Shown in pieces: positions 1 to 64,000 of a stretch of 64,000 nucleotides of DNA; the stretch's first letter is position 1, and the number at the start of each line of letters is the position of its first letter. This DNA comes from Deuterostichococcus epilithicus (Eukaryota; Chlorophyta; Trebouxiophyceae; Prasiolales; Stichococcaceae), in assembly GCA_033439295.1 (NCBI GenBank), contig JAVTLE010000003.1:1302001-1366000 (forward strand), in the 5' to 3' direction. The notes beneath the pieces were generated by a model, which made no database searches, was not told where the DNA came from, and saw nothing but the letters and a program-made list of their open reading frames with translations. A program made the translations under genes and the position numbers.

Positions 1-3000
1 GGTCATGACCATGCAGCTGCGCTCTGAGGTGACCCGTCAACAATCCCCACCTGGCTGCATCGCAAGTGCGACAGTAATGTCTTGATATGTAATATGTATG
101 AAGACCAGCTCGAAGCACAGTCAGCAGCCTTGCATGTCTGTGTCTACCAGACGATGTTATTCTGCACACCTTGCTGAGGCGCACATGAACCCATGTTCTG
201 CAGCGCTGTAGCAGCAGCGATTCCCTCGCGCCTATCCGCGCAGGCAGTCGTTCGTATGTGCGACCTGGTGCCGCAGCAGCAGGGCCAGCAGGCGGCCAAC
301 GGCAGCAGCGGCGGCGGTGGCGCGGCTTCTGCATGGGCAGCACCGGAGCTAGTGGAACGCCTGCTGTCGGAGCTGGGCATCCTGCTGGGCGACGAGGAGG
401 CGGAGCTGGACCCACTGTTTTCCCCAGAGGTGCATTGTGTTTCACTTTGCCATTTCTGCTGACTCCTGCTTGTTGCGGAGCTGGGCATTTTGCTGGGCGG
501 CTATGACGAAGCTGCTAAACCCGCTGTCCTCTCCGAAGGTGCGACTCGGTATTTGTGATGTAGTGGCCTTGCGCTTGCACGCAGGCTCCTACCTGCGTGC
601 TTGACTGGCGCCTCCTGTCTGCTCGTTTGCCTTCAGCTGCATCATCTTAGACGCTGCTGCAGCGGGCGCTGGAACTGCAGCAGTCAGTCCAGCGACCCTT
701 GGTGTCACGCCGGTGTTACGGACTGCGACCTGCGATCACCATTGCCCCCTACTGCAGCAGACAAACAGACACACCAAGTTCTGTCCCGGAATGCGAGCCC
801 ACAACTCGACTCGCGACACAGCACCGACTCAGACGTGCCTCTGAGGCACACGCGCGGTGCGTCCGCAGGCCGCGATGGATCAGGCGGCCGTGCGGGCGAC
901 GGCGGCGGCAGGGCTACTGCGGCTGGGCCGCGCCCGTGATGAGGCGCTGTCTGTGCCGCTGTTCCACCGCATGGCGCTGGCGCTGCAGGACCCTGTACTG
1001 GAGGTGCGGCGCGGCGTCGCCTCCAAGCTGCACCGCACCGTTGCCTGGCTGCAGGTGCGCTGTCGCAGATTCCCCCGAACCTCCTGCCCTGGACTCCTGT
1101 CGTGCCACACAGCTACACTGCACCGTCGCCTGGCTGCGAGTGCGGCTATCGACACTTATCTCATAAACCTCTTGGGGGACGTGTGTGTGCGTTTCATGCT
1201 GATCTGCATCCAGCGCCGGATGCGCAGTCCTGCAACGAGGCAGGCTGAAGCACGGCCGATGATCCACTGCTCGGGCCTGTAGTGCAAGCCCTGCATTGGG
1301 CACCCTGCGCTGGGCTTGCCGCCCTGTGCCCGGTGGAATTGCCACATCACACCTGTACGGGAGCGGACGGACCCTGCCGCACACGTCCATGCACGCGAGT
1401 GTGCTCTGGTGCCTCTGCGCCTGATGTCAGCAACCTAAATCCTGGACCCTAAACCCTGGACCTTGGCTGGCGCGCAGGAGCGGAGCCCGACGCGGGCGTC
1501 CAAGTACGCGAGCATGTACTTCATGACTGGCGCAGACCCGGCAGAGGCCAACCAGTCGGCCGCGCTGCGCTACCTGCGCGAGTTTGTGCACCTCCGCAGG
1601 TTTGAACCCTCTCCTCTTCTGAAGATCCTGGGTGCTCATGTCCTGATGGCGCATACTAAAATCGTGGGTTCTAGTGTCATTGGCAAAGCACGCGCTTGGT
1701 GACAGGGATGGACGGGTGGGCAGGTTGATGGGCTGCCTTCCTCTGCACCGCCTGGTTCTGTGTGTTTTGGCTGCCCACGTCTTGACTGCCACGTCCCGGC
1801 AGGACTCGCTGACATCATCTTGACGCTGACGTGGGTGTCTGGCGAGCAGGAAACGGGGGCACCAGCGGGCGGCGGCAAATGCGGCCAGGCGCGACGCTGG
1901 CGGCACCATCCTACACGAGCTGCCGGAGTTCATGCTGGCGACGGCGCTGCACACCCTTGCGCACCACCCAGACTTCCCCACTGAGGAGGTGACACCATAT
2001 GTTGTACGCTGAGGTTGCTGGAACCGTCGACGATGAGCTCTGCTGGTCGCATGTGGACGCTATTAGGCAGCAATCCTAAGCCGCTGCAACGCTGCACATT
2101 CTTTTTGAGTCCATGAAAACGACGGCGTTCCGATTTCAGGCCGTGGCTCAGCCCCATGCTTGCTGGTGATGAAACCGGTGGTAGAAGCACCTGTACTTCT
2201 GAGTTGGATTCATTTGTATGGTGTCTTCCACAGGCCATCGAGGCAGAGGGGGTGGACCTGTACGACCCGTTCATCCGCATGCTGCAGTTCGGGCTGGAGC
2301 CGCTGCTGCTGGGCGGCGACGGCAGCGCGCCGGGGGCGACGCTGCCGGCGGCTGCCGCCATCCTGCGCGCCATCAAGCGCTCCGAAGACGCCTGCTCGCC
2401 GCCGCTGACGGAGCGCATGTGCGGCTCACTCGATGCTGCTCGGTGCTGCTGGCATCGTCGTTGCCCCTCCCCCGCCTGATGGACAGGCTCCACGCCTGCT
2501 TGCCTCTGCTGTCGTGTCGCAGCCTGCAACAGGCGTGACGGATGCACAGCTTGGAAGGGAAGCCTGCAAGTGAGGTCATGGGCGTCACGTGCATGGGCAT
2601 GGCGCGGCGCGGGTGGGCGCCTCCTGCTGCCTGACACATAGGATGGGCACGCTTCTGTGCACCCTGCACAGACTGAACCGACAGTCGGTCTGCACTGACT
2701 GGGCCAACAGTCAGTAACGCTGTGCGGATCTGCCCCTCCTGTGTCCATCTACAGCCGTGCACGGTTCCAAATACCCAGCAGGGCAATTGACTTTTTAAAC
2801 CCTGTCCTGCAGCCACACTCTGGCAGACCTGGCGCTGCAAGTCGGGGAGGCCATACTGGACAAGGCGCAGCCGAACCGCGAGGGGCGCGGGCCGCCAGAA
2901 AAGGTGCCGGGCGACACGCCGCTGCCCACCAAATTCTACCGCACCAGCAAGTCTGCAGGCGCGCCTCACGTCCCGCTACGCCCGTGTCTCGTCGCTGTGA

Positions 3001-4841
3001 CATTGCTGCAGTTTCTCCCGCACCAGCGCCCCCTAGGTCATATCGCTTTCAGGGCTGGTGTCGTACCCTGGCATTTAATGCCTCGAGGCGCTGGCCAACA
3101 CCAGGCCAGCGCTGCAACGATTGCGTTCGTCCGTCGGCATGCCCACGTCTGACTAATGTGCATGATTGCGTGGTCAATGCAGGGCGAGTCACGGATGGCA
3201 GCCACCTGCCCTTAGGGTGCGAGGTGGAGCTGCACAAGCTGTTCACTGCGCAGCCGGCAGCCGCGACAAAGGCCGCCAGGTGAGACGCTGACGCCCCACG
3301 TGATGACAGTGCACCTGCTGCAGCACACACCCATGCATTGCGCAAGTGTGGCAGGCTCTGCCAAAGCCTCCGTGGGCCTGAGATGTCGGAAATGTCCCGA
3401 CGTCTGTGCAGCACCGACTTGTGAAGGTCACGAGCAGGGGCGCTGCGACCGCAGTACTGCGTCTGGGTCCGTGATGCAGCGTGAGTGGTCCAGTCCCATC
3501 TGTGACCTGTTGCAAGGTCGGTCAGCAGCGTCTCAGGTGCCGCGTGCCTGCTGCTGCGTGTGTAGGGGCCGCAGCAAGCCCAGGAAGCGGGCGTCCGCGG
3601 ACGATGGCGAGGAGGCAAAGCCGACGCCCAAGCGGCGGGCGGGCAAGGCCGCGGGCAGCAGGCCCAAGCGGGAGAGGATGCAGGTGCTGCCGGTTGTGCG
3701 CCTGGCATGCAGACCTGCCACCGTCATGCGACAGCACCCGTTGCTGGCTGGGAGCAGGCTGGCTCTGCCAGAGTGGCGCGAAGCTTGTGCAATTCAGTGG
3801 ACAACGGGACCTTCCCGTACAGCAGAGCCACGGGACTCATCGGGCCCTGAGCTGCACACGTCCCCAATTGAGAGATGCCGGTGTAAGGCGGTTCGCAACA
3901 GCAAATCACCCTGATCGGTAGCCCTTCTCTTGGCTCCTGTTGTGTAAATGAACCTTCTAGTCTGCGCCCGCAGGTGGACAGCAGCGACGACGAGGCGCAG
4001 TCGTCAGGCAGCCAGCAGCCGGCGCTCGGGTGCGCTGTTCTCTCATGACGCTTCGGCAGCCCGTGGTCTTCAGCGGTATGCAGCGTCTTTGGCGGTCAAA
4101 GTCATGCATGACACGGGCACAGTCAGGCATCAGCCAGGATGCAGGTCGCTTCTGACTTGGCTCCTGCCAATCGGAGCCTGGCGTAGCGGCGTTCTTTCCC
4201 TGTCGATGGCGCCTCGACCAAACATTTCCATGCACCCAGCAGTAAGCAACGCCGGTAGGGGGAGGCAGAATCCAGCTGTAAAGCGTTCTGCTGAAATGCA
4301 GCGGCGATGAGCGTGCGCAAGGCGCCAAGGCAGACGGCGCGTCAACGCCCGGCACCGCCGCCGCCTGCCATGGCACTGGCGCCGCCAAGTGGGTGTCATG
4401 GTGGCATTTGGGCAAGCTGCCAGGCTGTAGTGCTCGTCTGATGGCTGTCGATAAATTCAAGATGACGCCGATCAGTATCAGATCTCCCCAGGTTCAGGTG
4501 TCATTTTGCCGGCTGCAGGACTGCAGACGGGCGTGCAGCAAACAAGGCAACGGCACCCAAAGCAGTGCGCAAGGGCGTCAAGAAGGCGGCCAAAGCAAAG
4601 CCGCCCACAGCATCCCCGCAGCGGCAGCAGCCCAGGTCAGAGCTTGTAGAGGACGGCAGCATAAACCCTAATGTGTGCTGACGTGCACATGGGTCAAGCG
4701 CACCGAGGCATAATGGGAGAAATGCTGATGCGACGGAATGAATTCTGGCGCAGGAGAGGAGCTAAGGCAGCAGTGGAGGCTAAGACTATGAAGGACGTGT
4801 CGTCGGACGAGGAGTCAGAGGAGGAGTCGACAGGATCGTGA
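1..4841 (+). CDS. PDS5: PDS5-like sister chromatid cohesion regulator, 3' part (5' end outside window)
   Basis: PDS5 is a HEAT-repeat protein that binds the cohesin ring in the nucleus and controls its loading, release and acetylation. Exons that join in frame are 1-28, 244-429, 869-1054, 1478-1599, 1889-1988, 2234-2418, 2813-2958, 3183-3279, 3566-3683 and 3974-4029, with poorly defined basic exons after that and a last exon ending in TGA at 4839-4841. Diagnostic blocks are HEAT-like helices (875-1054), LPEFMLATALHTLAHHPDF (1922-1978), which resembles the family block PEYVVPYxIHLLAHDPD, and LPTKFYRTSK (2928-2951), which resembles LPARFFTQPDK of animal PDS5. The C-terminal part is Lys/Arg/Ser-rich and ends in an acidic SSDEESEEES-type tail, as in the family. 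The 2959 donor is GC (GC-AG intron). Two introns carry copies of the neighbouring exon edge. The N-terminal half must lie left of the window. Family assignment is good; exons after 4030 are uncertain. Confidence 0.78.
370..538 (+). repeat. Tandem copy of a PDS5 exon end inside the next intron
   Basis: The last 60 bases of the PDS5 exon (370-429, followed by donor GTGCAT) recur at 478-538, followed by another donor-like GTGCGA. The first 22 bases differ at only two positions; the remainder aligns with small gaps. Offset is about 108 bp. No convincing acceptor precedes the second copy, so it is read as a decayed duplicate or an alternative donor rather than an exon. Confidence 0.75.
1026..1151 (+). 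repeat. Tandem copy of a second PDS5 exon end inside its intron
   Basis: The exon end plus donor at 1026-1065 recurs at 1111-1151, offset 85 bp, with about 34 of 40 positions alike. In the copy the exon/donor junction CTGCAG-GTGCG has become CTGCGAGTGCG, so the original splice site is altered. Confidence 0.75.
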
Positions 4842-5810
4842 GCGTTTGCGGGCAGGGTGCAGTGGCGGGAGACAGTGGCGTGCATGCCGCTGCCTACAAA
4901 GCAGACTAATTTTAAGCTGACTACACTCTTTTCTTTCTTTCACCTTTCGACTTTCAATTGGTTTCGTTGCCTTCATGACCTGCAATGAGGGCCGACAGGC
5001 AACTAGAAGGCGCCGTGGATTTCTCCTTGACCAGCCGCAACCTGCAGCCTCGTACGTACCTGCACCTCCGCTGCCTGGAGGTATGCCCTGACAGTCATGC
5101 AAATAGTGTTTTAAGGGGACCGTTTGGTGCATAGCATACTGCCATGCTATCAGTTCGCTGTGTGCCCCGCCTGCTGACGGTGCCCCCCTGCAGCTGCCGC
5201 CCTTCGCGCACCTGGGGCCTCTCCGGTCAGCCCAGCCCCTCAAGTCAGGTGCTTTTTCGCGACTGTGCACACGCTTGACCAGCCCCGCCTGAGTGCCTTC
5301 CACCCGCTCGCACTTTGGTTCTCGTTTCCTTAGTTGCGGGGACAGTAGCCGTGGATTTCTCCGCCGAACCCCTGTACAGCAGGCCAGCAGCAGGTTATTT
5401 GGCTGCAGGAAGCTGATGTCATCGCCAGAGCGGAACACAACTCGCATAAATTGACCCAGACTCCATTTTGCACCGCCTTCAGGTGAAACGCGTCCCATAT
5501 CACTGCTATTCGCTGGCCAGGTCGAACACCTGAAGTACACGCTTGTCTTGCTGGCGGATCTGTAGGCACTATCTGAGCTCGAGAGGCTGGCCACCATCGT
5601 GACTGTCGCATGGCAGCCACATTTCGCCAGCATAACGTGTGAGAAATCAACACCATCGAACTTGGTCTGCGTCGCGAATCAACGCTTGCATTTTCACAGA
5701 GTGCGGCCTGCCGCATGCCCAAGCGGCACCGACGCTGCTGTTCTGCGTGATTGATGCAGCCCTCGTTCCGGCCCTGCAGCTCAGCAAGTGCTACGACGAT
5801 GTAGTAGGGC
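4842..5810. other. Intergenic region between PDS5 and the amino-acid transporter
   Basis: This holds the PDS5 3' UTR and the transporter 5' region. A possible orphan exon starts with ATG at 4986 and ends at a GTATGC donor near 5080 (about 32 codons); nothing recognisable is encoded. A 15-base string, GCCGTGGATTTCTCC, occurs near 5010 and again near 5346. No RNA gene or repeat family was recognised. Confidence 0.4.
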
Positions 5811-8800
5811 ATGCGGGCTCGTGTCGCAATGACGAACATCGTGCAGCGCTGGGTCGCGCTGTTCAAGCGGCGAGCTTGGCGCACGAAGGATGCGGCGACC
5901 CAGCTGCGGCGGTCCGTCGGGGACAATGACCTTCGAAAATGCCTGGGGCCTTTCGACCTCATCATGCTGGGCATCGGTGAGGCGCTGTGGTCTGGCTGAC
6001 TGGCACAGGACCGCTTGCTTGCATCCTTGCCAACCGCTTGCCGCCGGATGTGACCTGTCACGGTGCCAGCATCCCCGGATTCATGTGTGTGTGGCCTCGC
6101 AGGAGGCATCATTGGAGCCGGTGTCTTCGTCCTCACTGGTGTCGCAGCCAATGAGCACGCCGGGTGGGTGGCCGGTGCCGTATGTGGCCAGCGCCTTATG
6201 TGCCCATCCAGCATGCCTGCTGTCCCGCTCTGATGCCAGTTGGACACGAAGCCCAAGCTCGCCAAGCTCCTAAACCCAACATGCCCTTTCTGGGGCTTGT
6301 CTGCCAGTTCGCAACCACACTGAGACTGCAGCCAGCGCAGAGCGGCAAACTCCCATGTCGCAGTGCTACTGCTGACCTTTGCATCCTGGGCGCACCGCAG
6401 GCCGGCGGTGGTCGTGTCATACTCGGTGGCCGCCTTTGCGGCGCTGCTGTCGGCGCTGTCGTACACGGAGTTTGTCGTGGACCTGCCCACCGCTGGCGGT
6501 GCCTTCAACTACATCTCCCTCGTGTTCGGCGAGTTTACAGCCTGGTGAGTGCGAGAAGCGTCCTCCCATGGGACCCTAGATTCAGACAGCTAGGAGTCTG
6601 GTGACGTAACAGCACCAATGACATGTGGTAAGTTGCGGTGGGGCGCGCCCTGTGTCTGCATCTGCAGCCAGCCTGCCACAGGCTGTCCAGCGACCGAGCA
6701 GCTGATGCACATCGAGTCTTCCGGCCATGGCAGTCAGACTGGGCCCATTGCGCGATTCACGCCAAACTTCCCAACATTCTAGGAGGGTGCACAGCAAAGG
6801 CAGCTGCATTGGAGCGTCGCACAAAGCAGCGAGCATTCTGTCATGCAAATCGGCGGCTTGCAACATTTCCGCGGATGCACACTCAGGACAAATGCGCTCG
6901 GAAGTGCCGCCTGACCTACAAATCGAAGTGCAATAGGGGTTGTCCCGCACTACTACGGTTACGGTCCCGCAGGCTGGTGGCCTGCGACCTGACCAGGAAT
7001 GCACAGTCGGGACAGCTACTCCCAGGCCGCAATCGTCAAGCTGCGAGTTGGGACTTGAACCGCTGATTCCGTCTGTCCGCAGGCTGGTGGCGTGCAACCT
7101 GGTCATGGAGTATACACTGTCCAGCGCAGCCATCGCGCGCGGCTTCAGCGCCTACTTGGCCACGCTCGCGGGGCTGGACCCCACCTTCTTCATCCTCAAA
7201 GTCTCCTTCCTCAACCTGGACATCCTGGCCGCCGCGCTGGTAGCGATCCTGTCCGGCATCCTCATCTACGGCACCAAGGCGAGTTCCCCTCACGCCATGG
7301 GCTGTGTCGTTGCCTCACCTTGTCACTTGCATGCTGAATGCACCTTGGGTACGCTTGGTCGCGGCCGCCTTTGTGGCTGCCCTGAAGCGGTGCATGGTTC
7401 GGTGTATACCGGGGCATGTCCCTGCACGGCGGCCTTGCAGCTCAGGCGCCTCACCGGGCTGCGCTGCAGCATCGTGACGCCTGTCGCCAAACGCCCCGCC
7501 ACAGCAACTGACTGTTGCTCGGTCGTCATGAAGCCCGCCCTGAACATGAGAAGCTGCCAGGCAGCCTGTCTGCGTCGGCGCCGCAAGGGTGCGGCCCGTA
7601 AGCCAGCGCTTTCATTCAATATCGCGACGTGCAGCATTGCTGCAGGAGTCAGCCCGTTTCAACACCGTGGTGACCATGGTCAACCTGGCGGTGGTCGTCT
7701 TCGTCGTGTGCGCCGGCATGCCGTACGCCGCCGGCGCCAACTTCAAGCCCTTCGCGCCCTTCGGCGCCCACGGCATCTTCTCGGCCGCCTCCATCGTCTT
7801 CTTCAGCTTCATCGGCTTCGACACTGTGGCCACCACCGCGGAGGAGGTGCGCTGTATCACATCACGTGTTGGGTGTTGTTTCTGGACCAGGCCCACTGTG
7901 CTTTGAGGGATTTGCAGTGCTGACAAGTGGTGGTACAGTTGGGGCACACACGCATGCACACACACATGCACAAACAGATGCTGTGGCAGTTGGGAGCATG
8001 ATGCGCTGTGGCAGATGTGAGCATGATCCCAGCGCGAGCCGCCGCAGGCTGCTGACATCCAGCCCACTGTGGATGTCGCGAGCGCTGGCGCAGCAGCCTG
8101 CATTGCCCAAGTGATCTGGACCGCCCTGCAACCCTCCCGCAGGTGAAGAACCCGGCGGTGGACCTGCCCATCGGCATAGTGGGCAGCCTGCTGGTGTGCG
8201 CCTTTCTGTACGCCCTCATGTGCGTCGTCATCTGCCTCATGGTGCCCTACGACCAGGTGGGTCCGCCACCAACAACCATTGTTGATGCATTCAAACCACT
8301 TCTGACACTCCAAGTCTGCTGCATCCCCCGTGCAGCGAGGACAGCAGCGGCGTCTGGCCCGCTGCGGCCCACGACCAGGTGCAGCTGACCTTCCAGCTTG
8401 CCAGACCAGCGTGAAGCTCAACAGCGTCACCAGACCCTAGACCCTCAGAACCACGGCAGCCCGTCAACCACCTGCTGTCAGGCTCGTGCAGGGAGAGCAG
8501 CATGGGCGCAACCCGGCTGCTCGACACCTGACAAACTGCTGTGCTGTGCGGCTGCAGATTAACGTCAACGCGCCGTTCAGCGAGGCCTTCCATCACATCC
8601 TGACGTCGTCAAACAATGCCAGCGTGGCGAAGAAAGTGTTCCTCAATGTCGCGTCACGCGTCGTGTCCGTCGGCGCCCTCACCGGTGCGCTGGCTGTGCA
8701 CCACACACCCTGGAGACAAGGAACCAGGAGCTCAACTGTGGGTTATCAGGAATGGGCTGCCATCTCTTCGCATCAGCATCGGCCTGCCTCTCTTGGTGAC

Positions 8801-11608
8801 GCTGCTGCTCAGCGCCCCAGCCTGCTGCTTTCCTGCGCCGCTTCCGGACCGCTTCGAATTATCCCATTCCATATCGCTGAAGGCGGTGTCTCAGCGCTCA
8901 AGTCTGCCGGCTGCCTGCATCCGACGTCGCCACGGCATGCGCACGCAGGCATCGTGACGTCGCTGCTGGTGGCGCTGCTGGGGCAGGCGCGCATATACGT
9001 GGTGCTGGGCCGGGAGCAGCTGCTGCCCGCCTGGTTTGCGCGCATCCACCCCACTCGCGACACGCCCGCGCGCGCCGCAGTCTTCGCTGGCTGCACCTCA
9101 GGCACGGTGCTGCCTGCAGACGTCGCTTTCAGGATTTGTAAACTTTGTTCACTCTGGTCGCGTGGCACGGTGCCACAGCAACAGCCAGGCTGGAGAAGCA
9201 GAACATGCTCGCGCCTTTTCGTCCCCGGCAGCGGCGGGCGCCGCTGGCCCTGCTGCCACCAAGCGCTGCCGCACGCATGCCGCCAGCCATGCTCCGCCCC
9301 CCTTCCTGGACAGAGACGACAGACCTGCCACGCCGAGTCGATGCCCCCTTGTATGCGACCCGCTCTGCTGCAAGCCGATCTGCTCCCAGCACCACCGTCA
9401 GACCTTGACCCGGCTTGTCTTCCAGCTCAGAAAGGCGGTGCCTCCTGCATAACGCGTGTGCCGAACCAGCCATCTATTCCTGCAGGCGTGCTGGCGCTGT
9501 TTGTAAACATCAATGCGCTGGCGCAGCTGGTGTCAATTGGCACCCTTTTTGTCTTCTTCATGGTCTCCGCCGGCGTCATCCAGGCGCGCGCGACATCTAC
9601 TGTCGACCCTGCCATTGTCGCACTGTGTTTCTGCATGTCAGAATGGAAGCCAGCACATGTGCCATCCTATGCTTTTGCCGGTTGTCGTCGCAGACACTGC
9701 TCTGCACCTTCCAGCGCTTCACATGTGGGGGTGCAGCCTGATCCTCAGTGTGATCTTTGGATCACACACAGTTTATGTCTGCCCAATCGTGCGTGTCTGT
9801 TTGCTGCAGCGGCGGTTCTACGAGCCGCACAGCGGCGTGATATGGCCGCTGCTGTCGCGCATGATCGTCATGGTTGTCCTTAACATCGGTGCACACTCCG
9901 ACTGCAAAACCTCCCCAGCCACCATGGGCTGTGCCGCACGCTTTGCCTGTGAAAGGCAGCATCTTGGTGGGCAGTAATTGTTCAGCTGTTCGTGCGCGTC
10001 TCGCTGTGCAGCCAATGGCACGACCCCATCAGTGGCTTCTTCAGCTTTTGAGAGGAGCTTGAAAAGTTTGAATGTGCCAGAGTACCAGCATGTGAGCCCT
10101 GAGACGCTGTGAACAGGCTTCACGGTGGCGTTCCGCTTCCGGGCGCCGGTGGCGGTGACGGTCATTCTGGCGGTGGCGTGGCTGGTCGCGGCGTGCACGC
10201 TGTACATGCTGCCCGTGGTTTGGCGGCCGGACAAGTTCGCGGTGCCCTTCAACCCGCTGACGCCAGCGCTCGGCATGTTTGTGACGCTGCACCTCATAGG
10301 TGCGCCCATGCGCGCCTCTGGCCGCCAGCCCTGCAGCTGGCCCAGGGCTATGTGGCGTCCGTCTGCCCTGCATGCTGTTCCCGGGGTTGCTCGTCCACCA
10401 GCTGCGACAGTGTCCTCGGCAATCACTTGGCCTTCCGGCTTCTCCTGCAAGCACCCGAGACATACCGTGTCGGCTCTCTAGCAACGACGCCAGCTTGCCT
10501 GGCCTTGCCCGCATGCTCAAAGCAACCGTTGGGACCCGCAGGCAGCCTGGGGTGGCAGGCGTTTGCGAGGTTTGGCGGCTGGCTGGCGATCAGCGCAGTG
10601 TGCTATGTGCTGTACAGCATGCACCGTGCAGAGGCCAAGGAGGCCAGGGAAGCGCACACGTGCGCAGCCTTTTCCTCCACCAAAAATTCCGCCACCTACG
10701 TCCCTGGAAGGCGCCAAGCGTCATGCGATGCAGCTCATGACACGCTGTGACTGCACGGTGTGCTGCGCTCTCGCGCAGAAGACGCCCTCGTCTGCAATCC
10801 CTTGCGTGCACCTGGCCATGCGTTCTTGGCACTAGTTGAGCGCGGCTTTGGCCAAACTGCTCATCGGTGTAGCCAGGCCATCGCGCTTACGAGTGTTGCC
10901 TTGCCCTCGTGAGCTGTGCCGCTGCCCGCCCTTGCGCAGGCTGGTGACCAGCAGGCAGCCGCCGCCGCCGGCAGCGGGCGCAGCAGAGGTAGAGCTCATG
11001 GTCGGCGGCCGTGGCCCTTCCAGCACAGACGCCTGGCAGGATGAGTCGTCATCGGAGGACTCCTACAGGGTGCGTCGCCACTGCTGCCAGGACAGATGCT
11101 GCTCTAGACGGCGCGGCGCCGCCACGTGGTCGTGATGGAGTATTGGCTGCACTCGCTGTGGTGCAAGCGCCGCACGGCCGCGCGGCTGCAGAGCAGGAGC
11201 ATGGGCGAGGATCCTGCTCCTCGACAGGGCTCCGGAAACCGCACATAAAACAGCATCTGAGCAGCGCCGAGAGCTGCGCCGCGACTGTATCAACACCCTC
11301 GAAGGTTCCGCTGACGCTCGCCCCATGGATGTGTGGCGCAGGGCACGCTGCTCAACGTACAGGCCAGCGGTATGTCGGATGACCCGCGGCACATGGCGGA
11401 TGATGACGGAATCGAGGCACTGCCAGACGAGCCGCTGGCGGCAAGCGCGGCCACGCAGGGCAGGCGCAGCACGGCGGAGTGGGCGCAGGCGCACCCGGCG
11501 CCGCTCAATGGCTCGGCATCGGCACCATACGGCGGCGCGGCTGACCCAGCAGGGAGCGGCGCGGCGGACGGGGACTCGAGGCGGCAGCTGCTTGGTCGGA
11601 CCGCATAG
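5811..11608 (+). CDS. Cationic amino-acid transporter (APC superfamily, CAT/SLC7 type)
   Basis: This multi-pass membrane permease would move basic amino acids across the plasma membrane or tonoplast. Exons joining in frame: 5811-5976, 6103-6163, 6401-6544, 7083-7278, 7646-7846, 8143-8256, 8558-8684, 8949-9101, 9486-9583, 9810-9888, about 10014-10060, about 10116-10299, 10542 to about 10662, 10941-11069, and a last exon ending at 11608. The first membrane helix carries the APC motif GIGGIIGAGVFVLTG; later blocks include GGAFNYISLVFGEF, VVTTAEE-like VATTAEE before loop VKNPAVDLP, and GREQLLPAWFARIHPTRDTP, all typical of CATs. Introns after 7278, 9101 and 9583 begin with GC. ATG at 5829 is an alternative start. 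The C-terminal tail is hydrophilic and acidic. Substrate is inferred from family only; the small exon near 10014 and the last exon are the weakest parts. Confidence 0.85.
6966..7110 (+). repeat. Decoy copy of an exon start in the transporter intron
   Basis: The acceptor and first exon bases at 7076-7110 (TCCGCAG, then the codons for LVACNLV) have a near copy at 6966-7000 in the preceding intron, offset 110 bp, about 27 of 35 positions alike. Weaker similarity continues to about 7040. The copy keeps an intact CAG acceptor but soon loses the reading frame. Confidence 0.75.
7945..8028 (+). repeat. CA-rich tract and 25-bp tandem duplication in an intron
   Basis: A short CA/CACATG-rich tract (about 7945-7972) is followed by two 25-bp units starting CTGTGGCAG at 7981 and 8006. 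Both lie inside a transporter intron. They look like simple replication-slippage products. Confidence 0.7.
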
Positions 11609-12266
11609 CTTCGAGATGCATTCACGACGGATCTGCAATTTTGGAGAGCCCGATGTGTGAGCAAATATTCCTTTTGGCCGACAAAATCGCAAATTGTCTA
11701 TTTGAGGTCGTACATGTTCTTCAGCCAGCAAGTCGGAATTTGCGCATGCCATATTGATTGCATTAAATTCCGCATCATGTGTTTCGACCGCTTGCCTGTA
11801 GAAAACCTGCTTGAAAGCGGGCTTGTTGTCACAAGCTTTTGACAATGCCTGTGTCATGCATTGCCACGTCCACACTCCACTCTTGACTGCCGAGCCCCTT
11901 GTTCCTCGGCAAGGCAAACCGGAAGGGCGACGGCAGGTCAGCAGCCGCTATCATCCTGGTCACCCGCATCAGAATCTGCAGACCCTTCCTTCAACTGCAT
12001 TATAAGTTCACAGCTTGGAGTCGCCTCCCTGAGCGTGGCCAGCTCACGCGCCCAAGCAGTAACGTCCTTTGTGGCTTCTCCCACCGCCAGCATAGACACG
12101 CAGCGCAGCTGTGCCATTGGTGCACATCACGGCATTCTGCTTGCCCAAATTCTCTCACGACTGGTCTTGTTGCATCGCCGACTCTGCTGCTCGTTGAATC
12201 ACCAGCAAAGCGATCACCACACTGATCAAGTTCGCCTTCTGCTTCTGGAAGCGGCACCATTCGGCC
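11609..12266. other. Convergent intergenic region, transporter / HOP1
   Basis: The 3' ends of the transporter (+) and HOP1/ASY1 (-) face each other across about 660 bp. The stretch 11640-11850 is more AT-rich than the surroundings. No ORF, RNA or repeat could be supported. Confidence 0.5.
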
Positions 12267-15200
12267 TCAGCTGCGGCCGCCCTGCGAGGCGGCCACCCGA
12301 GCACGCTTGCACTGCCGGATGGCCTGCTCGTTGATGGACATCTTGGTGCGGCGCCTGCTGCCGCCGGGCTGGCTCTGCTGGCTCTCGAAGAACAGCGGCG
12401 GGGCCGGCTGCGACGGCTCCGGCAGCACCGCCGTCGACGGGCAGCCCTGTATGCCGATGATGTGCTTGTAGCAAGCTGGTTGGCAGAGGATCATTGCAGT
12501 GAGACGTGCCTTGCAGCGGCAAGCTCATCCTTAATAGTCAGGGCGGCGTGTCAACTGCTTGCTTTGCGCCAGTTTCCCCAAAGTTTCGTTCACTTGCAAT
12601 TGGGGCACACCAGGGAGGAGGTGGCCATGCGGCCGAGACGCTGGCGATGGCCCGACATTGCGTCCAAGGTGGCGCGCTGCGGCTGCCCTGGGCCCGTTTT
12701 GGCCGCCGAGTCTGTGTCCGCCGTGCCTGCAACAGTATGGCCCAGCAGCTTCAGGCCGTCATCCCATCCGCTTGCACGGCCACTGCTTGCTGACTGGTGC
12801 GGCAGATGAGGGTGCCAACCATCAGCTGCGCCAGCACAGGGGGTGACTCGGGCGCTTGTCAGGGGCCTCAGCACCTGGGAGAGTTTTCCTCGGAGACTTC
12901 ATTCCCTGTGCTGCTAGAGCGCGTGGTTGCAGAGCACATCCTCGGGTGAGAGGCATGTTTCTATGGTGAAGCGGGCGTGTGCGCTCGGATCCCACCCGCA
13001 CCGGCGGCCTTGGTAGCGCCCGGCATCTGCGCTTCGAGGCTCTCGGGCGCCGCCCGCTTCCTGCCGCCCGAGCGGCCGCCCTGCTGGCCCTCCACCTGTG
13101 ATGGCTGCCGCTGCGTCGGCTGGTCTGCAACAACATTCGTAGGGACAATCGGTTATGGTTACAACGGATGGCGAATGTGCGGAATGCACGTCGGAGCTCT
13201 TGACCTGTTGGCAAGAGTACCTGAGGTCAGAGTGGGCAGGTGCAGTGGTCGGCCCACCGTGGGAGTCCGAGATAATGGAAGTCGCAGCTGACACGATCGA
13301 TGGCGAAACGTGCGTGGGGATGCCATGGGTTGCTCCCTAGACGCTGACCGAAACACAATCCCCTGAATCATTGTTGATGGGCGCACGTGTGTCACCGGGA
13401 TGCACGGACAGGTCCTGCATCAGCTCGGCGGCCGCGGCGGTGTCGTCCAGCGCCGTCCGCTCCCGCTCCCGTGCCTGAACTGTGCTGCCGCCGGGCGCTG
13501 CCGCCAGCGGCGCCCGGTCCTGCGTCACGCCACCCGCCGCGTTCTGGCTGCGCGGCGCGGCTGCCGCCGCGCCACGCCGCACGCTGTACCTGCAGCCAGA
13601 AGTGGCGGCGTCAATTGGAGTGGGACACCGCAGACTCCTGTGCTCAGGACACGTCATGACATGTCTTATCGTGTGCAGAGCGTGAAGTTCTTCTCGACTG
13701 TGCTCGACAGGGGCGCATCAGGCCCCAGGTGCCGCCAAGCCCACGGTGGCCTGCCTCCACAGCAGCATGCAGTACCACAGACGCACACCTGTCCGGCTGG
13801 CCGGGCACGGCTGCGAGCACGGCCTCGGCCACAAGGCGGGGGATGATGTGGCCGTCCAGCGCCGCAGCGCGCACATCCACCAGCTCCGCCATGATGTCCG
13901 CCACCTCCACCTGCAGCGCATGAAAACATTGGAAGGTTGGTGGCTTAGGGTTTCACAACTAGGGTTCACAGGCCACATTTTTTGCCTTCATGCACCAGCT
14001 CCGCCATGATGTCCGCGACCTCTACCTGCAGCATGTGAACGAGGAATGGGTGTAAGACAGGCGAAACAGCCGCAACCCCAATTCCAGCTCCGCCGCAATG
14101 TCCGCTGCCTCCACTTACATCACACAAGAAAATCATCAATAGTAAAGGTTGATGCTTTGGGGTTGTAGGCCGCTTCCTAGCGCTGCATCGCCCACCTCCA
14201 CCAGCTCCATCGTGAGGGTGGCGACCTCCAACTGCGGCATCCGAGGTAGGGTTCAGGGTTGAGAGCTGCGTCGCCTGCCTGATGATACACTTCATATACC
14301 AGCTGTGCCATGCTTCCCGCAACCTCTCCATCTGCAGTGTGTAATGGATTGGAGGCGGCTATCCTCCTGCTGCACCATCACCTCCGCCATGACGTCAGCC
14401 ACGTGCACATGCGGCGCATCAAGGGGGACCTCGAGCGATGCACGCCCTTGCGCAAGCTCATCTAACCCACCAGCATGCTGCACCTTCAGCGGCGTCTTTG
14501 AGTTGTTTCGAACCTATTCAGTGCATGCAAGGCAAGCCCTTAAGCCTGCAAGCGCCAAGGCGAACCCATCTCGTCGGATGGAGATTCTGCAGCTGGCAGC
14601 CTCACCTCCGAGCGCTTGAGGCAGAAGGCCTTGACCGCATCGTACGCATCCCCCTGCAGGCTCGTCACACCTGCGGCGCATGCACATTCATCATTGCAGC
14701 GAATGCCTCATCCGGGAGGTGGTTTCATGCATTGAGACGGATATGGGCCCATATCATTGTCGCGCATGCGTGATGTCAGAGCAGACAGGCTGAACATGTC
14801 TGCAGAGCTGCGCCGACGTCATGCCCACGCTGATGCGATTATGGTGATGCTGGCATAGCGGTGCCATACCGGGCTCCACATCGCACTGCATGCCCTCGTC
14901 CTTGTCCGCCGCCTCAGTCTCGCGGTCCGAGTCTGCAGTTCGAGTTTGGTCGCCTCTTGGCGCTGTCATCTGAGACAGGATCAGCATCGACAGCCAGTTC
15001 GTTCCTGCAGCAGGACCTGAGCTGGCGCAGCACACCAGGCGCCTGGCACACCTGTGTCGCAGACCGGAGTGAAAGGGGAGCAAGCACATTGCAGTACATT
15101 GCAAAAGGGTGTCAACCCCAGGGTGGCACCTGAGCCATCCGCGGCGCCGCACAGCGTGCTGTTCTGCACCGACTTCTCAACCTCCTCCGCCGCTTCCAGC

Positions 15201-17569
15201 TCGCAAGCGTCCAGCATGCTCAGAACCTGCAGTGCCAAACATCTTTCGTCGCAGATTCCATGCCGCCAGCAGGTGCTCGTGGATGCTCCACCAGATGTGA
15301 CGACTGGCCACATCCCACCTGTTGCAGCAGCAGTAGAGTAGGACGTCGTCCAGATTTGCATGACGGTCGCAGGACCTGCGGCTGGGCATCAGTGACTTGC
15401 AGCGACAACACCGAGCAAGGCGCGGCACGGTGCAGGAAGGTGCGGCAGCGTCTGCAGCAGTGCAGCAGCAGCAGGGCGCCAGCACCTTGAGGCCAACGGT
15501 GTGGTGGTGGGTGTTGACAGTGCCGAGGCTCATGGAGAAGGGCTTGCGGGCGAAGTGGCCGACTGCCTTGCTGTCTGCCTCCTTGAAGCACGGCGGCTGG
15601 TAGTCATCTGCGCGGTGTCACACAACACACCCAGGCTACAGGGACGATGACCTGAGAAGGGGTCCGACCAGCAATGACCGGCGTCAAAGGGCGCGTCCAA
15701 TCAGATATGCGGATTGCAGGAGCGGATGGAGGAGCGTCGCAAGGAGTAGATGGGAACAGGCAGGAGGTTGGCATGCTGCACTGTGGACGCTCGCACGCTG
15801 ACGCAAGGCCCCGCATGCAGTACTGTGCGGTCCAGCATGCGCACCTGGCGTGTCATCGTGGTACAGCAGCTTCATGAAGAGGTACCGCTGCATTTGAGGA
15901 GTGAACTAGCAGTTGACATACGACCAGCCTTCATGTTGCCATGTGCAGTGAGCGCCAGTGCATGCGCCATGGCGCCGCCATGCATGCACTCCAAAAGACA
16001 AGGCATTGTCTGTCCTTTGACGCGGATGGCCCTTCCGTCGGGAAGCTGTGTTCGTGAAGACCTGTTCTCTTAGAAAGGTGCTGGCATGCACCTCGGAGGG
16101 CACCACATCCAGCGTGTTGCAGATCTGCACCAGCGTGCGCATCAGGCGGATGACCTGGTACTTGACGGACTCGTAGCTTGAGCTCTGCGGGCAGAAAATG
16201 TAGCGGTTTAAACCAGCTTCACAAATGAGAGAAGCTGGCCCATCCCATCGACACCCTTATTTGCATGAGCGATCAAGTCTGTGTGTCGTGTAGTTGACAG
16301 GATGTAGTGCTCACAGCTGGCACTGCCGTTTTCTTCTTGCTGGCGGCCTTGCTGCCGGCAGGGCCGCTGACGCCCATGGTCACCACGCCGGCATCGCCAT
16401 ACTCGAAGGAAAACTTATACTCCTGTGGCGACCAGGAGAGGGGATGAGCAGTGTTGTTGTGCTGTGCGTGGGACTGTGTTGCCTGTCCTACTAATATCTT
16501 CGACAGAAATGCACAATCGTGTTCATGTAACGGCGGTGTACATATGGTCCGGCTGCCATTTGTAAGATTTGGTGTATTGACCTCGAGCAGTTCGGTGCCG
16601 CCAGCGTCCGTCGAGATGCCGTAGATGAGCGTCTGCAGCGCAGTGAGATGTTGTCAGAAAAGGTGACCTGCCACAACAGGGAGCAAGGATTTGCTGTGCA
16701 ACAGTGAGACCACCAATAAATTGAACTCTGCTGCAAAACTGGCTCACCTTGAGGTGTTTCTTCATCAGCGCATCGTAGACACCTGCAATGCAGTGGGAAC
16801 ATGCACATCATCCGCCGCCACTGAGGGCTGATGACATTGCGCAGCAGCACTTGCTTTCGCAGACACACTCGCGGGCCGCAGGCACATCACCCTGCTCCAC
16901 CCAGTCGACCAGCCGCTTGGATTCCGGCGTGTTTGGCATCAGCATCTTCACATTCATGCCTGCAAGGGCATGGCACACGAAAACTGACAATATTTCCAAT
17001 ATTGGCCCGCTCGCCCCTTGTCATTGTACCTCAGCCACGAAGGCTCACAGAGTTCTTATTTGGCAGCGAGAGCAAGCGAGCGAGCGAGTGGGCTTGCGCA
17101 CTACCTTCCAGATTCTCCATGTCAACGCCCTTGAAGTTCTTCTCGGTGAACAGGCCCCGCAGGTAGGACACATGGAAGACGCTCTGCGGCGACAAACGCC
17201 TTGTCAGCACTGAGAGCGAGGGTGCTGCTGGCAGGAAAGGGTTTGCTTGTGCAGCGGAAGCTCGAACAGATCCAGCGAATCCCAGTCATCAAATGCCAAT
17301 CACGACAAGCTGCTTGTTTGAAGGTGTGTATCTTCACGGCGGGATGAGCCTCACCACCCTCAGCAGGCTGCGGACCTGCGGTGCCAGGAGAGCTAGCGTG
17401 ATGCATCAACAGCGAATCCAGGCCTTGGCATGCCAGAAGATCTCCAGAGGTCTCCACAAGCAATCCGGCTTGCTGCTGCGTGCTGCGAGTGCACACCAAG
17501 ACCGGCAAGCCTCACCACTTGCAGCGACTCCTGTGCTGCGACTGTCGCCTGCTCCTGCATCTGTGCCAT
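12267..17569 (-). CDS. Meiotic HORMA-domain axis protein (HOP1/ASY1 family)
   Basis: HOP1/ASY1 coats meiotic chromosome axes and promotes interhomolog recombination. On the minus strand, ATG at 17567-17569 begins MAQMQEQATVAAQESLQ. Later exons give LLRV (about 17355-17372), SVFHVSYLRGLFTEKNF (about 17105-17180), MNVKMLMPNTPESKRLVDW (about 16890-16962), GVYDALMKKHLK, EYKFSFEYGDAG (about 16330-16424), YQVIRLMRTLVQICNTLD (about 16095-16185), FMKLLYHDDTP (about 15850-15890), YQPPCFKEAD (about 15520-15612) and VLSMLDACELEAAEE (about 15170-15230). These follow the plant ASY1 HORMA domain in order (LLRIAIFNISYIRGLFPEK, RRLIDWMEKGVYDAL, ILMKLLYYDD). The C-terminal half (12267 to about 15000) is low in conserved blocks, passes through a six-unit repeat array, and ends in a basic region with KMSINEQAIRQCKRAR before TGA (12267-12269), which may be a closing-motif-like tail. 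N-terminal domain is secure; exon structure below 15000 is not. Confidence 0.82.
13872..14420 (-). repeat. Six-unit array of decayed exon-like repeats within HOP1/ASY1
   Basis: Six related segments about 38 bp long recur at 13879, 13994, 14082, 14200, 14298 and 14374, spaced 115, 88, 118, 98 and 76 bp. Read on the minus strand the best two give an acceptor-like CTGCAG followed by codons for VEVADIMAELV, then a donor-like GTG. The unit at 14374 encodes VHVADVMAEVM within an open stretch. Flanks also repeat loosely and contain TTAGGGTT-like bits. It appears that an exon plus intron edge was duplicated in tandem several times and then diverged. Confidence 0.72.
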
Positions 17570-18467
17570 TTGCTGGTGCCGGACCTGCGAAACACGGCGG
17601 TGAGGCCTGCCTTGTAAGCAGCCGCTGCTACAAACTTTGAAGCTTCACGTTTGATCGTTAGACGCTTCACAAGATGCAAGAGCTCTCAGAATGCAGAAGG
17701 ACGTTGTATATATGAGCGCTGTCAGTTTGAGCAGCAGTGCAGCACGTCGCGCACCATGGAGACGCCGCGCTGGTATCGGAGTGGCGGTTTCAGGTCGTGT
17801 CCGACTTGTAGCCGAAACTGGCCTTCAGCGTCGCAGCACTGCGCGGAATTCTGAGCCCGAGCAAGCAACGAGCACCTGCAAGTCCGAGCTTGGCGATGAG
17901 TGAAAGCACAGAGAGAGTTGGCCCTTGTAGGAGGCCAGAGGAAGCAGGAACCGGAAGCAATTGAGAAGGCTGGGCTAACCTACCAGTCACACAGTTAAAT
18001 CGGACTTATGTTGTGGACAGAGCCTTGTACTCCTGGTCAGGCGAACAGAAGCAGCCCTCAGCCGCACCCACACGCCGCTGATCAATCCGCCAAAACCAGC
18101 ACGCACGTGCGAACAGACTGAATTCTCCCCTCTGCGCTTCGCGAGCAACCAGAGGATATATTCGAGTCGTGTTGTGGTCTTCCCTAGCCAGTCCTGATTT
18201 GAAAGCTGCCCTGCTGCCTCGCTGCTGGTCAGAATATCATCGCATCCCCATCGTTCGGACGCCTCCGGCAGTGCGCTTCGTAAGACTCTTCGTGTAGCTG
18301 ATCTCGTTTGTCAGCTTTGCAATTATCGAGGTTGGAGCGGCGACGAACGATCCGCTGCTGAAACTCGGTGCTGGTTCCGGTAGAACAAACTTAGAAGCGA
18401 ACTGATCGGAACGCAGCTGCACCGAGGTTGCTGTCTGAGCGGCGTGCTGTTGAGGTCTTCCTCACGT
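17570..18467. promoter_or_regulatory. Divergent 5' region shared by HOP1/ASY1 (-) and THOC3 (+)
   Basis: About 900 bp separate the two start codons, so this must hold both promoters and 5' UTRs, and possibly a non-coding first exon of either gene. No clear TATA box, CpG-type motif or known operator could be identified by eye. Confidence 0.5.
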
Positions 18468-19377
18468 ATGGGCAATGCTGCTGGCGATCCGTTCGCCAAG
18501 CACGAGATACGGGAGCTCACGGGCCACAGGAAGAAGGTGCGGCGGCGCTCACATGCACTGCCCAAGGATATTCGGCTGTGCAAATCAGCAGTATTGCTCA
18601 AGCTGCGGTCGAGGCAGGAAGTCAAGGCTCATGAAGGCATGCAGGTGAACACCGTAGCATGGAACTGCAATGGCAAGCGCCTTGCGACAGGTGTGCGGAA
18701 CCTCAAGAGTCGCAGCTGCATGCTTCCGTGACAGTGCTCTTGCAGATTGTCATCTCCTTACTCCGTTCCTGGTGCATCGACAGGCTCACTCGACGGGTCT
18801 ATCAAGATTTGGCGGCTGGACCCGCGGCATGTGAGTGCCCGGCAATGGCAACGGCATGAGGCATGTGGGCATTGCAAGCACGCGAGCATAGTGCATCGGG
18901 TCTCACGATGATCTCCCACTGCAGGGCAAGCCAGAGAGGGCAGAGAGTGAGCTGATAGGGCATACGGACTCTGTCGTGTACATCAGATGGGATCCCACCA
19001 CCGCAGACCGGCTGGCGTCCATCGCCAATGACAAAACCATCAGGTGCCTGGTGTTCTACACGATGGGCAGTGGGATAGGGGTCCTGTCGAGACGTACTCT
19101 AACCGAATTGGCTGCCACTCCAATCCTCTGCGGACTGCTGCCTTGCTGAGAATGCCCAACCACAAGCCCATGGTCACCGCAGGATGTGGGATGCGCGTAG
19201 CTCGCGGCTGCTGGGCACAGTCAAGGTGGCTGGGCCGCTGTTCCTCACTTGGAAGCAGGACGGCTCGGAGGTGGCCTGCACGGACCGCAATGACACGATC
19301 ACTGTGGTGGATGCCCGATCAGCAAAGTCGGTCAGGAGCCACAAATACAGCTGCCAGGTGAGGCTCCAAGAATAGGC

Positions 19378-19436
<59 letters not shown>

Positions 19437-20545
19437 CACAGCGTGTTGCAAGTCCTCCATGAGCTGCGCTTGTCAGCTGAGGCCCGCTTCAATGGCATCA
19501 GGTCAACGAGATGATCTGGAGCGCCGATGGCCAGCTGTGCTTCGTGGCCATGGGCTCCGGCGCCATTGAGGTGCAGAGCCCCCCCTCTTTTGTCTGTTCC
19601 AAACCCCTTTCTGCAAGCTGTCACGGCCTGGCCAGGACGCCTATTGAAGTTGCTTATAAGACCCTGTCTCCGATTCGTTTGCTGTGTACGTTGCACCAGG
19701 TGCTGGAGTATCCCTCGTTCTCGAAGCTGCGCTCAGTCGTGGGCCACTCTGGAGGAATCTACCACTTGTGCCTGGACCCCACCGGCAGGCACGTGTCCTC
19801 ATGCTTCCTGGCACGTTTCAGCAGCGTTGCGAAGCTTGCTGTGCATCCTGCGCTGCATCCGCAACAGGTTGCCCAGCCGCAGCGTGCTGTAGAGTGCAGT
19901 CGCATGCTAAAGGGCATGCTTTGAAGGGTCTGTCTGCACTGCCTCAGGTTCCTGGCGTCCTCCGGCACCGACGCCTGCATCTGCCTTTGGGACATGGCCG
20001 ACATGGTGTGCATCCGAACCTTTGTGGGCATGGACAACGACGTCAACAACATGGGCTTTTCGCATGACTCGAAGTACCTGGCATATGTGGACACCCGGGT
20101 GGGCGTCGCCATCGTGGACGTGCATACCGGTGAGCGTTCAGAGAAGCAGCCCGTCACAGGCGTCCATCCAGCTTGTCACGCACAGGTTGTGGGAACAGTT
20201 CGTACATCTGTCTGCTTTATTAGTGATCCTTCCGCCGCGAGTTGCAGGCTTTCGTGCTTGTGGCATGCAGCCAGAACAGGCCTGTGCATATGCATGTGTC
20301 TGCTCTTCCTCGATGTTGTGCAGCGGCAACGGACCCACCATCAGGTCGTGGCACTCCACTTACTCCCCGGATCCCCCTTTCCTACAGGCCAGTTGCTGCA
20401 CACCATACAGACGAGCGGCCATGTCCCGGACGCGCTGGACTGGAACCCGCGACACCTGGTGCTGGCGTGGCCCAATGCCTTCTCGGCAGACTACAGGGAC
20501 GCTTCGCGGGACAGTGGCCCTGTCGCAATCTTCGCCTCTGCCTGA
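18468..20545 (+). CDS. THOC3: THO complex subunit 3 (TEX1/THOC3), WD40 protein
   Basis: THOC3 is a WD40 propeller in the nuclear THO/TREX complex that couples transcription to mRNA export. Exons join in frame: 18468-18536, 18645-18690, 18784-18830, 18925-19043, 19183-19357, 19502-19570, 19700-19788, 19948-20129 and 20388-20545 (TGA). Diagnostic strings are ELTGHRKKV, VNTVAWNCNGKRLATG, GHTDSVVYIRWDP, MWDARSSRLLGT, VNEMIWSADGQL, GHSGGIYHLCLDPTGRFLA (junction), and DNDVNNMGFSHDSKYLA. The product is about 320 residues, the usual length. The intron after 19788 starts with GC. One intron contains a long CTG microsatellite. An in-frame ATG at 18444 lies upstream; 18468 was chosen because MGNAAGDPF runs straight into the conserved start. 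Confidence 0.92.
19379..19434 (+). repeat. (CTG)n microsatellite in THOC3 intron
   Basis: About 18 CTG units with a single TTG interruption lie between the exons ending at 19357 and starting at 19502. The tract is entirely intronic in this model. Confidence 0.95.
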
Positions 20546-21572
20546 AATGTCGTGTTATGGCTGGCCGCCGTGTGTTCCATTGGCGGCCGGGTCAAAGTCG
20601 CTGATACTTGGACCATGCTATGAACCAGTTGGGGCCCGGCAGAACAATCAGATGCCCTAATGAAGTTCTTGAAATGAAACTCAAAGGGAGTCTAGGTGTT
20701 CTGGCAAGTGCCAGCAACGCGGGCAACTAAGCGGCATGATTAGGAACAATAGGCCTGCTAACACAGAAGCGCATGCACTCTGCAGCAGAGTACGCATGCA
20801 GGTTCAGCAGATGTGTAGGCGAGAAGGCATGCAGTGCACTTGCTGATACAACATCAAGTGCGCTCCCGACGGGCTGAACCATGGACACACGTCATCGGAG
20901 GCACAGTGGTGATGCCTCAAGATCGGTGCGCAAATAGTGACGCCAAAAAAACATGCCGACAGAAAGCTATCAGCTTTGACAGCATGAGAGCGTGGTCTCA
21001 AAGAATCACCTGCGCCAAACGGGTGCTGCAGGCGCAAGCGATTTAAACTGTTGGTTCCATTCCATTCAGTGCGCGCCTTGCAGGAGGGTCGGCGCTTGAC
21101 CCGCTTGGCTCTTACTACGGGGCTGGGTTCGGGTCCCAGGCTTGATCCGACGACTCTGAAGGCGCCAACGGAATCGGTGCGTGCTCCGATCCGGAGTCTG
21201 GAGACGATGGTTTGTGCGGAAATGGCTTGCTGTTTGCCAGCAGCGGGTGGGATGACATTGTCATACATGCGCAGGAAGAGGAAGGAGACGAGGAGGAGGA
21301 CGAAGATGAGGAGGATGAAGCTATCCCACAGCGACGAAGCCGGGGGAGCCGCCGCCGTTCGCAGCCGACCAGCCGTCGCCTCCGCAGCAGCGGCGCTGCG
21401 ATCGACATGGTGGGCGGCAGCACAACGTCCGCTGTGGCAGCTATATCGCACGATGCATGCTCACATGAGCGGCGCCGCATTACTCCACGGCACATCATCG
21501 GTTTCTAGCGGCGTGCGCAAAGTGTGCTCATCTGCCCATCATCGGTGCTTGTGCTGCACCTTGGACATGTAG
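20546..21572. other. Intergenic region THOC3 / ATAD2-like
   Basis: This contains the THOC3 3' UTR and the ATAD2 5' region. A purine-rich GAGGA tract at about 21270-21330 would encode acidic residues on the plus strand (in a 98-codon frame, 21212-21508) and a hydrophobic stretch on the minus strand (215-codon frame, 20804-21451). Neither resembles a known protein. The plus frame could be a 5' exon of the ATAD2 gene, because a TGTAG acceptor-like site sits directly before the ATG at 21573. Confidence 0.35.
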
Positions 21573-24500
21573 ATGGCTCCGCCCGAGGAGGACGACGCCG
21601 GTGCCGCTAGGCGCCGCTACCCGATGCGTGACCGCGGCACACTGCAGCGCTTCAACTTCGAGGGCATGGACAGCGAGCCTCAGGCGAAGCGCCGCCGCAT
21701 CAACGACTCTGATTCGAAGGTGCCCCCTTCTCTTGGACCAGCCAAAGTATCCCTGGTCCTCAGCCATGGTTCTAGGCAGTGCACCCCACATGCTCGTTCC
21801 TTCTGCGCTTTACACGGCGCACTTGTTTGTTCTCGCTGAAGGCCGTTGTGATGGCGTGGAAATTCCTCCGGACTGTGATGGAGACGATAGATGGCCATGA
21901 CTTCATGGCAGCCAGATTAGCAACAGCTACGTTGCAATCCTCGTTGCACGGCACATGAGCCTCGCCCTTTCATCCTGCCACCCGCTCTCCCTGAATTGAA
22001 CAGGCCACACCCGGCGGCAACAGCAATGCCAGCGGCGAGGAAGACGAGGAGGAGGAAGACGAGGAAGACGACGAGAGCTTGGACGAGGAGGAGGAGGAGG
22101 GTTTAGGCGCTGCACGGTACAGCTTGCGCGACCGCACCCGCATCGCCCGAGAGGTCCGCTACAGCCCGCCCAAGGAGGAGCTGCGCGAGCGCGAAAGGTA
22201 CAGCACAGAAGCAAAACAGGAAAGATGCTTGGAACTGGGGAAAGAGGAGCGCAGTGTGGACAGGACGGCCTGCCTGAGAGGCCGACATGCGTGCGTCTGA
22301 GGTGCAGAATGTGGGGACCGAACCGGAAAAAACCCGACGACAGCGCGATGGTCTTTCAGAAAGCGTGCTTCTACAAAGACCAATCGGCTCGGCTCTCTGC
22401 AGGGTGCTAGCGCGACGCGTCGAGCGCCGGTTCCGCGAGCGCCTGAGCGGCGGCGGCCGGCGGCGACGGCGGCCCACGCTGGGGGGCGGCGGCAACGGCG
22501 CCTGGTCTGACGGCGGCGGCGCCGCCGGCGCCGACTGGGCGGCACTTCCGGATGCGGAGGGCTTCAGCGGCGGCCTGGGCCTGGGCGGAGCCGGGCAGCC
22601 CGCCGCCGAGCGGGAGGCGGCGCCCGGTGCGATGCTGCCCGCCGGCATCGCGGCGGCGCCCGGCGGCGGCGGGGACCAGGGCCGCAACGTCGAGATCACG
22701 CCCGTTGAGGTGAATGACTGGACGATCCGGCTCTGCTATGAGGCACTGCTGCTGTGGGGGGCCATTGAAGGGGCTTCTGACCGAGATTGTGTACGTTTGG
22801 CATGTGCCTGGTGACGGCAGCCGACGTCTGCAGATGATTGTGACATCCGCAGGCTGATTTTCAGAACACAGAAAGTCCTCAGCCCTTCAGCCAGCTGTAG
22901 CTGAACTGTGTCCACTCGCTGTGACATGCTCTGCAGCAGGCACCAACTTTGAGGGACATCTTCCCGCAGGTGGACCCTTCGGTCACCTTTGACCAGATTG
23001 GCGGCCTGGATGGGTACATCGACAAGCTGAAGGAGATGATCTTCCTGCCGCTGGTGTACCCTGAGCTGCTGGAGCGCTTTCAGATCACGCCGCCGCGCGG
23101 CGTGCTGTTCTATGGCCCCCCAGGTAGGTCTGCTGCCCTCCGGGCGTGCTGCTGGAACCTGACCCGGCGTGGATTCTGCAGCATGAGGCGTCAGCGCCAC
23201 GGTCTTCCAAGCTGATTTCGAACCCACCTGCCAACAGAAGCCCAAGCCGAATGGCACAGCTGCGAGGCATGCGATAGCGATAGGAAGGCCCACCTGCCAT
23301 CTGCAGGCGGTGCCAACAGCAGGCGGTGCCCAGCAGGCGGTGCCAACAGGTGTCGATGCCGACCGCCACACCTTGCTGCGCAGGCACGGGCAAGACGCTG
23401 GTGGCCAGGGCGCTGGCGGCGCAGGCATCGCAGGCGGGGCACAAGGTCACGTTCTTCATGCGCAAGGGCGCCGACATCCTGTCCAAGTGGGTCGGCGAGG
23501 CGGAGCGCATGCTGCGACTGCTGTTTGCGGAGGCGGAGCGCTGCCAGCCGTCAATCATTTTCTTTGATGAGCTCGACGGCCTGGCGCCGGTGCGGATTCG
23601 GAGCACTGCACACTCCCTGGCGGCGCCTCTGCATGCTCGTGGCTGCACAGATGCATCATGCTCCTGTCCGCGTTCCGCCTGCGCCTTGGCCGGGACGGCG
23701 GCGGACGCGCTGGCACATTCGTACAGCCAAAGCAGCTGGATGACAATGTTCCATACCTGCGCTGAAACTGGCATGCCCATGAGACCCGGCTGCAGGTGCG
23801 GAGCAGCAAGCAGGACCAGATCCACAACTCCATCGTGTCGACGCTGCTGGCGCTCATGGACGGCCTCACCTCCCGCGGCCAGGTGCGCGCATGCTGCTAG
23901 TGTCGTCATCCGGTACACCAGCTGCAGCTGCACTTGCTCTGAAGGCTTTCACTTGTATCAAGTCACTCAACAGCTACTCAAGCAGTGCCAAAGCCGTGAA
24001 CCACAAGCCATGGAGAGAAGCATTTAGTGCTGAAACCCTACACTGCGCTGCTTTGCCCATCCGTCGCCATTGCCGGCTGTTATCAAGTGTGCCTTTCAAA
24101 TGCTCGGTCTTAAGGAAGATTGTGCTAGCACATGCCTCATTTGTGCTTCTGGCAGAAATGACAAACTCACATCGAAAACGAGAGCCGCATTGGCGCTGCC
24201 CGCAGGTGGTGGTCATAGGCGCTACCAACCGGCCCGATGCGCTCGACTCGGCGCTGCGGCGGCCGGGCCGCTTCGACCGGGAGCTGCTGTTCCCGCTGCC
24301 CGCGCTGGAGGCGCGGGGTTCAATACTGGACATCCACACGCGGGGGTGGGCGGAGCCGCCGCCGCCGCCGCTGCGCGCGCGGCTGGCCGCCATGACTGCT
24401 GGCTACTGCGGCGCCGACCTCAAGGTGGAAATTTAGGGCTGCCTGGGGCCTGCACTCGAATCAGTCGCCAAAGTCCGTTGGCTTTGCGATCATGCTGGCA

Positions 24501-27500
24501 GCATTTCAAGGTGGCATCCAATCTGCTGCAGTCTGACTGCCCCGGCGCCGGGCGGTGAGGAGATCCTAGCTTGTGTGTCAGCCGCACGCTGCACCATGAC
24601 AAAGACCTCTGCATTCGTGGCTCTTGCCTGCTGTCTTGCAGGGCGGCTTTATCACTCGTGTTGCCACGTCCAGCTGTCGGATGACTGCATTCATGAGCAC
24701 TCGTCCCAGTTGCGCAGGCGTTGTGCACAGAGGCGTCGCTGGTGGCGCTGCGGCGATGCTACCCGCAGATCTACGTCAGCAACGACAAGCTGCTTGTGGA
24801 CCCGCGCACGGTCAGCGTGAGGCAGCCCGACTTCGAGGCCGCCTTCGCCGCCATCACGCCCGCCTCGGGGCGCTCAGTCAGCAGCTCCGCCAGGCGAGTG
24901 GCAACAAGACTGATCCAGAACAACGATGCGGCTATATGTTGCAGCTGGCAAGGGTGCCCGGACAGGCTGGAAAGGCATTGCAACACGCCGATATTCCTTG
25001 CAAACCTCATATACACTGCCTTGGCAACAGCGAGTGCATCAACCCATGGCCAAGACAGCAGAATTCGAGCAACGCTTTAGCTCTCACGCAATCCTGCTGC
25101 ATCCTGTCCGCAGGCTGCTGTCACCGCTGGTGGCGCCCTGCCTGGCACCGCGGCTGGCAGAGACGCTTGCGGCGCTGCAGGTGGCGTTCCCGCCGGCCGC
25201 CGGCGCTGCCGCGGTGCCGGCCGCCGGCGCCGCCGCGGCAGACAGCGATGACGAATTTCCCTGTGAGTATGACAGCTCTTCGAACCAGGTTTTGGGGTTT
25301 CTACTTGTTGGTCGCTAGGCCAGGGGCAGGGGACGGTATATCCAGTTCTAAGCTGCCAACGCCGCACATCAGCGGCGGCATGCCGCTTGTAGGGACGGCA
25401 CACGGATGCTCCGCTGCGCCGGTGCTGAATCAGTTGCCGATCGAAGCGCTGCTCAGTTGCAGCTTCAGGGCCGGGCAGCGGCAGCGGCCTGCGGCTGGGC
25501 GGCGTGGCGCTTGGTCACGCGGTGCAGGCGCGCGCCCTTGTGTGCGGCCCCGAGGGCGCCGGCCAGGGCCACCTGGGGCCCGCGCTGCTGGCGGCGCTGG
25601 AGGCGCTGCCCGTGCACGCCATCGGGCTGCCGGCGCTGCTGTCCGACGCAAACTCCAGGTGCGGGCTCCAGACGCAAGCAGCGCAGCGCCGGTCAGCACC
25701 GGGGGCGGCGGCGTCTCCCCTTCACGTGTTTCTCATGCCACACCGGCGCAGCCCGCATGCGCGCCAAGCCAACTTCGGTGTCAAAGTCCATGGGCGCACA
25801 GCCGGATGAGCTGGCATGCTCCTGGACGCCGACGAACACACTGTGCTGCCCTGGCTCTGGCCAGAGCCGCGCGCGAGTGTCAATGTCGAGCTTACGCGCC
25901 GCCGCGCTGGGCGCTGCTGCCCTGGTGGCTCATTGCGCACCGTCTTCACCCTTAACCCCAACTTCAACCCGGACCCCAAACCCTCACAGGTCGCCGGAGG
26001 AGGCGCTGGTGCACGCGGTGGTGGAGGCGCGCCGCGCCGCGCCCGCCGTCCTGTACCTGCCCCACCTCCAGCTGTGGTGCGGCGGCGGATGGAATCAGAT
26101 CCCATCTCGTGGGTTGGGGGGGTCAGGGAAGACCAAGTCCGATTGAGTGTAGTTGGCATGAGACCAGGTCCAATTGAGTCCAGTTGGCCAGAGTATCCCC
26201 TGCGTGGGTGCTGCTTGCACATGCACGTGACAGCTATCCGCGTTTACGATCACTCCCTGGCACTTGCGGGAGCGGCATCTGTGGTGCTGGACTTGCCCTT
26301 GCAGCGCCCCGGAACATCTCAGCGGCATGGCGTGACGCTGCGTGTCCCCGGGCGACAGGTGGGCAACGGCGCCGCCGTCGCTGCGTGTCACGCTGTGGAT
26401 GCTGTTGGCTGACCTGCCGCCGACGGCTCCGCTGCTGCTGCTGGCAACGGCCGATGTGCCGCTGTCTGAGCTGGACCCTGAAGCCGCAGGTGCCTCACAG
26501 TGCTCGAGATTCTTGCAGACCTAGTATCTTTACGAGCTGTGCCCTGCTCTCGTACTCTACTGGGAGGTTCACAGCTCGCACTGGCAACTTGCTTGTCTTC
26601 ATCGAGCTTGTTAAAACTGCAGCATCAGAGAATGCGTGGTACCTGGCTCAGGTATCGAACTGAAGCCCTGCGCATTCATCACTTGTTGTGACGACAGGCC
26701 TGTTTGGCGCCGCGAGCGCCACGGTGCACGAGCTAGAGCCGCCGGCTGAGGAGCAGCGCGCCGCGTTCTTCGAGGTCGTCAGCCGCACGCTTGCGTACCC
26801 TCCGCCGCCGCACCAGCCTCGCCAGCGCCGGACGGCACCGCCGGTGAGCATCGTCTCAACTGCGGCTCTGTGCACGATGCCTTGTGCGCCGGTGCGCGCA
26901 GTGGTGTCTGTCAGTTCAGTCAAGGCATGGAGCGTGTGCTGGACCTCTCGACTCACCCTGCACCTGGTCAAACGCTGTCCATCTGTGTCTGATGCAGTGT
27001 CACGCTGCGATCCACAGCCTCATTTCAACCCGTCCCCACCAGCACACAGAGCAGCCATGTGTATGCCACTTGCCCGCAGCTGCCGAGGGCGCCGGAGGCG
27101 GAGGCAGCAGCGGCGGCGGCGGACGCAGCGGCACAAGCAGCCGCGGAGAAGGCGGCGCGGGAGGCGGACGTGGCGGCGCTGCGGTGCCTGCGCATGGGGC
27201 TGCGCGACGTAACGACGCGGCTGCTGTGCGATCGCCGCTGGCGCGCTTTCGCGGAGCCCGTCACTGCAGAAGAAGACCCTGAGTATCTGGAGTTGGTGCG
27301 GAACCTGTTTCATCCATGTCAATTGTGCTCCTTTCTGTTTTGCTATCGTTACAAGGCTTGGCGGGTTCCAGGCTGCTGGCGCCTGGTGCAGCGCCGCTGC
27401 TCGTGGGGCCGTGCACTGTTGCGGCGGGCGTGTGCAGGGGTGCGCCCCGGTGGGAGCAGTGCTCGAGAGCGCCAGGGCTCAGAGGGAGGTGGTGCATGGA

Positions 27501-30500
27501 ACCTCGAGCGCAACATCAGGGGGTGCAATGACTTGCGGATGTCTGGGCAAGTTTTCGGCAGGTCGTGTCCAAGCAGATCGTGTTCGAGAATTAATAGAAA
27601 TCTAAAATTCTTTTCAATCTCCCAATGCTGTGCTGTAGCACAACAGGTTCCGCAGCTCTTGGCTTCCCAAGCTGCAGAAGTCGCCCTGATGGTGCAATGC
27701 TGTCGGGCCTTCGGCAACACCGACACCATGCATGCCTGCAGGCGTGCAGTGCAATCACGCCGGTGAACGTTTCCAGGCCACGGCAGCTGGCGTCGCATGT
27801 GCATCGTCCCCCGAGCTGCCACCAGACACCGAGCCCCTGCACCTGGACCTGACCCAGAACCCACCCAGGGGCGCAGGTGTCGCATCCCATGGACCTGGCG
27901 ACGCTGCTGATGCGGGTAGACCTGCGGCGGTACCCGACGCTGGCAGCGTACCTGGCCGACCTGCGCGCCATCGCCACCGCCACGCAGCAGTACTGGGCAG
28001 GCGACGTCCGCGGCGCCCGCGAGGTGATTCAATGAGAACATTCGATACCAAAGTCGTGTGTGGCAAAACCAGGGAATGTGTTGCTGCTGGACGGCTAGGA
28101 AGCGAGCCGCATATCGCGCTGAGCTGGCCCTGCCTGCAGCCTTTGTTCACAGGGCAGTCGAGCTGCTGCTGTTCCTAGGCACTGTCAGGTCTGCAGGACT
28201 GAGGCAGGCCTTTCTCCGGTATCCCGACTTGCTGCGGGATCACATCTGTCAAGAGGCCATGCCGCTTCCAGCGGTGCTGCTGCGCATGTGCGGACTGGCA
28301 AGCGCACCAGTGACACGCTCGCGCCGTTGCCGAATGCCGCTCGACAATCGTGCGGCAGGTCAGCAGAGCGCACGGCCTGGTGGACGAGGCTTGCACCCGC
28401 CTGGCGGAGCGGCTACCGCAGGAGATCGTGGCAAAGACAAATGCGATTGCGGAGCGGGGCGGCCTGCCGCTCGGTCCAGAGGGTGCGCACTGGATGCAGA
28501 CCCCGTCTCCGCAGTCGTACAGCAGCAGTCCGTGCATTTGCAACGCTGCCAAGTTTGAGCTGCCACTCAAAGCATGGCTATATCAATTTGCTGAGACGTC
28601 GCAAATGCTCTGTCACTGCCCACACAGCCAGCCACGCCTGCTGCTTGGTGTGACAGGTCCTGTGATCGTCCTGTGAAGACCCTGTGAATCCTCGCCTACA
28701 TCCTCCAAATGAAGGTATCATCCGTGTGTTGATGTGTTTGCTGTCCTCAGGTGAGCTGGAGGTGCCGCTGCCGCTGGTGACGCGGTCGCACCAGCACCAA
28801 ACGCAGTCGGCGCACACTCCACCTACCAGGTGTGCCAAAAAGTGCTTCGCTGCTGTTGTAGGGTGCACCCCCGATCAGGGTGCAGAATCTTAGAGCTCTG
28901 CGACCCATCAACAGGGAGAATTCCTGAGTGCTGGCTAGTGTCGTGCCTACCTTGTGTCGAAGTTCCCAGGCCGCATGCCGCGCCGCAGCCGCGCCTCAAT
29001 GCGGCAGGACACAATGAGGGAGAGAGCGCGGGCGGGCGCGCGCACCAGAGGCGACCTGCATGTGTGCACCCGAGGTGTATTGGAGAGGATCGCAGTCTCC
29101 AGCTGAGCTTTGACCGCTAACTTCACTCCACGCCCTGACGCGGTGGTAACGCTCTGCATGCCAGCAGGTCGCGGGAGACGCGGGCCGGCGTGCGCACCAA
29201 GGGCAATGCCATTGATGGCAAGGTCATCTTCAACGACCCTGAGGCGCACATGCGGCGCATCCGGGAGGAGCGCCGGCTCGAGCGCCTGTCCGAAGGCGGC
29301 GCTGCGGTGAGCACTGTCCTGCAGTCGACGCGCAGGCACGGCATCAGGGCTCAATGAGCAACACAACATGGATGCAGAGGCTGCTGCGCTGATCATTGCC
29401 AGCCACATCGGCGGGCTGCTGCGCAAGCCGAGACGCCCACGGTGTGGCGCAGGGCCTGGCAGAGGCGTCTCAGCCGGCCACAACGGTGGGAGTCGATGTG
29501 GAGATGGCGGCTGCAGACGCTAACGCGGACATGACGGTAGCCAATGGCCACTCACAGGCGCCGGTCGGTCCCTCATTCGGCTCTGATGCTGGACCGTCAG
29601 CAGCAGCCGAGGTGTGTACGCCCCGGATGCCCTTCCGTGCGTGTCAGACAGTGCTGGCAGCACCTGTTCAGCGTGCAAATCTGCGAGCTTTTATTTGTCG
29701 CAGGCAGCTGTCAGCTGTGACACACATTCCTCTGTGCGCTCGGGCGCAGGCAGCACTTGGCAATGGCGTCCTGCTCAACGGCACCGCGCCAGCCGCCAGC
29801 AACGGTCATGCGGCGGACGATACCGCGCCCAGCGGCGCGGCAGGCGATGGCGCAGGAGACGCCAGGGGCAGAGGCCGGGACTCGGGTCCGCTGGTGGCGC
29901 TGGTGTCCCAGGTGGAGGCGGCTGTTGAGCACGGCGTCAATGCAGACGACGAGCAGGTGCGCTCTCAGCAAACATTTTGGTTGCGGAGACTGCCGCCTGG
30001 GGTAGTTGTGTACTGGATGTTTCTGTCTTGGCTCGCCCGGTGTCATTCTGTTATATGCCTGGGACCGCCAGCTCCAAAATTGTGCCACCTGTAACTCCAA
30101 CTCACAACACCGCCGTCGCACATCGGCAGGTGGCACCAGGCAGCGCGGCGGCATGTGCGTTGCCAGCCGAGCGGCTGGAGCCTCTGGAACTGGTGATCAA
30201 CCCGGAGCCGCCAGGGGGCTCAGCAGGTGCGCCTTGTAGCATTGATGTCAGAGTGTCTGACCGTAGGTTGTATGCCAATGTCGCATAGACACAGCCGCAG
30301 CCATTCGACAGCACACTCATGCCTGTACACAAGCAGCCCTGACTGTGGCTTGACTGTGCCCGCAGAGGAGCCAGCAGCGCCGCAGCCGCAGCCGGCAGAC
30401 GTGGCACGGGCGGCGGCGCTGCAGAGGCGGCTGGTGGGGGTGACGGACGGCTGCCTGCTGGACGAACTGGAGGTACCATTCACCTCCAGTTCGCCATGAC

Positions 30501-30835
30501 GGACCCTTCTTGCACCCACACGCTGAACGCCTGCACGAACCTTCCTAGCGGAGGGTCCTGTGGCAGCGGCCGACATCTGCTACATGCAGCATGGCCGGGG
30601 CTACCGCTTGCCACTCACATGCCACGCAGGCCCTGGCATCAGCTGCACGACTAGGTGATTGTGAATTATGGCCGATGCCTGGTTGCAGGTTGTCCACGCG
30701 CACCTCGGGCGAGCTGTGTATGAGCACCGGCAGTCGGGGGACCGTGACCAGGTGGTCGACTCCGTGTGGCGCGGCCTGCAAGCTGCCGGAATCCTGCCGC
30801 GGAAAGACGACAATGCAGGCGCCCCATCGCAGTGA
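21573..30835 (+). CDS. ATAD2/Yta7-type AAA+ ATPase with bromodomain
   Basis: ATAD2/Yta7 proteins are nuclear hexameric ATPases that bind acetylated histones and remove or redistribute H3-H4. Early exons: 21573-21719, 22004-22197 (long Glu/Asp tract), 22402-22709, 22970-23123, 23384-23589, 23796-23881, 24206-24423. The first AAA domain has [16 protein letters not shown], Walker A GPPGTGKT split by an intron at 23123/23384, Walker [10 protein letters not shown], and the [20 protein letters not shown] sensor block. The second AAA domain is degenerate (Walker A replaced by [15 protein letters not shown] near 25550; [13 protein letters not shown] near 26045), as in the family. An Ala/Glu-rich helix and bromodomain follow (27080-27296, 27876-28023, about 28356 on), then acidic and Ala-rich linkers. 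The last exon (about 30690-30835, TGA) encodes the C-terminal helical end with [18 protein letters not shown]. Two RYxxRDR motifs occur near the N terminus. Several exons between 24430 and 30690 are approximate. Confidence 0.85.
23303..23349 (+). repeat. Three 14-16 bp units next to an ATAD2 acceptor
   Basis: GCAGGCGGTGCCAACA-type units repeat three times just before the exon that starts at 23384. Each unit begins with CAG-G, so the array creates several acceptor-like sites upstream of the one used in the model. Confidence 0.8.
26130..26191 (+). repeat. 31-bp tandem duplication in ATAD2 intron
   Basis: Two adjacent 31-bp units starting AGACCA (26130 and 26161) match at about 25 of 31 positions. 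Intronic in this model. Confidence 0.8.
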
Positions 30836-31250
30836 AAAGGCCTGTCGTTGAGCTCTGTGGGCACCAGCCGTGGTTGGATGCATTGTTGCGTGTGGGTTTT
30901 TCCAGGCACGATGTTGCAGCATTTGTTTTCAACCGGGCTTGTACCACGGATGTGAAAACCTCATGCCTGCGGCCGCCACACTCCGCGCTAGCAACGTGTC
31001 GTGCAGCCGCTGGCACTCGTCACACCGGGTTCGCAGTTGGCTCCGCTAGATTATGGTCGTCCAATTGTCCTTTCCACCGCTGTGGTGTCGTGGCGAAAAA
31101 GGCGCTCCTTCCCAGACTTCGAGATGTCCAGATTCTGGGGAACCTACGACTGAAGCTCTCGTGGGACCTGAGGCGGACCTGAGGCCGAGCGTCAGCATTT
31201 TAGTTTTGATCCGCTGCCCTCTGCCCGGAGTGGCATGCACCGGCCGTAAC
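30836..31250. other. Intergenic region ATAD2-like / CELF-like
   Basis: About 415 bp between tandem genes. No ORF, repeat or RNA was recognised; it should contain the ATAD2 3' end and the promoter and 5' UTR of the RRM gene. Confidence 0.5.
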
Positions 31251-34200
31251 ATGGTCAACACAGGAGAGGCTGGGGCCGTCGCCGGCGAGCCCCGCCTGTT
31301 TGTGGGCCAAATACCAGTTGATGCAAGTGTGGACGACTTGGCGCAGCTGTTCGCGCCCTTCGCGGCGCGCGGTCTGCGGTCGCTGAACCTCGTGAAGCGG
31401 CCCGATGGAGTCTCCAAAGGCTGCGCGATGGTGCTCTTTGAGCGGTGGGCAGAAGGTGCGGCCATTTGAAAGGCTCCCGTGTAGGCCGGCGCACCAGCCA
31501 TCTGCGTTGAGGAGCGCGGGCGTGCAGAGTCGCGGACGCAACATGCACCAGGACGTGTACATGCTGGAGACCATTTTGAGAGCAGCAGAAGCAGCTTGCG
31601 TGTGAGGCCGCCGCTGATCTGCGAGCCAATTACTCTGCGGCACTACGTCCCTGGTGCAGCACTGCTTCGCTGCAGGTTGCCAGGCTGCGTCAGCGCACAA
31701 TCGTGCATGATGTATGAATGGCTTCATCCTGCGCTGTGATTGCGTGACGTGCCAAATGGTTTCGCAGACCCCGAGGCTGTGATCACTTTGTTTTGATCCG
31801 CTGAACTTGCTGCCTCAGCACGCACTGCACTCTTCGCATTGGACCGGTGTGAGTCGTGGTCACGTGCTGCAATCTGCTGGAACGTGTCTGTGTTTTCGGC
31901 CACTGCGCTCACTTTGGGTGACAGCCAAGAAGTCGTGCTCTTTTCAACTCCACCGCCTCACATGGGCCCCTTCGTCAACTGCAGCGGAGGCGGCTCAGGA
32001 GGCGCACAACGGACGGACGCGCCTGAATGGCAGCCGGCCGCTGGTGGTGGCGTTCGCCAACCCGAAGCGCATCCGGCCGGGGGAGCCGCCCGAGCCTGCG
32101 ATAGCTCCTCGCAAGCTGTTTGTCGGCCAGGTGAACACTGTTCCTGTGACTCAGGACTGTGGGCGAGAACTGCAGTGATGTGTCCTGCACTCGCGGAGTG
32201 CTTGCATGCATGCCGCCTCTGGCGCTGAGCGGCATGGGTAGCTCGGGCGCTGAGCGACCCGTGCTGCATGCGTGTCGCAGGTGCCGAAGGATGCGACGGA
32301 GCGGGACTTGAGGCCACTTTTCGAGCCCTTCGGCGAGATCATCTGCCTGAATGTCCTGCGCACGCAGCGGGGCCAGGGCCCCAGCGCAGGTGCGGTGACG
32401 GGTTTGGCCGTGCCCTGTTGCCATGCAAGCCGCACGGACAACCATGTTTTCGGACCACTGTCAAGGCCGTTTCAATCGTCAGCCGATGCAGTCTGAGAGC
32501 CTGCCTGTGCGAAACAGCCTTGGTACCGGCCGCCAAGTGCCGGGCTGGTAGGGATGTGCCAATCGGACGTGTCCTCACATTGACGCGCTGCGCCGCTGGC
32601 TGTGCAGGCTGCGCATTCGTGGAGTTCCGGAAGTGGGCGCAGGCGGAGCGAGCCATGGAGGCACACAACGGGGTGACGCGTCTGCTGAGCTCGGAGATGC
32701 CGCTGGTGGTCAAATTTGCCGACGCAAAACGGCCGGAGGGGCAGTACCATGGCCACATGCAGCAAGGCGGCCGCCAGCAGTGGGGCGGCATGCAGCATGG
32801 CATGCACCCCGGCGCCTTCCAGGGCCTGAGCCAGGTGCACATCTGTAAAGTATGCTCGAACCGAACCTCCGCTGGTGTGTGCTGCTGATGCGGGCGTGGG
32901 CTGAGCTGCGGATGCCGCAGCTGTGATGTCGTGGGTTAATTTGGAATGCAGCTGCAGGACGCTCCACAGAGGAAAAGACTTTAGCACGCTGTGGCACAGC
33001 TGGACATCCCACCTCCGCCCTCAGCTGTGGGCTGTGCGCCTGCAGGGCTACGGCATGCACGCGGGCCTGGACCCGCACGGCCTGGCCTATGGCGGCCTGC
33101 CGTATGGCCTACAGAACGGCAACGGCGGCGGCTTGAATGCGCTGGGAAGCGCTCACAGCCTTGGCGCCAACCCATTGCTGACCATGGAGGCCGCGGCGGC
33201 GGCCGCCGCGCAGCTGCCTCTGTCAGCCGGCCTGCCCGCCGGCCTCAGCGGCCAGCCAAAGGGCGGGCCGGTGCTGACAGCGGGGCTGCCGCAGGCGGGG
33301 CTGCCGCTCGGCGGCGACGTTGCCGCCGCAGCGCAGGCAAACGCCTCGGCAGCCAGTGACGCCGCGGAGGCAGCCAACCTGTTGGGAAGCTTGGGTAACC
33401 TGTCGCTGACGGACCAGGCCACTCTGGCCAGCGCGGCAGGCGCCGCCGGCGCGCTGCAGGCGGCAAATGCGCTGCAGGCGGCCAGCGCCGGCAACGGGGA
33501 CGGCAGCGGCGGCGGCAGCGGTGCCATCAGCGAGGCGCAGGCGCAGGCGCATTTGGCGGCAATCAATGCGGGCGCGGCGTCAGCGCTGGAGGCGGCGCTG
33601 GCGGGGCGGCCGCCGCCGCTCAGTGGCGATGGCGCGGCAGGCCTCCTGGCAGCCCAGCAGGTGGGTTTCAATAACAGCAAGCGCAAGAGTTTCCATGGTT
33701 GAACACCAGAGTGACGCTCTTCGACTGCTGGCAGTAGCTTGCCTGAAGGCTGGTCTGGAGATCATGTGGAAGCTGACATCCTTCAGCATGTGGGAGTGAC
33801 TGTCTGCCCAATGTCACCTTGCGCGCACAGGTGCTGCAGCAGCAGCAGCAGCAGCAGGGGCAGCCGCAGGCGCAGGGCAGTGGCGGCCAGCTGCCGCTGG
33901 CGGCAGCCTCTGGCGCCAGCACTGCAGACCTGGCGCAGGCCAGCTCGCCGTCTGCTGCCGCAGCGTTGGCCGCCGGCTTTGCCGGCATGCCGCCCTCTGG
34001 CGATGTTGCCGCCCTGGCGGCGGCGACGTCCGCTGCCGCCGCCCTGCAGCCGGGCGCCAATGGCGATCCGACAGGCGGCANNNCCNCCGCCGCGGCCGCC
34101 GCGGCGGGCGGCATCGGAGGCAGCATCGCTAACGGGCTGGGCAGCGGCGTGACAGGCCTGGCTTATCTGGGGGGACTCGCGCCGCTCGGCGGCGCCGGCG

Positions 34201-35135
34201 GCCGCCTGGGCGACCTGCCTGGTGGTGCTCCCGGCAGCCAGCTGCCTGGTGCGCCGCCCGGCGCCGGCGGGCTCAATGCCCGGGGGCTCGACCAGGCCGC
34301 CTCGCAGTGGAAGCTGTTCATCGGTCAGGTTCCCATGGAGGTGCGCAGCCTTTGCCAATCTGGCTTCTGAGCGCACCTTTGCCTAGCCGTCCTCCCCCGC
34401 TGTCGGGAAGGAAGGGATGGGGGACCCTCGCGGCGTATGACGGTGGCTGTTTCTGGCCCCTGGCCCGATGTGCACCAAGGCGCACACGCTGCGCTCCCAG
34501 GGTCACATCCTGGGCAGACAAGCACTCCCCCGAAATGTGCCCCGACACAGGCAGTGGAGGAGGGAGCAACAATTATGGGCGGTATCTTTCCCTCCTGGGG
34601 CGAGATCCTGAACATGCATGAATGCCACGACACTCCTGAGAGCACATCCCCCCATCCTCACTGAACTCCGCCCACTGCGCAGGCGACAGAGCAGGACCTG
34701 TGGGCGCTTTTCTCGCCCCTGGGCGAAATCCTGGAGCTGTACGTGCTGCGCAACAACCAGACGGGGCGATCTCGCGGCTGTGCCTTTGTGACCTACGCCT
34801 CCCGCCACCTCGCACAGCAGGCGCGCCCACCGCACGTCCCTCGCACGATGCATCATCGGGGCGACCCTCTCTTCGGCAATTCCCTTCCATCTCTGATATG
34901 CGACCGGGTGTCGGACAGCACAGCTGCGGCTCACGGGACCTTGCAGGCGCTCTGCCGGATGCTGGCATGTCTGCCTGCCGTCGCCGCGCCGTCCGTGCAT
35001 GCAGCAGACCCGTTGCCCAGCACCGCTCATGGTATGTCAATTGCTTGTGCGCAGGCGATCACGGCGCTCAATGGCCGACAGGTCGGCGGCGGCAAAACCC
35101 TGGTCGTCAAGTATGCCGACCGCGTCCCCATATGA
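31251..35135 (+). CDS. CELF/Bruno-like RNA-binding protein with three RRMs
   Basis: CELF/Bruno proteins bind U/G-rich RNA and act in splicing, translation and decay. Exons joining in frame: 31251-31455, 31985-32130, 32281-32389, 32609-32834, 33046-33660, 33831-34340, 34683-34820, 35055-35135 (TGA 35133-35135). RRM1 starts with RNP2 RLFVGQIP and has RNP1-like KGCAMVLF; RRM2 has KLFVGQVP (across a junction) and GCAFVEF; RRM3 has KLFIGQVP and RNP1 SRGCAFVTY. The two N-terminal RRMs, a long linker and a C-terminal RRM is the CELF layout. The linker (33046-34300) is very rich in Ala, Gly, Leu and Gln, including a seven-Gln run. Ambiguous bases at 34081-34083 and 34086 fall in the linker. The intron after 34820 starts with GC, and the intron before it holds copies of the following exon. 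Confidence 0.9.
34081..34086. other. Ambiguous bases in the CELF linker
   Basis: Positions 34081-34083 and 34086 are N. They lie in an Ala-codon-rich repetitive stretch, so the true length or sequence here may differ; the reading frame on both sides is consistent. Confidence 0.99.
34443..34743 (+). repeat. Three copies of a CELF exon start (two decayed, intronic)
   Basis: The real exon start (34683-34743, encoding WALFSPLGEILELYVL) has a decayed copy at about 34555-34620 (TATGGGCGG...CTGGGGCGAGATCCTG) and a weaker one at about 34443-34505 (CTGTTTCTGGCCCCTGGCCC...). Anchor points 34446, 34587 and 34708 are spaced 141 and 121 bp. The middle copy is preceded by an acceptor-like CAGGCAG. Confidence 0.72.
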
Positions 35136-36376
35136 CCGGACTGGAGCGCAAAGCAGGAAGTAGCGACGAGGGTGGCCCCCGTCGAGGCGCCGACCTGCGG
35201 GGGCACTCGAAGTGTCTTTGGTGCCGGCCGCCGATGCGGCCACCGCGCAGCACCTGGCGGCGGTGTGCGGCACCCACAACGCCGCTGCCGCTGCCGGCCC
35301 CAAGTTTTGTGAAAACTGCGCCGTAGTGCCACCACGCGCACTGCCGCCAACCCCCCACAGCCAGCCTGCGGATCAGCTTCTCAGCCTTCCTTGGTGCCGC
35401 AATTTGCCGCCGGGCGCCCGGCGGCCGCCCATTCGTCGCCAACATTCATCGCCGGGTAGCCCCCCCTTTGGCAGCCGGAGGCTGCCCGGCAGCTGGCTGG
35501 ACAGCATGAAGTAGATGGTTCCTGGCCGGTTGGGCCGTCCCCTCTGGTCGCCGGATGTCGGTATTCGACAAGGTCTTGCTGATACCCCGCCGCCTGGTGG
35601 GTGTGGCATGGGGAGCCCTGCCTTGGAATTGCGTTTTGTGAATGGCAGCTTGGAGGATGAATCACGTGGCAAGGAGTGTGTGTGTGCGCCTGTGTGTGTG
35701 TGTGTCGCTCTAGTTTCTAGATTCGGAACCGATTCTACATTTGGATTGTGCACTGGGCGCGTATGGCAGCGCGGCCGCGCCGGGAGCAGACGACTGGCCG
35801 TCTGCGCCGTGCGGCGCCATTCAGCTTGATCTTGCTTCAAAACCAGAGTACCCCGGAGTTTGACTTTCCCATTTCAGCGGCGTCTTGCACAGCGTTTGAC
35901 TCCACTGCAGAGTTAACGATGTACGGTTGGTCTGTCAGACTTGGGCCAGTTTTGAGTGCATATATGGACGGACGTAGGCAAGATTGCTAGCTCGGCGCGT
36001 GATTCGAATCCATCAGGCACATGCGTGCAGATTGGTTACTGGTTTCGAGCGAAGGCTTCACAAGCGAGTTTGCTGGGCGATGTGGTAATACTGATACGAG
36101 GCCATGCCATCCGGAATCAAGTCCTGACAGTTGCACGCCGCCATCGCCGCTTCAGCAGCGGTGGCGGCCTGTCCTTTCAAGCACACCTGTCTCGTGACAC
36201 TGAAAATGAAGAGCAGCACGTGAAGGATAGCTATACGATCCAACATGCAGTCAGCAATGCCAAAACGGTGCAGCAGTGGCGGAAGCTGCCTACTCGGCAC
36301 GAAAATGAATTGAAAGCGCCGACCAGCAAACAACACTGACACCAACTCTTGCAGCAGAACAACTGTTGCCACTGAA
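35136..36376. other. Convergent intergenic region, CELF-like / GT47
   Basis: About 1.2 kb between two convergent genes. It holds a TG dinucleotide tract (35676-35705) and no supported gene. The stretch after 35820 is more AT-rich than the coding parts. Plus-strand frames near 35200-35510 look like 3' UTR rather than protein. Confidence 0.5.
35676..35705 (+). repeat. (TG)n microsatellite
   Basis: About 12-14 TG units interrupted by CGCC, in the intergenic region downstream of the RRM gene. Confidence 0.9.
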
Positions 36377-39300
36377 TCAGCTGAACTTCGCAATCAACGA
36401 TTCCTCGATCTCGTAAAACCTGTAGCTTCGTCTCAATGACTCAATCGTCAGATTGAAGGCAAGGCCGCGCCTGGAGAGCGGCAGTTCCCGCCGCTCGTCA
36501 AATGGCGACGGCCCCCATATGAACCCCCTGTGAAACCGTATCAGGCCACGCTGCAGGTCCGCCCGCTGCTGTGGCGTCACATCGGCAAGGATATCTGGCA
36601 GCCTGCGATGAGATGAGCGACGAATAAAAGCCCGATCTTGACCTCGACAGCATCAGGGTGTTCGCAAGCCTGCAAAATGATCAGCAATGGGCTCTGAAAA
36701 ATGCAAATAAGATGCAGTCAGGTTTGGAGAGAAGCACCGCGGGATGTCGGCCATGCGCAGCCGCAACGAGAATTGGCTGAAGTCAAGCACGTCCTCGTGG
36801 AACTGGTCAATGCCATCTGCACAGCCAAGCAACAGCCAGGTCAGATCACGTTTTGTGTGCGGGAACTATGAATTAGGACAGCGATTTTGCAAGTGATGGG
36901 CGATAAGCCGTCTCAAGCCTTAATACAGCAGTCTAGCAGCTGCCACGTCCACGACGATGCTGCTTCTGTGTCACACAGCAGTTGAAGCTGTGTCGCGGGC
37001 CTGATGAGGAAGGCAAGCAGCAAGGTCGCAGGGCGCGCTCACCCTGAATGATGACGGGGATGCAGCCTGCGGCGGTGGCCTGCACCAGCCTGATGCCCCA
37101 GCCCAGCCTGTGTCATCAGCTGCCACGCTGACAGAAGTGCGTGGTGCTGTCAAGACGTCAGAAGGCACGCCTCGATCCTGAGCAAGGGCTGCTGCAGAGC
37201 CCCGAAAGAGGCCCTGGGCGGTGCAGCAGTGCCTGGGCAGGGCGCCTGCCAGGCGGGCGGTCTCATGCAGGCAGTGGGAGCCCACACAGCTCCCAATGCA
37301 ACTGTAGAAACAGGCTGCTGCAACTGTGGGGAGGGGCTCTGCAGCCCAGTTGACAGCTTCAATTTTCCCCAATATAGCACGGACCCCATCCGGCATCATC
37401 TCACCCAGGCAGCAGGAAGCCACACGAGCTCCCACACAGCTGTGGGATGCGCCTCTCCAGCCTGGGCATCCCCACAGGACATGCGCATGCTGGGCGCCAG
37501 GCAGCACCGACTACGATCTGCGGCCGGTGTCGAGAGTGCCACACGCAAGGGTGGAAGGTCGAAACACAAACCCGCTGGGCGCGAAGCAGAAGACTGAATT
37601 TCGCAGCTCCTCCTCAAACTTGTGCCAGCCGGGCGGGTTGATGACGAAGCCGGGAGCGTCTTGATGCAGCCTCACCAGCTCCTGCCGCGCGCCGCCGCTG
37701 GGTGTGTAAGCGTGAGTGCAGCGTGAGTGCACACTCCCTTGACTTGAGAGGCTTATCAAATGTGGGTCAGGCTGACAGGAGGTGGCGGCGAGGCCGCAGG
37801 TGACTCGTGGCGTTCACCGGCAGGACTGCACGCTCCCACTCATTGCTAGCACTGTCATGGCCAAACATCCAGATATTTGGCCGGGTGGCTCATATCCCGG
37901 TCCACATTCCTGAGGAGTTAAGGAGCTGCTCCAGAGCGGCGAAGTCGCACCTGTACCAGGGCACCTCCGGTTGCACGGAGCCCACAAAGTAGAACAGGTT
38001 GCGACGCTCGCCCAGCGGCGGAGCGTCGGCGGACGCTGTGCCGTTTGGCGCCTCGCCCGCTGGAGTCGCGGCCGCCACCGCCGCTAGCGCTGGACCGTAG
38101 GCAAGGTCCGCCTCGCGGCCCGCGAACTCCCAGAAAGGGCTCGTGCACACGTCCTTCCGCATGTCTGCAGGTGCCGGCAAGCTCGGCAGGTGAGTGTGTG
38201 CGCAGGTGGTGTGCTGCGCGGAGCAGCAAGGGGACGAACGCACCCTGGCGGCTCGCAGCATGTGCAGCCCGCCGCAGGGCACACCACCGCATTCCGCACT
38301 CGAAGCCCTGCACTCAGCTTGCGGCTTGCAGGCGGAGGTCTTCTGCTCGAGGCTTCGGGGCAGCTGCCTCACCAAAGCAGGCGCCGAGCCAGCCGTAGGT
38401 GCCGCCCGCCGCCTCGCCACGGTAGCAGAAGTGCACCATCTTTATGGCGCGCGCCACAGCGGAGTTGTTGCCCATCTCCGCGCAGCCGCCCTTGTCCCGC
38501 TCGATAAACCTGGCGGCAGATGGTAAAGGCATCGGTGGTATGTGTTCTCACTTTTGGCGTGGGGCCGCTCAGCACCAGCACCAGAGCATCTCTAACTGCG
38601 GTAGCACATCTACTGAGAAGACCATTGCGGACAGACAGTGCCATCGACAATATGCAGGCGTCTGCCTTTCGCACATGCTTCGTATCGTGACAGGTGATAG
38701 TGTGACAGAATGGAAGTTGGGTAGGAGAGGCGTCACCAGGCATGGTCGCGGCCGCCGCTGGCGTCGTAGAATGGGTACCGCTCACGAATGTATGCAATGA
38801 TCCTGCAGACAGCACATCGTCATGGCGCCAGTGCTTGGACACTTTCAGGCTACCACAGCAGAACAGGGCTGGGATTGGTCAGCCTGAGCATGTTGTGCAG
38901 CAACTCATGAAGGATGGCACATCGCACTTCTTCATGTGCGGCACTGGATCGTAATACTCCAGGGTGTGTAGGAGCCTGCGGACGCAACGTCACCAGCGGC
39001 TCACTTCTGCAACAAGAACGGATCACAGAACTGACACAAATAGTACTCAGACTTGCAGGTTTGTCGGCCGGCGACGTGCACAAGCTGCAGATGCCGCCCA
39101 CGCGGTTGCATGTTGGCCCAAATTGCGAATTGAAGCGAGCACACATGAGGCGAAGGAATGAAGACGAATGGTGTTCGTGTTCACACATGAAGGATGGGAC
39201 GTAGAAGAGGGACGCCTCCCAGGGGTCCTGCGTCCACACGTCTGGAGACGCCAGCAGCTGGCGTAGGAAGTGGTCCGGCGCCTTGTAGATGGGACTGCAT

Positions 39301-41841
39301 TGCCCGGGAAAACATACACTGCAGTGAGTGTCAACGGGAAGTCAGAACGGACATTGCATGACCTGAAATTTTTCAAGAGCAGTCTGCAGTCCGTTCATGC
39401 CACAGCCCAGCCCGAGGCAACAGGCGCCTCATGGGCTTTGTTGCCGCAATCACCATGGGTGAACACAGCATGCGGAGAGGCTGCGCTGTTGATGCCTCAG
39501 CGAGCCGCAGCTCTGTCTCGCCCTCTTGAAACATCGGCAGCAGCTCCTGGGACTGAGAGGTGAGTTTTGCGCAGGGTTGACTTTGCCATTAATATACAAG
39601 TAGATGTCCATAGTGCCAGGCGCACCTCCAGACTCTGTAGAATTCCGTGTTCTCGTGCTGCTGACCATAGTCCAGCTGCTCCACAGCGGCCAGCGTCAGC
39701 GGCAGCTCATAAACGTAAATACGAAAGCTGGTGGGGTTGGGCCGGTGCGGCCGCGGCGCAAACGCCTGCGGGCATGTATTCTCGCTCGTGGGCAGTCCTA
39801 CTCGGCAACCGGACTGGCATTCTGCACAGCACACCTCTCGATGCAGAGCCAGCTGCGCTCGCCATCATGGTGAGTGAGAGGTGGTCCATCCTGGAGCAGG
39901 ATCCCGTCACAAAAGGACGCAGATGTCCATCATGTCAGAGCGCAGCAGCACAGGTCCATGTCGAGAGCACGCACTAAACGACCTGCCCGCCTGCGGCACT
40001 CCAGTGAGCTTGGCAAGCACATGTACCGGCTGCGGCACCACATGCGGGCAAGGCGGCGAGCCACAGCAGGAAGCGCACCTGGGTACGTGCGCAGGCGAGG
40101 CCAAAGCGGCCCGGCGGGCAGTGGCAGAAGCCGCTGCGGCACACGCCGATGTCGGAGCAGTTGTTGACGCAGGCGTACTGGCCCCAGTGGGCACCACGCC
40201 ACTCCTCAGCGCACTCCGGCCCCTGCGCCGGACCTGAGAGAGGGGCTGAGAAAACAGGTGGTATTGAGCTGGGCCTGGGGGCTACATGCAACTCCACACA
40301 TCACAGTCTGACTGCTGCGAGGGCCGAGACTAGCCGCAGCAAGCTCAGACGGGAGCAAGCTCAGACGGGAGATGGTCGTCATCGCTTCGAGGCCGAGACA
40401 CTGTCAATCGCACGTTCGACTGGAGCCAGCCATTGAAGGAACTAGGTCCAATCGCAATGCGGCGCGCCTGCCAGCCGTAGTAGCACTCGCAGATGGGCTG
40501 TATCTTGCGGCGTCCGGCCTCGGTGTACAGAAAAGTGCACATGCCGCGATGGGAGCAGCGCCCCGGGCACTGGCTCAGCGGCCGGACCTCCCGCGGAAAG
40601 TTCGGCCAGAAGACCGTGTCATTCCGCTGCACCTCCACCTGCAGGGTCAGCGCTTGCGCTGCTGAGCTCAACATCTCCTGGATGGCAGGGAACTGCTCCG
40701 TCGCCCGCGCAGCGAGCAGCGCCGGCTTGTGCGGCGGTGCAGCGGGCCATGTTGGGGGGGAGCACGCCCATCAATGGGACGTTGCGAGGGTGCATGCAAT
40801 GTCTGTTGATCGCACACGAGAGATCTACACAGGAATTAGGTGTGTGGCGCTGGCGCCAGGGACATGCCTGGCCGCCGCCAGGGTCAATACCGCGGAAGTA
40901 CTTGACGCCTGCCTCATCTTCCTCCGGGAAGTCCGACAGCTGGCGCTCTGGCGGCAGCGCTGTGCGCTCGAAGCACAGCGACTGCAGCCGGTCCGGCAGC
41001 CGCTTGTCGATGAGCGGCCCGAGTTCCTGAGCAGAGGACACGGCATGGTAGGTCAGTCGCGGGTTGCCAGCCGCTGTTGTCTTTGCGGGTACTCACCTGC
41101 CGCTCATGCACAGCCTGCTACCCAAGTCAGCGGTTGCCTGACATAGGAATTGGCCGGTTCAGTCAGCCGTATTCTGCGCTGTCCCACAACCTCCCCGCTC
41201 CCAACCCAGTCTGCCGTGCGGGCAACGCCGGCGGCGTCGGACATGAGCTGAGGCTCTGATCCTTGGGCACCAGTCAGCACACCTGCGCATAGGCATGCAG
41301 CTGCCGGTAGCATTCGCACGCCTTCGGCAGTTTGCCAGTGTGCATGGGCGCCCACTCCTCAGTGCTCTGCCGGCACGCTGCCAGCTTGAGCACCCTGCAG
41401 TCGTCGCCGCCATAGCCCCATGGGCACCTGCGTCCATGACCGCAGAAAGTGGAATTGGTGCACGTCTGGTAAGACGCACGCACACAAGCAGGGGAAAGGA
41501 CGTGTAATACAGGGATATATACGAGGTGGAAGAGCAGAAAGTCACTCGCAGCGGCCCTCCTCGAAGTTGCAGTTGCCGCGCTCCTCGCAGCCGGCAGCGC
41601 AGGGCTTGTAAAGGTGTGCCGGCTCGGAATGCAGACTGTCGGAGCAGTCTGCCTTGATCGATGTGCCATTTGCTGTGCCATTTGACGCATGCGGCGCCGC
41701 ACTGGGTGCCAATGTAAAGGTACGGCAGACTTGTTGCGAGTACTGCAAGACCGATGCTGCTATCCCGATCAGGACAAGTATCAAGACTGCTTTCAGCAGC
41801 ACGCCACGCCTGCGACGAGGTGCGATCCATCTGGGAGGCAT
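36377..41841 (-). CDS. Type II membrane EGF-repeat exostosin-like glycosyltransferase (GT47)
   Basis: This is probably a Golgi enzyme that builds cell-wall or extracellular glycans. Minus-strand ATG at 41839-41841 begins MPPRWIAPRRRRG, followed by one hydrophobic anchor (VLLKAVLILVLIGIAASVL, residues about 14-32). The lumenal part has EGF-like Cys clusters: GCEERGNCNFEEGRC (about 41550), CPWGYGGDDC (about 41400), CPGRCSHRGMC (about 40560), and CVNNCSDIGVCRSGFCHCPP (about 40110-40170). The GT47 domain follows: FRIYVYELP (about 39715), DPWEASLFYVPSFM (about 39190-39240), RNLFYFVGSVQPE (about 37950-38010), a join of FCFAPSG (about 37580) to LGWGIRLVQATAAGCIPVII (about 37045-37107), and DGIDQFHEDVLDFSQFSLRL (about 36770-36830). 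The last exon, ending at 36377, holds the helical C terminus (QRADLQRG...RSYRFYEIEE). Donor sugar unknown. Exons at 38200-39600 are only partly resolved. Confidence 0.8.
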
Positions 41842-42551
41842 TGCATGGGGCGCATTTGCCCCAAAATTTCAATCTTGCATTGCAACCAATGGCAAAGATC
41901 CAGCAGTCCGAGATTGAGATAGAACTCAAAAATCACCCCAACACGAGCAACAATCGAAGTGCGATGACGAAGATAGGGTGCCCAACTGTGGGCGGATGCC
42001 GATGTGGCTCAACCCAAATATCACATTACAGCTCTCCAGAGTTTACGATGGCGAATGCGGTAGCTGAAGCAATAGGGAGCATTGCAAAGCGCCAAGTCTT
42101 GACGTCAGCCGTGCAACTTGTGGAATGACATTTCAGTCTGTGTGCATGATGATGCGGCGCCAGCCTGGCACCACCCACGAGATCACCGACCTGCAAGCCT
42201 TGCGGTGCGTCGTTGCGTCAAGCATTGCATTCCGTCTACAACATCACGATGCCGCCAGCAACACCCAACAGCCTCGACGTTTGCTATATGAACGGCTACG
42301 GCGGGTCCAACGCACCACGCAGGAATGTTCAAACCGTCTGAGCATTGACTGAGTGACCCGATGGGTCCACCGACAGAAATCGAGCGCCTAGAACATGCGC
42401 TGAATGTCTCATCACTCCGCTGGGTTAGTGCTGCGGCACCCTTTTGCCCGCCCCAGTGGGCTCGCGTAGAAGCCACGGCGCCTGCTCGACGTTCATGTTA
42501 CTGGCTGCGTGCATCACTGGTTTCCTGTTACGGGCTGAGGGCTGTGTAAGG
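41842..42551. other. Intergenic region upstream of GT47 gene, downstream of CCT7
   Basis: Both flanking genes read on the minus strand. About 710 bp should contain the CCT7 3' UTR and the GT47 promoter. A minus-strand TGTAA (about 42027), the green-algal poly(A) signal type, lies about 520 bp after the CCT7 stop. No other feature recognised. Confidence 0.45.
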
Positions 42552-45500
42552 TCAGCGGCGCATGCCGCGCCCACGCCCGCGCCCCCGGCCGCCCATGCCG
42601 CGGCCGCCGGGCATGCCGCGGCCGCCGCCCATCCCGCCGCCGCTCATGTCCGCAGCCTGTGGAATTTCCAAAGGGCGAACGTCTCGCCTTTGAATCCGCC
42701 TTTAAATCCGAACCACGCAACGAGGCTTGCGAAGCATCCCTGACGCATATCCCAGTCAGGCTTCCTGCCAAGCAGACAGGGAGAGGGCAGACCACATACC
42801 CTCTGAGTGCTTACTGCATCAGGGGCGCACCTCGGAGCGCGGGTTTGTGACGGTCTCGTCCACAGACAGCACGAGGCAGGCGGCCTCCGTGGCGGCCGTC
42901 ACTGCGTTGGACTTCACCAGCGACGGCTCCCACACATACGATTCGAAGGTGTCGATCATGCCACCTGCACTCAGGAAAACTCATGCCGAGTCTGCTTTGC
43001 CATTCCCGAACCTGCCTCTCAGCACTCTTTGTCAACGTAAAGGCGCAAAACTGCAAGAAAGAGTGAGCCAATCAAAGCCGGTGCAAGCCCACATTGCATG
43101 CGCCGGCAGCCGACTCTCGAAGCAACAAGCACCCTGCAGCATGGAATGCGCTCGGTGCGCACAGCCGCGGCAGTCGCGGTGCCAGCAGCCGCACCCGTGT
43201 TGATGTCGATGCCGAAATGCTTGCCGCGGTCCTCGCTCAGAGAATGCTTGTTGCGCAGCCGCGACAGGACGTCCGTGGCGTCGAAGCCCGCATTGTCGCA
43301 AAGCTGGCGGGGGATGACCTCCAGCGCCTTGGCGTATGCATTGACAAACACCTGCGACTTGCCCGGGATCGAGCGTGCATACTCCCTGCAGGAGGCGGAC
43401 ACAGGCAGGCATCAGCTGCTGGGCGGTGTCTCTATGGAGCCGCACCACTGAGATGCCATTGGGAGAGGCCAAGGGGACTTGGGGGACAAAGTCCCACGGA
43501 GTTATCCTGCACGCTGCTGCATGCCGCCCGCCGGCTTTGTCGCGAACCCGGCCTTCAAACAGGCGCCGCTGCCCATGCAGAGACGCTGTGGAGGGCAGGG
43601 CGTGATTAGCAAACGCTGGCCCACCTGAGGCCCTTGCTGAGCTCCATATCAATGGCGCCGCCACCAGCGACGACGGTGGAGTTCTTCATGGCACGCCGCA
43701 CAATCATGATAGCATCGTGCAGCGAGCGGTCTGCCTCATCCAGGAACTGCGAACAGGTAGTGGGTCCCTCTCAAGACACTTCTTCATTGATAAGCACTCG
43801 AGGCACACACAAAAACGCCCCCAGCTGGTGCTGCCGAACAGGACGGCAGAGCGCATCAAGCATGCAGTCTGCTTCTCCCTCCATGGGAGTCAGACTGAGT
43901 CGCAGCAGCCCTGGTGAGACATGGAGCCACTCGGCGTTTCCGTCACCTGCTCAGAGCCGCCGCGGAGCACGAAGGTGGCCGTCCGCGCCTTGGGACACCC
44001 CGTGAACAGGTTGTAGCGCTCCCCGCCCACCTGTCCGGATTTAAGTTTCTTGGTATCAGGAACACTCTTGACAAACACCGGCCTGACAGCACGAGGCCGA
44101 CAGTCGTCAGATGTTCCACGAGGTCCAAGGTGCAGGCAGACCCATTAGAACGCAAAATATCAAGCGGCAGGCAGCCTTCCCGCGGCAATCACCTGCTTCT
44201 CCTGGAACTGCGCGCAGGTGCCGAGGGCGCCGTTGCTGAGGCCGTTCACCGTGGTCTGCACCTGCGCCCCCGTTGCCTGCGCCACCCGCTGCAGGTCCTC
44301 CTCCGCCACCTGTCAGTGGCATTGCATTCTGAGTTTGTGATTGAATTCGGCGGCGGTCGAGGCGAGAGACGGATTGAAGACATCAATAAACAATGTGAGG
44401 CGCGCAGAGTCACGGGGTTTTGATTTGCTTCAGACACAATGGCGCATGCTGCACCCAACCTGCCACAAGCCCAGACCCCTCCGAGACAGACCCAGAAGGC
44501 TGTTGCCACAAAAGCGCCACGCACCCGGCCGGCGCAAAAGATGTCGCGGTCCGCAAAGTACTGGGTGGCCAGGTCGCCGATGGCGAGGCGCGACAGCACC
44601 ACCTTGGCGCCGCTTGCTGCGATGTTGTCCAGTTTCTGGTATATGATGCCCCACTCCGCGTCCACTATCGACTGGTACTTCGCCGGGTCGTCCAACCGGA
44701 TCTGCGGCATTGCAATGACATGCTCTTGCAGTTGCACCTGACACACAGCTGGAAGGTTAGGGTGGGTGCCAGCCAGGACAGGCTCGGCAAGGAACTGCCA
44801 GTCGGTCCACCCCACGCTGAGCCCGAAAAGCGCGATGCCATCAGCAGCTTTATGCAGGTTCAAGGCAGTCTGCAGCGCGATCACCTCTGCATTCTCCTTC
44901 TCCGACTTGAGCTCAAGCTCGATGTTGAGCAGCAGCACTTGCGGGTCGTCAAAGGACCGCGGCTGCATCTCGAAGCCGGCGTACGAGAAGGTCTTTTTGA
45001 ACGCCACGCCGTTCACCAGGAAGGAGTCCCGCAGCCCGCCGCCTTGCACCTGGTTTGTGTGCCACAGACGCCTCGGTCCCGTCAGCCTGGCTTCGTTCGT
45101 GCGACAGCGAGTCAGCCTTCGGGGAGGAAGGCCACCGTTTCTGGTGCCAGCCCCAGTCTCACAAGACGGAGCCTGCACCCGCTGCTGTCGAAAAGGCGGG
45201 GGTCCCACCTTCTTGACGCCGATCATGCGCAGGTCCAGCGTCTGCGGGTCCAGCACCGACACCGCGTCCACCACCAGGTTGGCGAAGAACTCCTTCTCCG
45301 CGCTCACCTGTGGATACACAGTTGAAGATCAGACCGGGGCCGAGGCAGGAATGCCTGATGAGGCACAGCTGCCCAGGGCCTGTCAAGCTACGCAGCACAG
45401 CGAGCAACACCAGCCCTGACAGCGGCTGCGAGGCAGATCAAGCATGCGAGGGCGCATGACGTGGGAGGCCCAGGCCCGTGGGGCGGGGGCGGGGGATCAG

Positions 45501-47038
45501 AAACTGAGTGGGGAGGCGCTGGGGGCGGACGCAGCATGGGAGCTCTGCTGGAGAGCAGGGTTTAGAGCGTACCAGCTTGGAGTTCATGGAGGTCATGGCG
45601 CACTTCACCATCATGTCCCGCTGCTTTGCTTTGTCGTCGGTGCCGATGTCGATGGACATCTCCTTCAGCTTCTGCACTGCCAGCAGGCCCGCCTGCCGGT
45701 AGCTGCGGATGATGTTCTGCGGTGGCCGTGCGGGAGGCGGTGAGCTCAAGCACTACGTCGGGGTGATTGCGACAGGAGGTGTTGCAGACCGTGCTGCCAG
45801 ACGTGACTGCCATGTAATGCAGGGAAGGCGGCACAGACAGCCTCCCCCTCGGGTACGAAACTCGGCATGCCTCAACGGCAAACCATCCTCGCAAAAGACA
45901 CTATTGCACAGGAATGGCATTGGACTATGTGCTGTTGTACCAGCAGGCCAGCCAAGCCCTTGAAAGCTGCTATGTTTCGAAAATGCAGCGCAGGCTGAGC
46001 CACTCCTGCTTCGCGCTTCCTTTCCCCTCTTCCGCAGCCTCAATGTCCACTTCCGGCCTTGCAAGGACCGTGTCAGACACCCTGCCTGAGGCCGATGCCG
46101 TCGCTGCCTGTACCACATCCTCTGCTGCTGCCGCCGGCACCATCATGTGGACCCTTCAACGCGGCAATGTGAGCCAACAGTGCCTCTCACCTGCGGGTGA
46201 ACGCCCTCCTCGATGAAGGGTTTTGCGGCGCGCAGGAACTCCCCCGCGAGCAGCACCACCGACGTCGTGCCGTCGCCCACCTGCGCAAGCACATGTGAGT
46301 AGATAGTCTCCTGTATTGACAGAATCGCCTGCCTGTTCTAGGCATCCCACCAGCTGCAATAGCAGGGACTTGTTGCCTGAGAGCCTGGGCTACGACTGCC
46401 CTTCGTCTCTCTTGGTCTGCGGCTTATATTCGGCGGGGTGCAATGCGGCTTTTATTAGGCGGAATGCAACCAGGCAATGCCAAAGGCGCACCTCGGCGTC
46501 CTGCGAGAGCGAAATGTCCACCAGGACCTTTGCGGCGGGGTGCACAATCTCCAGCTTCTTCATCAGCGTGGCGCCATCATTCGAGATGGTGACCTGTCCC
46601 TGTGGGGACCAGTGTCCACAAATTCACGGATGAGAAGCTGAGCAAAGCCCCTCATCATCGGCAACAGCAGCGCGCGCCAGGCCGCAGAGGGCAACTGCCG
46701 TCGCCGCAGCCCGCCACTGCCCGCCGCAGTGAGTGCCGTGAAGTCTGCGACGACGCGTGGGCAATGCCTACCCTGTCGTCTATGACGAGCTTGTCCATGC
46801 CGCGTGGCCCCAGCGTCGACCGCACGGCATCCACGACCGCCATGCATGCATTGATGTTGCTGATGAGCTGCGGCTTGCCCTGGCTAGTGTCCGTGCCCTC
46901 CCGCAGCAGGATGATCTGAGGTTGCTGCAGGAAACGAAAGGATGAACTTGATGATTACATACTGCCGAGATGTCCAGCAAGAAGCAGAATGTGTTCATCA
47001 GCCCGTCCATCAGTCGTCGGCACTTCACTCACCATCAT
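42552..47038 (-). CDS. CCT7: T-complex chaperonin subunit eta (CCT7)
   Basis: CCT7 is one of eight subunits of the cytosolic CCT/TRiC ring that folds actin and tubulin. The first coding exon is just ATGATG (47033-47038) followed by GTGAGT; exon 2 (about 46772-46927) continues [20 protein letters not shown], giving MMQPQIILL..., the expected plant start. Further minus-strand blocks: [27 protein letters not shown] (46492-46599); [16 protein letters not shown] (about 46195-46281); [16 protein letters not shown] (about 45577-45720); [117 protein letters not shown]; and a C-terminal Gly/Arg/Met-rich [17 protein letters not shown] tail typical of eta subunits, stop 42552-42554. All expected chaperonin blocks are present. 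Confidence 0.95.
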
Positions 47039-47720
47039 CTTGGCGAGGGGATGAGCAGCTGGAGACTATTTGTATCGATACTCAAGCCTCAACACCCTTG
47101 CGCACACCCGTTTTCAGCCATAAAAGACGGGTCCGCCACTCAGCAGTTCAACTCGACGGCTGCCTAACTGAAATTGGCGTGCAGCCAAGCTTGGGGAGCG
47201 TCACGCCTCTCAAGCAATCCTCACAAGTGTCACAAAGATCTGCAATAGGCTTCGGGAGTCTGCACAACAAGTCACAACTGTTCAAGCAAACTCGCGCGAA
47301 AGCTTCCATGTGCAAGTAAGAATCTCAAACTTGTCTTGTGTCCCAAACATTTTAGCTCAGGGCGGTCGCAGCGGGGACAAGACACAAGACGTCAAGACCG
47401 AGCGCGGGCATGGCAAGACCAGGAGCAGACAATTGCTGACCCTGGTAGCGACTGAGAAGACGGGCAGCTAGCAAACTGACAGTCGCGAGCGCTAGCACGT
47501 GTTGAAGCGTTGAGTGGCAAGAAGGTGCAGCTGGCCATCCACTTGTGGACCACACTGCCAGAGCGCTGGGCGCTGTGCTGTGCCACAGCTATGATTTGAT
47601 GCATGTGCAGGCGTCGATACAGCAATGTTTGCACAGCGATAGCAGCTCGCTGCTGCAAGGTCACTAACACCGGTCACTGCCCTCTATTACTCTGCTGAGG
47701 CCAGCTCTGCTGTGGTCGGG
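47039..47720. promoter_or_regulatory. Divergent 5' region shared by CCT7 (-) and PPKL (+)
   Basis: About 680 bp separate the two start codons and must contain both promoters and 5' UTRs. A TATAAAA-like box was not evident; the region 47100-47330 is relatively AT-rich. No coding potential recognised. Confidence 0.5.
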
Positions 47721-50700
47721 ATGGAGGGCGACGAGTCGCTCAGCCCTCTGCCAGCACCCAGGCCGAGGCTGTTCCCCGTGAGCGGCATTCCCAGCACGCC
47801 ACGCTGCGGGCACACGCTCACGGCCCTGGCTGGGCCAGATGGCGACCTGCAGGGAGCCAGGCTGGTGCTGTTTGGTGCGTCGATGTGACGCAAGTGTTTC
47901 CATTGATAACCCAGCATCAAATCGTTGCTCACTCGGCTACGGCAGGAGCTCGCACGTGCCCGCCTGCTTTCGCACCATGCTGGCGTTTGTTGCTCCGATT
48001 AGCCTATGCCCTCTTGTGGTCGTGTGTTACAGCTGTTGGATGACATTTAGGTGGTGCCACGGCCTTGGAAGGATCGCAGCGACCGGGGGAAGGGGGCCCG
48101 CCGGCGTCGCCAGGTCCCAGCTCAGGCACAGGCACGCTCAGCAGCTGAAGCAGGGTTGTACAGTAGTGTGACCGCAGTGCTAACTCGCGCATTTGCAAGC
48201 CTGGTGGGGAAACAGGCATTGATGCGTGTCCATCGTGCTGCAGGCATCCGACTAGCGGGCGCCACAAGCGATGTCCACATCATGGACGTGCGCACGGGCA
48301 AGTGGGAGCGCGCCAATGTGCAGGGCGAGCCGCCATCGCCGCGGGCTGCGCATGCAGCGGCAGCTGTCGGCAGCATGGTCGTCGTGCAGGTGGGAGTCGC
48401 TGTAAATGCGACAAGATACAACCAGCCGAGCTGCATGCAGCAAGACAATGGCTGACTGCATGCTGCATGAGGCTGACTGCACTGGTGGCTTGCATCAAAC
48501 AGGGCGGTATCGGGCCAGCAGGCCTCGCGTCCGAGGACCTGCATGTCCTGGACTTCACAGACTTTGATAAGCCGCGGTGGCACAGGTGAGAACGACTCAA
48601 AAGCCATGTGCCGACCCTCCTTCAGAGTCTGCATGGATTGCTGGGTCTGCAGTGGCTGTGGCAGCAGGCTCAAGGGGCAGCCACCTAATTCACCAACCAT
48701 GGCGGTCCACCTCGGGTGCTGCCAGACCATTCGTCTTTGCATACAACCTCAAGCATCATCATTTCCGCCCTCCACAATCCTTGCATGCCTCTTGGCTCGT
48801 AGGGTGGTGGTGCAGGGGCCGGGGCCCAGTGCGCGGTATGCCCACACGCTGGCGCTGGTGGCTAACCGCTTCCTGGTAGCCATGGGCGGCAACGACGGCA
48901 AGCAGACCCTGGGTGACGCCTGGGCGCTGGACACCTCGGACAAGCCGTACCAGTGGCGAAAGATCACCGACGCTGGGGAGACGCCGGCCGCCAGGTCCGC
49001 TTGCTGCTGCTGCTGCTGCTGCTGTTTCACATCGAGGTGTCAGCCATTGCTGGACACATTACTTGTGTCGCTGGTCCATCCCTGCGCTTAGACTTTCCTC
49101 CCCAACTGTATGTTGCGTGCTGCCCCTGCGTGCTGCTGATCACGCGGATCGTCACAGTGCATGACCTGACATCGGACAACAGACTCACTCTTCGTTGACC
49201 GCAGGATGTACGCGACGGCAGCGGCACGCTCTGACGGCCTGCTGCTGCTGTGCGGCGGACGCGACGCCAACGGAGTGCCGCTGGGCGATGCCTTCGGCCT
49301 CGCGCGGCATCGTGACGGGCGGTGGGAATGGGCTGCGGCGCCCGGCTCCATGCCGGTGGGGCGGTACCAACACGGCGCCGTGTTCGTGGGGGCTCGCCTG
49401 CACATCAGCGGCGGCGCCGTCGGCGGCGGGCGCATGGTGGACGACGCCGCCTCGGTCGCCGTCCTGGACACGGTGAGTCGTGCTCGGGGCTGGCTTGTGC
49501 AGGTGGACCGCCTCGCAAGGGTCGACCAAGGCAGATGATTGGTTTTTATCGACAGCCTTCTGCGGCATGCGCCTCAGGCTGCGGTCGACGGGCTTTGCTT
49601 ACAGGCAAGCATGGTCCTGCGATCCCAGAACTACCTGTCGAGTCCAAGGCTGCACCAGGTCGGTGCATGACGAGCATGCAATCCCAATCCGTAGGCGGCG
49701 GGCGTGTGGTGCACTCCGGTCCCGGCAGGGCCGGCCTCGGAGGAGGTCACGCGGCGCTGCCGGCATGCGGTGGCAGCTGTCGGGCCGTACGTGTTCATTT
49801 TTGGCGGCCTGCGCGGCAGCACCCTGCTGGACGACTTCCTGCTGGCGGACGACAGCAGCGGCACCGAGCTCTCCATCTGCGACCCGCGCTCACCAGCCTG
49901 GTAGGCAGATGTTGTCAGCGTCTGCACCTCAGCTGGTGTCAGCACTTGTAGGTAATGCTTCATTTGAGAGCTGCAACCGTCGTTTTGCAACTCGTGCACA
50001 CCTGTTTGCAGCACGGTCTGCTCCAGCCGACGAGCTTGCATTCCTGCCTGCGCACGTCGGCTGATGCAAACCTGACCGCATGCTGCAGGCGGCAGTGGCT
50101 AGATGCGGAGCACGGCACCCAGGCAGCGGCAGCCATGCTAGCGGAGGCGGCGGCGGAGGAGGCGGCAGCGGCAGCGGCTCTTGGCGTGCGCCGTGTCGGC
50201 ACTATGGAGGACCTGCGCTGCATAGACGAGGACCTGAGCGATGGGTGAGCCGTTCTAAAGCATAAGCTCTGAATGGTGCCCGAGGTGCCCGAGGGCATGA
50301 GGGTATAGGCTTTAGATGTCACAGGGAAGCTGGGCTCCTCTTTAGCACCGCGCAGGACCTGCGCTGCGTAGACGGGAACTTGGACGACAGGCAGGGCAGC
50401 ATGCGGGGCGTAGAGTCGCAGGTGCGGTAGGATCACTGAAACCTTGCCAAGATGACGTTCAGCAGTGGGTCCAGCTGCGGCAGGGCATGACGGCATGGCA
50501 AAGGGGCAGTCATCGTGGGTTTCTCTGAACATTGAGGCGTCCTCACAGCAGGCACATAGAGGCCTGAGCTCACCAGCTCCACAAACGTGCTCCGTGTGCG
50601 AACATGCTTGATACGCCCACGCCTTGCTGCAGGGCACAAGCGGGGTCATCGGAGGAGACACCTGCGGCCAGCCGGCCGGCGGCGCATAGCCCCACCAGCG

Positions 50701-53700
50701 TGACGCTGCAGCAGAAGGGGCTGGACGACCGCAGCCTGCCGCCGACGCCAGACGTGCGGCTGTACCACCGCGCCGTGGTCGTTGCGCAGGAGGCCACAGG
50801 TGAGCACATGCATGTGGTCCCTTACCGTCCTGCCTGCATGCCAACCAGGCAATGGAAATCTCATTCGGGCTGTGTGCCTGTCGCCGCTTGCAATGCTTTC
50901 TTGAGTTGTTGGTTGCTTGAACAGCATCATTTCGGAATCCCTGGCGGCCCTGCCTGCGCCACCTTCCACACATCCCTGACGCATGCAACCGACGACGTCT
51001 TGCGCTGCGCGGCAGGCAGCCTACGAGGCCTCGTGCGGCAGCTGTCCATCGACCAGTTCGAGAATGAGAGCCGCCGCGTCAGCTGCGACTCCTCGAAGGC
51101 TTTCCCGCCAAGCAGCGGTGGCGACGCCCCGCAGCAGCCGGGTGGCACGCCCATGTTCGAGCGCACGGTGAGCTCGTTGGTCGAAATGTGAAGAGCGATG
51201 CTGCCGCCGCCCTTGCGTCATGGCACAGCGACGAGGCGTGACCCAGGTTGCCACCGAGCGCCAATTCGCTGCACCCAGCGCTGCTGCGTGCCGCTGGCGC
51301 CATGGCCATGCGGTGGCCGCCATGGGCCCTCGAGGCCTTGGGGCCGTCTGCCGCTTGCAGCCATGCAATGCGTGTCAGCTCCGATACCGATATACCGCTG
51401 GGTGCTGTGGGAGGTGCTGGCACCATAGTGGAGGGACTCTCAAGGTCCTCAACTGTGTATATCTCAGCCTTTGCTCAAGTACTCCAGATGTCCACTGTGG
51501 CGACCCTTGTCGAACAGGTGTCGGCGCCGACGGTGCACCGCCTGGTCCTGAGGGAGCTGCTGAACCCGCGGCAGTGGCGAGCCCCCGAGGACCGCAAGTT
51601 TCACCTGGACGCAGAGCAGATCAACGAGCTGTGCGACGCCGCCGAGCGCATCTTCAAGGACGAGCCCTCGGTGCTGCGGCTGCGCGGTGAGTCCGTGCAT
51701 CACTGCCGGCGCCAGCGCGGCTGCCGGCGGCCGCTTGTTGCGGAGATGCTTGCACAGCGGCAGTAACGCGACAGCGCCATGCACTGTCGGCTTGGTGTGC
51801 TTTTGGAGGTCCTGGTGCGCTGCACGGGAAAATGAAGTTATCATGCATGCAGCAGACAGGTCTGACAAGTGCACATTTGGCGCCATGCAGCGCCCATCAA
51901 GATCTTCGGCGACCTGCACGGGCAGTTTGGCGACCTGATGCGCCTGTTCGAGGAGTACGGCACGCCGTCCACCGCCGGCGACATCACCTACATCGACTAC
52001 CTGTTCCTGGGTGCGCTGAGCCTCGCCCACCGACTTTAGGCTGCTGACTCTGCCAACGGAAATGCTGCTGACCATGAACGCTGCAGAACATGCCGGACAC
52101 TGCCTCTGCAGGCGACTACGTGGACCGGGGGGCGCACTCGCTGGAGACGATCTGCCTGCTGCTGGCGCTCAAGATCGAGCACCCCAAGCACGTGCACCTC
52201 ATACGTGGCAATCACGAGGTGCGCATTGCATTGCTGCGCATCAGACGGGTTGATGCCGCCAGTGCGGTTGCATGCTGCCCGCACCATTGCGCAGTGCTGG
52301 GGCGATGTCTGTCTCTGCCCTTCCTGGAGCCTGTCAAGGCATCATGTCGACACCCTGCCCGCAATGGAGGAGAGTGCCAGCGAGTCCAGCCGAGTCCAAC
52401 CTCAGGGAACGGACATCCGCCAGTGTTGGACATCCAGTCAACCGAAGTTGGGGGTGCCGTTTCCGACGCAGGCGGCAGACATCAATGCGCTGTTCGGTTT
52501 CCGCATCGAGTGCATTGAGCGGCTGGGCGACCCGCACGGCATCTGGGCCTGGACGCGCCTCAACGCGCTGTTCAACTGGCTGCCGCTGGCCGCCTGCATC
52601 GAGGACAAGATCCTCTGCATGCACGGAGGTGCGTGTGTTCTGACGCTTCCCACATCACACCAGGTTCAGCCGTCCTTCCTGCGCGGTGCCGGGACAGAGA
52701 TCCAGTCTGCCAAGAGTGAGAATAGCTGGTGGCCGAGCTGGTGGCCGGGCTGTCGAAATCGCACGCCTGCCACGCCACAGCTGAGGCCGAGGCTGTGTGC
52801 CTATGGGTCCCGCGCAGGCATTGGGCGCAGCATCAACAGCGTGGACCAGATCGATGCGCTGACGCGGCCGCTGACCATGGAGCACGGCGGCATCGTGCTG
52901 ATGGACCTGCTGTGGTCCGACCCCACCACCAACGACGGCGTAGAGGGCGTGCAGCCCTCGCCCCGCGGCCCGGGGCTCGTCACCTTTGGCCCCGACCGCG
53001 TCAAAGAGTTCTGCAAGGTGGGCTCTTGTGGACTTTGTCATCGAACATCCGTCAGCATCAGTATCGAATCGCCTCGGCCTCCGCCGCCTGGCGGAGTCTT
53101 GCCTCGTGCGCCTCTCAGCCGTCCTGGCTGCTGTGCCTGGCGGAGTCTTGCCGCCCCATTTCGACTGCTGGCGTCCTCGGATGGCGGCGTGCTGCTGAGC
53201 CGAGTCCGGTCACGGGCATCTGCACAGCGCGGCCATGCCTGTGCAGTTGCCATGTAGGAGGCTGCTTGCATCAGGATTTCTCTAGCCCCTCATTCGATGG
53301 TCTGGTCCCATGCTGACGCTCAGGTCCTTCCCTGTCGCAGAACAACGACCTGCAGATGATCGTGCGCGCGCACGAGTGCGTGATGGACGGCTTCGAGCGC
53401 TTTGCGCAGGGCCACCTCATCACGCTGTTCTCTGCCACCAACTACTGCGGCACCGCCAACAATGCTGGCGCCATCCTGGTGCGGAACAACCTATGAGAGA
53501 CGTGCGTTGAAGTCTTTAACTCACCTGAAGTCGGGCTCATTGCCAATCGAATCGTGGCAGCCTCCGTAATGGCGACATTGTTCTCGGTGTGAGAATTTGA
53601 AGTTCTCATTGCGGTCCCGGGAGTGCACGGGTTTCAGCGGGCCTTGAGCGGACGACGCCACAGAAGGGGTTCACACCTCCACTCATCATGCTTGAGGCAG

Positions 53701-54227
53701 GACCCTGGCACCAACTGCGTTGTCACTGCTACGTGCCAGGTGCTGGGGCGGGACCTGGTGATGGTGCCGAAGCTCATACACCCGCTGCCACCCAACGAGC
53801 CGCGCACGCCGCGCTCGAGCGGCGAGGAGGAGGACATCGAGGAGGAGCCTCCGACGCCCCACCCCCTCAACGACACCTGGATGCAGGTGCGCTGAGTAGC
53901 ACCTGCATCATCCACCTGCAGACGCGGTGCAGGGCTCCCCGTGCACGGCAACATCTCCCCTCCGTTGCTCACGAATGGCCTGCTGCAGCAGATCACGCTG
54001 CATGCTCCCGCTCCGCGCGGCAGTCGAGCTGATCTGCCAGCTCATTAAGCTCTCCTTGCGCACTGGATGGTCCATCATCCGCGCTTCAGACGGCTATCGT
54101 CGAGAAAAAAAATCAGCTCACTGGCTCACTGTGGGCGATGGCGCAGGCGATCAATGAGGAGCGGCCGCCGACGCCTCCGCGAGGCCGCCCGCCGAACCAG
54201 CCGAACTCGCTGGCATTCTTCGAGTAG
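47721..54227 (+). CDS. Kelch-repeat Ser/Thr protein phosphatase (PPKL, BSU1/BSL family)
   Basis: PPKL enzymes join an N-terminal kelch propeller to a PP1-like phosphatase; in plants the BSU1/BSL members act in brassinosteroid signalling, and an algal role is unknown. Exons joining in frame include 47721-47874, 48051 to about 48140, 48244-48389, 48503-48585, 48803-48994, 49205-49472, about 49729-49900, 50089-50244, 50633-50799, 51016-51167, 51488-51686, 51891-52010, 52112-52218, 52472-52628, 52818-53017, 53341-53478, 53740-53886 and 54146-54227 (TAG). Kelch blades show [16 protein letters not shown] and [15 protein letters not shown]; the linker has [17 protein letters not shown], a BSL hallmark. 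The catalytic domain has all metal-binding motifs: [43 protein letters not shown] and [16 protein letters not shown]. The C-terminal [10 protein letters not shown] motif is also a family trait. The protein looks complete. Confidence 0.95.
49002..49024 (+). repeat. (CTG)n microsatellite in PPKL intron
   Basis: About eight CTG units directly after the donor that follows the exon ending at 48994. Confidence 0.9.
50208..50393 (+). repeat. Decayed copy of a PPKL exon end in the next intron
   Basis: Exon end 50208-50244 (encoding [12 protein letters not shown]) recurs at 50353-50393, offset 145 bp, with a 14-base identical core AGGACCTGCGCTGC. The copy has its own CGCAG acceptor and a GTGCGG donor near 50425, but in the frame set by the upstream exon it meets a stop, so the model skips it. 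Confidence 0.78.
53086..53152 (+). repeat. 18-bp direct repeat in PPKL intron
   Basis: GCCTGGCGGAGTCTTGCC occurs exactly at 53086-53103 and 53135-53152 (period 49 bp), inside the intron after the exon ending at 53017. Confidence 0.9.
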
Positions 54228-55447
54228 GGCGCACGAGTAGGATGCCAGTCAACCCTGTGGCGAAGGCTTGCGCTGGCACCACGGCGTCTCGAGACAGCGA
54301 GAACTCTCTGCTGCAAGCCTGAGGATCAAGACTGTGAGGTCATGTGCGGGCTGTACGCGGCGAGCGGCGCGGGGTTTTTGTTATGTGGCGGGGCTGCTTT
54401 AATAGTGCAGGTGATTCGTCCACTCCGCAAAGCCAGCTAGGTCTTGAGTCGCGTTCGAGCACCATTTTGATGGCCATGCCGTGGGGCCATTGCTTGATGC
54501 TGTAATTTTCTTGGGGTTTTCTTGGTGCGAGGCTGGTATGGCATGCCGCCACCATCAGCCGCTGATACCCCCACACAGTGTCGCTCTTTATATAATTTGA
54601 TTATTCTCGTTTCAGCGAGCAAGCACCGTTGCACAGAGCATCCTCGCACGAATGGTGCGACGCTCAACTTCTTGTAGCAGCTCGTCGAGTTGTCACATTG
54701 AATACGCCAGCCAGCACTCGTAGCCGTAGCTGAATGTGAGCCATCACCTTCAGGGGGTATGAGCAGCGGCAAGCAGACGAGGGCACAGCGCGCGGCAAAC
54801 AGTTTCACGTCCTGCACTACCCACCCCAGATGTGTCGACGCACTGTCTCGAACAAGTTTCGTTGTTTCTGTTGGCTTAAGGATTACTGCAGGTAGCCGTC
54901 AGACACTATGCAGCTGCACATGCAGAAATACTTAGCACCGGCATCAGCCACGCACACGGCGCTGGCGTCGTGCCGGCCGGTACTCAGCCAGCAATATCGG
55001 AATGCGGCGCCGTGCCATCAAAACCCCAGGCTGCTCCCTAGCAGGTGAATAGCCGTCGTGCATGCTAATACACAGACTGCCATTTCCCATGTTTCGTGCC
55101 CCAAGCAATTGAAAACCATTCAGCGCTGTAAGAGGTAAGTTGTTGTCACATTGCGGCCTCACGTGCTGGGTAAATAGCTGCTTTCGATCAGCGGACTGAT
55201 TTCGAGCAGTAGCCCGATCTCGTGCGATGTGATTTCATCATATGTACACGAATTGATCGATCCTGAGGTTCAGCCAGCTGCTGCACATGATCCTGTTGTC
55301 CATACTGGTTTACAGTTCTCTCGAAACTCCTACATCACCGGCACCAGGCAGCTCGCGCATGTCAGGCATTTTGGACGCTTCACTGCCGAAATGCTTTGTC
55401 CTTGACAGGCAACGCATCTTGACCTGACATGCGTTTCTTGACCTTCC
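54228..55447. other. Intergenic region PPKL / GBSS
   Basis: About 1.2 kb between tandem genes, relatively AT-rich. A TGTAA at about 54500 could be the PPKL poly(A) signal, some 270 bp past its stop. No ORF with a recognisable product, and no RNA gene, was found. Confidence 0.45.
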
Positions 55448-58400
55448 ATGGCACGTCGCAGGGGCCGCAGCGCGTACACCGTCGTCGCGGCCGCGGCGCC
55501 GGCGCTCGGGGCTGCTCCAGCATCTGGCGCAGCCGGGCAGCCGCCGCTGTCTATTGTGTTTGTTTCCGCAGAGGTGGGCCCCTGGTCGAAGACCGGCGGC
55601 CTGGGCGACGTCACAGGTTGGTGACCTGGTCTGATTGCATTGATGCAGGTTTGTTTCCAGCCTCGGACATGGGTGCAGCCTGCATTGCGCTCCATCACAT
55701 CCTGTGCGAGGCCAAGTGCGCCTACATATTGACCCGAAAGGTCGGCACCGCGCGCAACGAAGTGCACCGACGAACGCATCCGCATGCGCAGGCGGTCTTC
55801 CGATCGCACTGGCAGAGCGCGGCCACCGCGTGTACACAATTGCGCCGCGGTATGACCAGGTGAGCAACACGTACCCACCTTAGTGTTTCGCTCGCAAAGA
55901 GTGTAGCTGACCTTGCCATGAAGCGCCGCCACCTCGCACTTGCCACAATTGCCACTACATGACTGTCAACATCTGCCTCGCTAGGCCATCGAGGCTGATG
56001 TACAAATCCATCATGTCTCTTGGCACACAGTACGCGGATGCGTGGGACACCTCAGTGCGCGTCATCGTCGGCGGCGACAGCGTCGGTTACTTCCACACCG
56101 AGGACAAGGGTGCGGAAGCTGGCGTCGGCCACTGGCAATGCTTTGGTCGACTTGCTTGAATGACATGCATGCATGCCAGTGCTGGTGAACTCCACGGTGC
56201 CACCTGCTTCTGACGAGGAGAGTGTCTCACCTGGAACAAAATCAGGCGTGGACCGTGTCTGGGTGGACCACGACAGCTTCCTTGCGAAGGTACACGTGTC
56301 GGGCTGCACTGCAGGCCCTCTTGCAAGTCAGCCCGCTCATGGTCTCTTCAAATGCAGAGTCGTTGACTGCATTGGGACTGCGCCAGCACACAGCTGGTTC
56401 TCAGGGCTGCCCCCTTTTCACATGGTGCAGGTCACTGGCAAGACTGGGTCGAAGCTGTACGGCCAGAAGTCTGGCGCAGACTACTCGGACAACCTGCAGG
56501 TGGGGACCCACAACTCTTTGGTGCACCCTGCTGGAGCAGGCCATGCGTATCCAGAGACCAACTGCAAAATTGTGAGGTTGCCAGCGGCACATGCCACACT
56601 GCGTCTGCACCAGTCAGAGGGCACCACGACAGACTTTCGATATTGTCATGTTCAGCAGTCTAGTCCACAACCCGGCGCGTCTGCGCCGGTCGGAATGCAC
56701 CACGACAGAGTCTGATCTGATGTCTCGCGCCTGTGTGACATGTGTGCAGCGCTTCCGGCTGTTCAACGTGGCGGCTCTGGAGGCGCTGCGGGCGCTGCCC
56801 TTCGGCCCGGGCGAAGACTGCGTCATTGTGTGCAACGACTGGCACACGGCGCTGCTGCCCGTGCTGCTCAAGGTGGGGAGCTTGCCAGTCAGCCGAGAGA
56901 TGCTGGACGGCGGCTGAATGAAGCCTGGCCAGATCTGGCAGCTGACCTTGCAAGTTCGACTGATGTGCACGTCGTGCCACACATGAGGCAGCGGCGGGTT
57001 GGTTCAAGCCGACAGCTGCTCGACTCGCCAACTACTAGTTGTTCTTCGCTAGGCTCATGAATGCCGTGATATTCACCTCACTTTGCTGGTTCATTTCGCT
57101 CTCCCGGTCCTGACGCAGGATGTGTACCAGCCCCGCGGCGAGTTTCTAAACACGAGATGCGCGCTCACTGTGCACAACATCGCCTTTCAGGTCCGCCTGA
57201 GTCTGCAGATACATCTTCGGGCTTCAGCCGTGCTGTGATCATGCCGCATTTGGGAGGAGAGACTGCTGGTGGCGACAAACGCTTGGCAGCTCTGTGCCTG
57301 GCCTGCATCAGTGTCAGGATTGCCGGGCCATCCTGCAGAAACCGCAGAGAGCCATAGCGCATGGCTTCCTGCCTTTCCTGCAGGGCCGCTTGGTTCAACA
57401 GACACGCCTCTACCCGGCCTGCATCGATGCCAAAGTCCATAGCGCATTGTACCTGTGCACGTTTGCAGGGCCGCTTCTGGGCGAAGCTGTGGCCCGACCT
57501 GGGGCTGCCGGACTCGGCACTGCCCAAGTTTGCCTTCACGGACGGCTACCCGCGTGTGTACGACGAGACCGAGGATCCCGAGGCCAGCCGTGTAGCGACG
57601 CCCGGCACCAAATTCGACAAGCTCAACTGGCTCAAAGCGAGTCCCTAGCGTAAACGGCTTGTAAAGGGCTGCACAAAGTCGCACGTGCCGATTCTGTTTT
57701 TCTTTCAACAGCAGCACATGTTATGTGCCGCAGGCGGGCATCCTGTCGGCAGACAAACTGCTGACAGTGAGTCCGACATATGCTGCGGAGATGAGCGAAA
57801 ATGCCTCCAAGGGCGTTGAGCTCGACGACGTCATCAGGTGCCGTTGCCCCAGCTCATGCTCCTATTGACCGCCGCTGCGCTCAACCAGCCACTGCCTGTG
57901 CCCGCGCCTGTGCTTGCTTGCCTCTGACCACGCTGCAAACACTGTTCTGCAATGCCGTAATTGACGCCAGCGAAGCCCGCACGCAGGGCGGTTGGCGGCG
58001 CCGAGGGCATTGTCAACGGCATGGACACCACAGAGTGGTGCCCCACGCAAGACAAGTTCCTGGACGTTAAATACGACGAGGAGTCGGTCGCCGAGGGCAA
58101 GGCCTTTGCCAAGGAGACGCTGCAGGTGGGTGCGGACAACCCTGATGCCAGGCGCAGTCCCCCATGCAACCTTTGGTGACGGATGTCGTCGCCTACCAGT
58201 GCTCACACACATCTCCGATCCACCTGCAGGCTGAGCTGGGGCTCCCCGTCGACCCCTCGGCGCCACTGTTTGGCTTCATTGGTGCGTATCTTTTCTATTA
58301 CAAAAATAAATTTTAAAAACACAAAAAACAGTCCCCCAAAAAAACACACGTTTTTTTGGGGACTGTCTTTTTGGTTTTTTTTGTTTTTACCAGAGATCCA

Positions 58401-60843
58401 GCATGCTTGTCTTAAACTTCACTGCAGGGCGACTGGAGGAGCAGAAGGGTGTGGACGTGCTGCTGGAGGCGCTGCCCCAGATTTTCAAGGGCGACTCCAA
58501 GTCCCAGGTGACAATCCTTTAGAAGCCGTTCCCGGCCTTCCCTGCGAATTCAGAACAAAATTTGGGCACCTGCTGGGCGCCTACAGATCCGCTGCACTGT
58601 GCAGCCTGTCAACGCTGAAGCAGCCAAAGCACGCGGGGGTGGGGGGNGGCTCTGACAGAAGAGCCTCGACTTCAACACCGGCCACGGCACGGCACACGAT
58701 ACCACCTCGTTGAAGCGTATGATGCTTCCAGTCCCACAAAACAGCCCCCGAGCCTCGAACCGGCAGGTGGTCGTGCTGGGCACCGGCAAGAAGGCCCTGG
58801 AGCAGAAGGCAGCCCAGATCGAGACTCTGTTCCCCGCTAACGCGAAGGGTGTCGTGGAATTCAATGGCCCCCTGGCGCACATCATCACCGCCGGTGCGCG
58901 TGCTACACAGGCTCCGCCTCCCCAAGTGGCTTGCACGAGTTATTAAACTTTGGGCGTGCAACGCGTAAAGATGTCAGAACACAATCAACGCCTGGCTTGC
59001 GGGCTGCTCTGTCTGCTGTGTGACGAGATGCTGCAACGACCAGGAGGAAGCCGAGTGTTGGTTGGTAAGTAGAAATGTAAATCGTGTGCAGAAGTCTAGT
59101 AAGTACATGTTACTGTAGGTGCCGACTTCATGCTGGTGCCATCGCGCTTCGAGCCGTGCGGCCTCATCCAGATGCACGCCATGCAGGTGCCCGTCCGAAA
59201 ATGTGCTGTGACGCGGCGACACATTTTGCGTCAACAATCTGATGCGTCATTGCTCTGCCGCAATCCAGAAGCTGCAATCCAGCTCATGCTCTGCTTCTGA
59301 CATGGCACCTTGCTGGCGGCTGCCTCCAGTGCTTGAGAGCCCGTCGCTGTGGTCGCGCTTGCAGTACGGCACGGTGCCCATCGTGGCCTCCACAGGTGGC
59401 CTCGTCGACACTGTCAAGGTGAGTACACCGCAGAAGCGCACAGTCCACAAGCGCATACGTAGACATGCAAGCTGCAGCAATGCATTGCAAGGCCGGACCG
59501 GCCGCCGCAGGCAATCATGCACCCACGACAAGGAGCCAGATGGGAGTCATGTGCGCCACCCTGCGCATCGCCTTGGAGGATGGCGCGGAACTTGTGATGC
59601 AGGACGGTGTCACGGGCTTCCACTGCGGCACGCTCGACCCCAACGACCTCCTTGCTGCCGACGTCGACGCGCTGGCAGCCGCCGTCAACAGGTGGGCTGC
59701 GGACCCAACACAGGCTGTCACCGAGGAAACGAACTCTTCTCAGAGGCCCGCTAGCACCCATCAAATGTCTCGCGTTCTGTGCTCCACGTCAGCAGCGAGG
59801 ATGCCAGTGCGCCTCCCTGTGACCCTCACTTGCACTTGCTGAGGTATTCATCCGGATGCCCGCACAACCGCAGGGCGGCGGCGACGTACGGGACGCCGCA
59901 GTACGAGGAGATGCGCGCCAAGTGCATCGGGCAGGAGCTTTCGTGGGAGGTGCCCGCCGCCAAGTGGGAGTCCGTGCTGCGCGATGTGCAGGCCGGCCGC
60001 AAGCCGCAGGCGCGCTGCCTTCCCTTGCTGCCCTCACGCTGCTTGAAGGGGGTTGTGGATACGGTGAAGTACGATCGGCACTGCCGCGAATGGTCTCGGT
60101 GGTCCCTCGCGGAGGCGCGCGCTGTTGACACGCTCCTGCGCAAGCCTTCAGTCTGGTGACCGTGATGACTCTTCTGGATACTGTTGAGCAGAGCGTTCTG
60201 GACAGCGATGGTGATTGGCAATATGCAGGTGGTGCCGAAGGCGGGGCCAACGCCGGTGAAGAACGTCGACCAGCCAGCGGATCCGAAGAAGAGCGACATC
60301 CTCGCGGGCCGGGCGCAGCCGCGCGGCAAGAAGCCTTCCTCCATCGGACAGGCCATCCAGCAGGCTGGCGGCAGCGGCGGCGGCGGCGCACAGCCGGCCG
60401 CTCCCCAGGTCGGCCAGCCTGCAGGGCAGCCTGCAGGGCAGGCTTCCAGCTCGTCCGGACCTCAGCAGACGGCTTCGTCCGGCAAGCCCACCAGTCCCAC
60501 CACCGGCAAGGCCTCGGCAGCGATCCGCGCCGCCTCGGCTTCTGCAGGTGGCGCCAAGAAGTCGGATGCGGCAATGCCCGCGGCTGGCGCCGGCAACAGC
60601 ACAGCCAAGCCAGCCACCGCAGGCCTGGGTGCCGGCGCAGCCAAGCCTGCTAATGTAGCGGGCGCAGCCAAGCAGCCCGCGACGCAGAAAGCGACTGCCA
60701 CGGCAGCCGCCAAGCCCGCGGCGAGCTCCAACGGCTCGGCGGCGGCGCCAGCCGCTGCTGCCCAGCAGCCGGCGAGCGGCACCAAGACAGAGGCGCCGAA
60801 GCTGAGTGCAGCGCAGAGCAAGCCTCCCACCAAGTCGACCTGA
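55448..60843 (+). CDS. Granule-bound starch synthase (GBSSI, GT5) with long low-complexity C-terminal tail
   Basis: GBSSI extends amylose from ADP-glucose inside plastid starch granules. Exons joining in frame: 55448-55616, 55792-55859, 56031-56109, 56246-56289, 56431-56499, 56750-56872, 57119-57190, 57469-57636, 57734-57837, 57987-58124, 58230-58281, 58428-58507, 58766-58893, 59119-59186, 59365-59418, 59603-59691, 59874-60009 and 60229-60843. Motifs in order: ADP-glucose-binding [23 protein letters not shown] (GBSS type), [111 protein letters not shown] and [13 protein letters not shown]. Introns after 57636 and 60009 start with GC. The last exon adds about 205 residues of Ala/Pro/Gly/Lys/Ser-rich sequence. 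The N terminus is short for a transit peptide, so an upstream exon is possible. Confidence 0.93.
57300..57475 (+). repeat. Decayed copy of a GBSS intron end plus exon start
   Basis: The segment 57417-57475 (GGCCTGCATCGATG ... AGCGCATTG ... GCAG then GGCCGCTT, the acceptor and start of the exon at 57469) has an upstream copy at 57300-57391 with an extra insertion of about 30 bp. The copied acceptor is intact and the following bases would encode GRLVQQ in place of GRFWAK. Confidence 0.75.
58315..58388. repeat. AT-rich imperfect palindrome in GBSS intron
   Basis: Left arm about 58315-58345 and right arm about 58350-58388 are near reverse complements. Both are A- or T-run rich around a CAGTCCCC / GGGGACTG core, with a loop of about 4 bases. 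It sits in the intron between exons ending at 58281 and starting at 58428, and its composition is unlike the flanks. It may be a small fold-back element or a structured intron segment; no target-site duplication is clear. Confidence 0.85.
58647..58647. other. Ambiguous base in GBSS intron
   Basis: A single N in a G-run within the intron before the exon starting at 58766; it does not affect the coding model. Confidence 0.99.
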
Positions 60844-61738
60844 GCTGAGGAATCTTGCGTTGCTGGGCCACACCCGGCTGCTGGAGCTCAGGCTAACTGG
60901 CGAATGGATCACATGCCTTCGAAAGGTTTTGGCCGCTGAACCGTGGCGCTGCGGCAGCCGCGCTGTACCATGCTCTCTCTTCACTAGATACCCATAGCTC
61001 TTTTCGGAGACGCTCAGCAATGCCGGTCATGCGTCAGATTTTTGAGATGTTGTGGGTACGCCAGCATCGTGGCGCCGTGACGAAGGGGCCATCCCGCCCG
61101 CAGTTTTGAGAAGAGCGCCATCATTCGAACAGTTTTGCAAGTTTTGGTGTGAGCATCTGCCTGCCCTCTCATGCTACAAGGAGTGTAAGTTCGATGATCG
61201 TCGAAAGCACGAGCTGAAGTTCCGCCAGTTTCCCTCCGTGATTTGCGGCCACAGTCAGGTGCATGTCTGCATGCGCAGGAGGTCCATCCTGATCTCAGGT
61301 GCATGTCCTCCTCAGCAGAGGTCGGAGCGCTCCCATTACGTGTAACAGCACTTCTGCCTTCCATCTGGGCACTGGCGCCTGTGTGCAAGACGAGTTCATA
61401 AGCAGTCATTTCGCCGTGATCCGAGATCACTGCTCGAGACCATTGCCAATGTTGAACTTCCCAACGCCGACCTACAAGCGAATCATGTCGCAGCAGAAAG
61501 CTTCTCATGGCATACCATGGCAGCCATGCAGGCCAGATCGCAGGTTTGCCGTGCGGACGACAGCAGTGGGCACTCCGGTGCGGCAATTCCGCGCAATGCG
61601 GCGCATGGTTGCCTCACGCTGCTGATGTCCAGAAAGTTGGTCGCCTGCCGGAGATTTGATCAAGCTCAGCACATTCTGCTGCGGACGTATATGAGGGTTC
61701 AAGTTCATTGATCCACCGCTGCTGCCTTGCGGGTGCAG
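60844..61738. other. Intergenic region GBSS / PfkB kinase
   Basis: This contains the GBSS 3' UTR and the 5' part of the kinase gene. A TGTAA near 61340 could be a poly(A) signal for GBSS. The first coding exon of the kinase may lie in 61500-61738 but could not be fixed. A plus-strand ATG frame at 61517 does not resemble the family. Confidence 0.4.
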
Positions 61739-64000
61739 TCGGACAACGGGAAGCTGGCGCAAAAGGTGGTCGGCTTGGGCAGCCTGGGAATGGACTACCT
61801 GGCTGCCGTCGACCATTTCCCGGCGCCGGACGAGAAAATGCGCACCGAGCAGCTGGAGGTGAATCGGCAGCACTGTATCGAAGCACCATTGCTGTGGCGA
61901 CCGCATGAGTTGCCCGTGCTTGATCAGCCGGGCAGCCGCCAGTTCCTGGCAGTGGGTACTGGGATGGTCCTGATCAGGTCGACACATTTGCTGATGGATG
62001 TGCGCATGGCGGCACGCCAGTGGGAGCTCCAAGCACCCTTGAGGGTGACCGCATGGGCCGGCGCATACGTCCCGAGGACTCACGGCTGTCTCCCTGCATG
62101 GCTGCGCAGCTGCAGGGCGGCGGCAACTGCGCCAACGCGCTGACGGGGGCGTCGCGCCTTGGACTGCGTACCGCGCTGGTCACTAAGATCGGCGCCGACT
62201 CCATCGGCGACACCCTGGTGCAGGTGCAGCCATGGGGGCGTAGCTGACAGCCCGCGCCGGCAGGGGCTGGCATTGTGGTCAGGCATGTCATGATCCTGCC
62301 AGCCGCAAGGTTGGGGTTTAGGAGGGCTGCCGACAGGGAGGTCAGGCAACGACCCGGGCACGGCCTGTACATTCTGTGAGGGCGACTGGGACACATGCCC
62401 CCGACCATGTGGGGCCGGCCCTACGCCTGCCGCATGGCTTGCCGAAAAAGCCTGACTCGACATCTTCTCAGGAGCTGGAGGGTGACGGCGTGGACGCGTC
62501 GCTCGTCCTGCGCGCCGAGGGCTTCCCCTCGCCCTTCACATACACCATTGTCGACCGGTCAGGCGCGCCTCTGAGAATGCGTGGCTGCACCCCTTCTGCT
62601 GCAGCCTTGACTCGAGCAAACATCATTAATGCAGGCGAGCAGTTCGCCAACCTGATTTGAGCACAGGATGATGCATCAGGCAGGCCCATGCACAAGTTTC
62701 GTCATGACTTGCTGGCGAGCCTGGCGGAGCGCCATGATGCACATCTGCTGACTGTCTGAATGTCGCTTGCGCTGTGGCTGCGCCACAGGCGGCACGCGGT
62801 GCTGCATTCACACGCCCAGCGCGCCGCTGCAGCCGGGCGACATCAGCCGCGAGCTGGTCGAGCAGGCACTGGAGGGCGCCTCGCTGGCGTTTTTCGACGG
62901 CCGCCTGACGGAGGCGGCGCTGGTGCTGGCCGACGCCGCGCGGGTGAGCGCCAGCAAAACCGTTCGTCCTGCAGCTGGACTAAAACGAAGGTGTTACTGG
63001 ATGCCGCACTGGCGATGTCTGGCAGCTGGTTGGTGAACGACGCGCAAAGAACAATGCTGATTCGGGCGTGCGCAGCTGTGACGACGGTCGCCAGGGTGTC
63101 CATGCTGATAGTGACTCGCTGTCGGCCGTCGCGGCGCTGGCGCCCTCGGCTGGCCGAAGCTGGGACCGCGTGGCTTTGGCCTTGTCGCTCGAGACCCCTG
63201 CCAGGACTTGGTCAGCGAGAAATTTTGCACGCCCACAGGAGAGAGGCATCCCCATCTTGGTGGAAGCGGAGCGTATACGCAATCGCCTGCCGGAGCTGCT
63301 GCAGCGCGCCAGCTTCGTCACCAGCTCAGCGCACTACCCAACGGTGCGAGCTAGCGGCAACTGCTGTCTACCTTGTAACCTTGCTCCAAGCCGTTTATTT
63401 TTCTATCGGTACTATTGTCACGTCTGAAGTCAGCGCCAGCGCCCAGGTCAAAGCTGAACCCCGCAGGCATCGCGCTGCACCACTCCTGAGGCGGCATACG
63501 TGACGCCATCGGAGTGTAACAGGCCCATGCGACCCATGCATGCCGTGATATCAAGTGACGCCTTTGACGCAGGAGGCGATGGGTGAGGATCGGCAGGGCG
63601 ATGCGATGGTGGCGATGCTGGCGTCGCTGCCGGACGCCCGCTGGCTTATCAGCACCCAAGGTGGGTGAGACGCCTCGTGCAGGAGTCGTGGGGCGGCTGC
63701 TGACAGCCAAGCAGATGATTGTCGAGGGCTTGTGCGGGGTTTGTGGGCGTGCAAAGCAGGCACTGGTCACTCGGCACCTGTCTGGGTCGCGGGGCAAGCC
63801 TGCGACCTGCTGAAACGTGTGGCATGCCCACTCCCCAGCTCAGCTGCAGTGGGTGGCGTTGGTGAGGGTGCTGCAGAGGCCGAACTTACAACTCTTCATA
63901 TATATCTAAAATCACCTCTTCGAGCAGAACACGAGCTTGGTTCAGCTGCCCACTTGCGCCGCCTACAGGCAGTCGAGGCAGCATCCTGCTGGAGCGCGCC
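61739..64000 (+). CDS. PfkB-family carbohydrate kinase, plant-like (partial at right edge, 5' exon not found)
   Basis: PfkB (ribokinase-family) enzymes phosphorylate sugars or nucleosides; the substrate of this plant-like clade is not known from sequence. Exons: 61739-61858 (VVGLGSLGMDYLAAVDHFP, the start of the fold), about 62116-62220 (GGGNCANALTGASRLGLRTALVTKIGADSIGD, which includes the PfkB signature-1 glycines), about 62472-62557 (ELEGDGVDASLV, PSPFTYTIVD), about 62789-62943 (TRCCIHTPSAPLQPGDIS, ASLAFFDGRLTEAALVLADAA), about 63240-63343 (RGIPILVEAERIRNRLPELL), about 63573-63660 (AMVAMLASLPDARWLISTQG) and a last piece from about 63968 (GSILLERA) that runs off the window. The C-terminal GAGD catalytic motif must lie beyond the right edge. 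The start is not located because the first exon begins at an acceptor. Confidence 0.82.

What the first reader, a model, noticed from the sequence alone, without database searches (positions are those of the whole stretch)
1..64000. Recurrent pattern: introns seeded or enlarged by local tandem duplication of exon edges
Taking the individual cases together (PDS5 twice, transporter, HOP1/ASY1, CELF, PPKL, GBSS), at least six of eleven genes show intron segments matching the adjoining exon edge at an 85-145 bp step. Tandem duplication of a segment containing AGGT is a proposed route of intron gain. Here the similar step size might also reflect nucleosome-linker or replication-scale duplication. 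It would explain the high intron number in this lineage.
Basis: inference. Interest (0 to 1): 0.75.

Follow-up and report, generated by a model that had tools for sequence, protein, structure and literature searches.

The report
Exon-edge copies that lengthened algal introns
In this algal genome about one intron in twenty carries a decayed copy of the edge of its neighbouring exon, splice site often included, lying about 75 to 180 bases away, which suggests that older introns were lengthened by short local duplications rather than newly created by them.

Summary
Decayed copies of exon edges, often with the splice site, lie in the adjoining intron at an offset of about 75-180 bp (median 107.5). 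They occur at 33 of 1108 exon edges tested, against 5 of 2216 with unrelated introns, 1 of 1108 reverse-complemented and 1 of 1096 non-adjacent introns of the same gene. Of 38 cases, 32 lie in 200 kb of another contig.

The interpretation splits. "Seeded" is not supported: the AGGT geometry (offset = intron length) shows no clear excess in 554 introns and fits 0 of 38 cases. For the transporter, three paralogues share the intron position and phase; only the window gene has the copy (538 nt against 145 and 150). "Enlarged" is supported, partly by longer host introns.

Best reading: short tandem duplications straddling a splice junction, tolerated because splicing keeps the outer sites. Unexplained: homology fades on the intron side faster than a simple model predicts, and intron-internal repeats have mostly other offsets (15-75 bp). 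CELF and GBSS were not confirmed. Intron number is not explained.

The parts
370..429 (+). PDS5-like gene: 3' edge of exon (source copy), donor at 430; aligned stretch 370-408, rest by eye
   Evidence: d = 108
478..537 (+). decayed copy of that exon edge inside intron 430-868; aligned stretch 478-516, continuation to a donor-like GTGCGA at 538 by eye
   Evidence: score 17.5
1026..1054 (+). PDS5-like gene: 3' edge of exon, donor at 1055
   Evidence: d = 85
1111..1144 (+). decayed copy of exon edge plus donor inside intron 1055-1477
   Evidence: intron-side extension score 18.3
1368..1399 (+). weaker copy of downstream exon start (1481-1512) in the same intron, d = 113
   Evidence: score 12, p 0.003; below the main threshold
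2492..2514 (+). weaker copy of exon edge 2388-2410 in intron 2419-2812, d = 104
   Evidence: score 13, 0 of 300 controls; below the main threshold
6545..7082 (+). 538-nt intron of the amino-acid transporter, position and phase shared with two paralogues (145 and 150 nt)
6967..6991 (+). copy of acceptor plus exon start (7077-7101) inside that intron, d = 110
13874..13910 (-). HOP1/ASY1 (HORMA) gene: 5' edge of exon (source copy)
13989..14415 (-). array of decayed copies of that exon start at d = 115, 204, 321 and 498 in the upstream intron region
29022..29046 (+). copy of exon start 29175-29199 in intron 28830-29167, in or just after the AAA-ATPase gene, d = 153
50345..50387 (+). copy of PPKL exon edge 50199-50241, d = 146; the gene finder called part of it an exon (50325-50426), probably wrongly
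51372..51416 (+). copy of PPKL exon start 51518-51562 in intron 51168-51517, d = 146
   Evidence: score 14.5, p 0.007
56601..56709 (+). GBSS: tandem duplication inside an intron (d = 76), not an exon-edge copy

Best explanation
Short tandem duplications, about 75-180 bp per step, occurred across an exon-intron junction. One copy of the exon edge stays in the mRNA and is conserved. The other falls on the intron side, is removed by splicing at the outer site, and decays. Each event lengthens an existing intron by one step, and repeated events give arrays, as in HOP1 and a transporter paralogue. Shown: the offset peak, the adjacency, the same orientation, the splice-site remnant in many copies, the non-coding decay of the copies, and one intron shared by three paralogues with a copy found in only one. 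Longer host introns agree with it. Inferred: that the event is a contiguous tandem duplication (most likely from repair of staggered nicks or breaks), and that outer splice-site use makes it tolerable.
For: Offset peak 75-125 bp in direct repeats, no inverted pair in those bins. Exon-edge matches 33/1108 against 5/2216, 1/1108 and 1/1096 in controls. 25 of 38 copies match to within 3 nt of the exon edge. Of the 34 of 38 cases that align within 12 nt of the edge, copies keep AG in 14/21 acceptor and GT/GC in 9/13 donor cases, against 6% and 17% at random intron positions. Mismatches by codon position 66/47/86, plus 21 gaps of which 19 are not multiples of three: one neutral copy, not two coding ones. 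Host introns median 389 (n = 37) against 217.5 nt, p = 7e-11. Transporter intron shared in position and phase by three paralogues, copy found only in the 538-nt one (none at score >=13 in the other two). C7 paralogue: next intron 401 nt with copies at d = 130 and 219. Intron-side homology above the splice-site control in 11/38 at score >=10 against 6%. Full-unit tandem repeats that overlap both exon and intron exist at periods 42, 49, 72 and 77 (the 49 and 77 ones lie in low-confidence gene models).
Against: Intron-side homology is weaker than a contiguous tandem duplication of the same age predicts: of 33 cases simulated (5 of 38 dropped), 14 have p < 0.05 and 1 lies above its simulated median, Fisher 1e-12. 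One of the low values (C1:40533) is a case whose whole 77-bp unit is in fact repeated, so its exon edge is mis-set. With a slow or frozen exon Fisher stays at 6e-9 and 1.5e-8; it weakens to 5e-3 only with a frozen exon and frequent, long indels. Well-conserved copies such as C1:170278 and C1:166648 lose homology at or near the junction. TRF found no full-unit repeat above period 77, and intron-internal repeats have mostly offsets of 15-75, so the edge copies are not simply the same process seen elsewhere. The length difference of host introns is partly ascertainment, since only longer introns can hold a copy at d > 75.
Confidence: 0.62

Rival explanations
1. Exon-limited copying or exon-to-copy gene conversion: only the exon edge and a few intron bases are copied into the intron with a spacer, or the exon keeps converting its intronic copy, so the exon part stays similar while flanks decay.
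For: 27 of 38 cases have intron-side extension below 10, less than simulated; examples. Offset range mostly separate from intron-internal repeats, and no full-unit repeat above period 77.
Against: 11 of 38 cases show intron-side homology at score >=10, some strong (C1:155823 score 30, C1:188636 19.7, window 1055 18.3, C1:25798 17.5). Fast indel turnover in introns could mimic it.
Confidence: 0.2
2. Introns seeded by tandem duplication of an AGGT-containing exon segment (Rogers/Hellsten model): the new intron equals the duplicated unit.
For: Duplication adjacent to splice sites is common here; a slight excess at low scores in the direct test (>=10: 3/554 vs 6/2770 and 4/554 vs 4/2770).
Against: 0/38 cases have offset within 15 nt of intron length. 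At score >=8 the direct test is at control level (15/554 vs 97/2770 and 19/554 vs 98/2770). Transporter intron older than the copy.
Confidence: 0.04
3. The intronic copies are unannotated alternative exons or other functional elements.
For: Copies often keep good splice-site scores; in C1:166648 all 5 mismatches are at third codon positions, and in two further copies both of 2.
Against: Overall 43% of mismatches at third positions; 19 of 21 gaps break the frame; stops in two copies; offsets not biased to multiples of three (8 of 38, counted).
Confidence: 0.08
4. A mobile element (introner-like) inserting at exon edges with a long target-site duplication.
For: Would give direct repeats flanking unrelated sequence.
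Against: Spacers are unrelated to each other (0/655 pairs at score >=12, control 1/562) and only 13 of 674 introns match another intron at E < 1e-4.
Confidence: 0.03
5. Chance similarity, low complexity or gene-model error.
For: Gene models are self-trained without RNA evidence; a few copies were called as small exons, and at least one exon edge (C1:40533) looks mis-set.
Against: Model-free offset peak and three controls; loci on other contigs show further examples.
Confidence: 0.03

Closest known systems
Tandem duplication across an intron-exon boundary in a potato RdRp gene (PMC4974935; abstract and introduction read)
   Same: A local duplication crossing one intron-exon boundary, with splicing signals inherited from the parent junction.
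   Different: There it made a new intron with a donor from former exon sequence; here the existing intron only becomes longer, and the pattern recurs in dozens of introns.
Rogers/Hellsten AGGT exon duplication (reviewed in PMC3443670, passages read)
   Same: Tandem duplication next to splice sites with an unchanged protein.
   Different: New intron equals the duplicated unit; that geometry shows no clear excess here.
Drosophila novel introns by exon duplication (PMC2891723, passages read)
   Same: Exonic duplicate ends up as intron sequence.
   Different: Concerns new intron positions of the size of the duplication, few cases, in Drosophila.
Small tandem duplications from break repair (CST/Pol alpha-primase, PMC8355091, passages read; plant nick-pair work known from recall and a mention in those passages)
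   Same: A candidate mutational source for short direct duplications.
   Different: Mechanism shown in mouse cells at induced breaks; nothing here identifies the repair pathway.

Membership tests
Intron gain by AGGT exon duplication (Rogers/Hellsten) | Offset between repeats equals intron length | tested here: not met
   0/38 within 15 nt
Intron gain by AGGT exon duplication (Rogers/Hellsten) | Intron end resembles upstream exon end, intron start resembles downstream exon start | tested here: not met
   At score >=8: 15/554 vs 97/2770 and 19/554 vs 98/2770; at >=10: 3/554 vs 6/2770 and 4/554 vs 4/2770, a slight excess; at >=12: 0 vs 1 and 1 vs 0
Intron gain by AGGT exon duplication (Rogers/Hellsten) | Intron absent before the duplication | tested here: not met
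   One case testable: transporter intron shared by three paralogues
Junction-straddling tandem duplication (as in potato RdRp) | Direct repeat containing exon edge and splice site next to the junction | tested here: met
   (canonical dinucleotide kept in 23 of 34 copies)
Junction-straddling tandem duplication (as in potato RdRp) | Intron part of the unit is duplicated too (contiguous unit) | tested here: inconclusive
   11/38 with intron-side score >=10 vs 6% control, but weaker than simulated
Junction-straddling tandem duplication (as in potato RdRp) | Presence/absence in close relatives | not testable with these tools
   No relative of this genome is held
Introner elements | Many introns share one sequence family | tested here: not met
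   13 of 674 introns match another

The most novel reading that the evidence does not exclude
A distinct process acts at exon-intron junctions in this lineage. It copies the exon edge with its splice site into the adjoining intron at a preferred 75-180 bp, in direct orientation only, without carrying most of the neighbouring intron, or keeps those copies similar by conversion. It leaves datable exon fossils that record intron growth genome-wide.
Probability: 0.2. Interest if true: 0.75.

Novelty: new variant of a known kind. Interest (0 to 1): 0.52.

Why it matters
How introns become longer without transposons is, to my knowledge, poorly documented. Because one copy is held by coding selection, exon-edge copies should stay visible after ordinary intron duplications have decayed. 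They could serve as a marker to count and date intron growth in any genome, and to ask why the step size is near 100 bp.

Tried and rejected
The first gene-finder trainings drifted to many tiny exons and were replaced. The extended alignment display aligned the copy to itself and was not used; one search replaced it. Continuation of copies into the next exon, as a cDNA origin would give, was tested: mean z 0.30 in 37; z exceeds 2 in 2 of 37, both from the one intron C1:113734-114021, which holds copies of both flanking exons. Introner or transposon origin tested and disfavoured. Paralogue searches with a starch-synthase fragment and a purple-acid-phosphatase-like fragment were not carried through to an intron comparison: GBSS has no edge copy to compare, and the phosphatase paralogue aligned only in part. 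In the paralogue scan (54 predicted introns) the models of L025 and L027 contain many stops and are unreliable; L027 nevertheless holds a 62-base repeat at d = 111, and C7 a further weak match (score 13, below the threshold). In print: the rows listed by the searches and 63 of the held open-access library show no report of introns lengthened genome-wide by exon-edge copies; listings are capped and subscription papers are mostly not held, so this is weak.
Full report
What was examined. The window is G000:C3:1302001-1366000 of a 46.8 Mb, 21-contig assembly for which no relatives are held.

Gene models. I wrote a self-trained exon-intron finder. It gives 759 introns in 264 kb, 8.2 per kb of coding sequence, donors CAG|GTGCGC-like and acceptors TGCAG|G-like. 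There is no RNA support. Tests used 554 confident introns, or 674 after dropping small frame-neutral exons. In the window I count eleven genes from the predicted proteins: PDS5 (Pfam match below its curated cut-off), an amino-acid transporter, HOP1/ASY1 (HORMA), a WD40 gene (by eye), an AAA-ATPase, a CELF-like RRM gene, TCP1, exostosin, PPKL (metallophosphatase domain; Kelch part by eye), a starch synthase of the GBSS type, and a pfkB kinase (Pfam domains).

Is it there? A scan that uses no gene models finds an excess of direct repeats at 75-125 bp (24 pairs at score >=17) and 1 pair at 500-3000 bp; no inverted pair falls between 75 and 125 bp. Of 44 pairs with offset 50-250 and score >=16, 22 join exon with non-exon sequence, 6 are exon-exon, 6 lie outside exons and 10 are mixed; some of the predicted exons in the second and fourth groups are probably copies miscalled as exons. 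Comparing each exon edge with its own intron gives 13/554 donor-side and 20/554 acceptor-side matches at score >=14, against 5/2216 with other introns, 1/1108 with reverse complements and 1/1096 with non-adjacent introns of the same gene. Adding five lower-confidence cases (HOP1 among them) gives 38 edges in 37 introns of 674; 6 are in the window and 32 in C1. Offsets have median 107.5 and 5-95 percentiles 76-158; 36 of 38 lie at 77-174, the others at 49 and 72. The threshold of 14 was chosen after seeing the controls.

Does it seed or enlarge? If a duplication created the intron, its length would equal the offset. No case of 38 comes within 15 nt. A direct test of the AGGT geometry in 554 introns gives counts close to control: at score >=8, 15 against about 19 expected and 19 against about 20; at >=10, 3 against 1.2 and 4 against 0.8, a slight excess at low scores. 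Host introns are longer (median 389 against 217.5 nt, p = 7e-11), though partly because only longer introns can hold a copy. The transporter gives a historical test: its intron after GEFTA|W, phase 2, sits at the same position and phase in two paralogues on C7 and C12, with lengths 145 and 150 nt and no copy at score >=13, whereas the window gene has 538 nt and a copy at d = 110. The C7 paralogue has in its next intron two decayed copies at d = 130 and 219; that intron is 401 nt, and by the protein alignment C12 has a 167-nt intron one base away. 401 minus 219 is 182, close to 167. This is suggestive, not proof.

What state are the copies in? Mismatches by codon position are 66, 47 and 86 over 461, 457 and 452 sites; there are 21 gaps, 19 of them not multiples of three, and two copies contain a stop in the matched stretch. 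This fits one constrained exon and one freely decaying copy. Of 34 cases whose alignment comes within 12 nt of the edge (4 of 38 left out), 23 keep the canonical dinucleotide at the mapped edge, so the duplicated piece usually crosses the junction. 25 of 38 match to within 3 nt of the exon edge.

What does not fit. If exon edge and adjoining intron were duplicated together, the intron parts should still be recognisably similar. They are above control in about 30% of cases (11/38 at score >=10 against 6%), but far below prediction: in matched simulations of 33 cases (5 of 38 dropped for edge distance or short offset) 14 have p < 0.05 and one lies above its simulated median (Fisher 1e-12). One low value, C1:40533, belongs to a case whose full 77-bp unit is repeated and reflects a mis-set exon edge. 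With a slow or frozen exon the result stays at 6e-9 and 1.5e-8; only a frozen exon with frequent, long indels brings it to 5e-3. A simulation at fixed age fits the intron-side numbers near t = 0.25 with indel/substitution 0.25, which would mean mostly old events, but its exon scores are lower than observed (median 16.5 against 19.5). Also, of 36-base exon-edge windows, matches at >=22/36 fall at offsets of 75 or more in 16 donor-side and 18 acceptor-side counts, and below 75 in 2 and 0 (at >=24/36, none below 75). Intron-internal windows give 18 counts at 15-75 and 6 above at >=22/36, and 7 and 0 at >=24/36. The full-unit tandem repeats found by TRF reach period 77. So either the edge duplications belong to an older episode with larger units, or short ones are not tolerated at junctions, or the edge process is different. 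I cannot decide between these. Assembly collapse of identical repeats longer than a read could also hide young cases (inference).

Other checks. No introner family: 13 of 674 introns match another intron, and spacers are unrelated. No cDNA-like continuation into the next exon, except one intron holding copies of both flanking exons (C1:113734-114021). In the literature seen, the nearest case is a duplication across one intron-exon boundary that created an intron in a potato gene (PMC4974935, abstract and introduction read). The AGGT model is reviewed in PMC3443670 (passages), Drosophila exon-duplication introns in PMC2891723 (passages), and break-repair duplications in PMC8355091 (passages).

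Verdict. Observation confirmed, extended to other contigs, and corrected in detail. Interpretation half right: the evidence favours introns lengthened, not created, and intron number is not explained. The mechanism is most likely junction-straddling tandem duplication (0.62), with exon-limited copying or conversion as the serious rival (0.2).

Noticed in passing
whole 264-kb sample: About 12% of confident introns start with GC (66 of 554), unusually high if real; models lack RNA support.
   Followed up: partly
fetched C1 stretch 113734-114021 (L013), ATG3-like gene by eye: One 288-nt intron holds copies of both flanking exon edges (d = 113 and 146) separated by about 25 nt starting GT and ending AG.
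   Followed up: partly
window 13874-14415: HOP1 exon start is repeated in an array of four decayed copies at successive spacings of about 115, 89, 117 and 177.
   Followed up: partly
L027 351-412 and 462-523: A 62-base repeat at d = 111 with an acceptor, in a starch-synthase-like locus on contig C11.
   Followed up: partly
fetched C1 stretch 139295-142205 and 142439-145009: Adjacent, divergently oriented predicted genes with introns about 80% alike; possibly usable to date intron change.
   Followed up: no
fetched C1 stretch 162935-163061: Near-perfect 64-bp tandem duplication (98%) inside an intron, an example of a recent event.
   Followed up: no
window, CELF-like gene: Five N in the window; undetermined residues fall in the CELF-like protein.
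   Followed up: no
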